A stretch of DNA of 64,000 nucleotides from Thermothelomyces thermophilus ATCC 42464 (Eukaryota; Ascomycota; Sordariomycetes; Sordariales; Chaetomiaceae), in contig NC_016472.1 of the NCBI RefSeq assembly GCF_000226095.1, positions 5,828,001 to 5,892,000 of the forward strand, given 5' to 3'. Made by a program: the position numbers and the translations under genes. The notes beneath the pieces are model-generated. The model saw nothing but the letters and a program-made list of their open reading frames with translations. It was not told where the DNA came from and ran no database searches. Positions 1 to 64,000 of the stretch are shown here, one piece after another. Positions within the stretch are counted from its first letter, which is position 1; every line of letters starts with the position of its first letter.

Positions 1-512
1 GCGCAGTGGTGTTTCCGATGTCCGCCGCTGCGACTGGCCCTATTATAGGGACTAGTGCTACTGTTATCGGTCACCTCTCTCCGTACCTACATAACTACAT
101 TCCAAAATGCTTCTCCGGCCGGCCGGCCGTCTCCAGCAGGCAGCGCGGCGGTGGCACGCCGTTAGTTAATCTCGCCGCTCCCTTCCTCACGCCCCTGTTT
201 GAGACTTTGGGCGATGGGCCGGGGGGTTGAGATCCTCCCACCTTCCCCTGGGACCCCTTGCCCCCTTCTGGCTTGCGGATTCGGGGACAAGGTGGAGTAC
301 TGTCCGTCCGCCCCTGTCGCGCGCGATCCCGGAAATACACTAGCTGTAATGACGACGACGAGATACATGTACGTCCGTACATCATCGTTTCCCCCTTTGG
401 CCATGGAATGGAGCATAGTACGTCGTTCAAGTCGGGTTACCGACTTCCAAAGAATCTCTTCGAAATCAGGGTCACTTCAACTCGCCCCATTCGAGCCTTC
501 GATACCATCACC
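1..512. other. Upstream region of the AflR-like gene
   Basis: No gene is supported here. The open frames reading through are not convincing exons. An in-frame ATG lies near 404 ahead of the start chosen at 513, so part of this stretch may be 5' leader or an N-terminal extension. Confidence 0.4.
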
Positions 513-2113
513 ATGGCCGCCTCGCCGCCACGGTCCAGTGCTGTCGACGCAGAGCTTCCTTGCATGCCTCGTCGACAGTCGTGCGACCGTTGCCATGAGC
601 AAAAGGTTCGCTGTGTCACCGTGGAGGCGGCTGGCTCCGAGGCTTTCGGGGATATTGCGGAGGAGGGTACCCAAAACCCAGGCGGACACTTCATCTCGTC
701 GGTGCCATGCGCGCGATGCAGAAAGGCCGGGGCGGTTTGCATCTACAGCCGTATGTGTCAACATCCCCCCTTGGCAATGAGCTTGAGGCTTTTTCACGCT
801 AGCTGGGTGACCACTAACAGCAATATGCAGCTCAGTTACCGTCCGGCCGCCCACGGCGTCGACAGGATTCGAGAGCGGCCCCGCCTCGGAGACGAGGGAG
901 ACGGGCCTCGATAAGCCCCTCCTCCTCTTCTTCCACCGCTTCACCAGAATACAGCCAGCCGTCGCCGGCACCGCTTCCCCACCAGACATCCGCCCTCACT
1001 GAATCTCCAGGCGGCATCCCCCTGAGTATCGCACATCACCCTTCTCAAGAGTTCTTCGCCCAAGATCCCGGCGCGCGCGAGACGGCCTCTCTGCCTTGCT
1101 CTACCGTTGCCTCAGCATGGCAACAAAACGTGCATCGCAACCCGGACACAGACGCTCCGCCTCTCACAGAACAGTGGCATCCGCCGTCATATCACACCAG
1201 TGGCGCTCCGACTACTCCGGCCGACACTTGCGACTTGGCCGCCTTCGCGGCTGTTCCCGCGATCCCGTGCGCATCCGTCTTCCCACAACCTGCCAACGAC
1301 ATGATCCCGACCGCAGACCACGACTTTGTTGGCGGTTATTCGTGGAGCCTCCCTTCCTCTTCGGAATCTCTCCTCGAGCAACTGTCGCAGATCAACCTGC
1401 GCATCCACCTTGGCGGACGCTCCCTGCCCGAACCATCCACCACGATGGCGCCATGGTCCTTGGCCGCAGTCAACGACGTCCTCGACGCCGCTTGCTCCCT
1501 GACTGACGCTGTGGACCGATTTACCGCCGGGAAGGCCATGTCCTCCCTGGAAGAACCACAAGAAAGCGGCAGCAGGAGAAGGAGCACGCTCGATGCGGCC
1601 TTCGATTCTTCGACCCGCCTGACGCTCCACGCGTGTCACCAGGCCCTCCTCGGCGTCTTCGACCATATCTCGGCCTAATTGCTGCTCTATCTCGCCCAGT
1701 CGCCACAACAACGAACGCCGCCCGCAACGCCGCCGCATCTTCCCGCTTATTATCTCGCGACGTGCAACCAGCAGGCAGCGGTCATGGCAAATCTCATGGC
1801 TCATCTCCTAAACGAGCTAGACCGCACTTTTCTAGCCTCATCGATGTTAATGAGCACACATTCCCTGCAACATCATCGACACCACAAGGCTACGCCGGGC
1901 CCGCCGGTGGCGCTCGGCCGAGGCACGTCCAACCCCGGCGTAGCAGGGAACCCCGGCGGGCACTGGGAGCCCCCAGATCTGCACTCTGGGCATGCCGCCT
2001 GGCGGGGAGGAAACACGGCAGTGTTTGCACTCTTTTACGATGCGGAGCATCGGCATGCAAGAGTCAGGGAACGACTCAGGCAGGTCCAGGAGTTGCTGAG
2101 GCTGAGGCAATGA
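513..2113 (+). pseudogene. AflR-like Zn2Cys6 transcription factor, broken by one in-frame stop
   Basis: Exons are 513-750 and 831-2113. The 80-bp intron has a GTATGT donor, a CCACTAAC branch site and a TGCAG acceptor. The start at 513 has a good context (CACCATGG). The N-terminus has a Zn2Cys6 cluster (CDRCHEQKVRC, then CARCRKAGAVC) for DNA binding, with an unusual 31-residue loop between Cys3 and Cys4. An Arg-rich, then Ser/Pro-rich linker follows. The C-terminal half resembles the aflatoxin-regulator domain, including HACHQALLGVFDHISA and a closing helix RVRERLRQVQELLRL. In this family the protein activates secondary-metabolite clusters. The frame is interrupted at 1676-1678 by TAA; coding resumes at once in the same frame and runs to 2113 (506 codons read through, 361 before the stop). 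A CAA to TAA change would fit RIP. A cryptic intron or base error is possible but I see no good donor. Confidence 0.75.
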
Positions 2114-3115
2114 AATGTACGTCTACGGCAATGAAGCCGGCTATCAATAATTACACGGATGAGACTTTTTTTTTGTTCTTCTTTTGTTGTATGGCCTTAT
2201 AGCCTACCATTCTAGGGTTGGTTCCCTAATTAACGGGAGCCGGTTCTCCGTTTCGGTTCCGTCATCTTTCCCCTATTATTTTGTTTATTGCTCCATCAAA
2301 TGCCGGATCCTGTCACCAGCAATATTTATTATTACATCACAGCAAAATCGGCATCCGTAAAAGATAAATTACCTATTAGATACCCTTCAGAAAATCTGAT
2401 AGTAATGAATAATTACTAATTAGCATTTCGCGCGGAATGCGACCCAGCACCAGCTCGGCGCAGTCAACACACGATTGACGGCTCTATTTAGAGTAAGAAT
2501 ATTAGAGAGACCTGTATGTAATTACCGCTGATTACGACTGAGGCAGGCCAATGGGACCCGATGCACTACGAGCATGTGTATGCATGTAAGTCGAGGGCAC
2601 GGGGTACCTCAGTAATAACCCACGTCGACGAGTCCTGTGTTGGCGATTGTCCCTTCTGCTGGCTCGGCGCTGTCGAGGTTCAAATCCCCTCCCCCCCCCC
2701 CCCCCCCCGGGGGTCTTTCTTCCCCTTCACCGGCTTACCCCCCTGCCTCCCGATTGCAGAGGATTCGCCTCTTGTGATGAGCCCAACAAAGCAGTGAGGA
2801 AGTTGGCAACTGGCTCTGGAACAAGTAATTAATAATAGTTGATTTAAAATGGCATCAGAAACAGATCTTGAGTCGGAAATTTAATTAGTCGAGGAAGCCG
2901 CCCTGTTCGGGGGTTGGATTGCATGTCATGGTTAAGGTACGGACGTTCATTGGGGTCGCGATCTTGTAGGTCGTGATGATGATGGGCCATACGACTACCT
3001 AGATATGTAAATCGACAAAGCTGCTTCATGGTAGCCCCCATGGCACCTCCGCCCGCCCGCGCTGCTGCTGTATTTAGGAGACATGGAATAATTATACTTT
3101 TCCTCATCCTGTCCT
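2114..3115. other. Intergenic, AT-rich, with a poly-C tract
   Basis: No gene is supported between the regulator and the NLR gene. The stretch 2114-2560 is AT-rich. A run of about 18 C followed by five G lies at 2691-2713. A GGTTCAAATCC box near 2677 looks like a tRNA T-arm, but no tRNA folds around it. Confidence 0.5.
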
Positions 3116-6100
3116 TCATACATACGGAAGCAGGTTGTCCCATTCTTCCTCCTTCTCCGGCGGCTCGCCCTCCCCCCCCTTGACCTCCCTCCATAGTTTG
3201 TGTGCCTCATCTCGGTGGTGCCGGGCGGACTCGCGGTCGCCCATGTCGGCCAGCACGAGCGACAGCTTGAACAGGGACCGCGCGAGGCGGCTCTTGTAAA
3301 GCTTAGACGGTCGCTGCCTGAGAATTCGTATCGCTTCCACGAGTAGCTCCCTACAGGCGACGGACGAGTCAGTGTCTGGCGCGCAACGCAACAAGACATC
3401 TAAGGGTTGGGAGGTAGAGCAGAGAAAGGGGAGGGGGCATCTTCAACGCTTCAATTCAAGGATAGGGAACCCAAAATGCGTGTAATTACACGAAGGTTTA
3501 CTACTCGGGGGTCCACACTCACCTTGCAGCCTCCAAAGAAGCCTCGTCACCTGCTTGGTGGTTGCAGCATGCGAGGAGGTGGAGCGTTGCCGCTGTGTCC
3601 TGGCTGTCGCCGAGGGCCTCGACACGCAGCTGGTAGGCCTCCTCGAGTAGGCGGCGAGCCTCGGCGAGGTTGGATTGGGCCAGGTTCAAGGCGCCGTAAT
3701 TGTGGTAGGTGAGGGCAACGCGCAGGGTAGAGGTACCGGCGGTGCCGGTCTCGAGAGCCTTCTGGAAAAAGCTGGCGGCTTCTGCGAAATCGCCGAGATG
3801 CGCGTGGATGTTGCCGAGGTTCTGATACGAGAGACACAGAAGATGCGACATGGGCACGTTTCGTTTCTGCAACTTCTCTTTCAGAGACAGCGACACCAAG
3901 ATTTCGTCTCTGGCTCTGTCGTGGTCACCGAGCTGGGCGTGCATGGCGCCCAGATTGTTGTAGGCATTGGCTAGGTAGACCTGGTCGTAGGCGCCCTGGT
4001 TACCCTTGACGGCCGTCAGGTGCCCTTTGATGACGGCCATTGCGCGCTCAAAGTACTCGAGGGCCTCGTCTTGATTGCCAGAGTCGGCGAGCACCGCAGC
4101 GTGGATGGTATAGATTTCACATAGGAGCACCTTGTCCCCGGCGCACCTCTGACATATCAGTTGCGACTTGTTTACCAGCGCCTCGGCGTCGTCTAGCAGC
4201 CGCATGGACCATAGGTATATGCCACCGTCGAGCAGCAGTTGCGCCAACACGGTCTCGTCTCTGCACAGGCGACTAGTCCGGGACAGCGCGTCGCTCAGGG
4301 CGAGGATGTGAGGGATGTACCTGGCACATGCCTTGTTCTTGCCGTTGAGATCCTCTTCGTAAGGCACCTGTCGAGGGAACAGATGCCGCAGCTGGACAGT
4401 TACCCATCTCAGGCCCTGTGTGAGTTGTGCGTCGTCCAAGCGATCAAACAGACGCCGCTTCACCTCTCTGTGGATGCTGAACACCAACGCACCGTTGGTT
4501 CTCTTGCCGTAAATTAGAGAGTGACGGGACAGAGCACGCACGTTCCTAATTAGAGGTAAAATTAATAATTTAACAGTCCTTAGGTCAGCCAAGCAATTCA
4601 CACATCCCAACCGGTTTTCCACCCCAGAAAGTTGAAAAAAAAAACAAGGTGGTGTTGAAATAATAATTAATACCAACAGAGCAATAATTAATACTTACTC
4701 GGGACTGTCAGCATGGAACAGATGTCCCGGCGGTCCCGGCGCTCCCGATGACGACCCGCTCAGTATCTCGGCCCAGACGTTGTCTACATCCAGGAAGCAG
4801 AACACGCCGAGCGCCGTCAGCGCCTGCCGGCCAAGCTTGCCGAAAGAGAAGTCGAGGAAAGTGGCAAGCGTGCGGGAGTAGGATAGCTGGGTGCCCTCGC
4901 TCCAATGTTCGACCCCCGTCGAGCTCTGAACCTCGCTGTACCGGGAAATAAACTCCTCCGGTTCCGTGCCGATCGAGCAGATGTACGACCCGATCTGGCG
5001 AATGGCCAGGGGGAGACCGCCGGTCTCGTGCACGATCCGCTCGGCCGCCTCGCGAGAGATGGTCCGCTTCCAGCGGGAAAAGATGCCTCGCAGCAGCTTC
5101 ACGCCGTCGTCGGCATCTAAAGAGCCGAGGTTGATCCCGTGGTTGATCGTGTCCTGTCCTATCCAGCTCGTATCTTGCGATGTCAGGAGTATGGATCCAT
5201 TGCTGGACGGCGGCCAGAATCCCTCAAGCGACTGGGGCTCCTCGGCATTGTCAAAGATCAGCAACCACTTGTCGGCTAGCGAGCAGGTGCACCCAAGAGC
5301 GCAAGCACAACAAGCGCCGTGTTAGCACAGCGGTATATTAATAATTCATCCTCGCCTCGCCCCGGCCGGAGTAGGCCTGCCTGGTCTGGTCTGGACTTAC
5401 CGGTTGTTTTGAGCCAGTCCATCACGTTCATGATGTTCTGGTCGGTGCCGAGGTCGTCGAAGTCTAGCACTCTCGCCATCTCGGAGAAGGCGGTCGTGAT
5501 CTTGACCCTCACATCGCAAGTCACCCAGAAGCAGGCCTGATAGCTGTCCTTGTGGAGGTGGGCGTACTCGAGCGCGATCTGGGTCTTGCCGATGCCGCCG
5601 AGCCCGCAGATGGCAACCGAGCGCTGGTGGGAGGCCACTGCCGCTGCCGCTGCCGCTGCCTCGCCGTCCGGGGCCAGGTGGGAATGGATCTCGGCCAGGA
5701 TGGACTCGCGCCCGATGAAGGACCGGCTGCGCGTCCACGGCACGGTGAATCGCTCGGTAATATGCACCTGGCGCATCTTGCTGGACCCCTTGTCGGTCAG
5801 CGCGGCGAGGATGCCCTCCTGCTTTTGGACAAGCTCAGCGTGTCTGCGCTCTTCCGCCGCTGCCTTCTCAAGCTGCAGGGCATGACCGGCCTCCTCGTCC
5901 ACTCTGCGGAGGAGATAATTGAGCTGTCGCAGCTCCTGTTCGAAGATGGGACTGTCTAATATCCATCGGATTCTGGCGAGAATGCCTGTCGATAGCAATT
6001 GCAGTGGTCAGACGGCTAATTAGCCCGAGAAGAAAGACGTGATTAATGAGATAATAATTTTAAGAGAAATGCAGAACCATGGGGAATCCGTAATTACCGG

Positions 6101-6739
6101 GCTTGGAGGCGCGACCAAACGTCTTGACACATCGAACCGCCAGCGAGTGGTGCAGTTCATAGACGTCAAAGAGGGCGAGCCGAAGTGCCGAACTCTGCAG
6201 CGCTTGGGGCGGGTAGGATTCGACGCGGGGGAGTCGCCGAAGGAGATCCTCGTAGAGATGAAGCACGTAGTCTAGATACTTTTGGTTGCCCGAAACCACC
6301 TTTTGAAGAATGCCTTGCAATCAGCCCTGAGTCTGGATCCTGCAACTGTCGCGCCATGATAACCTGATCACGACGTCCAATTGGCACAGGGGAAAACGTA
6401 GAAGTAATTAATTAGGCAAGATCGCTCTGGGTTTTGGAACCAACTAACCTCGACGACCAAACCAAAACTCCCCCACAGCGATCCGGAGGGAATACAAAGT
6501 CCCTCAGCCAGCACGTCAGCGGCCCTGGCGACAGACTTTAGCAATCCGAGAACATTGGTGAGCCGGTCCCAGTTGGTGGTGTTGCGCAGCGACTCCCGGC
6601 TCGCTTTCAGCATCTGCAGGCTCTCAGAGAGAAGCTTGGCCGAGTACAGTGCGTGCACTTTGGCATGCTCCTCCGCCGACAGCTCCCGACGGAGGCGCTT
6701 CTCGCCGCGCAGCCAGTCGATTGTTTGCTTCTGGGTCAT
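3116..6739 (-). CDS. STAND/NLR receptor: helical N-terminus, NB-ARC, TPR
   Basis: Six exons on the minus strand: 6739-6449, 6299-6098, 5985-5401, 5275-4699, 4545-3523 and 3350-3116. They join without a stop into 970 aa. Residues about 1-165 form a helical domain of the type found at the N-termini of fungal STAND proteins (IPSGSLWGSFGLVVE at the first junction). A charged, coiled-coil-like stretch lies at about 182-221. The NB-ARC has the P-loop GLGGIGKT (about 292-299), Walker B WLLIFDNAEE (about 362), a sensor GSILLTSQD and a GLPLA motif. From about 680 on there are TPR repeats (YLANAYNNLGAMHAQLGDH, LSYQNLGNIHAHLGDFAEA and others). Family knowledge: such cytosolic NTPases act as ligand-triggered switches in fungal non-self recognition and programmed cell death. 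All ATPase motifs look intact. The first acceptor (AAAAG) is weak, but it gives the right family sequence across the junction. Confidence 0.88.
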
Positions 6740-7460
6740 TGTCGTTTTCCTCTCAAAACGGCACAGCGTGCGCGCCTCATAATTAGGAAGTGAGCTACTA
6801 ATAACAACCTGAACTACAATGAGCACTGCGTGTTTTTATTTTATTATGTTCTTTTTTTCCTCTTCAGAAGACTTCATCGAATGACCGCCGCCTGGAGCCG
6901 CCAAGATTCTCCGGTCTCAAGATCGTTCCGTTGCGGTGCGAACGTCTTTGGAGAGGAGGGTCTTTGAGTGGCAGGATTGGGACAACGGCTGCAGCGGCAT
7001 CCAATTCCGTTCTAGTTAGATCAGAAGTGATCGCTGCCCAAATGTGCACATGCACATGCCAAATTCTGCTATCTTGACAACACACCCTCCTGCCAGAAGG
7101 ACTCCTTATTATCAGGTAGGTAGGTAATTACCTGATCTACTTGCATACAACATACCTACCAACCCTGTGACGGCTTGCACCGGATGCTGTGGGGAGCCAG
7201 AAGGCATGAATATTAACAGCAGCAAGGCTCCGAAACGGCAGGAACTCTGGAAGGCACGATAACAGCAAGGCTCCGAAACGGTGAGAGCCCGAGGTTCCAA
7301 GGTGCCACGAAAACTTTTAACTTTTGGGTTTTCTTCACACCTGCATAATTACTAACCATTTCGAGGACTGGGCCGATCGTTAAAGGACCTCAGCAGCGTG
7401 ATTGATTCGGTTCAATGGGGGAGAGAACATCACGGGAGTCTGATGAATTAATTATGGAAA
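6740..7460. other. Intergenic region between NLR and hydrolase
   Basis: This is the 5' flank of the NLR gene and the 3' flank of the hydrolase, both on the minus strand. No coding region is supported. It holds GGTAGGTAGGTAATTACC-like sequence near 7115 and a 19-bp direct repeat (7220-7281). Confidence 0.5.
7220..7281. repeat. 19-bp direct repeat pair
   Basis: The sequence CAGCAAGGCTCCGAAACGG occurs at 7220-7238 and again at 7263-7281, 43 bp apart start to start. No function is evident; it could be a local slippage duplication or paired regulatory sites. Confidence 0.75.
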
Positions 7461-9146
7461 TTATAAATAGCTGCGAATCGAACTCACTCGCTCGAACCTG
7501 ACCGGTTTCACCAAGCTATCGAGCCCCGGCGCCGGACCCTCGCAGTCGCCGCCTTGGAGATCCCATTCCAGGGCGCACACCCGATCATCATGGCCTCGCT
7601 TGAACTCGAGCAGTACATACGGGAGCGCCAGGTATAATTCCATGCCCTTGCGGGAGGCGTCGTCGCGGGACTCGGGGAGGAAGGTCCAGGTGTCGTAGTG
7701 GTAATGCCGCAGTTTGGCCGTCTGCCGCGGCAGCCCGTTGACCTGGAACCCTAGCAGCTCCGGATTATTATTCCCCCCAGATCTCGCTGCGGCAGCCGAG
7801 TCGGGCAGGAGGTACACCCTGATGGCGAGCTTGAACCCCTCATTCGTATAGGTTCCAACGTAGTCGGCCGGGTTCCTCATCCTCGTGCCGGGCACCCGGT
7901 TGGCTTCCCACTCGCGGACCAGCGCTGACCACCTGAGCCCTGCCCGGCGGGCGCTTTCTCTTGCGTACTGGTCCAGCGCGACGCGGGGCCGCATGTCGAA
8001 GAGCTCTTGGCAGAGAGCCTGGGCGATCAGGTCCGTCGGATCGCCGCGCGACTGCGCCGAGTTGGCCAGCACGACGATCGCGCTGTCGGTGGCCGGGAAG
8101 GTGTAGAATGCGGCGAGAAAGCCACCAAACTCGCCGTAATGAGCGAGGGCGAGCCGCGGAGGGCTATTCTTGCCTATCACAGGGGGGTCATCGTCCAGCA
8201 ATTTGGAGTTAGGGCCGATGGATGAGAGCCAGCGGGAAGGGAGGGTGTGCCGGAACCAGCCCATCCCGTACGAGTTCTCGCCGAGCCCGTCCTCCATCAC
8301 CAAGGGCCGGTGCGCACAGCGCGTGAAGGAGATGCCGGGCAGCAGGGGGGTCTCGCCGCGCGCCTCGGCCTTCTCCGAATCCATGACCGCCTTTGCCCAG
8401 CGGAGCATGTCATTGACGGTGCTGCGCACAAACCCGGCGCCGGCCTGGACGCTGCCGTCGCGGCAGTGCGGATCCCGGAGGGGCAGCACGGAGCCGTCGT
8501 CCAGAACCGAGTATCCGATCGCCACGTTCCCGTCCGCGGGGTACTCGGCCGCGCTGGTGCAGGTCCTCGTCAGTCCCAGCGGGGCCAGGATCTTCTCCTT
8601 CAGGACAGTGCCGGTGCTCTTGCCGCACACCTCGCGGATGACCTCGCCGGCAACGCCCATCATGCTGTTGTTGTAGAGGAAGCGGGACCGGAAGTCGTAG
8701 ACCACGGGCAGCCGGGCAGAAACGGCAACCTGGTCGGCCCCGTCGCCGTAGAACTCGTCCCAGAAGCCCATGACGGCGTGGTCAATCGGGGCCAAGCCGG
8801 TGCCGTGGCTGCAGAGGTCTGCCAGCGTGGCGCGCTGGCCCACGATCTCGTCGGCCGGCGTCACGAATTCGGGCAGGTAATTGGACACCGGACTGTCCCA
8901 GGAGAGCACCCCTTCGTGGGCCAGGATTGCGCACGTGGCCGAGACGAAGGCCTTGGAGCATGAAGCAATTAGGTAAACCGTATCGCTATCTGCCTTCTTC
9001 CCCTCCTGCACGTTGGCATAGCCCTCGGAATGGCGAAAAATGACTTGGCCGTGATGCAGCACGCCGCACGAGATCGAGGGCGTGCCAAAGGCCTCTTTGA
9101 TCCGGCTGATCTGCTCCTTGATCAGAGGAGATTCGAAGCTCCACAT
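7461..9146 (-). CDS. Beta-lactamase-fold serine hydrolase (PF00144 type), 561 aa
   Basis: Single exon of 561 codons starting at ATG 9146. All three motifs of the class C beta-lactamase/penicillin-binding fold are visible: SxxK as SCSK at 62-65, YxN as YNN at 158-160, and HxG as HYG at 336-338 ahead of EFGGF. A C-terminal lipocalin-like region follows from about 400. Family knowledge: fungal members act as esterases, acyltransferases (LovD type) or peptidases rather than antibiotic-resistance enzymes. No signal peptide is seen, so it is probably intracellular. It has the same architecture and length as the protein at 22151-23959 and is likely a distant paralogue. A GTGAGT lies just before the stop, so a different C-terminal exon is conceivable. 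Confidence 0.88.
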   Translation of the reverse strand: MWSFESPLIKEQISRIKEAFGTPSISCGVLHHGQVIFRHSEGYANVQEGKKADSDTVYLIASCSKAFVSATCAILAHEGVLSWDSPVSNYLPEFVTPADEIVGQRATLADLCSHGTGLAPIDHAVMGFWDEFYGDGADQVAVSARLPVVYDFRSRFLYNNSMMGVAGEVIREVCGKSTGTVLKEKILAPLGLTRTCTSAAEYPADGNVAIGYSVLDDGSVLPLRDPHCRDGSVQAGAGFVRSTVNDMLRWAKAVMDSEKAEARGETPLLPGISFTRCAHRPLVMEDGLGENSYGMGWFRHTLPSRWLSSIGPNSKLLDDDPPVIGKNSPPRLALAHYGEFGGFLAAFYTFPATDSAIVVLANSAQSRGDPTDLIAQALCQELFDMRPRVALDQYARESARRAGLRWSALVREWEANRVPGTRMRNPADYVGTYTNEGFKLAIRVYLLPDSAAAARSGGNNNPELLGFQVNGLPRQTAKLRHYHYDTWTFLPESRDDASRKGMELYLALPYVLLEFKRGHDDRVCALEWDLQGGDCEGPAPGLDSLVKPVRFERVSSIRSYL

Positions 9147-10491
9147 TAGAAATTAATTAGCAACATTGTGCAAAGGGGGAGAGAGTGGCGAATTGGCCCA
9201 TGGGCCATTGAAGAAACGTACTCTGGAATGTTTAGCTGCATGGTGATTCCTTGTTACCTGTACGGCGTGCCTTCTGAGGGATTGCCCGTTCTGTGTGCTC
9301 AGCCTTCAGCTATTAATGCGCTTACGACTACGTGCTTGGCAGGTAATTGGATATCCTCAGCTTGACGTCGATGGAGGTGCACCCGATTGTGTTGGGGGAG
9401 GGAAGGGGGGAAGGAGCCAGGGAGAAGAGCAGAGGAGGGGTATTACCCTGTGAAACAACGTTACAGAGAGGGCTTGGAGTACGGAATAACGAATTCACTT
9501 TATCCGATTTAATTACCCTTAGTTTTTTTGCTTGAAGGCATCCTGGAATGTCTTCTAAGGTTGAGAAAATTAGGAACCAAAGATATTGATCGATGCGTGC
9601 TAGTAATTCTGAGTTGAATCAAAGGCTCATAATTTCATGCTTGTTCCTTGGTGTTCGTGTTCTATTCCACAATTACTTCGTCCCGAACGCAACCTGTTTT
9701 TCTCCTGTCTCTAGGTAGTTACATTGGAATAATTTTAGTGGATCCTGATTTCTTTTTTTTTGATTGTTGGGAGAAGGAAATGTGCGGCGTTAGGGTGCTG
9801 CGAGCTCAACCATGCACCGTTTTATGCCGTTTCGCAAACGGGCCAGGCCTGACATGGTGTGCACTACCACAGCAGAACATGGCAACGTTGTCCAAACCAA
9901 GTTACACATGCGGGCAGCCACATTGTGCGAGATGTCGGTCCGCAGTACTGCAGCACTCTGTGCAACAGCGGACGTCGCCAAGCGGGATATAACCGGTCAA
10001 GAGCTGCAGAGGCATCATGGGGTCCAACCTATCTCGGAGTAATTAATTATCTCAGCCCGCCTTGTTTTGGGCATCATCGTCCCATCTTAGGGGGAAGAGA
10101 GGGCAACTTTGGGGTCTCAGGCAGTTTGTTGCCCGGCATCTGCGGCTCTGCGTGGCCGCGTCGTAGAAAATCCAATTCTCCAAGAGAGGAAGGCTCTGGG
10201 ATAAGCTTTGGGCTCTTACCAGCACTGATACGAGACGTTTTCTCGTCAGAGACTAGGCACATTGGAATCATTATTATATCAACCTGAACTCGTGACAATT
10301 TCGTCCAGACACTACGCTCTACCCTTAGCTTGTTATCCCGTTACGGCCATTTCAGCTTGTTTCTGGACCTGCACCTACATCACCTGCACGATCTATTGAA
10401 CCTTGTGGCGTTTTGGTCTTGCCTGTATTGTGCGCCATTCGTCCTTTTTTCTTTTCTTTTTCGGGAAAGAACGGCGCAACAACGCACTGTC
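9147..10491. other. Divergent intergenic region
   Basis: This lies between the hydrolase (minus) and the D123-like gene (plus), so it should hold both promoters. AATTAATTAG sits directly upstream of the hydrolase ATG, and TAATTAATTA occurs at about 10040. A pyrimidine-rich tract (10440-10470) precedes the D123-like start. No coding region is convincing. Confidence 0.45.
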
Positions 10492-11691
10492 ATGGCTTCC
10501 ACAGTCGCAACTCCGCTGGTCACCACGGTAGAGTTCATGCCTCGAGCAGCCTACGAGCCGGCAAAGCCGGGCGAGGAGGACCCTTTCCGCCATCGGTCCG
10601 CTTCGAACTCGCACAATCACCATGACCTGCATCCGTGGGGTCCCGACGTCGTCGCTGGATCGCGCGAGTTTGACGCTCTGTACGCCGAGGCCAACAACCA
10701 GTACATGTACCACCTGTGGTACTCGGACGCTCTGACGCCCTTCATGGCCACGCGCGTGCTCAGCATCGCGCCCATCAAAGACGACCTCCTAAACACGCTC
10801 CAGGAAGTCCTCAGGATTGTGCTCGAGTCGGGTGTCGCGGCCGCCCTCTCCTCGGCCCCGGGCCAGCTGCTGGTGGACTCGATGCAGCGCATCCTCGACT
10901 CGGCCACCGCCGGAGGTGAATCCGGCCCCATCTTCGTCCGCCTCGGTGCCACCTCGTTCAAGGACAGTTTTGACGTCCATGAACCCAGCACCAAGCCGGC
11001 TCCACTCCAGCCGCGCGATGCCGACATGGTGGTCCGCCGCATGCTGACCAGCGGCCGCGTCGTCGGCCGCCTCCTGGCGCTCAGCGAGCGTGTGTGGCAG
11101 GCCGATCCGGGCGAGGCTTTTGTGATCCAGCAGTGGTCCCAGGAGATCGACATGCGGCGCGAGGTCCGCGTCTTCTGCTACCGCGGCCGGGTCACGGCCG
11201 TCAGCCAGGACGCCTTCTGGAAGAAGCTGGGCTGGCGCGAGCAGTACTCGCACGGCTTCGCCCAGGCCATCCTCGACCTGTGGGACCGCGTCCGGGGTTT
11301 CCTCCCCTTCGACACATGCACCATGGACCTGCTCATGACGCCGCCCGGCAACACTACGGGCTGGAAGGCCCGCATCATCGAGTTCAACGGCTTTGGTACT
11401 CACCTCAACACGGGCAGCAGCCTGTTTCACTGGGTCAACGATGCTGACATCCTGCTGGGCGAGCGGGCCGGTCTCACCATCCGCTTCGTCGACGACTGGG
11501 AGGAGGACGGACCAACCGCTCAAGATGAGGTCGTGGCCGTCGCGGAACTGGCCGATGAGGCGCCCGACTGGCTCGAGCTGGAGAGGCAGCTGCAGGGCAA
11601 GTATTCCGACGCTCACAAGTCGGAGCAGCGCAAGGAGATGGAAAACGCCGCTAGGCTTCCCCTTCGTGGTCGCTGGTGCAGCGCTTTCTGA
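10492..11691 (+). CDS. D123/Cdc123-like ATP-grasp protein
   Basis: Single exon, 399 aa from ATG 10492; the open frame extends 54 codons further upstream, but that part is low-complexity and hydrophobic. The central region follows the D123 pattern: FVRLGATSFKDS, then VIQQWSQEIDMRREVRVFCYRGRVTAVSQ split over about 25 residues, then MDLLM and RIIEFNGFGTHLNTGSSLFHW. Family knowledge: Cdc123 is an ATP-grasp chaperone that helps assemble eIF2 in the cytosol. This copy is divergent: the usual acidic DFN element reads EFN, and the serine-proline element is ATSFKDS. It may be a paralogue with another target rather than the housekeeping Cdc123. It ends 241 bp before the copia insertion. Confidence 0.8.
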   Translation: MASTVATPLVTTVEFMPRAAYEPAKPGEEDPFRHRSASNSHNHHDLHPWGPDVVAGSREFDALYAEANNQYMYHLWYSDALTPFMATRVLSIAPIKDDLLNTLQEVLRIVLESGVAAALSSAPGQLLVDSMQRILDSATAGGESGPIFVRLGATSFKDSFDVHEPSTKPAPLQPRDADMVVRRMLTSGRVVGRLLALSERVWQADPGEAFVIQQWSQEIDMRREVRVFCYRGRVTAVSQDAFWKKLGWREQYSHGFAQAILDLWDRVRGFLPFDTCTMDLLMTPPGNTTGWKARIIEFNGFGTHLNTGSSLFHWVNDADILLGERAGLTIRFVDDWEEDGPTAQDEVVAVAELADEAPDWLELERQLQGKYSDAHKSEQRKEMENAARLPLRGRWCSAF

Positions 11692-11927
11692 ATCTGCTTC
11701 CCGCGTGTCAAAATCGAGATTGATGATAAGCAGCCGTGTATGGAATTAGTGTGTGCTCTCCCCCAAGTCTGGGTGGGACCAAGAGAAATCAAACATTTCC
11801 TTGCTACACAGTTTCCTCTCTCTATACTGTGCCACGGAGATCCAACTCCTGATTCGTAATTATGTGAGGTAATTACTTGGCCAGTTGACATCAATTAAGC
11901 AAAGACTAATTAAATATTCCAAACTTC

Positions 11928-11932
11928 CTTGT
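11928..11932. repeat. Target-site duplication of the first copia element, left copy
   Basis: CTTGT directly precedes the left LTR and recurs directly after the right LTR at 18867-18871. A 5-bp duplication is typical of LTR-retrotransposon integrase. Confidence 0.9.
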
Positions 11933-12144
11933 TGCCGAACGCAGTGATAAGCTTCCGGGAGCGTTGAAAGCAGTCTGCAATAGGTGGCTGTACAAAGGAA
12001 AAGAGTGCCTTGTTGAAACTATCTACAAAGGAGACAAAACGACTGATATTTATAGACAAAGGAGCTGGCCAAAGCGTTAAACAGCCTTATACAGCTGTGG
12101 CATATATGTGGCTAATACTCTTAGAAGCTCTATAGCTTCTAATA
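11933..12144 (-). repeat. 3' LTR of first copia element
   Basis: This is 212 bp and matches 18655-18866 with roughly ten differences, all transitions. On the minus strand the element starts TGTCAG in the other copy; here that end reads TATTAG, consistent with RIP. Confidence 0.9.
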
Positions 12145-12631
12145 TACCCCCTAGTTAAAGGCGATAGTTGTTTAACTACACTTTATAGTAATACTATTCC
12201 TAGTATTATATCCTTTATTGCTCTTACCTTGATAGTTTCTTTAAGGGGCCCTCTTTCTATATTTGGAAGTCTAAAAGAGTTAAGTATAGTAGAGTAATTC
12301 CTTTAAAGCTATAGTTTAAATATAGCTATTATAACTATAGTAGCGATAGTATTACTAGTTTTAATTATAATAATAATAGGATAATGCCTCCTACGCTTAA
12401 ATTAATAGATAACTTATTAGGTACGTTTATCGCGAATACTATAACTACTAGTAGGTTGACTCTTACTCTTATAATGCCTCGAAAGTGTAAGTATATTAAA
12501 GCTTCTATACTATAAGTATTCTAATTATATTAAGATCGTTTAAGCTGACTAAATATAGTAATATTAAAGCTAGTAAGCTTCGCAAGGTACCTTGTAGAAT
12601 GTATATATAGTTAGCTCTAGTAGGACGTTCT

Positions 12632-13168
12632 TTTGGCGAATGTTATAATCATTCTAGTGCTAGCTCCTACTACTACCATTATACCTACGGTTCCTATAAG
12701 TGTAAGGATATATATATTAATTGCCTATATGTCTAATAGTTCTTGTAATACTTATATTAATTATAATGGTAGTCCTACTTCTTATATTAGGTTAGCAAAG
12801 GATTTGACGAAGGCTTTATTAGATAGAGCTAAGGCTTCTATAAGTCTCTAAATCCTAAACCTTTACCCCTAACGTATAAGCGAATTGCTAATAGTTACAT
12901 ATAGGATCTTAAGAAGTTATATATAGTTCTTCGGAGTAACCTTAAACGCGCTAGTATAGATAATATAGAGGAGTATAAGCTTGATAAGGCTAAACTCGTA
13001 TATTTTATAAAGATTGCCTACTTTATATACGATATCTTCTACTAGTTAGGCAAGATTAAGGAGGCTTGTAATACTTGTATTAGTATGTCCGATAACGTAT
13101 TAGGTACTATATTGTCGCCTGACTAGGATAAAGGTAAGGGGAAGGCTATTAATCTTAGCAATAGCTGA
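12632..13168 (+). pseudogene. Antisense reading frame between copia pol and its 3' LTR
   Basis: On the strand opposite to pol, one frame can be read from about 12632 to a TGA at 13166-13168. It is broken only by TAG/TAA codons of the kind expected from mutated Gln/Trp. The best part, 12854-13150, has just three stops in about 100 codons; segments include KRIANSY, IDNIEEYKLDKAKLVYF and IKEACNTCISMSDNVLG. The composition is Lys/Leu/Ile-rich with Cys at the front. It follows the end of pol (about 13240, near a recognisable ADGLTK-type tail). I do not recognise the family. A second stop-free stretch of 72 codons in another frame (12633-12851) overlaps, so the true exon structure is uncertain. Confidence 0.5.
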
Positions 13169-13239
13169 TAGTAGTAGATAGAGAGTACTAGATAGTATTT
13201 TGTTTAGTGAATTTGACTTATTTTCTACCCTCTAGTTAT

Positions 13240-16200
13240 ATAAGCCTATAATTGACATCTTAAAGATTAAAGAGAGCCCTCTAGTATTTAAAGGCTTATC
13301 GGCTAAGTCGTTTAGTAAGCCTATTTACTAGTATCTAACTAGTTAGTAGATATATAGCTCTAAATATTCCTTTTGCTACTTCCTAATATAACTATATATT
13401 ATAGATATTTATATATCGTAAGTAAGTATTAATACGTTTATTCTTAGCTATTACTAGTCTTATTGTTTGCTAATTATTATAGTAGATGTTCTAAGGTTCC
13501 CTAAGCTTAAGATCGATATCTATAAATAGCCTTTTAAGTGTTATAGTCTCTCTTACTATAAGGGAGAGTATTAGACGTTCTACTTTAGTGCTTAACGTTA
13601 TAATGGTATCTTAGCATGACGCCTTTTATATAATAGGACCTCCGAATAAGAAGAAGATATATCCCTATAACGAATACTATATATCTAGATCATCTATATA
13701 TAAAGCGTCCCTAGCAATTATAAGCGTTAGACTTCCTAGCGCTTACTTGCCTTTATACTAGATTAATAGGTAAGAGCTTCTAAATAGATATCTTACTACT
13801 ATCTATACCTCTAATAAGTAGTCTAGTCCTAGGTTAGTTAGGTATTAAGAGAGTACTAAATAGGCATATATAACATCTAGACATAATATAACTATATAGT
13901 ATAGGATTAATCGAACAAGCTCCTAATACTCCTCAATCCATATACTAGTAACGCTCCTTTCGAACTTCTTAAGTTCTTTATAACTTAAGGGAGTTAGCTT
14001 ATATATACTAGGTATATCTAATATATATCTTTTTACTACCTTTCTAATATATTAATTATAGACTAACTATATCTTATATATAGGTCAGTCTTAAATTACC
14101 CTAATACCAAAGAACTAACTAATATTACCTTACTTATAGATATTATATCGAGCTTTAATTCCTTCTATTACCTACTCGGCCGCTATAGCGTTACTTTTAT
14201 AGAAGAAGACTAAGAAGTCATTAATATAGAAGATTAGGATAACACGTTTATCGTAGCTTAGGAAGAGGTACTTCTCTTTACCTAATAGTTCTATACCTAG
14301 ATCTAATAACGTTTTACAAAACTCCTTATACTATAAGAGTAGCAAGTCTCTTAAGCTATATAGAGCTCTTTATAACTCTATACATTTCCCTAGCTACTTG
14401 AATCCTTTTAGCAATTCGTAGATAACAGGATCGTCTTCTGGTCGTTTAGCGTTAAGGAACGCTTATACTATATCGAACTACTTAACTTCTAAGTCAAAGT
14501 ACGTAGTGATCGCTATTATTATACGGAACGACTATACCGCTAGAGTAGCTATATATGTACTTTCTACTAAGCTAATATCTTATAGATCTCCTTATATATG
14601 AATCCTTACCTTATATTTCTCTAAGTAACCGTCCTTATTAAACTTATACGTAAAGACCTATTTTAATGGGATAGGTCGCGCTTTTATCTACTTATATAGT
14701 ATAATCTTCTACGTTCCCCTACTCTCTAAGTTATATATCCCCTCGCGAGCTATATCTTTAAACTATTATCCTAATAGGTAGTTATATAGGTCTTACTAAT
14801 TAGTAGGAATATAAGTAAGATCGTCGATATACCAATATAGCTTATTTAGGGCTGCTCTAAAGTATATAGTATCCTTCTATCGTATAGTAGTAGCAAATAC
14901 CATATATATTGTTCTTATACTCTAGTCCTCTAGGTAAGCTTCCTATTAATTAGGTAGGTAAGTCTTATAGAACTATTACTAGAGTTTCTTTATTATATAG
15001 ATAAAGGAGTAGTAGTAATTAACCCTTTCTTTGTTTTATAGCTATTCGCTTAACTATATAGGGCCCCTAGGTATATAAGCCTTCCTCCTACCTCTACCTC
15101 TCCTTATAGGAGGTTACCAAATAGCTTTTCCTTTACTTTTACCTTCTAGAAGATATATTAGCTAATCTAGACTTTGCTTAATACTTTACTTCTCCAGCCT
15201 AGCTAGGTATAATATATTAGTAATACCGTCCCTAGCTTTTAGCTCTTCTATCAATATATTATATATATTTAACTCTTCTATAGAAGGCATTTCTCTATTA
15301 GATCTAATAGCTCCCCTACTCTCCCTAGCGTCTAATTGGCTAGCTAGCGACTAGGAAGGCTCTAATTAAAACCTTCTTACTTCCTAATAAATATCCCCTT
15401 TTCTAGTTAGCGCAGGGTAAGTCACTAAGGGCTTAGGTATATATTTAGGGGTTAAGAGTCCTTTAAAGCTCTCTATTTATTTAGTAAGTTTGTCTATTAC
15501 TTATATCTCCGCTATAAGAGTCTCTAGAACTGATTACTCGCTTATAGGCTATATATTAGAGAGCTTCTTTACCCCTAAGTCTTAACCTTGTTAGAGAGGT
15601 TAGTCTATTACTAGACTCTCTTATAATAGAGGTAGCTAAGCTACTATAATAGAGTCTTCCACTAGTTATTAGGTCCATTATAACGCTTCCTAGAGAAAAT
15701 CGCTATCCTAGGAATCTTTGCTAAGATGGAACTAAGTAACTTCCTAGCTTGCTACCGCTAGTAATGACTCTATTGGCTACTCTTTACCTAGATAGTGAAA
15801 AGTCTTCTTGTCGAAGTAAACGTTATAAGTTATAATGACCCTATCGAGCTTAGGTATCTAAATATAATAGATATTAAATATATAATATCTTATAAGATAT
15901 CTCATTAGCCTATATAATAGTACTTTAAAGTCCTTTATATGCCGCTTAGCTTTCCTATCCTCATAGAGGATATATATCTAGTATCTATATATTAAGATAC
16001 TACTCTAGTCTAGGTATAAGTTGCTAATTAATATAATTATTAAGCTAGGTTTATATTAACGAAAATACTATTTAAACTAGCTATAGAGCACTTTATTAGG
16101 AGTCCTAAATGAGTAAGTATAGCTTAGGCTTATTACGTATAAGTATACTACTACTTATACGCTTTCTAACTAGAGCTTTATAAGGAGATTCGTGCTATTA

Positions 16201-18600
16201 AGTATCTTAATTAAGCATAAGATTAGTTCTTACCCTATTTGCTTTACTAGTCTATTAGGCTTATGGGTATATGAAGGTAAGAGTTTAAGATTAATACCGC
16301 TTTCTATAGCCTAAGTCTAATAATATAATATATATCTTACTAAACTAATTATTGTAATATTATTATCCTACTTAATCTTATAGATAGTAAACCTATATTA
16401 GCGTCTTACCTAGCTCTCGAAATTCCAGATAACTCTTATAATCTAGTCTGGTAACTTTGTTATTAAGAGGAAAGAGAAGAGCTTCCTACTATACTTATTA
16501 ACAATCATAAATAGCTATTATAATCTATTAATTGCTTCGAGATAGTCAAATAGATCCTAGGCTACTTACTAGAACAGGTATATAGACTTCTACTTAGGTA
16601 GTATTTTCCTAGAGATGACCTTGCTTATATAAGTATAAGCGTAGCTCTTATACTTAATATATACCGTCCCCTTAATATAGACGTTTCTAACGTTATTAAT
16701 GAATGCTTTTAACGCTTCTAGTCTAAGGTAGCTAGCTCTTAAGTGCTAAAGATCCTTAGTATCCTCTCTTATAGTAGGTAACGCTTATATATATAACCTT
16801 CTACTATATATAGTAAATACGTTCTATAAGGATATATAAACGTTTATAATACCTACTTTACTAATTAAGATATAGTCTAGGAAGCTCGAGTAATAGGAAA
16901 GTAGCTTATATTCGAGGAATGTAAGATTATACTTATATTCTAACTTATAAAGGATAACGTCATTTTCTAGTGTTTTGAAACGTAATAAGTAGTCTAAGCT
17001 ATAATACTAAGCGCCTATCTTAGGTAATAGAGCTTCTAAGATAATATTAATATAGAATCCTTTAATAATAGTAATATTTTTAAGCATTAGGTTTTTAGTA
17101 TATAGTCTATATAGTCTATCTAGAACATTCTTAATTACCTAAGTGCCCCTCTTATTAATAGGAAAGGTCGTTATACCTACTTTAATAAACTTAGGATCTT
17201 TTACCTTAACAAATGTCGTAGGCAAAAGGAACTTCTTATCGTTAACTAAGTAGGTTATACTATATAAGTCTAGTAGAGTGCTTTCTAAAAGAGGATAGCG
17301 CCATAGAGCGACTATATTAAACGTCCTATAGTAAGTTAAGGGCTTATTAAGTAGTTAAGGGCTAATAATTAATATATTAAGGGAACTAGGATATCTTACC
17401 CCTAATTACCTAGAATAAGATAGTTCTCCCTACTTAGTGATAAGTTAATTTTTTAGTCTAGCCTACTTTAGCTTATTAAGCTCCTAGTAAATCCTCTTAT
17501 ACTCCTTATTAGAAAGGTATAAGTGTTACTTATTACTATGGATAGCTTACTTAAATATATAGTAGTCTACTAGATTCTATAGATATCTTAGATACTTATA
17601 AGAACATCTTGTATTATACTATTAACTACTATAAAAGTCTCTATACAAGTCTCCGCCTCTCTCTTTACTACTCTTCTAAGCTATAAGAAGTATTAGTATA
17701 TAAGTTATTAAGAAAATTCTATACTTCTAAGAAACTCTAGGTTATATATTATTATTAATTAGGATCTCGGCTATTATAATAAGGGTACTAAGCTCTAGAA
17801 GTAGCTATCTTATACTATTAGCAAGCTCGATTTCTATTTTCTTATTTACTACCTAGGTTAGTAAGATATATATAATAATAGCGTTAAGAAAGGTATAAAG
17901 TCCTTATATACCTTATACTTCTAAGATATTATATTAGATAACTTACTAGAAGGCGATATTAAAGTTATAAATTTAACGCTATAGATTAACTCCTAAATAC
18001 TTAGCTATATTAAGACTAGCTATATATTATATAGTAACTATTATATAGAACGTTATAATAGATAATATAAGTATAAAGTAAAGCACTTAGATAATTCCCC
18101 TAATAAGGTTAATATCCTTCTTCCTATATACTTTTATAGCTTTATAAAATTTAAAATCCATAATATATATTAACTAGCATTATAACTATCCTATCTACTT
18201 ACTAATATCTATAATATATATAATATCTTTATAAAAGGAATCTTATAGTTATATAAATTTAGCTATAATAGCTATATTAGAAGGTATTAAATCTATAGAT
18301 ATTAAAGGTAATAATCCTTCTAAGAGTTACTCCTAAAAAGCTAGGATAAGGTTATCTCTAGCTTACTTATAGGTTAGGTACTATAAAACTTTTAGATCTA
18401 GCTTATAGTCACCATTAAGGTTAATAAATCCCTATATATTAGTAAATTTAGCTTATAATTATAGTTTAATATACTATAAGTTCTAGGAACTAGGCCCTAT
18501 AAGGTATATAGAAGTCTCGATTAGGATCTTAGATATAATAGACACGTCATCGAAAGCGTATTAAAGCAGGGTAAGAGAGTTTATAATAGAAGAAGCTACT
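13240..18600 (-). pseudogene. Copia gag-pol polyprotein remnant
   Basis: This is the decayed polyprotein of the element. Recognisable parts, in order on the minus strand, are a copia-type integrase tail (15790-16020, with IPKLDRVIITYNVYFD), RT with the active-site box at 14217-14228, the segment TPLSYKELKKF, and RNase H with GYIFFLFGGPII. The RT box reads Tyr-Ile-Asn-Asp instead of the usual Tyr-Val-Asp-Asp, so the first catalytic Asp is lost by a G to A change. Stops occur throughout. Gag could not be delimited. Confidence 0.8.
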
Positions 18601-18637
18601 ACTAATATTAAAGATACGTCGGCAGAGGAGTAGTCAA

Positions 18638-18654
18638 GGCGCCGGGCTTATAAC
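18638..18654 (-). other. Primer-binding site of copia element (half-tRNA type)
   Basis: Directly inside the 5' LTR the minus strand reads GTTATAAGCCCGGCGCC. From memory of initiator tRNA-Met, GTTATGAGCCC is the complement of its anticodon arm, so this fits priming by an initiator-tRNA fragment as in Drosophila copia and Ty5-type elements, with one RIP-like G to A change. The same site follows the LTR of the second copy at 45794. Confidence 0.55.
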
Positions 18655-18866
18655 TGCCGAACGTAGTAATGAGCTTCTGGGAGCGTTGAAAGCAGTCTGT
18701 AGTAGGTGGCTGTACAAAGGAAAAGAGTGCCTTGTTGAAACTATCTACAAAGGAGACAAAACGACTGATATTTATAGACAAAGGAGCTGGCCAAAGCGTT
18801 GAACAGCCTTATACAGCTGTGGCATATATGTGGCTAATACTCTTAGAAGCTCCATAGCTTCTGACA
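18655..18866 (-). repeat. 5' LTR of first copia element
   Basis: This is 212 bp, TGTCAG...GGCA on the minus strand, with a TATAAATA box (about 18771-18778) in the promoter position. It is almost free of RIP compared with the adjoining interior. Confidence 0.9.
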
Positions 18867-18871
18867 CTTGT
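18867..18871. repeat. Target-site duplication of the first copia element, right copy
   Basis: CTTGT directly follows the right LTR and matches 11928-11932. Confidence 0.9.
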
Positions 18872-19059
18872 GACCATGGCATTGCTATTTCTTTCTATAG
18901 CTGAACACCAAGGCCCGTACTTCAATGCTGCTTCTAGGAAGATGATGTGGTGGCGCATTCTGCTGCTCAAAGGACGCATGGGCTGAATCTGATAATTGAA
19001 ACCATGATAAGCCACAGCTAAGCCGGCACGACGGGGAAGAATGGCGCAGTGGGCCGGTC

Positions 19060-20214
19060 TTATTCGGCCACTAATCGATACTCACATTGTGCCTTCACCG
19101 TCTCGTCTGAGTCAAAGTTTTTGATCAGGCAGACTTCTTCGGGCCTCTGGTTGCTGAGATAATACCAGTGATAGCCGGGGCGATATTTCGCGAACATGGT
19201 GGATCCGACATAGTCGCGTCGGACAAGGTCGGTTTCGAGGAGGTCATCTCTGGTTATCGAGGCGCCGTCGCACAGGGCCAGCGGCCAGTTCTCGACGGTC
19301 TCGGTCGGCCGCCACAAGCTGATTTGGTTGCGCTCGTCTTGATTAGTACCTGGGACTTATGCGTTGCGGAGGGTCTCGCGAGAGATGGAGCACTCTAATT
19401 ACTTGATGATTCTCAGTCTGCCCTCGAGAAGGGAGGACGCGCGGTCACCCTTCACCGTCTTGACTCGCTTAATAGCGCCGGCCGGGCTCTGATCTATTAA
19501 GGTTGGAAGACTCAGCACTGTCAGCATCATGAATCCACAATTCCCTCATCAATGCCCACAGTTTTTTTAGCGCCTCCGAAGTTATGGTCCCTCTCGGAAG
19601 AGAGAGCCAACTCACCAACATGAGCCTGCTTGGCCGGCTGCAAAGGATCGGCCGGATCGTTCATGTTCGGCGGCCTAGGGGTCTGCGATGTATCTAGGGA
19701 AGGAGTAGCAGGTGTTCCCATTTGCCTTCGCCTCTCCTGAAAGTCAGCTACTAACTGCCGTCATCCGCACAGGAAGGGAAGGAAGAATTTCTAGGAGGAA
19801 AAAACGCCAATAAAAAGAGAAAGAATGTGACAGAGATGAGGAATGAAAGACAACAAAGGAATAGATTCATCAGCTTACTCTCCAATCAAAGATTTCGACC
19901 TCGTCGGCGCCATCCACCAGTCGTTTGAGCAACGACTTGACTTCAGGCAAGTAACACTCCTCGACCTTGGACCGGGAATCCCAGTCCGAGAACGAGGTTG
20001 GGGCGGTGACATGGCAGAATCCATTGTCGTCAAGGGTGAAGGGCCGATCGGCGAGCCGAACGTCCTGGATGGTCTCGTCCACTGCCTCAAACACCAGATT
20101 GGAGGGCGCAATATCTCCAAGGTTAGGCAGATGAGATAGGATCTGGTATGGCTTTTCCTGGCGGTAAATGGGGAGGTCTCTGACATAGAGCAGCTTTGCA
20201 TGGATCGTGGTCAT
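19060..20214 (-). CDS. AsaB-like non-haem iron hydroxylase/desaturase, 268 aa
   Basis: Four exons on the minus strand: 20214-19879, 19736-19616, 19493-19403 and 19318-19060. They join in frame to 268 aa with GTAAGC, GTGAGT and GTAATT donors. Features of the family are the start MTTIHAKLLYVRD, the metal-ligand type HVDQS motif across the exon 2/3 junction, GRLRIINLWRP across the exon 3/4 junction, then WPLALCDGAS and WYYLSNQRPEEVCLIKNFDS. Relatives (AsaB, GA4-desaturase and cephem-methoxylase related proteins) carry out oxidations in fungal specialised metabolism, probably as Fe(II)/2-oxoglutarate enzymes. The gene looks intact. A copia element sits about 190 bp past its stop, and an 80-aa Cys-rich gene lies upstream on the same strand. 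Confidence 0.85.
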
Positions 20215-20933
20215 GATGGTCAATATCGGCAACTTGGAGCACAGCCTTTAGACTTGACTGCGGCAAGATTTCTGACTGCGTTCGTGTGCTGTTCGTCATG
20301 TTGACGGCTCGGAGAGGTGGCTCTTTCCGAAGCTTGAACGCTTAGGCGTAACCATCCCTCCCCCCACGCATCATTTAGGTTTATTTCGGCAGGCGCGGAT
20401 TGAGAGATCACACCTATGTCAATAATTGGTCGCTGCTCCGTGCATGTGTATAGGTGCATGTGTATATTACTCGGCATACCCCTCTTTCCTTCCTTATTCA
20501 TCAGGCTCAGCCTTCTGGCAGTATTAATATCCGAAGTTTTGGGACTTACAAACGGAAGTGGAGGAAAGAGGGGAGAGGGGGCGTGGGAGTCAGCGGAAAC
20601 TTTGACAAAGAGAAGGAAAAAAAAGGGTAGGCCACCTCAAGCTCGACACAAATTGGACCCAAGAGTACTAGTATTAGTCCAAGATAAGTAGGCCACAACC
20701 TACGTGGGGGTGACAGACTTGGAATTGATCCCAGTATAACTTGTGTTCCTCGAACCAATACAGAAACGTGAAACATCTTCTTCCCCTCGTTATCCCACCA
20801 GATTCGAAAACAGCCACTTGCGCAAATTTCCGCGCTTTGGACCCCCGATGGTCACATCCGACGGTCATTGCACACTCCTCGCCTCTACACCTGGGGCCGA
20901 CTTGCATGTGAAGAGAAGGTCCTTTGGCGTCTC
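20215..20933. other. Intergenic region upstream of the AsaB-like gene
   Basis: This should hold the AsaB-like promoter and the 3' end of the Cys-rich gene. The short open frames crossing it lack recognisable motifs and are treated as chance. Confidence 0.45.
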
Positions 20934-21176
20934 TTAGCCCGCAACAGTGGGAGCGCCGCAGCTGTTGCAAGACGAGCTTCCGCACACGGAGCATCCGCCG
21001 TTGTTGAGCTGGTTCGACCGCGCGTAGTCGGCAACAAAGTCTTCAGTGCCTGTCGCGGTTTTGGTGTCCTGATGGCTGCTCAGCAGCTTTTTCCAGGGCT
21101 GGGCGCGCGGGTCCTCTTGGGCGGCCTGCTCTGCCTTGGAGGGCCAGAGCCAGGTCGAGTCGTTGTCCGCGGGCAT
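20934..21176 (-). CDS. Small Cys-rich protein, 80 aa
   Basis: Single exon from ATG 21176. The N-terminal part is hydrophilic with STWLWPSKAEQAAQ and a Lys-rich middle. The end carries GGCSVCGSSSCNSCG, giving Cys at 62, 65, 70 and 73 in a CX2CX4CX2C pattern suited to binding one zinc or another metal. There is no signal peptide or CaaX end. Ordered composition and a clean ATG-to-stop frame argue for a real gene. I do not recognise a named family. It is divergent from the beta-lactamase-fold gene at 22151 and upstream of the AsaB-like gene. Confidence 0.6.
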   Translation of the reverse strand: MPADNDSTWLWPSKAEQAAQEDPRAQPWKKLLSSHQDTKTATGTEDFVADYARSNQLNNGGCSVCGSSSCNSCGAPTVAG

Positions 21177-22150
21177 GGTTTTGACCGAATGGTTAATTAT
21201 GACCGCTGTCGTGGGGTTCTATGTCGGTGTCGAGACAAAGATTAAGGAGGTTATTTGAGGGTGCCGGTCAAGCAGAGCACAATCTTGGGAAGAAAGAAGA
21301 GATGGGTTAATATGTTGCCTTTGCGCCTGGTGGGAATGGAGGGCGTTTAACGCGCTTTGGCGAACTCGCTGTCCATGACCCCGCCCCATCAACGAGACCT
21401 GTTGACGTGAGGTTGAGGCTCGGAGTAATAACCAAAGTGTGCTCTTGATCTCTCATTTGATAAATGCCGGGTGTGTAAAGCCGGAGTGGTGTGCACCCCC
21501 TCCTCTTTTCTCCCCTCCACTGCTCTCGTCTCGGCCAACCGCAAACAACGTCGGGCATCCCCATGCCGCATCGAGGCGTTGTCAGATGGTGTGTTCATCC
21601 CCGCCAGTCGCCCAAGAAATGGCCGACGAGCAAGCCATCTCGGGCACTTTGTTACAACTGCGTCACAGGTCACATCGCGCAGCCTTGTCGGTGCGTGGGT
21701 GAAGATGTTCCCTGTTTGCATGTACTAGTAAGTACTAGTAATTACATGCATACATACTCCGTACAGTAAAGTGTTTGCCAAGCGAGATTACAGTGTCACA
21801 AAACAAACCGGTCAAGGTCTTTCCCCAGAAGGCTGCGAAACGGCGTGCTGCAGATAGCTCGGCTCCTCTTGCCCTCTAATGAGAAGACACGTTTCGCATG
21901 TCATTTCTGACGCAACCTGCAGTGTCTTATTGGTCGCGATGTGGGATTGCTTGTAACGGTGGAAGAGCACTTTGATTCACAATTCCGAGATTCGAGATGG
22001 ATGCCAGTAGATATGTACTTCGAAGGCAATCCACGCTGGGATCCACGCCCGCGGGTGACCGGCTCACTAATTATCTAATTATCGAGCGAAGACGCTATCT
22101 CAACACCTGCGCGCGAACCCGAACCCGCGTGTAGGCACGTCGTATTGGCG
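21177..22150. other. Divergent intergenic region
   Basis: This separates the Cys-rich gene (minus) from the second hydrolase (plus) and should hold both promoters. Short frames here show no motif. Two TAATTA-type patches lie near 22070. Confidence 0.45.
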
Positions 22151-23959
22151 ATGGGGTCGTTCCTAAGCCAGCCGAGCGGGCGTCATGCCCAAAAGACCGA
22201 TAGGTACCTGACATACTCGCTCATACTCCGCTTTTGCCGTCGACTCGACTTATTGTAACCTGTTTCATCTTGCAACGGCTCGGTGGCGGCACCAGACGGC
22301 CTTTTTTGCTGACTCGGTCCCCGTCGGCCCAGAGACATCTTAGCCAAGCTCCGCCGATCGCGACGCGTCATTGACAGAATTCTCTCCATCACGGGCGCCC
22401 CCTCGGTCAGCGTTCGGGTCATCCGCGGCGGCAAGACGCTTTACACGGCCCATCATGGCTTTCGGGACGTTGAGCGGAGGCTAGCGCCCGACAACGACAC
22501 CCTACACAACATAAACTCCATGTCCAAGGCCTTCATTTCGGCCTTGGCCGCCATCATCGCCGACACGGGTGCTCTCAATCTCACGGACCCCGTCGCGACG
22601 CACCTGCCGGACTTCTCGTTCAAGGACAAGGGTCTCGCCCATCAACTCACAATTCTCGACCTCCTCTCTCACCGTTCCGGCCTTAACAATCCCGATGCAA
22701 TATGGCTCGGGTCTCGCAACTCTCTGCTGCTTACGAAGGAGGATGCATGGAGGATGCTCGCGACGTTAGAGCAGGTCGCGCCCACCCGTTCCTCCTTCAT
22801 CTACAACAACTGGGCTTACATGCTGGTCGGCGGCATCCTCGAAGAGGTTACCGGCCGGAGACTGGCCGACCTCTTGCACAGCTACATCTTTGAACCCTTG
22901 GGCATGACAAGAACGGGGACCGCCTGGGACCCGGCCGACTGCAACACGGCCAAGTCGTACTCGGTGCTCAGCAACCTCTCCCTCGTCGAGATTCCACCGC
23001 CGCAGCTAGGCGCCGGTACCGCGATGGAGGCGCCGGGCGGCATCAAATCCACCATTTCCGACCTCTCCCGCTTCTATACGGCTTTTCTCTCGGCCGTTAT
23101 GGACGATTTTCGCCAGCCGACAGGCGGCGGCGGCGGCGAACCGCCCCTCACTCGGCCATCCATCTTCCGGAGCTGTGGCGAGCTCATCACCCACCACTCC
23201 ACCATTCCGCCCGCCTCCCTGCGAGAACAGGGCTACGGGCTGGGATGGGCGCGGGCGCAGCTACCCGGTCCGATGGGTCGCATCGGTCTCAACCCGGCCA
23301 TTGGCGACCCTCCAGACGTCGGCAAGGGCGCCCCGTCAACCCTCGTCTTGTACCACAACGGCAGCATGCCCGGAAGTACAACCTGCGTCTGCCTAGTTCC
23401 CAGCGAAGACGTCGTGATCCTCGTGCTGCAGAACTCGATCACGGCCGTCGACACCGCCGATATCGTCTGCCAGCTCGTTCTAGAGCTGCTCCTCAACCCG
23501 ACGCAGCCCATCGACTTCGAGTCGCAGGCCCGGGCGCTCACCCGGGAAGCCGTTGCCCGCCAGGGCCGAGTCGGAGCAGAACTCCTCGCGCGGAGGGAAC
23601 TGGGCACGACGCCGAGCAAGCCTCTCCGGGCGTACGCGGGCGTGTACCGGAACTACGTGCACACCTTCTCCATCGAGATACGCGCAAGGGGCGACAGGCT
23701 CTGCATGCGGCTGCAGGGCCTGGCGTCGGAGGAGTTCTGGCTGTCGCACTACGAGCACGACACGTTCTGCTGGTGGATGCCGCACGACGAGATCATGCGC
23801 CGCGGACGCTACACAGAGTACGGCCCGGAGCACTATCTGATCTCCTTCTCCCTGACTGCCGGCGGTAAAGTCGGCGCTCTCCACTGGGCGTGGGACCCAG
23901 CTCGCCTGGACAGACCGGAAGTGTTTACAAAGGAGACTTTCGTATTGCAGAAGGAGTAA
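22151..23959 (+). CDS. Beta-lactamase-fold serine hydrolase, 559 aa
   Basis: Exon 1 is 22151-22203 and exon 2 is 22333-23959. The 129-bp intron has a GTACCT donor, a GCTGAC branch site and a CCCAG acceptor, and the joined frame has no stop. The start at 22151 is preferred over the ATG at 22184 because only the first is in phase. Motifs are SMSK at 80-83, YNN at 175-177 and HNG at 359-361, so the catalytic serine, base and oxyanion elements of the class C beta-lactamase/PBP family are present. The C-terminus has a separate beta-rich domain (YAGVYRN near 465). It shares length and plan with 7461-9146. The likely role is an esterase, acyltransferase or peptidase on an unknown small substrate; it is cytosolic by lack of a signal peptide. 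Confidence 0.87.
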
Positions 23960-24667
23960 TAAGGCCTAATATTCTTCAGCCTCGCTCGAAATGAGCCGCT
24001 TGAGAGGCCACGTGTCGGTCTTTTTTTTTTTTTTTTTGGTCCGTCTGTGATTTTCTGAAGGGACCTGAGCGCAACTTCATACGTACGGCTTCAACGCGTG
24101 ATGTGCAGCGCCAGGTGGCTTTTGTTGGGGGCATCTGAAGGGGGAAAGAGGGGGGGGGGGAGCGTGTCTTGAACTGGCAGCTACCATCAACGCTTAGCCA
24201 ACTGGGAAGCTTTTCAACAAGACATGGTTGGTTCCCTTTTCTGTCGGCCACAGCATGACTCCGCTCTGTCCCAAGCCTGCCACCCAAAGGTCCCCTTAAG
24301 CGACTGGCCACGCTCTGGGTGGGTAGCACAAGCTTCCACAGCCGCACAGCGTCCGGATTTGAGTGAGAACAGTCACTTGTCAAATCTGGCCACGTGCAGA
24401 GCCTCATTCCCATGGATCTACCACATTGTTGTATCTCGATTTCATCGGTTTCATCAGGCGTTGATGGGAATGAGTCGGCCGCGCGTAGTCTTACTTACTT
24501 CACCTGCCTTTCCCAGCACCTGAATCTCCCTACAAGACCCCCTGTTTTAAACACACATATACCCCCCGGGGACTAGAAGAGAGAGGAAAGAGACAGAGAG
24601 AGAGTTTGACCCCCACTGTCTAAGACGCGCAATTTTCATTTTTTTCGTCACCTTCCTCTTTCTTGCA
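23960..24667. other. Intergenic region
   Basis: No gene is supported. It contains a 17-18 base T run near 24021 and a G9 run near 24153, and leads into the membrane-protein gene at 24668, preceded by an AGAGAGAG tract (about 24569-24605). Confidence 0.45.
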
Positions 24668-25816
24668 ATGAACCCGGCACAGTCGACTCCCACTAGCAGC
24701 GCCACCACCTCCTCCTCCACCACCTCCTCCACCAACGCCACTACCATTATTGCCGCCTCATCCGAATCCACGTGCGGGTTTGAGGGAAACAGCGACATAT
24801 ACGGCCTCGGCATTCGCGTGGGCATCTACCTTCAGTGGCTGGCCGCCATCGCCGCGGAGATGGCCAGCCCGGCCGATGTCGACGCCGCCCAGGCCGCTGA
24901 AGCCAGCTACCAGCTGGCCATGTTCTCAGGGCTCATCCTGGTCACGCAGGACCTCACGATCGGCGTGTTCGCCGTCGAGGCCTTCCTCGTGCTGCTCTTT
25001 TGCTTCGCCGGGGTGTGGGTCGGCTCGGTGCCGGCCGCCGCGCGGACCTCGGGGCTGTCCAGCGGGTGGTGGCGGCGGTGGTGGTGGTCATCGTCGTCGT
25101 CGGGCGGCCACGAGGAGGATCCGCCCGGAGGAGGAGGACGCTGGAGTGGTAGTGGGGGCGCCTTGACGGGCCCGATAACGACGACGAGGACGACGACGAC
25201 GACGACGACGACAACCACCACCAGCAGCAGCAGCAGCAGCGGCGCCGGCTTGTTCCGGCAGCTGCTGGGGTGTGTCGCGTGCGCCTACGGCACCTGGACG
25301 CTCTTTGCCAGGCTGCGCCTCCTGCCGCGGACGGCGTGCGACGAGGTGGCCTTCTTCTTTGCGCCCGTCCGCCTGTTTGGCTGGTTCCACGACATGTTCA
25401 AGGCCTTCTTCGTCATCAGCCTGGCCGCGTCGACGCTGCTGCTGGCCGCCGAGCTCGTCCGGCGCGGCGCCGCCCTCGCCGCGGTGCTGCGCAACTGGCC
25501 CCCCGCGATGATCGAGCTGTCGTCGCCGGCGCCCGGCAACAACCACGACGACCCCGCAGCCGCCGCTGCTGCTGCCGACCCGGGAGCCGGCAAGACGACG
25601 GTGCTCCTGCGCCACGCCCTCGGCCGCGTCGCCGCCTGGGCCCTCTTCATCGTCGCGGTCGAACTGACGCTCTGGTGGAATGCCGTCCGGGGCGTCTACG
25701 AATGCAGGACCTTTGGGCAGCTCTTCCCCCTCGTCCTGAGCGCATCCAACCTGGTGGGCGTCTGCAGGCGAGTGGCCAAGGCCGTCCTGGCGCGAAAGGT
25801 TTCTTTCAAACTCTAA
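24668..25816 (+). CDS. Multi-pass membrane protein, 382 aa
   Basis: Single exon from ATG 24668 (TTGCAATGA context). A Ser/Thr-rich N-terminus is followed by CGFEGNSDIYGLGIRVGIYLQW, a pattern I know from uncharacterised fungal integral membrane proteins. Hydrophobic spans lie at about 50-62, 84-120, 190-215, 237-262 and 317-360. Between the second and third is a low-complexity cytosol-like loop with a Trp/Ser-rich patch and a Thr/Ser run coded by a (GAC/ACG)n tract at 25178-25240. The function is unknown. The C-terminus (ARKVSFKL) could alternatively continue through an intron at the GTTTCT there. Confidence 0.72.
   Translation: MNPAQSTPTSSATTSSSTTSSTNATTIIAASSESTCGFEGNSDIYGLGIRVGIYLQWLAAIAAEMASPADVDAAQAAEASYQLAMFSGLILVTQDLTIGVFAVEAFLVLLFCFAGVWVGSVPAAARTSGLSSGWWRRWWWSSSSSGGHEEDPPGGGGRWSGSGGALTGPITTTRTTTTTTTTTTTSSSSSSGAGLFRQLLGCVACAYGTWTLFARLRLLPRTACDEVAFFFAPVRLFGWFHDMFKAFFVISLAASTLLLAAELVRRGAALAAVLRNWPPAMIELSSPAPGNNHDDPAAAAAAADPGAGKTTVLLRHALGRVAAWALFIVAVELTLWWNAVRGVYECRTFGQLFPLVLSASNLVGVCRRVAKAVLARKVSFKL
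25178..25240 (+). repeat. Trinucleotide tract coding Thr/Ser runs
   Basis: An imperfect ACG/GAC run passes into CACC and CAG units within the membrane-protein gene. It likely varies in length between strains. Confidence 0.7.
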
Positions 25817-26607
25817 TATTAGGCCTGGGTCATGACAAGAACCAGGGCCCCGAGGGGGCGTAGAGCGATAGATCTGAGCTGCTGGGATCGATGATATAGA
25901 GCCGAGATAATGAGGGGATGAACACCACTGCACACTCCTTAACACGGAGAAGCATGATTAATTAATCTTCGTAATGAGGGTAACATGACATGTTCGTTTG
26001 TACAGGTTGTTGGCCTCTCTACAGCACTGATGAGTTCACCAAAGTCTTTTAAGTCATGACTGGAAAAGGGAGAATGATGGTTGGGAAAACGATGAGATGA
26101 GTTGATACCCCGTGCTTGATAAGGTAATTCATTGATCAGTAATACAATGCAGAAAAGTCATGTGAAGAAGATGGATGGCCAGGCTGTCCAAGGTGAACCG
26201 CTCTCTCAGTGACTTGCTCTCGCAACGCACCGCGATCTGCGCTTTGGGCTGCCAGATTGACCTCGAGTGCCGCACTAACTTCGACATGCTCCAGTTTGCT
26301 AACGGCCTTGTACCATTCATGTGATTATCACCTTAACAAACCGGTTTGCTGTCCGAACGAAAATCTGGTTCGGGAACGAGTATTCCGGCAGCTTGTGCTG
26401 TCGTTGATCTTCACGACTATTAGAATCTTCTTTATACTTCTCAGCTCCCATGTACATAATTACCTTATATACGCTACTACACCAGACACGCACATATATA
26501 TGCACAAGATAATTTGCTCGCATAATATACAAGGAAGAATGCGATTCCATCTGCTCAAAAGCGAGGCTCTTATAGTATTGACCCTAACCTTCTTCCCTTC
26601 TAGAGAG

Positions 26608-26739
26608 AGGAAACCGAATGAGAGCGGTAATTTGTGGTTTACCCGGCTAGCAAAATGGAGCCGGCATAGCGGCCGGCTTTCTCAGACTCCGGCTCCATTT
26701 TGCTGGCCGGGTAGACCGGAGCTCTCGCTCGGTTTTCTC
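26608..26739. repeat. Long inverted repeat, MITE-like
   Basis: A 25-nt arm at 26640-26664 pairs with 26689-26713 with one mismatch around a 24-nt loop. Imperfect pairing continues outward (GAAACCGAATGAGAGCGG against the complement of the 26714-26739 side). It could be a small non-autonomous transposon relic or a transcribed hairpin. No clear target duplication was found. Confidence 0.65.
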
Positions 26740-28360
26740 GCTGTTTAAGCATAAACCAAGTCGGCCTTAAGGGTTTCGTGACCCTGCTTAAGAGAACTCG
26801 AGAGACCTAATTACTTAGATATTGACCAAGGCAGAGCCCCCTTCCCAACACTGGCCGTCTGAGGTAGAAAACTAATAGTAAAGCCGAGTGGATGCTTTTT
26901 ATTTCATTTTATATTTATTTTAATAATAAACCTTGCTTTGTCCCGTTGGTTGATGAGCACATTTTACCACTACGGCATTGTTACATAAGGATGAGGCCCG
27001 GAGTTAATTACTCCCTACTGGGAACGATTCGTGCGGGGATGGGAAGATGCATCGGATGCGCCAGGGTCAGGTCAATCCACTAGAACGTCGGGTCGCAACG
27101 TGTCTGGGCTGATGCGGCGTGAACACCAGCAGGGCGCGATATGCCGGTCGAAACCGTGCTGTTGAACTTGGCGTGAAGAGCTTATTTAGGGCAGAGACGT
27201 GTCACGTAATAGGTCTGTGCTTAAGCATGCCTTATCCTGAACTACTCCGTAATAAGGTACGAATAGTGCCTTAATTATGTAGGGGAGGACTTGGTCTGAG
27301 AGTTCTCACTGAGAATTGCACTTTCGCCGTATTAGGGCTTAAAGCCGCAACAATTTCAGTATAAAGGAATTTGACAGCAAAAGCCAACGAATGCCGTTCA
27401 GGCTGCTACGAAGTAGTGTACTGTGTACAGGTAGGTAAAAAACAAGCTTCTTAGTGTACCACCGTTTCACGGCATGGGATCTTATCGGGCCGGAGGATGC
27501 TACACTATTTGGGATGCCCCCGAGCAGGGGAGAGTGGGCTCGGTGGAGCCATAGTGTAGTATCAAATTTAGTTAAACTTACACAGTAAACAAGTTACGAG
27601 CTACCCAAGTGCCGCGCAACAAACAGGTAATTAACGTTACCGTAAAAGATCCAGAAGAACAGATCAGGATTGGGACTAATTCGGAAGACCGCACGCGATT
27701 CCCGAGACGCAACCCAAAGACAACAGAAGACATGGTAAATATCCAGACGCTTAAACTAAACTACACTACTATACGAAGCACACCACCTTCCCTACCTCCC
27801 AGTCTTGTTCTGGGATCTTGGACAACGATCATCCGCCCTCTTGGTTTTGACACCAGCTGCAGTCAGCGCCCGGCAGTCGTGCACGAGATCGTTATTAGTC
27901 TCCCTGTTCTGGACAGGTCCTAGCCAGCTTGGAATTCATTAACACTTATGCAGTGTTAGGCGTTCAGGAGGCCGCCACGGGGCAAAGGCCGCCCTACTGT
28001 GTAGTTAGTCGAGCAGGGGTTCCTCTGGCGGAAAGTCAAACAAGTTAGCCATGTCTTTCCACGGGGCAAGAAACCGGTAAAGGAGCAGACCTGCGCTAAT
28101 ACCGATAGACAAGCCAGTATGCCGGCGTGCGGGGCCACCCGAGATGTCGGGACCCTAATTACGTACTGGCCGTTGGTGATCCCATTAGCTGCTTTTACAA
28201 CTTTGTCCCGAAATCCGGTAGAATCGAGCTCTGCTCTGACTCTGGCAGGATTATCTTTCCAGATTCTGGAACATCATTTTGTCCGAATATAGATCTCTCT
28301 CATGTTGTGCGCTTGATGGTTCTGTTCTGTCCTCACTGTTCCCGGTTCTAGAGTATAAAC

Positions 28361-28505
28361 GAAGGAAGGAAGTTGGAAAGAAAAGGGAGAAAGAAATGGA
28401 ATAAACAGTAGTGTAGGAGGCGGCGCAGGAGAGAGGGGAGGCGAGGGGAGGATAGTGGGGCGAGGAAGGTGAGAGTGAAGAAAGGTAAAGAGGAACGAGA
28501 ACGGG
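28361..28505 (+). repeat. Purine-rich tract
   Basis: About 145 bp that are strongly purine-biased (GGAAGG, GAGAGG, GGCGAGG units). Such tracts can form triplex DNA; no function is shown. Confidence 0.55.
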
Positions 28506-29250
28506 TTACTCGTTTAGTAACAGTCAACTTGCAGCCAGTTCTTGTGTTGTGTGTCATTTCATCAGAATACGCTTGGGGATAGTGTCCACAGAGATGCCCG
28601 CAAAGTGAAGGCACAGTATAAATTTTGTATGTGCATACATACATACACGAGACTTCCTCTCATGAGTTCATGAATCATCAACCGACTGCACCCTGGGTGT
28701 AGCGGTGGCAGGCCAAAAGAGGCGGCTGAACAGGGGATCGTCTTGGGTCCGAGGATTGACCGCGCAATCCAAGCGAGCAGGAGGTTGAAGGTTAGTATTA
28801 CTAGCGCTGGTGACAAGCGCAAATCGGCCCCCAAATTCGCTCTTTCCCCAGAATCTCAAGCCGTCTCCTCCGCTTCCATTCCTCTGCAACCGATCGCCAC
28901 TACTCGACCTCGATCATGTTGCGCAATCGGACCTGAAGCGCCGCGCCGGATCCTGTATTATGTGAGCTGCACTAGGGAGGAGGGTGCTATATATGAGCGG
29001 CCTTAGCTCGTTGCAAATGTCGCACGATCCATCTGCCAGGGGAACTTAGCGCTCGCTTGATCCTGAATGCCATTTGGGGGCCGTTGCTCTAGCACGACTA
29101 ACTATTAACATATCCGGAAGGCAGGCGAGATTAGAACCTCTTCACCGAACTTTTGCTGTTTCCTCCAGAGCTTGATCTCTCGTCCATCCCGAGCAAGTCG
29201 ACCGCTCGTGTCGCTGTCTCCCGTCTTGAGCCAGTTCCTATAGCAATAGC

Positions 29251-31395
29251 ATGCAGAGGCGTTCGGTGAGCCACTCGGCCCCCTACGGGCACGCCTGCAG
29301 GAGCTGCTTCAAAGCCAAGTGTCGGTGCATCCCGCGGTCTGATGGCGATGGATGCGAAAGGTGAGTCCCCGATGACCTTCCCGGGGGGTGGGGGGGAGGG
29401 GGACCCTGTGCTTCGATGCTTACTTCTCTGTACAGATGCCTCCGCCTTGGGAGGCAGTGCATTCCGTCCAACTCGATTCGCCGTCGCGCTGTCGAACAAA
29501 AGCAGGTTCCCAAGGCTCAAGCCGCCATGATGGAGGGCATTGCGTTCCGACTTCGATCGCAAAATGGTGGAAGTGAAGCAGCGGGCGGGCAAGGGGTTCG
29601 AGTTGGACCGCCGGAGGGCCTCGGGGCCATCGCCGGCCTCGATGCCGCGATGGATCCCTTCTTTGCCGTGCCCAATCACGTTCCGGATATCAGGCCACCA
29701 GAACCTTCGGGATCCTCACCAGCGACCTGTCTCGACACGTTTCGGTCCCACATGCTTCCCCATCTACCATTCTTTCACCTCCCCACCCACATGACCGCAC
29801 AGCAACTGCACTTCCGCCGCCCGTTCCTGTTTCGCGCCATCACCTGCGTGGCATCGCCTACGTCGCGCGAGCGGCAGACGCGGTCGAGCGAGCTGAAGCG
29901 CGTCTTGCATGACTTGATCTTCCTTCGAGGGCCGGAACATGAGAAGGGAACCCGGCCGGATAAGACAGAGAAAACGGTGGACTTGTTGCTTGGCCTCCTC
30001 GTCTACGTTGCCTGGGGTTTGGATCACCGTCTGATCGGTCGGTTGGTGATGCTGGCTGCCTCCCTGGTTGGCGAGTTGTGCTCTGAAGGGCCGGCCCCTT
30101 CAGATGCGTACACGCTGGGGCTGTTGATCCCGGAGACCAACGGCCGCACCAGCATCGGATATGACCATCAAACCGCATTGGTAGAAGATGATCTTGAATG
30201 TCAACGCGCCATCTTGGCCTGTTTTCTGCTCAGCTGCGCGGCTTCGACCTACTCGGGGCAGGTCCATGCCATGCGCTGGACGCCGCACATGGACCGCGCC
30301 CTCGCAGCCATTAGCGCAACCCGATCGCAGAGCGACCACATCCTAGCCTTGCAAGTTCGTCTCCAGCTGCTCACGGAGCAGGCTTTTCAAGTACGCTACC
30401 AGAACTACGAACGGAACCACGCAGCTGCCGAGTCACTCCTAGAGAAGCTCGAGGCCCTCCGCCCAGTGATCCAACAACAACAGGGTAATCACCTCTCGAA
30501 GTCCAAAATGGATCCAATTATTCTGTGGTTTCAATCAATATGTCATTAACTTTGCGGCTGACTGATCACGTAATTACATTCAACAGTAGGTTCTCTCCAT
30601 GCTCACCTGCACCACGCCGAACTCGCCTCCCACGAAGCCCTCCACGCCAGCGCGTCCACGGTCGCGACCACACTAGCACCCAATCCCCCTCCTCCGAGCA
30701 CGAGCACCTGGCAATACCCGGGTAACAGGACGGGAATCAACGGCACCGGCGCCAGCAGCAACCGCCCTTCGTCGACCGCGCCATCTCGGGACAACAACAA
30801 CAACAACAAAAACACCTCATCGGCACGCCTCTCACCCACCCTGTGGCCGTCCCTCTCTGCAATTCACGCCTGCGCCGCCGCCCTTCTCGCCTTGCCCGCC
30901 CCGCTCTTCCGCGGCATCGCCCTGCCGCAGTGGGCCCACCTCGCCCGCTGTCTGGTAGCGCTGCGCAGCCGCCACATGCCGAATCCCGCCGCCGCCGCCG
31001 CCGCCGCTCCCTCCGGAGGCTTCCCGGACCTTCCCGGTCTCCTAGCGGCTCTTGAGGAGCGGCTGGAAGGGCTCGCTCGCGAGGCCGGGGAGGCCGTACC
31101 CCTTGGCAGCGAGGTAACGGACCGGGGGATGGTGGCGGGGGCGGGAACGTTTAGCGGGCTGGCTGGCGCGCTCCGCCGGTTCAGAGAGAGGGTTCTCAGA
31201 GAGTTCAGGGAAGGGGTCTTGAGGCCAGGCGGGGTTGGTGGCCGTGAAAGGGACGGTAGTGCCGGTGCTGCTGGTCTCGGCCCTGAGGGGGAGGGATTGG
31301 CTACCTTTGCGCCGCAGAAGGGGTACTTCGTCGGCCAGCGGTTTTGGATGGAGCAAATATGGACGGGCGTAGATTCATATTCCGTCACACATTGA
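29251..31395 (+). CDS. Zn2Cys6 transcription factor, 655 aa
   Basis: Exons are 29251-29360, 29436-30484 and 30587-31395. Introns have GTGAGT/TACAG and GTAATC/AACAG borders, and the frame is open over 1968 nt. The zinc cluster spans the first junction: ACRSCFKAKCRC, then C-ER-CLRLGRQC (Cys 16, 19, 26, 35, 38, 45; CX2CX6CX8CX2CX6C). The middle (about 90-370) has the helical look of the fungal transcription-factor homology region, including LPFFHLP, a pattern common in these regulators. A low-complexity Ser/Asn/Pro linker (about 430-480) precedes a helical C-terminus. The target genes are unknown. The second intron ends in CAGTAG, so two acceptors 3 nt apart are usable. It is nuclear by family. 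Near neighbours give no cluster context. Confidence 0.85.
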
Positions 31396-33937
31396 TCAAT
31401 ACGCATGTGTATGTCTGTACTAGGGCGCACTGCGGGGCTTGTTAGAATCGTGCGGTGTTGATAGATCGAGGGCACGGACTGGGGAGTACGGAACACATAA
31501 TTACGTCGGGTAATTAACCGATGGTACTGATAGGCGACACGTCCAGTTATGATATCAAGTTACCTGCCAGGTCCTACTGGTATGGTTCGGCCTCTATCGC
31601 TTTTTTCCTCAAGATCCCCCCTCCAAGAGACTACTCGGTAGGTAGGGAGAATTTTGACCCCGGCGGTCCGGAACCAAGCCGTCGCGGCGGAAATCCGCTG
31701 CGGGTTGACCCTGTCATTCATGTTTCTTTGCTCCTCCCCCTCTTGGCCGCTTTTGCAGCGCCGAGTCCCGCCCCTTTCCACACGGAGTTTGGCCATGAAC
31801 CGATCTCATTCAGCTCCTCCAAGCAGCGCCGGCAAGCCGAGACGGGACAAGTGTGCCGAAGAGTTCAGTTTTTAAGACATGCAAAGGAAACGAAAGGGAA
31901 AAAAAGAGAGACTTGTGCGGAGTTCCGTCGCGGTGGCAGGTTACCCACCAATTTTCGAGGCACCATCGTGAAGCCCAAGGTTCATGGAATGTGGAACCTC
32001 CCCGACCGTTTCATCTGCTGCCGCTCTTTCGGGTAGAAACCTGTGGCTCAGCCCAGCACGACTGAATAACTCTAAAACGCATGCTTTATACGGGCGGTCA
32101 GGGCAACCCTGACCAACACTAACAACGTTCCGTTCGGTGGCCAACTCATTTGGATCTTACATACGTGAACATGGTCGGCCGAAAAGAGATAATTAGGGGG
32201 AGAGAGAGGGAAGAGGAAAGAAGACCTAAGTGTCAAAAGATGTGGCACATTGGCGCATGCGACAGATTGTGTAACCAACTTGTTTCAATTTCCGGAGCTC
32301 ACTCCAAATGTTGCAGCGCGGGTGGCTCAGGCCGTCCGCTTTTCGAAATGGGTGTGCCGGGGACGGCGCCGTTGGTGGGGGGGCGCCTGGAAATCATCTC
32401 CGGCGCCGGCACTCGCTCGGCCGCACCCTATTCCGTAGCCGGGCTACGGTGCAAGCACGCAACATCAGATAATTACCTGGTATGGGCGTTGATAAATTTT
32501 AGAGAGTAACAAAGACAAACCGATTTTCATGATCACGGCAGAACAGCAGTTGGGAAGTTAGGTAGATATCCTACGCCGGCGGAGCCGGAGTGAATCTGGC
32601 CGTGCGGCCCTCTGCCCTCCTACTGAAAGGTATATTATGTGTCTTCTCCACTCACGCAATTAGTTTCATGTCCGCGGTCACCCATCGTTTTGATCTAGAG
32701 TGACGGAAGGATAGAACTCACTGCCACTTTTGTTATTGTTATTATTTTAAACAAACAGAGAGGCTCTCCGAAGGCCATGTTCGGACTGTTCTTATGTGGG
32801 ATGGCCGCCGAGGCGATGAAGCCATAGCGCCCTTTACCATACTCCGTACTGACCTATCGTATCATCTGGTCTACTGCCTGTATCGTCTGTACTCCGTAAC
32901 ATATTCTTCCCTGTGGTCAGCACGTTGGTTGCCGACTTCTGTCTCGCCATCTACTTCCAGACGGTCCACGACGACTCGTCTAGGATGAGCGGCCTCCACA
33001 TGCTTCCGATCACTGCGAAAATCGTCTTACCCACCCCGTTCTCAGGTACCATAGGGTCAGTTTCGTCTTCCATCTCCTCCTGACCTTCTTCCCTCCCCAT
33101 CCTCCTTCCCTCAACAATGCTACTTAGGTCCCGAGAAATGCAGTCAAGATGCTTGGCTACTGTCTCTAACAGGTTGCCGCTGGTGGCGCATCATCCGCTA
33201 TTGGTTACGGCTCCTATCCCCCTCTAGTCCAATCACGACGGTGGCGGATTGGATTGGATTGGATACAAGTGTTGTACACTATGGCGTTGGAGGCGGGGTG
33301 CATTGCTGCGGGGGCAATCATATGTCACGGCGGCAATGCCGAACATGGGGTATGAGATGAAGTTACGAATAACTTTACGGAGTACGGAGGTAGTGTATAA
33401 TAGAATTTGTTCCACCCAACGTGCGACCCAAAAATGACAGCGATCTAACTTTAAACAACGAGAAACACTTTCTGTGATGGGTTTAGGTCGTTGTCTCCTG
33501 AGGCTTGTCCCACCAGGCTCGTGTGATAATTATTTAGTAGCCTAAGGTAGCCGAGATAGTGATACGCTTGCGCGACATTTCACTCTCAACTGGCCCATCG
33601 GTTCCATTTTACGGAATTGACCATCTAGCCTATCGGGCGTGGGATCAGCAGATGCTTGTGGTTTTGTTTCCCTTCGCTAGTGCAGGGATTGCCAACCAGG
33701 GACAGAGCCGCTCTGCATCAGGAGATTGTTGCCTCTGGTCATGAGTCATTAATTGCGGAGCAGCAAACTGGCTACTTAACGACTTTATTCATTTTCCCTG
33801 TGTGGATTCGGTTGATAAATATCAACGCCTAGTGCAGACTAGCGTAACTCTCGAGAAAACAGCCTGGAGAAAATGGTTCCCGAATTTTCCATCCCAGAGG
33901 AACAAAATGCCAAGAGACTCAGCCACATATCCCAGAA
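31396..33937. other. Intergenic region, 2.5 kb
   Basis: No gene is supported. Open frames are short and motif-free. It includes TAATTA patches at about 31500 and 32470 and three tandem ATTGG units near 33247 (CCAAT on the other strand). Confidence 0.45.
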
Positions 33938-34008
33938 GCGTCAGTGGTTTAGTGGTAAAATCCATCGTTGCCATCGATGGGCCCCGCGTTCGATTCGCGG
34001 CTGACGCA
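33938..34008 (+). tRNA. tRNA-Gly (anticodon GCC)
   Basis: A 71-nt cloverleaf without intron. The acceptor stem GCGTCAG pairs with CTGACGC at 34001-34007, with A at 34008 as discriminator. The D-arm box is TGGTTTAGTGG, the anticodon arm CATCG-TTGCCAT-CGATG has GCC at 33970-33972, and the T-arm is CCGCG-TTCGATT-CGCGG. A and B boxes for RNA polymerase III are present, and T-runs follow from about 34052. It decodes GGC/GGU. Confidence 0.97.
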
Positions 34009-34176
34009 CTGCTCTGCACTGTACCCAAGGCCTCTCCAAGGTTATGAACTTTTGCTCTTTTGGTCGCATTTGCGACTTTTCCGACTTATACTTTTACATT
34101 CCGTTCGTCATCACCGACATGATATCCGTCCGGTTTATATCAGTACACTAAGCAGCCCTTTTTTTTTTTTTTTCTC

Positions 34177-34925
34177 TCACGGCCTCCTCTTCTCGGAGGC
34201 CACCTCGGCGGCCGAGGCAGGAATGGACTCCTCGGCGCCGGGGCCCTTGCCGCGGATGCCGCGCTCGACGCCCTCGGGCAAGTCGGCGCCGAGGGCGCGG
34301 ACGCGGCCCTCGACCGTCTCGTCCGAGGTGGACGCCGTGGCGCCGACGCCCTCGAGCCCGCTGCGCTCGCCCTTGCGCTTGCCGACGCCGTGGGCCCCGT
34401 GCGCCTCGCGCGAGTTCTCGCCCTCCATCGGCCGCGCGAACGTCGACGCGCTGTGCACCTCGCCGCTCGTCGCGCCCGGCATGTCGAGCGGCCCCGTGCG
34501 CCCGCCCGTCTCCGCCGACGCGTTCGGGTTGAGCGCCTGCCCGGGCGTCTCGTGGACAGGGTTCGGCTGGTAGCTGTGCTGCTTGGGCGCCGTGCCCGGC
34601 GCGTGTGTCTCGGCTCGGAACTCGGGCACCGCCTCATTACCGACCTGCTGTCCCAATTGGTGCTGCGTTACGGAGGCGGGTGTCAGCAGGAAGATTCTTT
34701 ACAAAAGTCGGGATGTGGAACCTGGGGAAACGGTGGTGCTTACCCCTGAGGTCGTCATTGGCTTTGCCGGCGGGACACTGGAATGGAACTCTGAAGAGAC
34801 GAGGAACAGGTCAGCCCGCCCCGGAATCAGGCATGTCGATGAAATTCCCGGAATTCAGCGATGAGAAGCTGAGTAATGTTGTACGTACGGTCCTGGTTTC
34901 CGACGGGGTTCGGGTTGGCGGACAT
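34177..34925 (-). CDS. Conserved fungal hydrophilic protein, 189 aa
   Basis: Three exons on the minus strand: 34925-34889 (37 nt), 34790-34744 (47 nt) and 34662-34177. Donors are GTACGT and GTAAGC; acceptors are CTTCAG and ACGCAG. They join in frame to 189 aa starting MSANPNPVGNQ. The protein is disordered and rich in Gly, Pro, Glu and Thr, with ETHAPGTAP, ETPGQALNPNA, KGERSGLEGVGA and ADLPEGVERGIRGKGPGAE. I recognise this pattern from uncharacterised proteins present in many Sordariomycetes; no function is established that I know of. No membrane span or signal peptide. The two tiny first exons are easy to miss in automatic annotation. Confidence 0.82.
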
Positions 34926-36864
34926 GGTGACAATGTGGCTTTTTTGAGGCGAGTCTGCAAAGATGATTTGTTGTAGTTCGGTCGAGTGATTTCTTTTAAT
35001 TGAATCGTTGAATGACTGTATCTTTGATGGTGCGGTTGATGAGTATTTGAATTGCTATCGACTTTCATTTGGGAGTGTCCCAGCTCCAGCTTTAACATAC
35101 ATGGCCGGCCATCTGTTGCGCCTCTCCATGATGTCAGGTCAATCGCCTCGCAGATGGTGCTGCGTCATTCGACTTGCTCTACGCGGTGAAACAGCACAGC
35201 GGGCAACATCTTCCCTAACCATCAGGGATTAACAATTTATGGAGTACTAAGACGGCGTATCCCAGACGTGGCGCATTTCAGTCTTGTCAGGTGCCCGGTA
35301 AAACTCCAAGTCCGGGTACCGGGACGTAGGAGGACGAGAAAGCAACTCGATCAGCACTTCGTGTTTGTAAGGATAGTTGAAGTACCAAACGATTCATCAA
35401 GCCATGAAGGGTTCTCTGCAGCCGCATCCTTCGCCGCTTTTGTCTCAGGGGCGCTGCATTGTCTCGCCCTAGCAAACGCGGGATTGAGGGGCTTCGGTAC
35501 TTTGGTAACTGAGTGTGGGCGCCGGCGTAGGCATTTCCAACAAATCCACAACGCTTCAATGGAGACACTCAACGAAGGATAGAGCGATCACGAGCCGCTA
35601 CCCGCAGGATCTGCATGAGGTATGTTGACTGCTTCAAGCTCGGGGAATGTTGACAAGTACGGTCCTCCGTAGTTAGAGATGTTCATTCAGATGCACCGTT
35701 GCTCCTGCCAACGGGATGATGTAATGCGGCGGGGTAGCGGCCCTGACCGTACCTGTCTGCAAGTGGTGCTGGAATTACCTTAGGTACTTGGTGCTTCGGG
35801 TGGCTACTTCGTAAACAAGGTCGACATCTGGAAGGCGAAATAGCATATTCCCGATTTCATGGAGCTTTTTTGTGGTTTTTCTTTTTGGTGTTTTTCGCAG
35901 CGACGAACAAGGTACATACACTACGGGGTACACTCGAAGGCGGCGGATCGATGGTCCCTCGCCGTGTGAGCCCAAGTCCCTGGGTATCAGACCATGCCGA
36001 TGTGGTTGGCGGGGCACTGGCTGGCACACCCTCCGTGGCTGACGCTGCAAAGCGCTGTTCGCTGCCCAGCAACAACCAAACTGGCCCACACCTTGAGTCG
36101 GGAAGGCACTGGTCGTTCTCGGGAGTTCCCCTTCAGCCGTTGCATCTGCCACTACGGAGTAGTGTGGTTAACCTGCTGCCAACCACACTTGCAGCCACAT
36201 GGACTTTGTGGACCCCGTTGCATGTTGCGGCTTCGATCCAAGCCCGAATCTGGTCTGCAGCCCGCCAAGTTTGTCGGTTGCTGAGACACCCGAGAGAAAC
36301 AGTTTCCATCTCGGCTCTGGGAGTTGCACAAAGCTCTCCCCCTGAAACATCACACTTCCCGTTTGCGTCGCGTGGATAGTCGTATGTTCAGGAACTTTAC
36401 ATTCTTCCGTCCGCCCGACCCTGAGATTCTGAGCGCCCTGCTTTTTTTATACCATTTATTCGAAATCCTGCGACAATTCCCCTTGCACTAAACTTATTAG
36501 CGAACGTGGGGCCCAAACAAGGCAACGACCGGGGCGCAGCGCCCCAAATACGAACAAAGCCTTTGGAGGGTCACCCCGGGCACTTCGATGCGAAATCGTC
36601 CAAGCCACGTAATTCGCACACGACACTTGTTCCACCTCGGTCTGTTTCCATTGAGCCCGCCAACATACCCAAAATTTCGGCTCGCTCCTGCGCTCTTGGG
36701 GTGAGCACGAGGGTCGATTAACGTGCTGATTCCTGGGCACAGGGTCTTGGATCACCCCGGAAGGTGCTCGACATTGCACGAATTGCGATTCGCGGTGGAG
36801 TCAAGGGGAATTGGCGGGGGCCAAGACCGAGCCTATGCTGCGCCCGTCTCATCAACCGTGAGCA
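34926..36864. other. Intergenic region, 1.9 kb
   Basis: This lies between divergent genes (minus to the left, GH17 gene to the right). Open frames here (for example 35268-35582 and 35775-36152) carry no motif. Nothing else stands out. Confidence 0.45.
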
Positions 36865-39171
36865 ATGGCGCAGCCACGATACTATTCAGACGACGAGATG
36901 GCCGCGAGCCAACCTCTTGGCGGGCCGGGCCCGACTCCTCCGCGCCATCGCCAGTTTCAACAATCGTACTACGAGTACTACCAAGACGCGCACGACCGCC
37001 CGCCGTCGCAGTACCAGCCCAGGCCACAAGCAGATCCGTCCTTCGACAGGCTTCGCTCCCAGAGACGCTACAACCAAGAAGCCGCAAACGGCGGGCGAGG
37101 AGGGACAGGCCAATACGCCGCGGCCGGCACAACACTACCGAGCGAATACAGCGGCCACGGCCACCCGGCATCCCCACCTCGGGCATCTCCACAACGCGGT
37201 ACAGAGAGACGTTCCTGGGGACAAGCCACCTCGTATCCGCCACAGGCCCAACGCCCTTCTCCCCAGAGCACAATCGCACCAGGAGCCGACAATTTCAGCA
37301 ACGCTGCCGCCGGAGGCATGGCTGGTATCGCCCTGACAGGCGCAGAACAGAACGCAGGAGAGAGCGGCCTCGACGCCATTCACGGTCAACAACAACAACA
37401 ACAACAACCACCACCACCACCACCTCATCAACAACAACCATACCACCAGTACGGAAACGGACGCGGAGACGGCTACGGAGAAAGGGGCATGCTCTCCCCC
37501 GGCAGCAACTACCCGGGAGACAGAAATTCACACGCGAGCTTGCAAGGGCTCGCCGCCGCGCCCCTCGGGTCGGGATACTCCACTCCGGGCTCGCGAACCT
37601 CGTCTAGGATCGGGGTCGACATCTACACGGACGATCCTTACCAGAATTACTCGCGGCACCAAGACTCGGACCTGGGGGTCGTCAACCCGCACGACATCAT
37701 CGACGACGGCGACGACGGTCTCGAATACGGACGGTCCGCCGCGCGGACCAGCATGCTCAGCATCGGATCCAAACGTGACAGCCACGGTGCCGCTGCCGTG
37801 GGCGGCGCAGGCACCGGCGGTGTCCTCGGAGGGTTGGTCGGCCGGAACGGGAGCGGCAGCGTGAGCAACCAATACGCGCCCGTCAGCACGGCGGCGCCCG
37901 GCGACGCTGCTTCGGGCGGGTCGGGCGGCGGAGGAGGGATATACACCGCCGCCGCCGTCGGTGCGGCTGCCGGCGGCGAGAAGGCGGCGTTGCACAGCGC
38001 CGTCTCCAAGGGCAGCGGCCGGGGCAGGAAGTGGAAGTTCGCCATCCTGATCGCCCTCGCCGTCGCTATCGTCGCCGGCGTCGTCCTGGGCATCTTGTTC
38101 GGCGTCGTGCTGAGGGACGACCACAAGGGCGGCAGCAAGAGCGGCGCCGGCTCGGACGACAGTACGTCGACCGCCGATGGCGACACCAAGGCGAACGGCG
38201 ACCTCGACGCCGACTCGTCCGAGATCCAGGCGCTCATGAACAACCCGGACCTCCGCAAGGTCTTCCCGGGCATGGACTACACGCCGCTCAACACGCAGTA
38301 CCCCGACTGCCTCACGAACCCGCCGTCGCAGAACAACGTGACGCGCGACATGGCGGTCCTCTCGCAGCTGACCAACGTCGTCCGGCTCTACGGCACCGAC
38401 TGCAACCAGACCGAAATGGTGATCCACGCGGTCAACCAGCTCAAGCTCCAGGACGAGGTCAAGATCTGGCTGGGCGTGTGGCAGGACAAGAACGAGACGA
38501 CCAACGCGCGGCAGCTGAGGCAGATGTGGAACATACTGGACAAGTACGGCACCAGCTACTTCAAGGGCATCATCGTGGCCAACGAGATCCTCTTCCGGCA
38601 GGAGATGACCATCACGCAGCTGGGCAGCCTGCTGGAGGAGGTGCGGCACAACCTGACGGAGCGCAAGATGTCGCTGCCCGTGGCGACGAGCGACCTGGGC
38701 GACAACTGGACGGCCGGGCTCGCGGCGCAGAGCGACGCCATCATGGCCAACATCCACCCCTTCTTCTCGGGCACCAAGGTGACCGAGGCGGCCGACTGGA
38801 CCATGTACTTCTGGGGCAACAAGACGAGCGGGTTCCTCAAGAAGGACGAGAGCATGAACATCATCGCCGAGACGGGCTGGCCGTCGAGCGGCGGCACCAA
38901 CTGCGGCAGCGACTACGTGACCGAATGCCCGGACGGCGCCGTCGCCGGCATCGACGAGATGAACCGCTTCCTCGAGGACTGGGTCTGCCGCGCGCTCGAG
39001 GACGGGACCGAGTACTTCTGGTTCGAGGCCTTCGACGAGCCCTGGAAGATTCGCTTCAACGAGCCCGGCAAGGAGTGGGAGGACAAGTGGGGCCTCCTCA
39101 CGGTCGACCGGAAGCTCAAGGACGGCCTCAAGATCCCGGACTGCGGGGGGAAGCGGGTGTCGTCGTCGTAG
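36865..39171 (+). CDS. GH17 glucan 1,3-beta-glucosidase, type II membrane protein (BtgC-like)
   Basis: Single exon, 768 aa. Residues 1-390 are a disordered cytosolic region rich in Gln, Pro, Ser and Gly (poly-Gln/Pro at about 174-190). A single membrane anchor, FAILIALAVAIVAGVVLGIL, lies at about 392-414. The rest is the extracellular GH17 domain: VFPGMDYTPLNTQYPDC, VVRLYGTDCNQ, the acid/base Glu in VANEIL (about E574) and the nucleophile in AETGWPSSG (about E669), ending with FWFEAFDEPWK. N-glycosylation sequons occur at NVT, NQT, NET, NLT, NWT and NKT. Family knowledge: BtgC-type enzymes cleave or remodel beta-1,3-glucan in the fungal wall. All catalytic elements look intact. Confidence 0.93.
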   Translation: MAQPRYYSDDEMAASQPLGGPGPTPPRHRQFQQSYYEYYQDAHDRPPSQYQPRPQADPSFDRLRSQRRYNQEAANGGRGGTGQYAAAGTTLPSEYSGHGHPASPPRASPQRGTERRSWGQATSYPPQAQRPSPQSTIAPGADNFSNAAAGGMAGIALTGAEQNAGESGLDAIHGQQQQQQQPPPPPPHQQQPYHQYGNGRGDGYGERGMLSPGSNYPGDRNSHASLQGLAAAPLGSGYSTPGSRTSSRIGVDIYTDDPYQNYSRHQDSDLGVVNPHDIIDDGDDGLEYGRSAARTSMLSIGSKRDSHGAAAVGGAGTGGVLGGLVGRNGSGSVSNQYAPVSTAAPGDAASGGSGGGGGIYTAAAVGAAAGGEKAALHSAVSKGSGRGRKWKFAILIALAVAIVAGVVLGILFGVVLRDDHKGGSKSGAGSDDSTSTADGDTKANGDLDADSSEIQALMNNPDLRKVFPGMDYTPLNTQYPDCLTNPPSQNNVTRDMAVLSQLTNVVRLYGTDCNQTEMVIHAVNQLKLQDEVKIWLGVWQDKNETTNARQLRQMWNILDKYGTSYFKGIIVANEILFRQEMTITQLGSLLEEVRHNLTERKMSLPVATSDLGDNWTAGLAAQSDAIMANIHPFFSGTKVTEAADWTMYFWGNKTSGFLKKDESMNIIAETGWPSSGGTNCGSDYVTECPDGAVAGIDEMNRFLEDWVCRALEDGTEYFWFEAFDEPWKIRFNEPGKEWEDKWGLLTVDRKLKDGLKIPDCGGKRVSSS

Positions 39172-41406
39172 CAAATAACCTTTTTTTTTGGTCGAGTTGT
39201 TTTTTTTTTCTCTGTTTCTATTTCCTTTTCTCCCTGTCTACTTCTTGGGTACTCTCGAAGTCTTGTCGCCTTGTTGCATCATGTTGTAGTTCCGTCAGGG
39301 ATGCGGATACCCTACCCTGTCTTTGTTTTAATCGTTGCTTAGGGGATGTTGTTTGTATGTACGTATTGATCTTCTAGAAGAGGAGGGGGAGGGCGCCGTA
39401 GGGTTCTCGCTGGGCGTAACTTCATGGCGGACGAGTCATAGGTACGTGTACCGAGTTGGCGTCTCTTTTATTTCTGGGGGAAGGGTTTAAGCCCGGCGTT
39501 ATACAGGTACTGTCCAAGAGTATTATTGGTTTTTCCGTCTCTCTCGTTCGCGCAGTCCCTCCGATATGGCATTGATGCTTTCTGGACTCTTGACCAGACA
39601 GCCGAGGAACTTTTGGACGTCTGGATTCGGGTCTTTTGAGATAGGTCAGAGACCGTCACGGGGCCAGCAACGAACCTCACTTGCGCTTCGTTCTCTTTTG
39701 CCCAGTCACCCCCAATCTTGTCTCGACTGCCTCCCCCCCCACGACGCGAGCCTCGTCACACATGAAGCTGTTGTCTTCCAATGGCACACGATTCTTTGAT
39801 TGCTTACCACATTTAGGTCAGCGGATATGCCGGCTGATCATGGTTTCTACAACTCAGCTATCGTGCGTCCTCTCCCCTTTTTTGCCCAGCTCACTCGGGA
39901 CTGCGCGAGTCTCCTCGGACTTGTCTTTACCCGGGGGGTCTTTTCTACCACCCCCCTCACCCCTCCTTCCCTTTCTCGGCAAAAACAGGACCCAGAAAGA
40001 GAAGAGCCAGGGCCCAGAGTGTGGGGGAAAGAAACCCAACTAGTATACACTAGCCAACCAAGGTTCGGGTGCAGGAACCGTGGTTGGGGATGGGCAGGCA
40101 CGTCGAGCCCCATTCGACCACAATGGGAACCAGCCACCCAAAGCAGCAGCAGCAGCAGCAACCACACAGCACTTTGTCGGCTGTCGGCGTGGTCATGTGG
40201 GCCCCCACCCACCCCGGGGGCGTCTTCCCGACGTTGCTTACACTAGTGTACACGAACCCGACAGCAGTACTCCGTACATGGACACTAAGAAGGATTTAGT
40301 CTAACGAACTAATCCGTATGAAGTACACTCTTTGTATGTAACCCACTTGAATACGAAACCTGTCTGCGGTAAGCACGATCATTCGAATGCGGAGCCCATC
40401 CCCCCTCTTCACCCGGCGCCTGCTTCGGGCCTCGAAGCAACATCTCTACACGTCGTAGAGATCAAAGTCAGGTAACTTTTTTTTTTTTTTTTTTTTTTTG
40501 CATTGGTTTCTGTTACAAGTCGAGAGTGGGGGGAGGCAAGGGGGTGGGGTGGGAGGGATGAGAGGGTGGTTTCCGACGGACCGGGGTGTCGGGCTAGTTG
40601 GCGAGCGAACGGGCGGCCGTTCATGGCGGCGCATGTGCCAATCTGTTGGCGGCGGCATCTTGCAGACCCTTGATTCAGATGCCCCGGGGAGAGGGGGAGA
40701 GGGCGCTGCTTGCTTGTCTGCTGATGAGCCTGCCATGCATGCATGGGAACATGCACCTAACCATGCAGCAGTGGTCTGGAATGCAGCGCAATTGTCCGTG
40801 CTGCCCGAACGAGCCTGAAGCAAGGGGGGGATTGGGGGCGCTGGGGTATGGGCCGCGCCAAGAGCCCAACCGCAGGCTGGGCGCGCCTGTCGCGTGCGGG
40901 GGCCCGGGGGGGTGCTGGTAAGTTGGTGTGAGGGAGTTGGTGGTAGTGGTGGTAGTGGTGGTAATGGCGGAAGCAGATGATGGATGGTCGGCTCGGGCGC
41001 GGCGCTGATGCTCGCTAACTGACTAGAGTAAGTCTCCCGTCCCTCATCCCTCTTCTCTTTCCCCACTAGCGTAGTTGTACGGTATTTGGTGTAGTGTAGG
41101 CCCAGCATAATTTTAGTGTTGTATATACACCCGACTACAGTACAAACTAACGTTAATTAGTTATTTCTTGGAAACCCGGCGCGCTGGGGAGCATGGGGTT
41201 CTCGGCTATCTGTCGTCCAACTTCGGAGCGAACCGGATTCCCGTTCCCCCCGCCGCCCATGTGCGTCTGACCACGGGCTCGGGCGCTCGGCTGAGGAGAG
41301 ATTCGCGATCCCTTACTGCGGAGGAGGGGGCGCAGCGTCAGCAGCGTCAGCAGCGTCAGCAGCATCAGCATCAGCATCAGCATCAGTATCGTCGGGCCGA
41401 CGCGGG
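39172..41406. other. Intergenic region, 2.2 kb
   Basis: No gene is supported. It has a 3' T-rich region after the glucanase, CAG units near 40142, a T run of about 22 at 40478-40499, and a G-rich stretch at 40510-40920. A CAGCGT/CATCAG tandem repeat (41333-41386) ends 20 bp before the amidoligase ATG. Confidence 0.45.
41333..41386 (+). repeat. Hexanucleotide tandem repeat
   Basis: About three CAGCGT-type units are followed by four CATCAG units. It lies in the presumed 5' leader of the amidoligase-like gene and could vary in length. Confidence 0.8.
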
Positions 41407-43176
41407 ATGATAGCGTCAGGGAGCACCAACAGCGGCGTCTCGGGGCGCCGGCCGCCGCCCGTCCTCTTCCTGCTCGGGCTCAAGCTGGCCGGGTTATGGG
41501 CCCTTCCGCTGCTCGTCCGCGCGATCGTCCGAAGACTCTCGGCGCGGAGGATGGCGCCCTTCGTGCTCGACGATGATCGGCAGAGCCGAGAGACAACCAA
41601 GACCGCCCCGGCCAATCCCGGCTGCCGGAAAGCCGACGTGGCGGAGCTGACGGTGACGGCGACAGCAGAGGCGACAACGACGACGACGACGACGGATTTG
41701 CCGCCAGCTGCACCACCACGACCACTACTACCACCACCATTATTACCGCCAGCCGCAGCAGTAGCAGCAGCAACAGCAGCAACAGCGCCAACGCGAGTGG
41801 AAGCACAAGCACAAGCTCCAGCGCCAGCGCCAGGTTCGGTATCAGCACCAGCACCAGCACCGGAAGCAGCAGGGGCGGCCATCCAGGCGGCCGAGGTCGA
41901 CAATGCCTGGGACATCTCGGTGGCTCTCGAGTGGAAGCTGTTGTTTCCGCTGCTGGTGCCGGGGACGGGGGACCCGGAGCCCGGGGACGGGCGGCCGGTG
42001 GTGGAGGCGCGATGCGGCGGCGCGGCGGACGAGCCGGGGTGTCTCGAGCAGGCGCACGACTGCGTGGCGCAGACGATCCGCGAGGCGGGCGAGGAGGCGG
42101 CGACGCTGCACTCGCTGCGGCGGCGGGGCGTCGAGGAGAAGGAGCTCTGGGCTTCCGGGTGGGTGGTCAAGAAGGCCAACTCGGCGGTGCCGCTGGAGGG
42201 CGAGAGGGCGCGGGGGCGCGGCCGGTACGTCTGGGTCCCCGTCGAGATCTGCTCGCCCCGGATGCGCCTCGCCGACCCGGCCACGCGCGCCCGCATGCGC
42301 ACCGTCCTGGCCGCCCTCGCCTCGCGCCACCGCCTCGCCGCCAACTGCTCCTGCGAGGTCCACGTCCACCTCGGCCGCATGGACGGCCGCCCCTGGTCCC
42401 TGCCCACCCTCCAGCGGCTCGGCTCGCTCCTCTGGGCCGCCGAGCCGACCCTGCGCAGCATCCGGGACCCGAGCTCGCCCAATTTTGACAACACGTACAC
42501 CTGGGGGTTCGCCTTGCGCCAGCGCAGCCGGCTTGCCAGGCGGCTAGAAGAAGAGGATGGTGCCGCCACTCAAGAGACGAAGGAGGAGGAGAAGGACTTA
42601 GCGACGGCCGTCACCATCACCATCCCGGACAAGCAGATAGCGGACGCCGTCGTCCGCTGCAGCAGCAGCAGCCCGAGGGCGTCGACGGAGTCGCGGGCCG
42701 CGCGGGCGAGGGAGGTCGCCGCGCTCGCCGAGATCTGGAAGGCGGGCTCGCACCTCGAGCTGGGCCGGCTGCTCTCGGGGCCCGAGAAGATGCACCGGCG
42801 GCTGGGCTTCAACTTTAGCGCCTTCGGGGAGGAGGACGAGCGGGCGCGCCGCAACCCGCGCACGATGGAGTTCCGCATCATGGACGGCTCCGTCGACCCC
42901 GACCTGATCCTCGGCTGGCTCGTCATCTGCGGCACCATCGCCGAGGCCGCCGTCGTCCGGTCCGACCCCCGCTTCGCCGCCGCCCTGGCCGTCGCCTTGC
43001 TGCAGCGGCTGCTACGGCCGGAGAGCGCCCGCCACCTGAGCGCGGAGGACCCGGGCGAGCGGCGCGCGAGAGAGTTTCGCCACCTGATGCGGGCCCTCGC
43101 CGTCCCGGAACGGCACTGGCGCGGCTTCGAGGACAAGATAATGCGGGAGCACGGAGCCCTCGGGGAGCATTCATGA
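41407..43176 (+). CDS. Amidoligase-like protein (PF12224 type), 589 aa
   Basis: Single exon from ATG 41407. The N-terminal 170 residues are variable: a hydrophobic stretch (PPVLFLLGLKLAGLWALPLLV, split by few charges) that could be a membrane anchor, then Ala/Pro/Thr low complexity. The conserved part starts near DISVALEWKLLFPLL, then WVVKKANSAVP, VWVPVEICSPRM, CSCEVHVHLGRMDG and TMEFRIMDGSVDPD. These match the putative amidoligase family, which has a glutamine-synthetase/carboxylate-amine-ligase-like fold; the His and Glu residues in the last three motifs are the expected metal/ATP ligands. Bacterial relatives are predicted to make amide or isopeptide bonds; the fungal substrate is unknown. 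An internal ATG (MAPFVLDDD, 41551) could be the true start without the hydrophobic segment. Confidence 0.8.
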   Translation: MIASGSTNSGVSGRRPPPVLFLLGLKLAGLWALPLLVRAIVRRLSARRMAPFVLDDDRQSRETTKTAPANPGCRKADVAELTVTATAEATTTTTTTDLPPAAPPRPLLPPPLLPPAAAVAAATAATAPTRVEAQAQAPAPAPGSVSAPAPAPEAAGAAIQAAEVDNAWDISVALEWKLLFPLLVPGTGDPEPGDGRPVVEARCGGAADEPGCLEQAHDCVAQTIREAGEEAATLHSLRRRGVEEKELWASGWVVKKANSAVPLEGERARGRGRYVWVPVEICSPRMRLADPATRARMRTVLAALASRHRLAANCSCEVHVHLGRMDGRPWSLPTLQRLGSLLWAAEPTLRSIRDPSSPNFDNTYTWGFALRQRSRLARRLEEEDGAATQETKEEEKDLATAVTITIPDKQIADAVVRCSSSSPRASTESRAARAREVAALAEIWKAGSHLELGRLLSGPEKMHRRLGFNFSAFGEEDERARRNPRTMEFRIMDGSVDPDLILGWLVICGTIAEAAVVRSDPRFAAALAVALLQRLLRPESARHLSAEDPGERRAREFRHLMRALAVPERHWRGFEDKIMREHGALGEHS

Positions 43177-43936
43177 ATCCGGAATCTGATTTGGGATTGG
43201 ATTGTGTGTGTGGTGTTGTGGCATGTCTTTGTGTGTGTGTGTGGTGAGGCTTTCTGCTGCTTTTCTTTTGCTAGACACGGAGTGACGAAGGGGTGCATGC
43301 ATACCTCGGGACGGCTTGCACACTTTTTTGTGTATTTTCTATTTTCTCTTTACGTTTTCCCCCGTACTTTTTTTCCCCCGTTTCGTTTTTCTTTCCTCTT
43401 CATGATCAGAACATATTACACGTAGCACATGTGGTATAGAACCAAAGACTTGAGCTTCAGCTCACAACGACCTTTGTTGTTGTTCATCGTGTTAATTAGA
43501 GCATTCACCTGATCTTCTTAATTGTTTGGCGGCGAATCGGCATACTACCAGAGACATGCATACATAATTATATGATACGTATGCTAGGGCGCCTCAGGAT
43601 CCCTTCTGGGGTTGTGTTTGTGTAATGCTGCATCTTCCAGCCACTCGGACGAATAGGTAGGTATGTACGGATTATGTACAGCAGACGTATTGTTTTGTAA
43701 TCCCTACCTGGCAGGACATGAGATGCATACGTGCTCCATCATCATCTATGACATCACGCAGGTTAGCCGCACCCTTTCTTTAACGTCGCTTAATTACTGC
43801 AATTGCCGAGTGAACCATGATTATCATATCACCTGGGACAACGCAAGCGCATGTATTATAATTACAACATACGCCGAGCAGCTAACTCAACACGATATTG
43901 CCCTCTCGCGACTGCAGTTGGAGGCCGGGAAAAAAG
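43177..43936. other. Intergenic region
   Basis: 3' flank of the amidoligase-like gene and promoter side of the next gene, with GT repeats near 43204-43240. No gene is supported. Confidence 0.45.
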
Positions 43937-45243
43937 ATGACGACGACGACAAGATCAGCGGCCAAGAACCAGGACAAACAACCCTCGGGAGCACGTCTCG
44001 CCGAGGAAGCGGAGCCAGGAACCAAGCACAAGACGGAGCCCGAGGAACACACCAAACCGCCCAGTCCCAAGCGGGCCAAGAAGGAGGAGGACAAGGACGA
44101 GGGGGGAAAGGAAGAGGCTGAGGGCGAAAGCAAGAGTCAGGGGGAGAGGCCGCAAGCCCACGACGACACCCCATCGAGCATCCTGGAGAAGGGCGTCATC
44201 TACTTCTTCTTCCGCGGCCGCGTCAACGTCGACGACCCGTCATCCGTCTCCGACATTGCCCGCACCTACATTCTGCTGCGGCCGATCGACCGCCACGCCG
44301 ATCTGAAGTGGGGCCGCGGCGACGAGGGCGACGAGGGCGACCAGAGCGGCGAGAAGGAGGGGGGCGCGCCCCTCGGGGAGGCGGCCAAGGCCCGGCTGCT
44401 GCTGGTGCCCAAGAAAACGCTACCGCGTACGGGGCGGGACCGCTGGGTGGCCTTCGTCGAGAAGGCGGGCGCCTCGCTTGACCAGCTGCGCGACGAGTTC
44501 CTGGCCCCGTCGGGCGACTACGAGACCAAGACGGCCGGCACCCGCCACGTGCCCGCCGCCACCCCCGTCGCCGAGGGCGTCTACGCCATCACCACCACCG
44601 GCCGCGCCAGCCATCTCGTCTACCTGTTGACCCTGCCCCATCCCGACAGCGGCAGCGGCAGCAGCGACAGCCAGCCGGGCGAGATCCAGCGCGAGCTCGG
44701 CCTCAAGGAGCGCGGAAGTTTCATCATCAGCACCAAGAACCCAGAGTACCCCGGCCCGGCCAACGCCCGCTTGCCCAAGGGGCCCGACTATCCCAAGGAG
44801 TGAGTGTCCCGTACTGTCATCTTCACCCCCTCCACCCACCCCCCCTTTTTTTTTTCCCTTTCTTTTCTTCTCTCTCCTGCCCTTAACCTCCCAAAATATC
44901 TAGGATCCGCGTATCTCTTCTGGTTGAGGCGACTAATGTCGATCGCAGGCTGCTCGAGGAGTTCCGCTCTCTCCGCTGGGTTCCGACGCAGCCGAAGCAC
45001 CTGGACTATGTAAACACGCAGTTCTTGCTGATTGGAGAGTCGTCGGGAACGGACAAGGCGCTGGAACCGCAGAAGGAGGACCAGGAGGAGGGCAAGGCCG
45101 AGCCTGCCGAGGAGATGGAGATGCTCGAGGAGGAGGACGAGAAGAGAATGAAAAGCCTGGCCGACGACGATGCAGGCCGCATCTACACCGACTTGCAGGC
45201 CGAAGCCAAGAACTATCCAAAGCTGCTGACTACCTTCCCATGA
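43937..45243 (+). CDS. Conserved fungal protein of the kind annotated 'BTB domain transcription factor', 385 aa
   Basis: Exons are 43937-44799 and 44949-45243. The intron has a GTGAGT donor and a GATCGCAG acceptor with CTAAT upstream; an earlier acceptor at CTAG (44901-44903) is also in frame but would add residues not expected. The start at MTTTTRSAAK is preferred over ATG 43898. A Lys/Glu-rich, NLS-like head (PPSPKRAKKEEDK) precedes the conserved core: ILEKGVIYFFFRGRV, the segment ending IARTYILLRP, KKTLPRTGRDRWVAFVEKA, YETKTAGTRHVPAATP and EYPGPANARLPKGPDYPKE. Then come FRSLRWVPTQPKHLDYVNTQ and FLLIGESSG, and an acidic coiled tail. Many Sordariomycete homologues bear the BTB label, but I see no clear BTB fold, so the function is open. 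Confidence 0.85.
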
Positions 45244-45582
45244 CTGATAATCAATCGAGATTCGACAGTTTGAACCAGCAAGCCGATGAAAGGGGACCTC
45301 TGCTGCTATTAATAGGCACAACAGCAAATCGTTATGAATTGACCAATATTAGGTCGATGCATGAATGAAAGATCAAGCAACCAGATGGTAGTAAACCACC
45401 CTGATCAGCTGTGACATCCGTCGATGTGTCTGAGTTGTTGGCGTGACGTGATGGCCGTAACAGAAACACCGGACGATACGCACCCTAATAAGGTGCGTAA
45501 TTAAGCCTCTCCTTTGAGACGTCTATGTTACCCTTAGCAGAGTTATAGCAGATAAGAGCACCAAAGCTAAGTGTTCACTCTA
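45244..45582. other. Flank between the last host gene and the repeat block
   Basis: About 340 bp with no gene; mostly 3' flank. The repeat block starts at the copia LTR at 45583. Confidence 0.5.
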
Positions 45583-45793
45583 TGTCAGAAGCTGTAGAGC
45601 TTCCAAGCGTATTAGCCACACGTTTGCCACAGCTGTATAAGGCTATTCAACGCTTTGGCCAGTTCCTTTGTCTATAAATATCAGTCGTTTTGTCTCCTTT
45701 ATAGATAGTTCAACAAAGGCACTCTTTCCTTCGTACAGCCACCTACTAGAGACTGCTTTCAACGCTCCCGGAAGCTTATCACTACGTTTGGTA
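45583..45793 (+). repeat. 5' LTR of second copia copy
   Basis: 211 bp beginning TGTCAGAAGCTG and ending TTTGGTA (GGCA in the first copy), followed by the same primer-binding sequence. It includes a TATAAATA box at about 45674. Confidence 0.88.
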
Positions 45794-46516
45794 GTTATAA
45801 GCCTAGCGCCTTGACTACTCTTCTACCGATGTATCTTTAATATTAGTAGTAGCTTCTTCTATTATAAACTCTCTTACCTTGCTTTAATATACTTTCGACG
45901 ATATGTCTATTATGTTTAAGATCTTAGTCAAGACTTCTATATACCTTATAGGGCCTAGTTCCTAGAACTTATAGTATATCGAACTATAGTTATAGGCTAA
46001 ATTTGCTAATATATGGGGATTTGTTAACCTTGATAGTGACTATAAGCTAAATCTAGAAGTTCTGTAGTACCTAACCTATAAGTAAGCTAGAGATAACCTT
46101 ATCTTAGCTTCTTAGGAGTAACTTATAGAAGGATTATTACCTTTAATATCTATAGATTTGATATCTTCTAATATAGCTATTATAGCTAAATTTGTATAAT
46201 TATAAGACTCCTTTTATAAAGATATTATATATATTATAGATATTAGTAAGTAGATAGAATAGCTATAATGCTAGTTAGTATATATTATAGATCCTAAACT
46301 TTATAAAGCTATAAAAGTATATAGGAAGAAGGATATTAACCTTATTAGGAGGATTATCTAGGTGCTTTGCTCTATATTTACGCTATCTATTATAATACTC
46401 CATATAATAGTTATAACATAATATATAATTAGTCTTAATGTAGCTAAGTATTTAGGAGTTAATTTATAGTATTAGATTTATAACTTTAATGTCGCTTTCT
46501 AGTAAGCTATCTAATA

Positions 46517-46523
46517 TAATATC
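46517..46523. repeat. Target-site duplication of the chromovirus, left copy
   Basis: TAATATC directly precedes the 5' LTR and recurs at 54050-54056. The true duplication may be 5 bp with chance extension. Confidence 0.75.
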
Positions 46524-46943
46524 TGTCACGATTTGGCTATATAAGGCAACCTAGCAAGACGCACAAGACCAATCAGGAACCACAAGACCTAAGGACCAAT
46601 CAGAAAGTGATCGCAGTGATCGCACTTCGATCAAGATAAGCACTTAGGTAACAATCGCAGGACTATAATAGCAATCGCACGATCAAGACTCAAGGAGGAA
46701 GGACAGGGAATTGTATATAGTCACTCGTTCCACCGGACTCTAGCAAACTCTAGGAGTTCACCAGTAGTAACAATCACAATCACAGTACTTATACCAAGCA
46801 TTGCTAATTACTGTAAGAGATAATTCTAAGTGTTATTATAAACCCTTTGGCTTTACCGAATCCCTTAGACGACCTGCCTACCTATCCTACTCAATCTACC
46901 TTCGTCTGAACCCTTTTAGAAGAAGTCTAAGCTAGGTTTGTCA
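46524..46943 (+). repeat. 5' LTR of chromovirus
   Basis: 420 bp, TGTCACG...TTTGTCA. It has a TATATAAGG near its start, two CCAAT boxes (46569-46573 and 46596-46600) and repeated GATCGCA/AATCGCA motifs (46609-46684). Confidence 0.93.
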
Positions 46944-47011
46944 TACGTTGTTACTACTCCCTTTGTTCTATTATGGTTTAGAACGGAGGTGACTTTGACC
47001 TTGACATCGAC

Positions 47012-49150
47012 ATGGCTACTAACGTTACGGCCGAACAATTGCTTGCCTAGCTTGGTCAACTCTAGTAGCGGATCTAGGAGTTGGACTAGAGAGATAAGGC
47101 TGCTTAAGCTCAAATTAAGGAACTCGAGAACGGCGAAAAGTACTTATAGAAATTGATTAACGAGGCCTATACTAAAATCGAGACGCTCGAAACCGTCAAA
47201 GCGAGCCGTATTAAGATTGAACTACCTGGTAAATATAGAGGAACTAAGGAAGATCTTATAGGATTCTTAACTAACCTCTAATCTTACTTTCGGCTTAATA
47301 ATAACAAGTTTCTAGATAAAAAAGCTAAAGTCCTTTATATAGCTACGAGACTAGAGGGCAAGGTACTTAGATAGTTCGAGCCTATATAGAACGACTATCT
47401 TACTAAGGAAGATAAAGACAACTAAGACGTGTTTATATAGGCAGTCTTCCGATCTTATAACCGCTTTGAAGAAGAGCTTTAGAAGGTTTTTAGCGATAAA
47501 GACGAGAAAATTTATATGTAAGAAAGACTCGCCAATCTCTGATAGACCAAGTCAGTAGCCTCCTATACTATATAGTTTAGACAGGACATGTTTAAGTCCT
47601 AACTTAACGACGAGGTATTAATGCAATTATTCTATAATGGCCTAAAGGAAAAGGTTAAAGACAAGCTATATAAGTACAATCAGCCTAAGACTTTGGACAA
47701 ATATATTATATAGGCCATTAGAATTAATAATCGGCTCTATATATAAGAGTAGTAGAAATAAGGTCAAATGAATAGAACTATAGTTAAGGCTAATGATAAG
47801 AAAAAGCAAACGTACGTCAGTACTTCGTACGGGACGCACCCTAGAGCTATAGATATAGACGTAGCGTAGAAGCAGGACCGGAAGAAGACGACCAAAGACA
47901 AGTCTAATGTTACCTACTATAACTGCAGAAAGAAAGGGCACTATAAGCGAGAATGCCGAAGCCTAAAGAAAGAATAGAAGCTAGTCCCTAGAAAAGAAAT
48001 CGCAGACATTGACGAAACTACTAAGAACGTTACCGAAGTAGTAGCTACAAGCTATAAAGACAAGGACAGCGATATAGATAGTTTTAGACACGACAGTAAT
48101 AGAGAAGACAGACAAGTACTATACTCCGAACTAGTCACTATAAACCTAGAGATAGGTCTCGCTAAATAGGACATAGTAGGAGAGTACGTACTACCAATTT
48201 TGACTCTTTTAGCCTTGAGATAGTAGGGTTTTACAATTATATAGAGGCGGGATAGATTGTAGACGACCGATACCTAAGGAACTAAAAGACCCGGACCTAA
48301 TGTTCTATTCCTCTAGGAACGAATCGAAGGGTACTATAACGAAGTTTTCTGGCTTAATACGGAATTATATAAATAGGATAAATGTTTGACTTAACTTGCC
48401 TAGCAAAGCGATAAGATAAGGGACAAGACGAGGGAACTCTAACGTATTATAGAAACTATTAAAGGAGAATAGCTTATAGTATATAATAGACCTAATAGCT
48501 ATACCAAGTACTTTGACGATTAGCAACTTAGTAACGACGTATGGAACCTAGAATATTAGTTTATATACACGAACTACAGAAAAGACAAGCATATATGGGA
48601 AAGCTACTAGAAGAAATACTCCTACCTTAGCATTAGAGTACCTACAGTCTACGTACAGTGGGAAGGATTTAGGAGAGAATTCTAATACCTCCTAGGCAAC
48701 GCTATGCAATTATACCCTCGACACGAGGCACATATACAAGTACCCTAGTTCCAATGTGTGGCATACGAATGCCGATACCACTTCTACGACAAATTCGAGA
48801 ACAACTACTGGCCGACCTGACAAGGAAATGAGGATAGAAGCTTATGCCTGGTAGAGTAAGTCTACAATATAGGAAATAGAGCGGCCAAATTGCTCTAGAA
48901 GATTAAAGACCAGAGTCTAGAAGGCATTACGATAGTTCTAAAACGGGCCTAGCCTAGGTACTGCGGAACAGGACAAGATATATAGGACTTATGCTAGAAC
49001 AACGATTGCCTCTACTATATAGACAAAAAAAAGTTACGAATTCGGGAGCTTCAGATAAAGCTATGGTATGTATGACGGAAAGCAGAATAGACCTAATAGT
49101 AAGAAGCTATAAGCACCTAATGGCTTACGAAAATGAGCACGATAGATAAA
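47012..49150 (+). pseudogene. Chromovirus Gag with a long C-terminal extension, broken
   Basis: One frame can be read from ATG 47012 (start MATNVTAEQLLA) to about 49150 with TAG/TAA and a few TGA interruptions. The capsid-like part includes SRIKIELPGKYRGTKEDL and RLEGKVLR. The zinc knuckle near 47915-47957 reads YYNCRKKGHYKREC: the first Cys of CX2CX4HX4C is replaced by Tyr, as a TGC to TAC change would do. Behind it the same frame continues for some 300 codons with segments such as IWESY, KKYSYLSIRVPTVYVQWEGF and FQCVAYECRYHFYDKFENN, which are not part of ordinary Gag. Protease and RT lie in a different frame (+2/-1 relative). Confidence 0.75.
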
Positions 49151-49329
49151 GCTGCTATTAGCCGAACGACTAAAGAGGTTAGCACTAACCTAGGAAACAG
49201 GTTAGGGCCCTTTGAGGGGCCTGGAAACCATTAACGACTGTATAGCGACAAGTGGTAGCGTAGTATAGGAGGAACTGCCATAAGAGACCACTATATCGAG
49301 ACCTCCCAGCAAAAATATAGGAAATCGCC

Positions 49330-52300
49330 GCAATCTTTAGACGACGGCGGCAAGACAAGCAACTATAGATAACAACACAATAGAAACAGCACGAAATGCT
49401 TGTACTAGTAGACAGTAGAGCAGAGATAAACCTAATTTTGCTAACGTTTGTAAATTAGCTATAGATACCCTAGAGAATGAAGTAGAAGCATAGCATAGTC
49501 AAAGGACTATTTCCAATGTAATAGGTATATAAGGAAACCAAACCGATCGATATCACTATAGTAGGAAAGACTATAGTAGTCATATTTAGTATCGTAGATA
49601 TAAGCAATAATAAAGACATAATACTAGGGTTACTATAGTATGAAGATTATAACCTAGACATTAGCTAGAAGAATAGTAGCTACCTATAACCCTAAATAGA
49701 GTTATATTCGACTAGCAAGATAGGGAGCATATAAGGATCGCAAGAGGACGATGCTCGAGGAAAGGCATGTCCTACAGATCTACCGTAAGAGACAGGTAGT
49801 GGTAGACAGACTACTATAGACTCTAGAAGAAGTAGCAAAACAATACCGACGCTATAATAGGAGGAACGAGCTAAACCATTAATAGCTATTCTCTCTATTA
49901 ATAAGTATAGAGCACTATAACTAGAGCAGTAGGTCGAGATAGGAGAAATCGCTAGCATCGCTATAGACAGAACCAAGTTCGTATACTATCAGAAAACCGA
50001 GAGACGAGACAAGACTAGGGAAGTACCGAAGGAATACGAAGGACACCTAGCATTTGAACCAAAATATCTAGAAGGGCTACCAGAATACGGCCTATAGGAT
50101 TACGAGATCAAGCTTAAGGAAGGAGCACGATTAAAGTTCTTTAAGATTTACTATACAAGCTAGACATAGAATAAAGAACTTAAGCGATATTTAGAGGAAA
50201 ACCTTTAAAGAGGATATATCTGCCTGTTAATATTGCTAGCAGGCTACCTAATCCTATTTATGCTAAAGAAAGACGGAAAGCTATAGTTATATGTTAACTA
50301 TTAGTAACTTAATAAATAGACCGTGAAAAACTAATACCCGTTACTACTAATCTTACAGCTCTAAGATTAGTTAGTAAGAGCCTAATATTTTACGTGTCTT
50401 GACTTACTATCGGCCTATAACTATATATAGATTAAAGAAGGCGACAAGTGGAAAACAGCCTTTAGGACACCCTATAGCTACTATAAGTACCTCGTTATGC
50501 CATTCGGACTTACAAACGCGCTAGTAACGTTCTAAGCCCTGATTAATTAAGCTATCCAACCCTTTCTCGACAAATTTGCGGTATATTATCTCGACGATAT
50601 ACTTATCTTCTCCAAGACAATAGACGAATACTAGAAGCACGTAAGAGTAGTGCTAGACGCGCTACACGCGTACAAGCTATCAGTTAACAAGGAAAAGAGC
50701 GAATTCCTTGTTCGGAAAATGGTGTTTTTAGGGTACGAAATATCCCTAGGACAAATTCGGATAGAACCTTCAAAGGTTAAAGCTATCAAGAATTAGCCAT
50801 AACTAACGATAGTCATAGAAGTACAAAGCTTTATCAGATTTGTAAACTTCTACCAAATGTTTATTAGGAACTTTAGAGCGATTGTACAACCTTTATACAA
50901 ACTTACTAAGAAGAATACTAAATTCCAATAGGAAGGATAACATAAGTAAGCATTTATATAGATTTGTAACGCCATTACTAAAGACCTAGTACTAGTACTG
51001 CCGGACCCTAAGAGGCCATTTGAGGTAGAAACGGACGCTTTAGACTACGCCATCAGAGGACAATTAGGATAACGAGATGGATAAGGAAAGCTATATCCTA
51101 TAGCCTTCTTTTCAAAGAAGCTCGATAGACTACATCTTAATTATCCGATCTATAACAAGGAACTACTTACAATTGTCAAAGCTTTTAAGGAATAGCGACT
51201 ATACCTTAGTAATACGATCAAACTAGTATAAGTATATATAGATTATAAGAACCTGCGATACTTTATAACAACAAAGGAGCTTAATAGACGACAAATACAA
51301 TAGGCAGAATTCCTTACGGAATTTAACTTTGAGATCTGCTATAAGAAGGGCAAGGAAAACGCACGAGCAGACATCTTAAGCTAACGAACGGGTCATATAG
51401 AAGGACGAATGGAAATAACGCTACCATTATTCAAGGAACGAATAGACAGGACGTTATATCACGAAACGTAGATACCCGTGGAAGATGATCCACTTGACTT
51501 ATTCCTAGAATGTTGCGTAATCTTTCGAGAAGAAAGGATTAACAAGGCACAGTATCAAGCAGCACCCGGACTACTAGTACCTAACGAAGTGAAAGAAAGA
51601 GATAGGAAACTCTAGTACTAAGGCAAAGCATATATCTATAACAGGGATTAATAGCTACGAATGATTCGAGAACTCTATAAGTCGAAACTCGGAGGATATA
51701 AAAGAGTTACGAAAACTGTCGCACAAGTCAAGAAACACTACGACTTTCTATAGTTAACGGTATAAGTCAAGGAAGTTATACAAAGCTACGATATCTACAA
51801 CCGAAGCAAAATGGCATGATATAAGCCGTATAGGCTACTTTAGCTACTGCTAACACCTGATAAACCATAGAGTTCGGTTACGATAGACTTTATCACGAAG
51901 CTGCTAGAATCTAAGGATATAGCTACAGGAGTAGTCTATAACAGCATCCTTACTATAGTAGATCGCCTAACTAAATAGGTATATTTCTTTCCCTATAAGG
52001 AGTCCTAGATAGTAGAATAGTTAGTAGATATAATCTATTAGTAAGTTATATTAGTATATGCTTGGCCACGAGAATAGATTACCGACAGAGACACCAAATT
52101 CGCATCAAAATTCTGGCAAGCGTTAATATAACGATTAGGCATTAATAGCAAACTGTCAATAGCATATCACTTATAGACCGACAGACAAACGGAGCAATTA
52201 AACTAAATCGTCAAATAGTATCTCCGTTCTTACATTAACTACCAACAAGACAACTAGGTCATACTATTACCAATAGTATAGCTCGCTTACAACACAACGC

Positions 52301-53000
52301 TAACAGAAACGACCAAGGTCACACCATTCTTCGCGAACTACAGATATAAAGCAAACCTTAGACAAGGACTAGAGATCATAGTGCCGAGAGCAGCAGTCAA
52401 AGCAGAACAAATGCACGCACTACATGAAAAGCTCAAAAAGGAACTCGAGTTTGTCAAAACAAGGATAAAGAACTACTACGACAAACACAGGCTCGAGGGA
52501 CCTCGCCTAGAGAGGGGAGACAAAGTTTACCTAATCTCACGACACCTACGAACCAAACGACTAAGCGAGAAGCTAGACTTCAAAAAATTAGGACCATTTA
52601 TTATTAAAGAGCAAATCTCGACATCTAACTATCGACTATTGTTACTATTATCTATATAACTACAGACAGACGTTTTTTATATTTCACTCTTAGAGCCAGC
52701 GCCAAAGAACGCCAAAGTCGTTACAAATATCGAAGTAGAAGACGAAGAGGAAGAATAAGATATTGAAGAAATCTTAGATTCACGAGTTATTAATAGAAAA
52801 CTACAATATCTGGTTAAATAGCTTGATTTTAGACTAGAAGATAACTTATAGGAACCTATTAAGAACCTAAATTGCCCTGAGAAACTTTAGCAGTTCTACT
52901 AGAGGAACCCTAATCGACCGAAAGCGACAGACCAGAAACCAACCCGAAATCGGCTAGCAAGGACGGATCTAAAGGAACTTTAGAATATACGGTATCCCAA
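49330..53000 (+). pseudogene. Chromovirus Pol (PR-RT-RNaseH-IN-chromodomain), broken
   Basis: The protease box reads DSRAEIN at 49411 (Gly expected for Arg). RT has MPFGLTNA and the active site YLDD at 50587-50598, still intact. RNase H has DALDYAIRGQLG near 51031 and ends near 51380. The integrase core has the first Asp in TIDFITKLL (about 51883), DRDTKFASKFW (about 52085) and the catalytic Glu after QTD. Then KLGPFIIKEQIS (near 52580) is a GPF module, and a chromodomain (about 52745-52910) has ILDSRVINRKLQYLVK. Chromodomains direct integration to heterochromatin in this lineage. Many stops interrupt the frame. Confidence 0.85.
52381..52659 (+). pseudogene. Open segment: integrase C-terminus with GPF module
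   Basis: A stop-free 92-codon stretch of pol. It is Lys/Glu-rich (LHEKLKKELEFVKTRIKNYY), then RGDKVYLISRHL and KLGPFIIKEQISTSNYRL, the conserved GPY/F-type end of Ty3/gypsy integrases. It is part of Pol, not a separate gene. Confidence 0.85.
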
Positions 53001-53497
53001 AGCTACCTAAAATCGGTAGACAAACGAGATAGGGTCAAAGAAGACGTAGTAACCCTAAAAGTTTCCGCTACCGCCGCCACCTTAGCCTCCTCACGCTCTA
53101 CTCGTTCTAACTCCTCTACACTGTTAATACCCCGAGCAATAGCCCTTATTATCTTCTCAAACTACATCCGCTTTTGTTTCCGAAGACGAAGGACTCGCTC
53201 CTTAGTAGCTATAAGTTTATCCTTAAGTTTCTAATGCTAAGCCGCGATAGAACGAAGCTGAGCAGGGGAAACGCTAAGAACGTCACAATTCGAGCGTTTA
53301 TTACGGACGTACTCTACGTATTAAGAAGAGTCGGCTTTCGAGACCTTACATAAACTAAGGCCTTTAGACTTATATGGCGAATAAGGACGTATCGTTAAAA
53401 GGCTATCTAAAGAAAGAATCGCCGTAAGAAGGTGATTAGCATGAAGAGTCGATATAACAGGTTTAGATTTCGACTTCTTTCTCACATAATCAGCCAT
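52860..53497 (-). pseudogene. Antisense accessory frame of the chromovirus (coiled-coil type)
   Basis: On the strand opposite to pol a frame starts at ATG 53497 (MADYVRKKSKSKPV) and can be followed to about 52860, with only TAA/TAG interruptions at likely Gln/Trp positions (first at 53321-53323). The middle is strongly helical and charged: KDKLIATKERVLRLRKQKRM and NSVEELERVEREEAKVAA. The end has SKVPLDPSLLADFGLV. I have seen similar Lys/Arg/Glu-rich helical sequences among hypothetical proteins of many ascomycetes, often near gypsy elements. It overlaps the 3' end of pol and starts 132 bp from the 3' LTR. Role unknown; nucleic-acid binding is only a guess from the charge. Confidence 0.65.
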
Positions 53498-53614
53498 CTC
53501 GACAACATCGTAGGAAGGCAAAGGAAGGAAGAAACTAGGAAACGCAATTACGTATAGATAGGGGATATTAGCGCTATTTAAAATAGACCAGAGTCTTTCG
53601 AGGACAAAAGACCT

Positions 53615-53624
53615 AAAGGAAGGG
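53615..53624 (+). other. Polypurine tract of chromovirus
   Basis: AAAGGAAGGG lies 5 bp ahead of the 3' LTR, in the place of the plus-strand primer. Confidence 0.6.
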
Positions 53625-53629
53625 CATCG

Positions 53630-54049
53630 TGTTACGATTTGGCTATATAAGGCGACCCGGCAAGACACACAGGACCAATCAGGAACTACAAGACCTAAGG
53701 ACTAATCAGGAAGTGATCGTAGTGATCGTACTTCGATCAAGATGAGCACTTAGGTAACGATCGCAGGACCGTAGTAGCGATCGCACGATCAAGACTCAAG
53801 GAGGAAGGACAGGGAATTGTATATAGTCACTCGTTCTACCGGACTCTGGCGAACTCTGGGAGTTTACTAGTGGTAACAATCACAATCACAGTACTTATAC
53901 CAAGCATTGCTAATTACTATAAGAGATAACTCTAAGTGTTGTTGTAAACCCTTTGGCTTTACCGAATCCCTTAGACGACCTGCCTGCCTGTCTTGCTTAA
54001 TCTACCTTTGTCTGAACCCTTTTAGAAGAAGTCTGAGCTAGGTTTGTTA
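53630..54049 (+). repeat. 3' LTR of chromovirus
   Basis: 420 bp, ending TTTGTTA. By my hand count it differs from the 5' LTR at about 36 positions, all transitions. Confidence 0.93.
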
Positions 54050-54056
54050 TAATATC
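54050..54056. repeat. Target-site duplication of the chromovirus, right copy
   Basis: TAATATC follows the 3' LTR and matches 46517-46523; copia sequence resumes directly afterwards. Confidence 0.75.
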
Positions 54057-54733
54057 CTAGAAGTATAAGGTATATAAGGACTTTATACCTTTCTTGATAC
54101 TATTGCTATATATATCTTATTAACCTAGGTAGTAAATAAAAGGATAGAAATCAAGCTTACTAATAGTATAGGATAGCTACTTCTAGAGCTTAGTACCCTT
54201 ATTACGATAGCTAAGATCCTAATTAATAATAATATATAACCTAAAGTCTTTTAGAAGTATAGAATCTTCTTAATAACTTATATACTAATACTTCCTATAG
54301 CTTAAAAGAGTAATAAGAAAAGAGGCAAAGATTTAAATACTTAGTAATATAATATAAGATATCCTTATAAGTGTCTAAGACATTTATAAGATCTAATAGA
54401 TTACTATTAGACTAAGGCTAGAAGTTCTTAATATAACTAGAGAGACATAAGGTATAGTTTTATTTTTCTAGTTCTATAGAGCTTTATTATATATAATAAG
54501 TATAAATAGAGGTTACCTATCTAGGGGCGCTAGATAGATAGATAAGGAAAATAGATAGCTTTTAGTACTCGTTTTACTCTAATAGATTAGAGTAGTAGGA
54601 TATAGTTCTTCTTTCTTTTATAAGTTAGAGATATCTTTTTCTACGTAAGTAGACTCTTTTACGTCTGTCTAGAGGGATATCGTTATCGCTACCTTTGCCC
54701 CTATCGTCGTTACCGTCTAGATAGTCGGACTTG

Positions 54734-54933
54734 CCTACTATAACCGTAAATACTCGGACGCCCTGGACTTTTTAAGCTAAAGCTCCTCCCTATTTGACTA
54801 GATAGAGGTTTGGTTCTAGAGGTGCTAAGTAGTACCTTAGAGGATTAGCACTAGCTTATATTTTTAGAGGTTTAATTAGGGAGGAGCTTAGCTTTAAGTC
54901 TAAACTGGACTACCGGACTTTAAGTGTAGTAGG
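54734..54933. repeat. Imperfect inverted repeat
   Basis: Arms of about 55 bp beginning CCTACTA (54734) and ending TAGTAGG (54933) pair imperfectly, best at the inner AGCTCCTCCCT portion. It may be part of an LTR, a small transposon relic or a structured leader. No target duplication is visible. Confidence 0.5.
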
Positions 54934-57900
54934 ATAGTAATATTTATAATAGAGGAATAAAGATATATATATAGAGATATATATAGTAAAACTATTAGGA
55001 AAGTAAGAAGAGCAAATGTAGGTGCTAAGAGATTAGTATATCTAGTAGTAGGCTAGGAAACTACTCTTGCCCTAATATAATAATACTACCGGTAGAGATA
55101 GTAGAAATTATGGGATAATAAGTTTAAAGGAGTTTGACGTCTATCTAGAGAGATAGAACCTCTAAAATATAGATTAGTGACACTAGAACTGTTTGGGATT
55201 CGGAAACGAGATTTTAAAGTTATATAGGCGCTAAAGGAAAGCTTTATAGCTATCTTAGCCCTAGTTACCTTAATATTAGCACTTGCTAGCAAAGGTATAT
55301 CTACCTATATATTACTATTCTTTAGTAATCTAGTATAGATTTGTTTTATTATTCTAAGAGTTCTGACTTTAGGGGTTAGAGCGCTATTATTATAGGGTAT
55401 CCCTTATTAGAAGGTTTAGGAATAGCTTTACTAGGTATACTTTAAAGGAATAAAAGCGGTAGACCAAGTTTATTTTTAATCTTACTAGTTATAAGAAGAT
55501 TTAAAGAAAAGAAGGAAGTCTTCCTAGATTAGTTATTTAGATAAAAGAGTTATCTTTAAGGAAGTTATCTAAATAGAAAGGTATAATTAAAGATAATAAC
55601 CTTAGGTACTACTCTTCTTGATAGTTTAGTAAATACCTTAATTAGAATTACTACTCTTAATGCCTTTTATATCTAGGTATATTAAAACCTTGTTAGGAAG
55701 GACGCTATTAGAATTACCTTAATCATAAGAGTTTAGAAACCTTACTTTAGACTTAGAAGTTAAGCGTTATACTTAAGTAGATATTATAATAGATAGACTT
55801 ACTAAAGTTATTTAGGTTATATTCCCTTTACTAATAGACAAGGGATTACCTAGTCTCTTTTCCAGTTATAATATTACTAAATACCTTAAGCGTTTTGTAA
55901 AAGCTTATAAGATCTTTAGTAAGGATAATAGCGATAAGATCTCTTACTTTAAGTAATAGTATATAGACAACCTTTAGGAAATCTTAGACTAGTAGCCAGA
56001 ATTAAAGAAAAAGGACTAGGCTACTCTTAAAGCTACTATTAAGGAACACTAGAAGTAGAACGACTCTTACTAGGAAACCTCTACTTAGGAGCTAAAGCGT
56101 CTTCTAGATTCCTAGTATATAGATTTGGCCAAGTCTATCTATAACTACCTAGAGCATATTAACGTCTTACTTATCTAAGTGCTAAAGAAAAAGAAAGCGG
56201 TCTATTAGTTATCGGCTATCTAGAAGGTATAGGATAGGTTTCCCTCTACTTTCTAAACTAGTCTTTAGGTCTAAAAGAAGGGTAATTCGTAGGTTGATAA
56301 TATAGAGTAAGAGGATTTCTGTAACTTTATATAGAAGTATCTATATAAGGGAGTCAATACTAGGTTAATATACTATAAGCTAGATCTGAAAGGAAGAGAA
56401 GTTAAACTATAGATAAGCTAGACTATTAAGAAAAGCCCTTTAGCTCCTTAGATATAGGAAAGTCCTTTAGGTTTATCTGCCTAGAGAGATACTACCTTTG
56501 ATAAGATCGTTAATAGGCTTGTAGATACCTTATATAAGCTTTAGATTAATAAGGGCAAGGTTAGCTATAAATCCTTGGATAGAGGTAGGTGTTCCTATAA
56601 CCGGATAGATAATCTAAGTAATGATAAGATTAAGGAGATCCGGACCTACCTATCGGCTGCTTAAGAGTCTTAGTAGAAGAAAGAGAGTAGTAGGTTCTGG
56701 CTAAGTTTAACCTTAATTATGCCTCATAGCTACTATTACTATGGTAATTAGATATACTTTACCTATAGGTATCTAGTCCTAGTAGAGGATATCTATAATA
56801 GTCTTGTTTATTAGCCTAGTTTTAAGTAGATCTTAGGTAAGAGAGATCCTAGTCTTCTAGAAAGCTAGTAAGTTAAGATCCTTAGTAAGGATATAACTAT
56901 TATAGCTAATTAAAGAACCTAATAGTATATTATTTATACTTATACCTCTCTTTAGCTAGATCTTTCCAATTAAAAGCTATATTAACGATTTATAAGGAGT
57001 TACTAAAAGAAATATAATTAAGAATATTATCTAAATCTAAATCTTATTACTAATAAGGCCTTCCTTTGATATACTAAAGGTTTATACCTATTAAAAGTAG
57101 TTATAACCTCCCTTAATTATCTTACTAATATTAAAAGAGTTTCCCTAGAGTTAATCTATGATTATACTAGGGCTAGAGAGATTAACTTCTAGATAGATCG
57201 TAAGTAAGGTAGATATATTCTTATCTAATAGGTAAAATAGACAACGTCTTGAACAGACGACCCCGTTTTTACCACTGACTATAAGGGTTTACTAATAGAC
57301 GTGTTATAGTCCAACTAGATAGTAATGTAAGCTTTTAATACTATTAAGTTAGAGGTTAATAATAAAGATATTTCTAATAAGGATGGCGATATAGTGACCA
57401 TAATATAGAGTATTACCCTTATAAAGTGCCGTTTTATAGAAATAGAAGATAAGCTAATATAGGATCCTATTAGGTAAGAGGGGATCGATAAAGTAAAAAC
57501 TATTTAATTATTAAAAAGAAATATAGAAGTAAGAGAAGCTTACCTTCTAGCTATAAGCTAAAGAGTTATAGCTATTACTAAGAGGGCTACCGATCTAGCT
57601 AGTAAGGGAGCTTTCCCCTTAGCTAGATAGAAATAAACTGTTTGCTTTAGGGAATTAGAGAAATTGACTAAGGAGAATATAGCCTATAACGTACTCTCTC
57701 TAGTTAGTAAGGCTCTTTAAGCGAAGACACTTACTATTAATAAAGTCTTAAGGATCTCCCTAGCATTTAAGAACGTGCTAATTACATTCTTTAAGCAGGA
57801 TTATAAAGGTCCTTAGGAGGTAATTAAGTATAAAGGCTTAGCTATTCCTTTCCCTAATAAGCTAGCTTTATAAATAAGAGGGAGACCGCTATAAGAGGTC

Positions 57901-58159
57901 AAGATATACCTTAGCTATTTAGGTAGATAGAGTAGTATTAAGGAAGAAGAGTCCGCGATCACGGTTCTAGTATTTTTAGGGGTTACTAGTAATGGCTAGT
58001 AGGCTATTATAATAGACGGTTTCTAGAGTAACTACCTTATTAGACGGCAAGACTAGCTAGACTTATAAGGGATTAAAATATCCTTTTAGGCTTTAATCTA
58101 TATACTTTCGGCTAGCTAGAAGATCTAGATAGATATACTTATATAGATATATATATTAC

Positions 58160-61100
58160 TAACGCTCTATTATAACTTTAAAGATCTAAAGGGTAAGAAG
58201 GTACTTGTTCCAATTAATACTAGATCTAAGTATAATATAATTACCCTTAGCCTAGTATAGAAATACCGTCTCCTTATATAGATAATAACGGTAATTTCCT
58301 AAGGTCTTTATAATAGTAGGCCATTTACTAGGGAAACGGTTAATATAATTATCTTAAGGGCTATCTCGATCCATAAACATTTCTTCATTTTAGATAGAGA
58401 TACTAGTAATTACTAAATCTTACTAGGTATACCATTTATCTATAATATAAGCCTAACATTTAATTATAAAACCGGCCGTCTGGTTATAGCAAACATTATC
58501 ATCAAGAATAAATTAATTAAAGTGTTGGTTATCTTAGACATTATAGTTAAAACGACATTCGAAAGAAAATATTAACTTATAGAGGACAAACTCCAGCGTC
58601 TAGTCACGACGACTACCACTACCCCTATATTTACTAACGTTTAGGATAGTAAAATTCTACTTAGATTCCTTAATAATCAGGCTAATAAAGCTATTTTTAA
58701 TATAATACTAAGGATTTCTTGCCTACCTCTTATCGATACGCTTACTAAAGTTTCGACATTTCATCTTACTAGATAGGACACTTTAAAACAGAGATACTAG
58801 GAAATAGAGAGCAAAATAGAGAAGCCTAGCCGTCTAGATAGACGGAAAACGCTTAGAAAACTTATATCAGAGGTTAGAAAAGAGTTATAGGAGGTATAGA
58901 CGTTTACTATACGAAAGTCTATAGCTAGAAAAGTTCACCCTATAGATACGGCCGTTAGTAATAGTTTAGTACCTAATAGTAACCCTAACTAGTAGAAATA
59001 GTACCTAGAAAAAGCTATTAAAAAGATAAAGTTTAGGTTAGAGTAGAATAGCCTTATTACGCTACGGTTTTTAGACCTAGAGACTAGGATATAGCTTACG
59101 GCCGAATAGCTTAATATATTACTTACGTCTATAGGAAGCTTTCTATCTAACTAGGAAAAGGAACTCTTTATATAGGTCCTATAGAACTAGGAGGCTGCCC
59201 TAGTATAGGATTTTACTAAATATAGGCGGATTTACCCTGACATTGTCCCTCCTTAGGTTATCCGGACCATTCCTTATATAGCGTAGTAATCAAAGAGTAT
59301 CCCTATCCCGAAGCCGTTAATGCCAAAGGTTATTAACCTTTTAAAGTAGCGGATCTAGCGTAGGATTATTAAGCCTAGCTATAGGAGCTATTATAATAAC
59401 TGGTTTCTAGTTTTTAAAAAGGATAGCGATCTCTAGCTAATTAATGATGCCTAGAAAGCTAACGCTATAACTATATAGGACGTATTCGTACCACCGGCTA
59501 TAGAGGAATTTAGTAAAGACTTTAGTAGTTATGAAGTTATCTCTCTCTTAGACCTCTTTTCTAGGTATGACCAAGTTAGCCTTGATAAATAGAGCTAGGA
59601 CCTTATAACCTTTCAAATGCCTATCGGCCTCTTCCGGATATATACCCTCCCTATAGGCAGAATAAACTCTATTACCTAATTTTAACAAGCGATGACCTAG
59701 ATCTTCCAAAACCTGATTCTAGATATCTGCTACATTTACCTAGATAATATCTATATAAAAGGGCCGCGGTCTAACTATAATAGGGAAGAAGTTGCCCCTA
59801 GGTTATAGAAGTTCGTAGTTAAATACCTCTAAAACGTTAATATAGTCCTTCTAAACGCTAAACTTGCCAGAGCTACTATCGTAGCTAGGAAATCCTAGTA
59901 ATGCCGCCTATAAGCAGTGTTACTTAGCTATCTCTATATACCTAAAGGGCGACTACCTAATAATATTAAAGTTATAAAAATCCTTAAGTAGACTTCCTAT
60001 TCGGATTTAAAGGATATTTATACCTTCCTAGGTATTATTAGCTACTACCGGATCTAGATAGAGCACTTCGCTACGATTACTCGGCCGTTATATAACCTAA
60101 TAAAGAAGAATACCTGTTAGGAATAGGGCCTTGCTTAATAGCAGGCTATAAAGGAACTCTAAACTCGAATAACTACTACCTTAGTCCTTGTATCGCTTAT
60201 TTTCGATAACCTTAGATATAGTTAGATATATCTAATGACTAATATAAGTCTTTTTAGTTAGGGAGGAGTTATTAAATAAGTTGGCCTTAATAAGAAGAGG
60301 TACCTATACTAGTTTAAGAGTAGGATATAGTCTAAGGTAGAGAAATAGTATAACCTTACTAAATAGGAGCTCTATAGACTACTTTTCCTATTAAAACGTT
60401 TCTAACGGTACCTCTTTAGCGTTTACTTTATTATAGAAACAGATACTCTTATCCTAGTTTACTAGTTAAACAGCACGGCTAGTAATATACCTAGAGTCTT
60501 AATAATATAGTAGATTGTATAGATTTAGCTATTCGACTTTAAGGTTAAGCACATTCTAGATTCCAAAAACGCTATTACTAATAGGCTTTTATAGAAGCTT
60601 CCTAGTCCGTCTAACCAGATAGAGAAAGCAAACAAAGAAGATATTAACGATTAGGTTAATATATAAATCTATACTAACTATATTAGCGATCCTCCTAAAC
60701 CTATAGACCTAAACCTTAAGGAAGGATACTCTAAATACTCTAGAGCTATCGTATAGTACTTAGCCACTCTAGAAGAACCTATAGCTATCCGACCATATTG
60801 GCGGCGACATCTATTTAAGAAGGAAGCGCTTAAATATTTGGTAGATAAGGGCTATCTATTTCTTCGGCTAGCAAACGATACCTAGAATCCTTGCTATATA
60901 GTAGATACTCTAGAAGAAAGGTAATAAATTTTCTAGGCTTGCCACGATAAGATAGGCTATAAGGGCAGAGAAGCTACTTACTAGAGGGTTATTAACTACT
61001 ATTACTAGAAGGGAATATATACTAACGTAGTAAAGTAGATTTGTACTTACCTAGAGTATTAGGCGTAGGATACTAAAAGATTTAAGGAGGTATATTTATA

Positions 61101-62285
61101 TTTAGAACCTTCTCTAATCCTATTTGTAAAATGGCACTTAGATATCTAGTTTATACCTTCTGACCAAAGGGGGAAGCCCTGTTTCCTCCTTAAGGTATAT
61201 AACGATCTTTTAGGATTTATAGAAGCCAAAGTCCTACCTAATAAGTTAGCTAGAGTAGTAAAGACCTTTATTAACCGTAATATTCTCCTTCGTTAGGGAC
61301 TCCTAATAGTTATAGTTATTAATAGGGGATCTAAATTTAAAGGGGAAGCGAAAGCTATTTTAGAGGAACTAGGGGTAAAACGTATTATTATCTCTCCCTA
61401 TAACTCTAGGGCTAACGATATTAGTAAGGCTAAATATATACCTATTATAGCTACCCTAGCAAAGATGACTATAAGGATTAGAAAGAACTAGCGATAGCTT
61501 CTTCCTTACGTCTCATATATTAATTATATTACCATTTGGAATAGCTATAGTCGCTTACCCTTTAACCTTATCTATAACTATAATCCTATTATCCTGATTG
61601 AAAACGATGTCCCTACCTAGCGAATCCTTTAATAGGACTCTATAGCCGTCTGACTAGATAGGGAAAATCAAGTAGAGGCCTATCTATAATTACTAGAACT
61701 CTATACTAAGGTATTACTTAATATAGAATTCGATCTAGAAGTTACTACTAAAAAGGTTACTAAAGCTAGGCGAAAAATGGCTAAACGCCGAAATAAAGCC
61801 TACTACTATAAATTTAGAGCCAAGAATGCCTAAATCAAGGCAGGCAATCTTATTCTAGTTTACGATAACATTCGGTAGATTAATATAAGCTTGTTTCGAA
61901 AACTCTAATACTAGTAGTATAGTCTATATCAGGTCTAGGAAGTCGGGAATAGGAATACCTACTACCTAGAGACTCTTAACAGTATAACTATATAGATACT
62001 GTATTCTATAAACCATATTAAGAAGTTTTTCAAGCGGGATAGAGTTTAACTTAAAGCCGATAGATTCAATAGTTTTCTAGGTAAGCAAAACCCCTAGAAC
62101 TAAATAGGTTCTTTACTACCAGAAGTGCTTAAAGAAGTAGTAGTAGAAGAGGAAGCTCCTAGACGAACTAGATAACTATAATTAAGCGACCGACTTACTA
62201 GATCTAAAGCCTAAAAGTAACAATAGTAACGGTAGGAGCTTATAGTCAAACTAACTAAAGGGAAACTACCTAGATTTTAACCTTT
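58160..62285 (+). pseudogene. Pol remnant of the decayed gypsy element
   Basis: Readable across many TAG/TAA stops: a protease-like segment near 58200-58450 (ILLGIPF), an RT with SLLDLFSRYDQVSLDK (59540) and active site reading Tyr-Leu-Asp-Asn at 59737-59748, RNase H with ETDTLILVYQLNS region (60440), the integrase zinc-binding part (CHDKIGYKGREATYQRV near 60940), and the core with LDIQFIPSDQRG and ISPYNSRAN (61130-61420). The second catalytic RT Asp is changed to Asn, consistent with a GAT to AAT change. Confidence 0.75.
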
Positions 62286-62539
62286 AAGCCGTTAATAGAG
62301 ATATAAGTTAACCCTATTCGATTTCACTTCTATTTACTCTTTACTACCTAACCCCTAATTACCCCTTTTCTATACCGCCTTTACCCCTTTTCCTTAAATC
62401 TCTAATTCCCTACCTATAATCGCCATTTACCCTATTTATAAGCTACCTATTAATCCCTAACTATACCGTCCAAATCCGTTAAAATTAGAGAGCTCTTTTT
62501 CTATATTATTAGCTAGACATTCTTTAGCTAGCTATTAAG

Positions 62540-63425
62540 GTTAAATTTGGCCTGACCTACAAGCCGAGGGTTAGAATCTTAGGAGCCATCGTTAACTATA
62601 TCTTCCTATAAGCACTTCTTGTCACTCTAGTAATAGTTTCTATACCATCTATCTAGGATAGGACCTATTGAAACGTAGCTATAGAATAGCTATATAGTAT
62701 GGATAGTAATAGGCTTCTTATTCCTTAGAGGGATAATCTTAGTTATCGACCTTTAGTAGGACTATTTATAGGCCTAGCACGGTACCGGATTCCTATATCT
62801 CTAATTAGCTCTTCCTTTAACTAGAGGGAGGAAGTTATTCTTATATATCCCTAAATACCTAGATAAATAAACCGAGAACTTAGGCCTAGTAGGCAACTAT
62901 AGTATAAATCTACTAACTAAACAGACTACCGTTATTAATTTCCGTGAAAACTAGGTATAACTATTTTGCTAGAGCTCCCTTATAGGTATAGAAGAATTCT
63001 ATATAGGTAGGAGTAAGTCTTAGGATTCTAAATATTTGCTCTAGAGCATTAGGATTAGGGTTTAGCTCCTAGCGAATGTATAGGACTACCTATATCTTAA
63101 GGTGCTTAATAAAGAAGAATCTATAGTATAAAAGGAATAATTTATACTAGTACTATATTAAGGCTACCTCTAGATAATCTAAAGGCATTAGAGGATCTTC
63201 TAGGTAAGCTACTCTTACTACCTATATAAACTTAAGAGGCGCTAGGAACCGATTATCCTGGGTAGTCGTTAAATCTACCGGTTAGTTAGTTATTAAGGGA
63301 AGTATAGGCTTAGTATCCTTATCGATTTCTACGTCTTCTTAGATAGAGGATTTATATCTCTAGCGCTTAACTCTTTTAATAGATATAGTAGTTAAACTTG
63401 CTTATAAGAGCTTATAGCAAGTTCA
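62540..63425 (-). pseudogene. Antisense frame downstream of the decayed gypsy pol
   Basis: On the minus strand one frame can be followed for some 290 codons with interruptions almost only TAG/TAA. Clear stretches are ISIKRVKR, EDVEIDKDTKPILPLITN, DNRFLAPLKFI, RVAYLEDPLMPLDYLEVALI, ELNPNPNALEQIFRILRLT and PTYIEFFYTYKGALAK. Such ordered sequence in DNA this decayed points to former coding. I do not recognise the family, and it shows no obvious similarity to the antisense frames of the other two elements. Confidence 0.55.
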
Positions 63426-64000
63426 AGAGGGAAGTAATATAGGAAGAAGTAATACTAGCTATATAAGTAAAGGAAGATAATTATAAACAAGAGTTAGTTA
63501 GAAGGGTAGAAAAGTAGGAAGAAGTTTAAAAAGAAATAAGAGATACTTATCCTTTAAATAATTTAATAATTAGAGTACTAGAACTACTAGACTTCCATTT
63601 AAAGAAGGTATACCTAGGCTAGAATAACCCATTATATAATAAGTTATACTCTTTTATTATTACTAGATAAAATGTAAGTTAAAGTCATTCTTTAAGGTTA
63701 TAATAAAGAATAACCTAGTTATATAAAGGCTAATATAGTTACCTATTAGATAATACTAGAACCGGTAAATATAGCCTAAAATAGCTAGATAAGGAAGGTA
63801 TCTAAAAGGGACTAGAAGGTCTATAAATACCCTTAACTTAACCCTCTTCTCCTCTCTCTTTTCTATAACTAATAACTATAAACTATAAATCGCTAACTTA
63901 TAAAAACGCTAAATAAAATATCTTCTCTACCTAGTTAGATAGCTAGGTACTATTAGGTAAGTATTCCACTAAGCGATTCCTTGCTAAATATCAGTAGTCT

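Follow-up and report, generated by a model that had tools for sequence, protein, structure and literature searches.

A brtn-type antisense gene in a RIP-mutated chromovirus of Thermothelomyces thermophilus, and two antisense frames of copia and gypsy elements that lack support as genes

The window analyzed here is a stretch of 64,000 nt from Thermothelomyces thermophilus ATCC 42464 (GCF_000226095.1, contig NC_016472.1, positions 5,828,001-5,892,000, forward strand). Its chromovirus carries a brtn-type antisense gene, an assignment made from sequence features: the frame lies opposite pol, its product is homologous to BRTN and the host pol has a chromodomain. An initial annotation had proposed coding-like antisense frames in three LTR-retrotransposon families, as a solution possibly reached repeatedly. 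Only the chromovirus frame stands, and we are dealing with one inherited gene in one family. The initial annotation knew of no systematic account of such frames in fungi, but brtn of the Botrytis cinerea Boty-like retrotransposons was published in 2011 (Zhao et al., 2011, Virology 417:248, as cited in PMC7264820, PMC4227169 and PMC8365987). Our comparisons demonstrated conservation of the antisense gene among ascomycete genera, purifying selection on it and its freedom from stops in un-RIPed copies. The full reading, in which the chromovirus element has truly inherited a brtn-type accessory gene encoding a putative U3-binding regulator, and the stretches claimed in copia and gypsy have been eroded by RIP and give no evidence of a gene, has in our judgment an even chance of being right.

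The chromovirus features in the window are the following.

46524-46945 (+): 5' LTR, 91.5% identity to 53630-54051 over 422 nt
52282-52659 (+): integrase tail with SH3_Tf2-1, end of pol (Pfam SH3_Tf2-1, E 1.6e-7)
52660-53052 (+): pol C-terminus, chromodomain and tail; end transferred from the stop-free copy L083 by collinearity
52859-53497 (-): RIP-mutated brtn-type antisense gene; ATG at 53497, 212 codons, stop at 52861-52859
53630-54051 (+): 3' LTR, the antisense ATG being 133 nt away on the pol side
53638-53846 (+): pol-side part of the LTR, U3 by position, which differs between two intact chromovirus types

The frame first placed at 52860-53497 on the minus strand was thus located almost to the base, and the overlap with the 3' end of pol was confirmed as a tail-to-tail overlap of 194 nt, seen in L083, the only copy read at the sequence level. 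The window copy of the gene has five TAG and one TAA inside. Over 52860-53497, the antisense frame has no stop common to all 30 copies (the window's included), and the other five frames have 3, 8, 2, 12, and 4; the antisense frame is without any such common stop from 52862 to 53864. The antisense strand is also T-rich. In L083, positions 450-1088 form an ATG-to-stop ORF of 212 aa with the same extent as in the window, and the stop-free pol end (895-1401, minus strand) matched Chromo (PF00385, E 3e-15) and SH3_Tf2-1 (E 1.1e-13). Among 88 matches to the 212-codon gene in the T. thermophilus genome, 15 are full-length and stop-free, and in stop-free copies the open antisense frame extends back into the LTR. 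The expectation that intact elements keep the frame was borne out: of 122 reverse transcriptase (RT) rows scored from 702 candidates, all 30 with a pol frame of at least 1169 aa (12 of type A, 18 of type B, see below) have a stop-free antisense gene or exon opposite, in every case 1,646 nt past the RT match. Two further stop-free RT rows in shorter frames (353 and 490 aa) adjoin antisense copies that contain stops.

A profile of 41 homologues from outside the T. thermophilus genome matched the window at 53497-52865 with E 9.5e-63 (E 1.2e-63 over the same interval when one T. thermophilus row was included). Homologue searches gave 99 homologues at E ≤ 0.01 and 150 at E ≤ 1e-5, and homologous proteins occur across many ascomycete genera, among them Colletotrichum, Pyricularia, Fusarium, Cordyceps and Gaeumannomyces. 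One of them, Botrytis protein P0122, annotated as 'Putative BRTN', matched the profile with E 1.5e-32 (32% identity, E 1.8e-26). No homologue context was found in the viral and prokaryote collections. Purifying selection, a check proposed with the initial annotation, was also detected: transversion N/S against diverged cassette copies was 0.46 (p = 0.001) and 0.53 (p = 0.002), the lowest of the six frames in both comparisons (0.49 and 0.53 with a protein-guided alignment), the two comparators sharing one cassette and so not being independent, and the one named L087 being rearranged, with the last ~50 nt of its alignment forced, which makes its ratio the weaker of the two. The pol end of L087 is not comparable.

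The product is a small protein with a Gal4-like layout, namely a six-cysteine cluster followed by a long helix (coiled coil) and a C-terminal tail, which is evident from the sequence and suggested by the predicted fold. The six-cysteine pattern was present in 96 of the 110 homologues of at least 150 aa. Zn2Cys6 binuclear clusters follow the pattern CX2CX6CX5-12CX2CX6-8C. The window type, with CX2CX7CX9CX2CX7C, departs from this canonical spacing (PF00172), which we found in 24 of the same 110 homologues and also in type B. No member scanned reached the Pfam Zn_clus (PF00172) cut-off: 5 of 42 matched at E ≤ 1 (best E 0.073), and the best score among five proteins scanned was 13.7 bits for a cut-off of 21. 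Searching with the whole-protein fold gave no useful match, and sequence searches of solved structures returned weak matches only, mostly coiled coils and some TRIM entries. TRP28 (PF04195) was absent from the matches of the L083 protein at E ≤ 1 and from the 25 families listed of 81. The product is probably a small zinc-binding regulator, for which we infer a transcription-factor role. Transcription of the gene would start in the 3' LTR or the adjoining leader and run leftwards, and the protein would dimerize and bind the element's own U3, tuning sense transcription. An antisense gene acting on the expression of its own element, as suggested initially, is possible and takes a more concrete form here.

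The main competitor, to which we assign a substantial but less than even chance, is that the brtn-type protein is real and is no transcription regulator, its target being instead the particle, integration or a competing element, or that the antisense RNA does the work. A basic loop contacts DNA in Gal4-type clusters, and the corresponding loop in the window type is not basic; the helix after the cysteines, which besides the cysteines themselves is a strongly conserved block, could be a protein-protein surface. Both points agree with this alternative. However, when the isolated cysteine domain was searched with Foldseek, all 14 matches were Gal4-type DNA-binding domains, each one weak (E > 1), and a function of the RNA alone fits poorly with the purifying selection seen on the protein.

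For the gypsy element, we recorded the following features.

54408-54859 (+): 5' LTR, 91.6% identity to the 3' LTR over 452 nt
59515-61044 (+): pol with RT, RNase H, and integrase zinc-binding domain
62540-63425 (-): claimed antisense frame, unsupported, no frame standing out
65894-66345, in extended coordinates and outside the window: 3' LTR

Read in pieces with X at stops, gypsy pol matched RVT_1 (E 4.8e-7) and RT_RNaseH (E 4.1e-8), as well as Integrase_H2C2 below its cut-off (E 6.7e-5). The claimed gypsy and copia frames do lie beyond pol, as stated initially, relative to the pol domains found. The gypsy frame itself found no support, its length being no multiple of three and all six frames of the stretch being alike, each with 7-10 stops in every copy. 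It is hardly testable because gypsy copies differ almost only by RIP, with almost no transversions between them. Of the relatives considered for a substitution test, L094 was unaligned and L098 mapped to pol, away from the claimed stretch, with 5 transversions. No stop-free close relative of the gypsy RT was present in the 122 rows scored of 702 candidates, the stop-free rows of that search being chromoviruses at 24-25% identity. That this element, too, has an antisense gene, hidden by heavy RIP, is in our view unlikely. Between 61040 and 64900, the longest stretch free of stops common to all 30 copies is indeed antisense (frame -1, 62560-63055, 165 codons), and the shared-stop test has little power in this element, where even the control frame of pol has 7 shared stops in 398 codons. 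Yet even the six highest-GC copies have 11-14 stops each in these 165 codons, close to the other frames, and the gypsy antisense pieces had no Pfam match above cut-off.

The copia element lies on the minus strand.

11933-12140 (-): 3' LTR, 96% identity to 18655-18862
12632-13168 (+): claimed antisense frame, no evidence of coding
14025-14684 (-): reverse transcriptase (RVT_2), E 7e-10 and 2e-13 in pieces read with X at stops
18655-18862 (-): 5' LTR, 96% identity to 11933-12140

Judged by stops and substitutions, the part of the copia frame open to testing is non-coding. The three plus-strand frames have 4, 16, and 6 stops that recur in all copies examined (between 10 and 21 for each codon), the claimed frame itself accounting for 6, and the pol control has one at 1 of 147 codons. 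Between 12540 and 12900, transversions were unphased in comparisons with three subfamily copies that possibly share ancestry (p = 0.53, 0.68, and 0.59), and in the RT control they were strongly phased (p = 8e-8, 2e-4, and 4e-8). A single copy (L091) could be compared over 12890-13090, where a skew towards the claimed frame was not significant (p = 0.12; ratio 0.49, p = 0.14); the rest aligned poorly. A non-target sense frame (-1) gave a ratio of ~0.45 (p = 0.012-0.018), which is not significant over six frames, and contains 15 stops; the frame mirroring pol in the RT control was also low (0.33-0.57). None of 124 matches to the copia RT was stop-free, and Pfam searches of the copia antisense pieces gave nothing above cut-off. 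Neither the copia nor the gypsy frame resembles the chromovirus gene, and chromovirus-family profiles match nothing in either element. That three unrelated LTR families each hold an independent antisense gene seems very improbable: one family is certain, and the gypsy post-pol region is long (~3.6 kb) with an antisense run as its longest without a shared stop, but the unphased copia transversions beside a phased RT control, the six stops in every copy of the claimed copia frame and the indistinguishable gypsy frames stand against it.

It had been noted that the frames are interrupted almost only by TAA or TAG. This is true but not diagnostic, because RIP removes TGA from every frame: TGA makes up 3-11% of stop triplets in all frames of these elements and 45% in a genic stretch. 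We therefore rejected this pattern as evidence of coding. Shared stops were likewise rejected as sole evidence, for they are not specific. In chromovirus pol, wrong frame +0 has 1 shared stop in 432 codons (true frame, 2 in 433), and its run of 422 codons without a shared stop exceeds the 334 codons of the antisense frame. In RIPed DNA, the spectrum of stops is uninformative about coding, and transversion phase between subfamilies offers a coding test unblurred by RIP. That base composition and RIP by themselves produced the chromovirus frame, as the T-rich strand, the TGA-poor frames, the wrong-frame run over pol and a median longest run of 106 codons in dinucleotide shuffles of L083:319-1088 might suggest, is next to inconceivable, given homologues in other genera, purifying selection and the single shuffle in 1000 that equalled the longest open antisense run there, and is refuted by the match of the profile lacking any T. 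thermophilus row.

Two intact chromovirus types, A (the window type) and B, are represented by 15 and 18 stop-free copies, respectively. They are alike in RT (95.6% over 495 nt), the pol end (94.4% over 377 nt), and the distal LTR (96.7% over 122 nt), and their antisense proteins share 28% identity. The leader is 79% alike over 112 nt. When the window was compared with the type B locus L099, the U3 side (53638-53846) had no match, 53847-54059 matched at 86% and 53562-53637 at 76%. Type B has a predicted 71-nt intron on the antisense strand (ends GTAAGC and CTAG), whose removal restores one frame; such an intron would survive retrotransposition because the template is the sense RNA. These alignments suggest that U3 and the antisense gene form a single exchangeable cassette, although their co-exchange may be mere adjacency. 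We tentatively propose, as a conjecture that may well prove wrong, that ascomycete chromoviruses carry an antisense Gal4-like regulator and its cognate U3 as a cassette, swapped by template switching near the pol end and changing transcriptional identity. Joint exchange between elements with a common pol would keep the regulator matched to its target, and would resemble the swapping of immunity or specificity modules in other mobile elements. If true, this idea would explain how one pol lineage diversifies its regulation and show how antisense encoding could let a retroelement retain a gene with an intron.

Gal4-type Zn2Cys6 regulators share with the antisense protein a six-cysteine cluster followed by a coiled coil. 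Unlike them, most members have a first-half spacing of 7 instead of 6, the loop of the window type is not basic and scores are below the Pfam cut-off. HBZ of HTLV-1, a retroviral bZIP protein, is a nuclear regulator encoded on the antisense strand and read from the 3' LTR side, a role that the chromovirus protein would share. The plant Gypsy elements Retand, Grande, and RIRE2 have antisense ORFs (PMC11963269, which also mentions HBZ, and PMC7264820); they differ in their plant hosts and in TRP28 (PF04195), which found no match in the chromovirus gene, and the post-pol region of Retand, as described there, is far longer. The closest system is brtn, which is also antisense, is flanked by pol and the 3' LTR in a Ty3/gypsy element with a chromodomain and encodes a homologous protein. 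As far as Boty brtn is described in the papers citing it, the window gene differs in its Sordariomycete host, the tail-to-tail overlap with pol, the mostly CX2CX7C spacing, and the presence on a single pol backbone of two intact cassettes, one of which has a predicted intron. The gene kind was therefore already known; judged against those same accounts, its spread over many ascomycete genera, the Gal4-like layout, and the second cassette type are new here. An accessory gene that had drawn little notice, in the retrotransposon of a single plant pathogen, thereby becomes a widespread protein family whose layout can be tested.

The genome of Thermothelomyces thermophilus ATCC 42464, a Sordariomycete by its database lineage, comprises 38,744,216 bases in seven contigs. 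The initial annotation had assigned a coding-like frame antisense to pol to each of three elements:

within the window, - strand: copia element (proposed antisense frame 12632-13168, + strand)
within the window, + strand: chromovirus (proposed antisense frame 52860-53497, - strand)
mostly within the window, 3' LTR beyond it, + strand: gypsy element (proposed antisense frame 62540-63425, - strand)

All three elements bear the RIP mark, with TpA/ApT of 1.5-1.8 versus 0.66 in a genic stretch. RIP converts CpA to TpA on either strand, and TGA is therefore also turned into TAA. Over all frames, TGA made up 3.5%, 10.6% and 2.9% of stop triplets in the three elements versus 45% in the genic stretch (19900-45000), so any frame in RIPed DNA shows mostly TAA and TAG. 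The frames are indeed interrupted almost only by these two codons, as had been noticed, but this is no evidence of coding, since TGA is depleted in all frames.

The chromovirus antisense frame is a gene. No stop between 52862 and 53864 in this frame is common to all 30 RIPed copies (the window's included), and within 52860-53497 it has 0 shared stops versus 3, 8, 2, 12, and 4 in the other frames. This shared-stop test is non-specific, because across pol the wrong frame +0 runs longer without a shared stop (422 codons versus 334 in the antisense frame). The case for a gene, which bears out the proposal for this element, therefore rests on stop-free copies, homologues outside the genome and constraint on transversions. 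Six-frame genome searches were run first with a piece of the frame and later with the whole, the latter giving 88 matches (E ≤ 0.01), among them 15 stop-free full-length copies elsewhere in the genome; the window copy itself contains five TAG and one TAA. In L083, a stop-free copy of the window's chromovirus type (type A), a 212-aa ORF runs from ATG to stop and maps onto window positions 53497-52859. There, pol, which ends in SH3_Tf2-1 and Chromo domains, converges with the ORF and terminates inside it with an overlap of 194 nt, confirming the overlap with the pol 3' end that had been noticed. Of 1000 dinucleotide shuffles of L083:319-1088, one equalled the longest open run on the antisense-gene strand (shuffle median 106 codons). 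Two proteins annotated as 'hypothetical' in the public T. thermophilus record, MYCTH_2054177 and MYCTH_2313167, are pieces of this family.

This gene is conserved. The 212-aa protein had 99 homologues at E ≤ 0.01, and a 42-sequence profile, scored on the 7,991 candidates richest in shared words, found at least 150 at E ≤ 1e-5. Sources among the matches listed included Colletotrichum, Fusarium, Pyricularia, Gaeumannomyces, Cordyceps, Metarhizium, Hirsutella, Cryphonectria, Cytospora, Microdochium, Chaetomium, Parathielavia, Coniochaeta, Botrytis, and Sclerotinia. The profile matched the window antisense frame at E 1.2e-63. Since its first row was L083, from this very genome, it was rebuilt from the other 41 rows; the window frame was then matched at E 9.5e-63 and all 30 RIPed chromovirus copies at E 1e-43 or better, with no match in copia or gypsy.

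The gene is also constrained. As RIP makes only transitions, transversions were counted, with the pol overlap masked, in comparisons with L088 and L087, both of which carry a diverged cassette (antisense gene plus U3 side of the LTR). For the antisense frame the nonsynonymous/synonymous ratio came to 0.46 (p = 0.001) and 0.53 (p = 0.002); each time the other five frames scored higher (next lowest 0.54 and 0.66). This shows purifying selection, for which a test had been suggested; protein-guided alignment gave 0.49 and 0.53. The two comparisons are in effect a single test, since L087 and L088 have the same cassette (88.7% identity over 479 nt); L087 is rearranged close to where the tested stretch ends. 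Between L083 and four further copies (L084-L086, L089), nearly all differences are transitions, and these copies were uninformative. At L087 (G000:C6:3324700-3325600), an LTR fragment lies within ~100 nt after the diverged antisense gene (the same as in L088), and no pol tail was found.

A second chromovirus type, type B (L099, G000:C2:26000-27800), is abundant and partly un-RIPed, with at least 18 copies having a stop-free 1264-aa pol frame (122 of 702 reverse transcriptase (RT) candidates scored). Comparing one copy of each type, DNA identity with type A was 95.6% over 495 nt in RT, 94.4% over 377 nt at the pol end, 96.7% over 122 nt in the distal LTR and 79% over 112 nt in the leader. The antisense proteins share only 28% identity, and the pol-side LTR part (U3 by position) gave no alignment. 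In type B, the gene is interrupted by a 71-nt segment with ends GTAAGC and CTAG and a long pyrimidine tract, a predicted intron on the antisense strand; its removal joins a cysteine part and a coiled-coil part into one 196-aa frame. The replication template of LTR elements is the sense RNA, from which such an intron would not be removed, so it could persist. Out of 602 candidates for exon 2, 150 matches were scored, and 18 of these had no stop. Wherever a scored RT match lies in a pol frame of at least 1169 aa (30 cases: 12 type A, 18 type B), the opposite strand carries an antisense gene or exon without stops, 1,646 nt beyond the match. Of the 15 type A genes, three lack an RT match among the 122 of 702 candidates scored. 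At two further stop-free RT matches with shorter frames, the antisense copies contain stops. Groups of near-identical stop-free chromovirus copies occur alongside heavily RIPed relatives, and recent bursts therefore seem to have escaped RIP.

L088 (G000:C5:3741630-3742530) is a mosaic in which a third cassette, with a strongly diverged antisense gene, lies next to the pol end of type A. The transversion rate drops from 19-31 to 0-2 per 100 nt at about L083:800, ~100 nt before the pol end is reached, which suggests recombination near there. Together, these alignments show signs that the antisense gene and U3 segment have been exchanged between elements.

The copia antisense frame is non-coding, contrary to the initial annotation. 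Over 12540-12900, the 49-56 transversions seen in each of three diverged subfamily copies fell about equally on all codon phases (p = 0.53, 0.68, 0.59); none of the + frames had a ratio clearly below 1 (0.73-1.76, lowest p = 0.26). Over 12890-13090, a fourth copy showed 22 transversions (phase p = 0.12), with a ratio of 0.49 (p = 0.14) in the proposed frame. The RT control of the same families was strongly phased (p = 8e-8, 2e-4, 4e-8; pol-frame ratios 0.16-0.20), and 13 of 15 RT windows of matched length gave p < 0.01. All + frames are interrupted by stops present in every copy examined.

The proposed gypsy frame found no support either, and an antisense gene in this element is improbable. 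Transversions were too few, because the copies differ almost only by RIP. All six frames of 62540-63425 hold 7-10 stops present in every copy, a test of little power since the pol control itself has 7 in 398 codons. The longest run without a shared stop is antisense, at 62560-63055, yet every one of the six highest-GC copies has 11-14 stops there. Between pol and the 3' LTR lie ~3.6 kb, about half outside the window. The element spans ~11.9 kb (54408-64000 and beyond), and a second copy adjoins it, inverted, at 67413-73998 (L061; extended coordinates up to 74000).

In the literature on antisense genes in LTR and fungal elements, as far as covered (subscription papers fell mostly outside), we found no account of the spread of brtn, an antisense gene of Boty elements in Botrytis, nor of a brtn cysteine cluster or cassette exchange; none of these absences is proven. 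In papers that cite its 2011 publication (PMC7264820, PMC4227169, PMC8365987), brtn appears as an 'additional antisense gene' of Boty-like elements, and a Monilinia transcript is described as similar to BRTN (PMC5987419).
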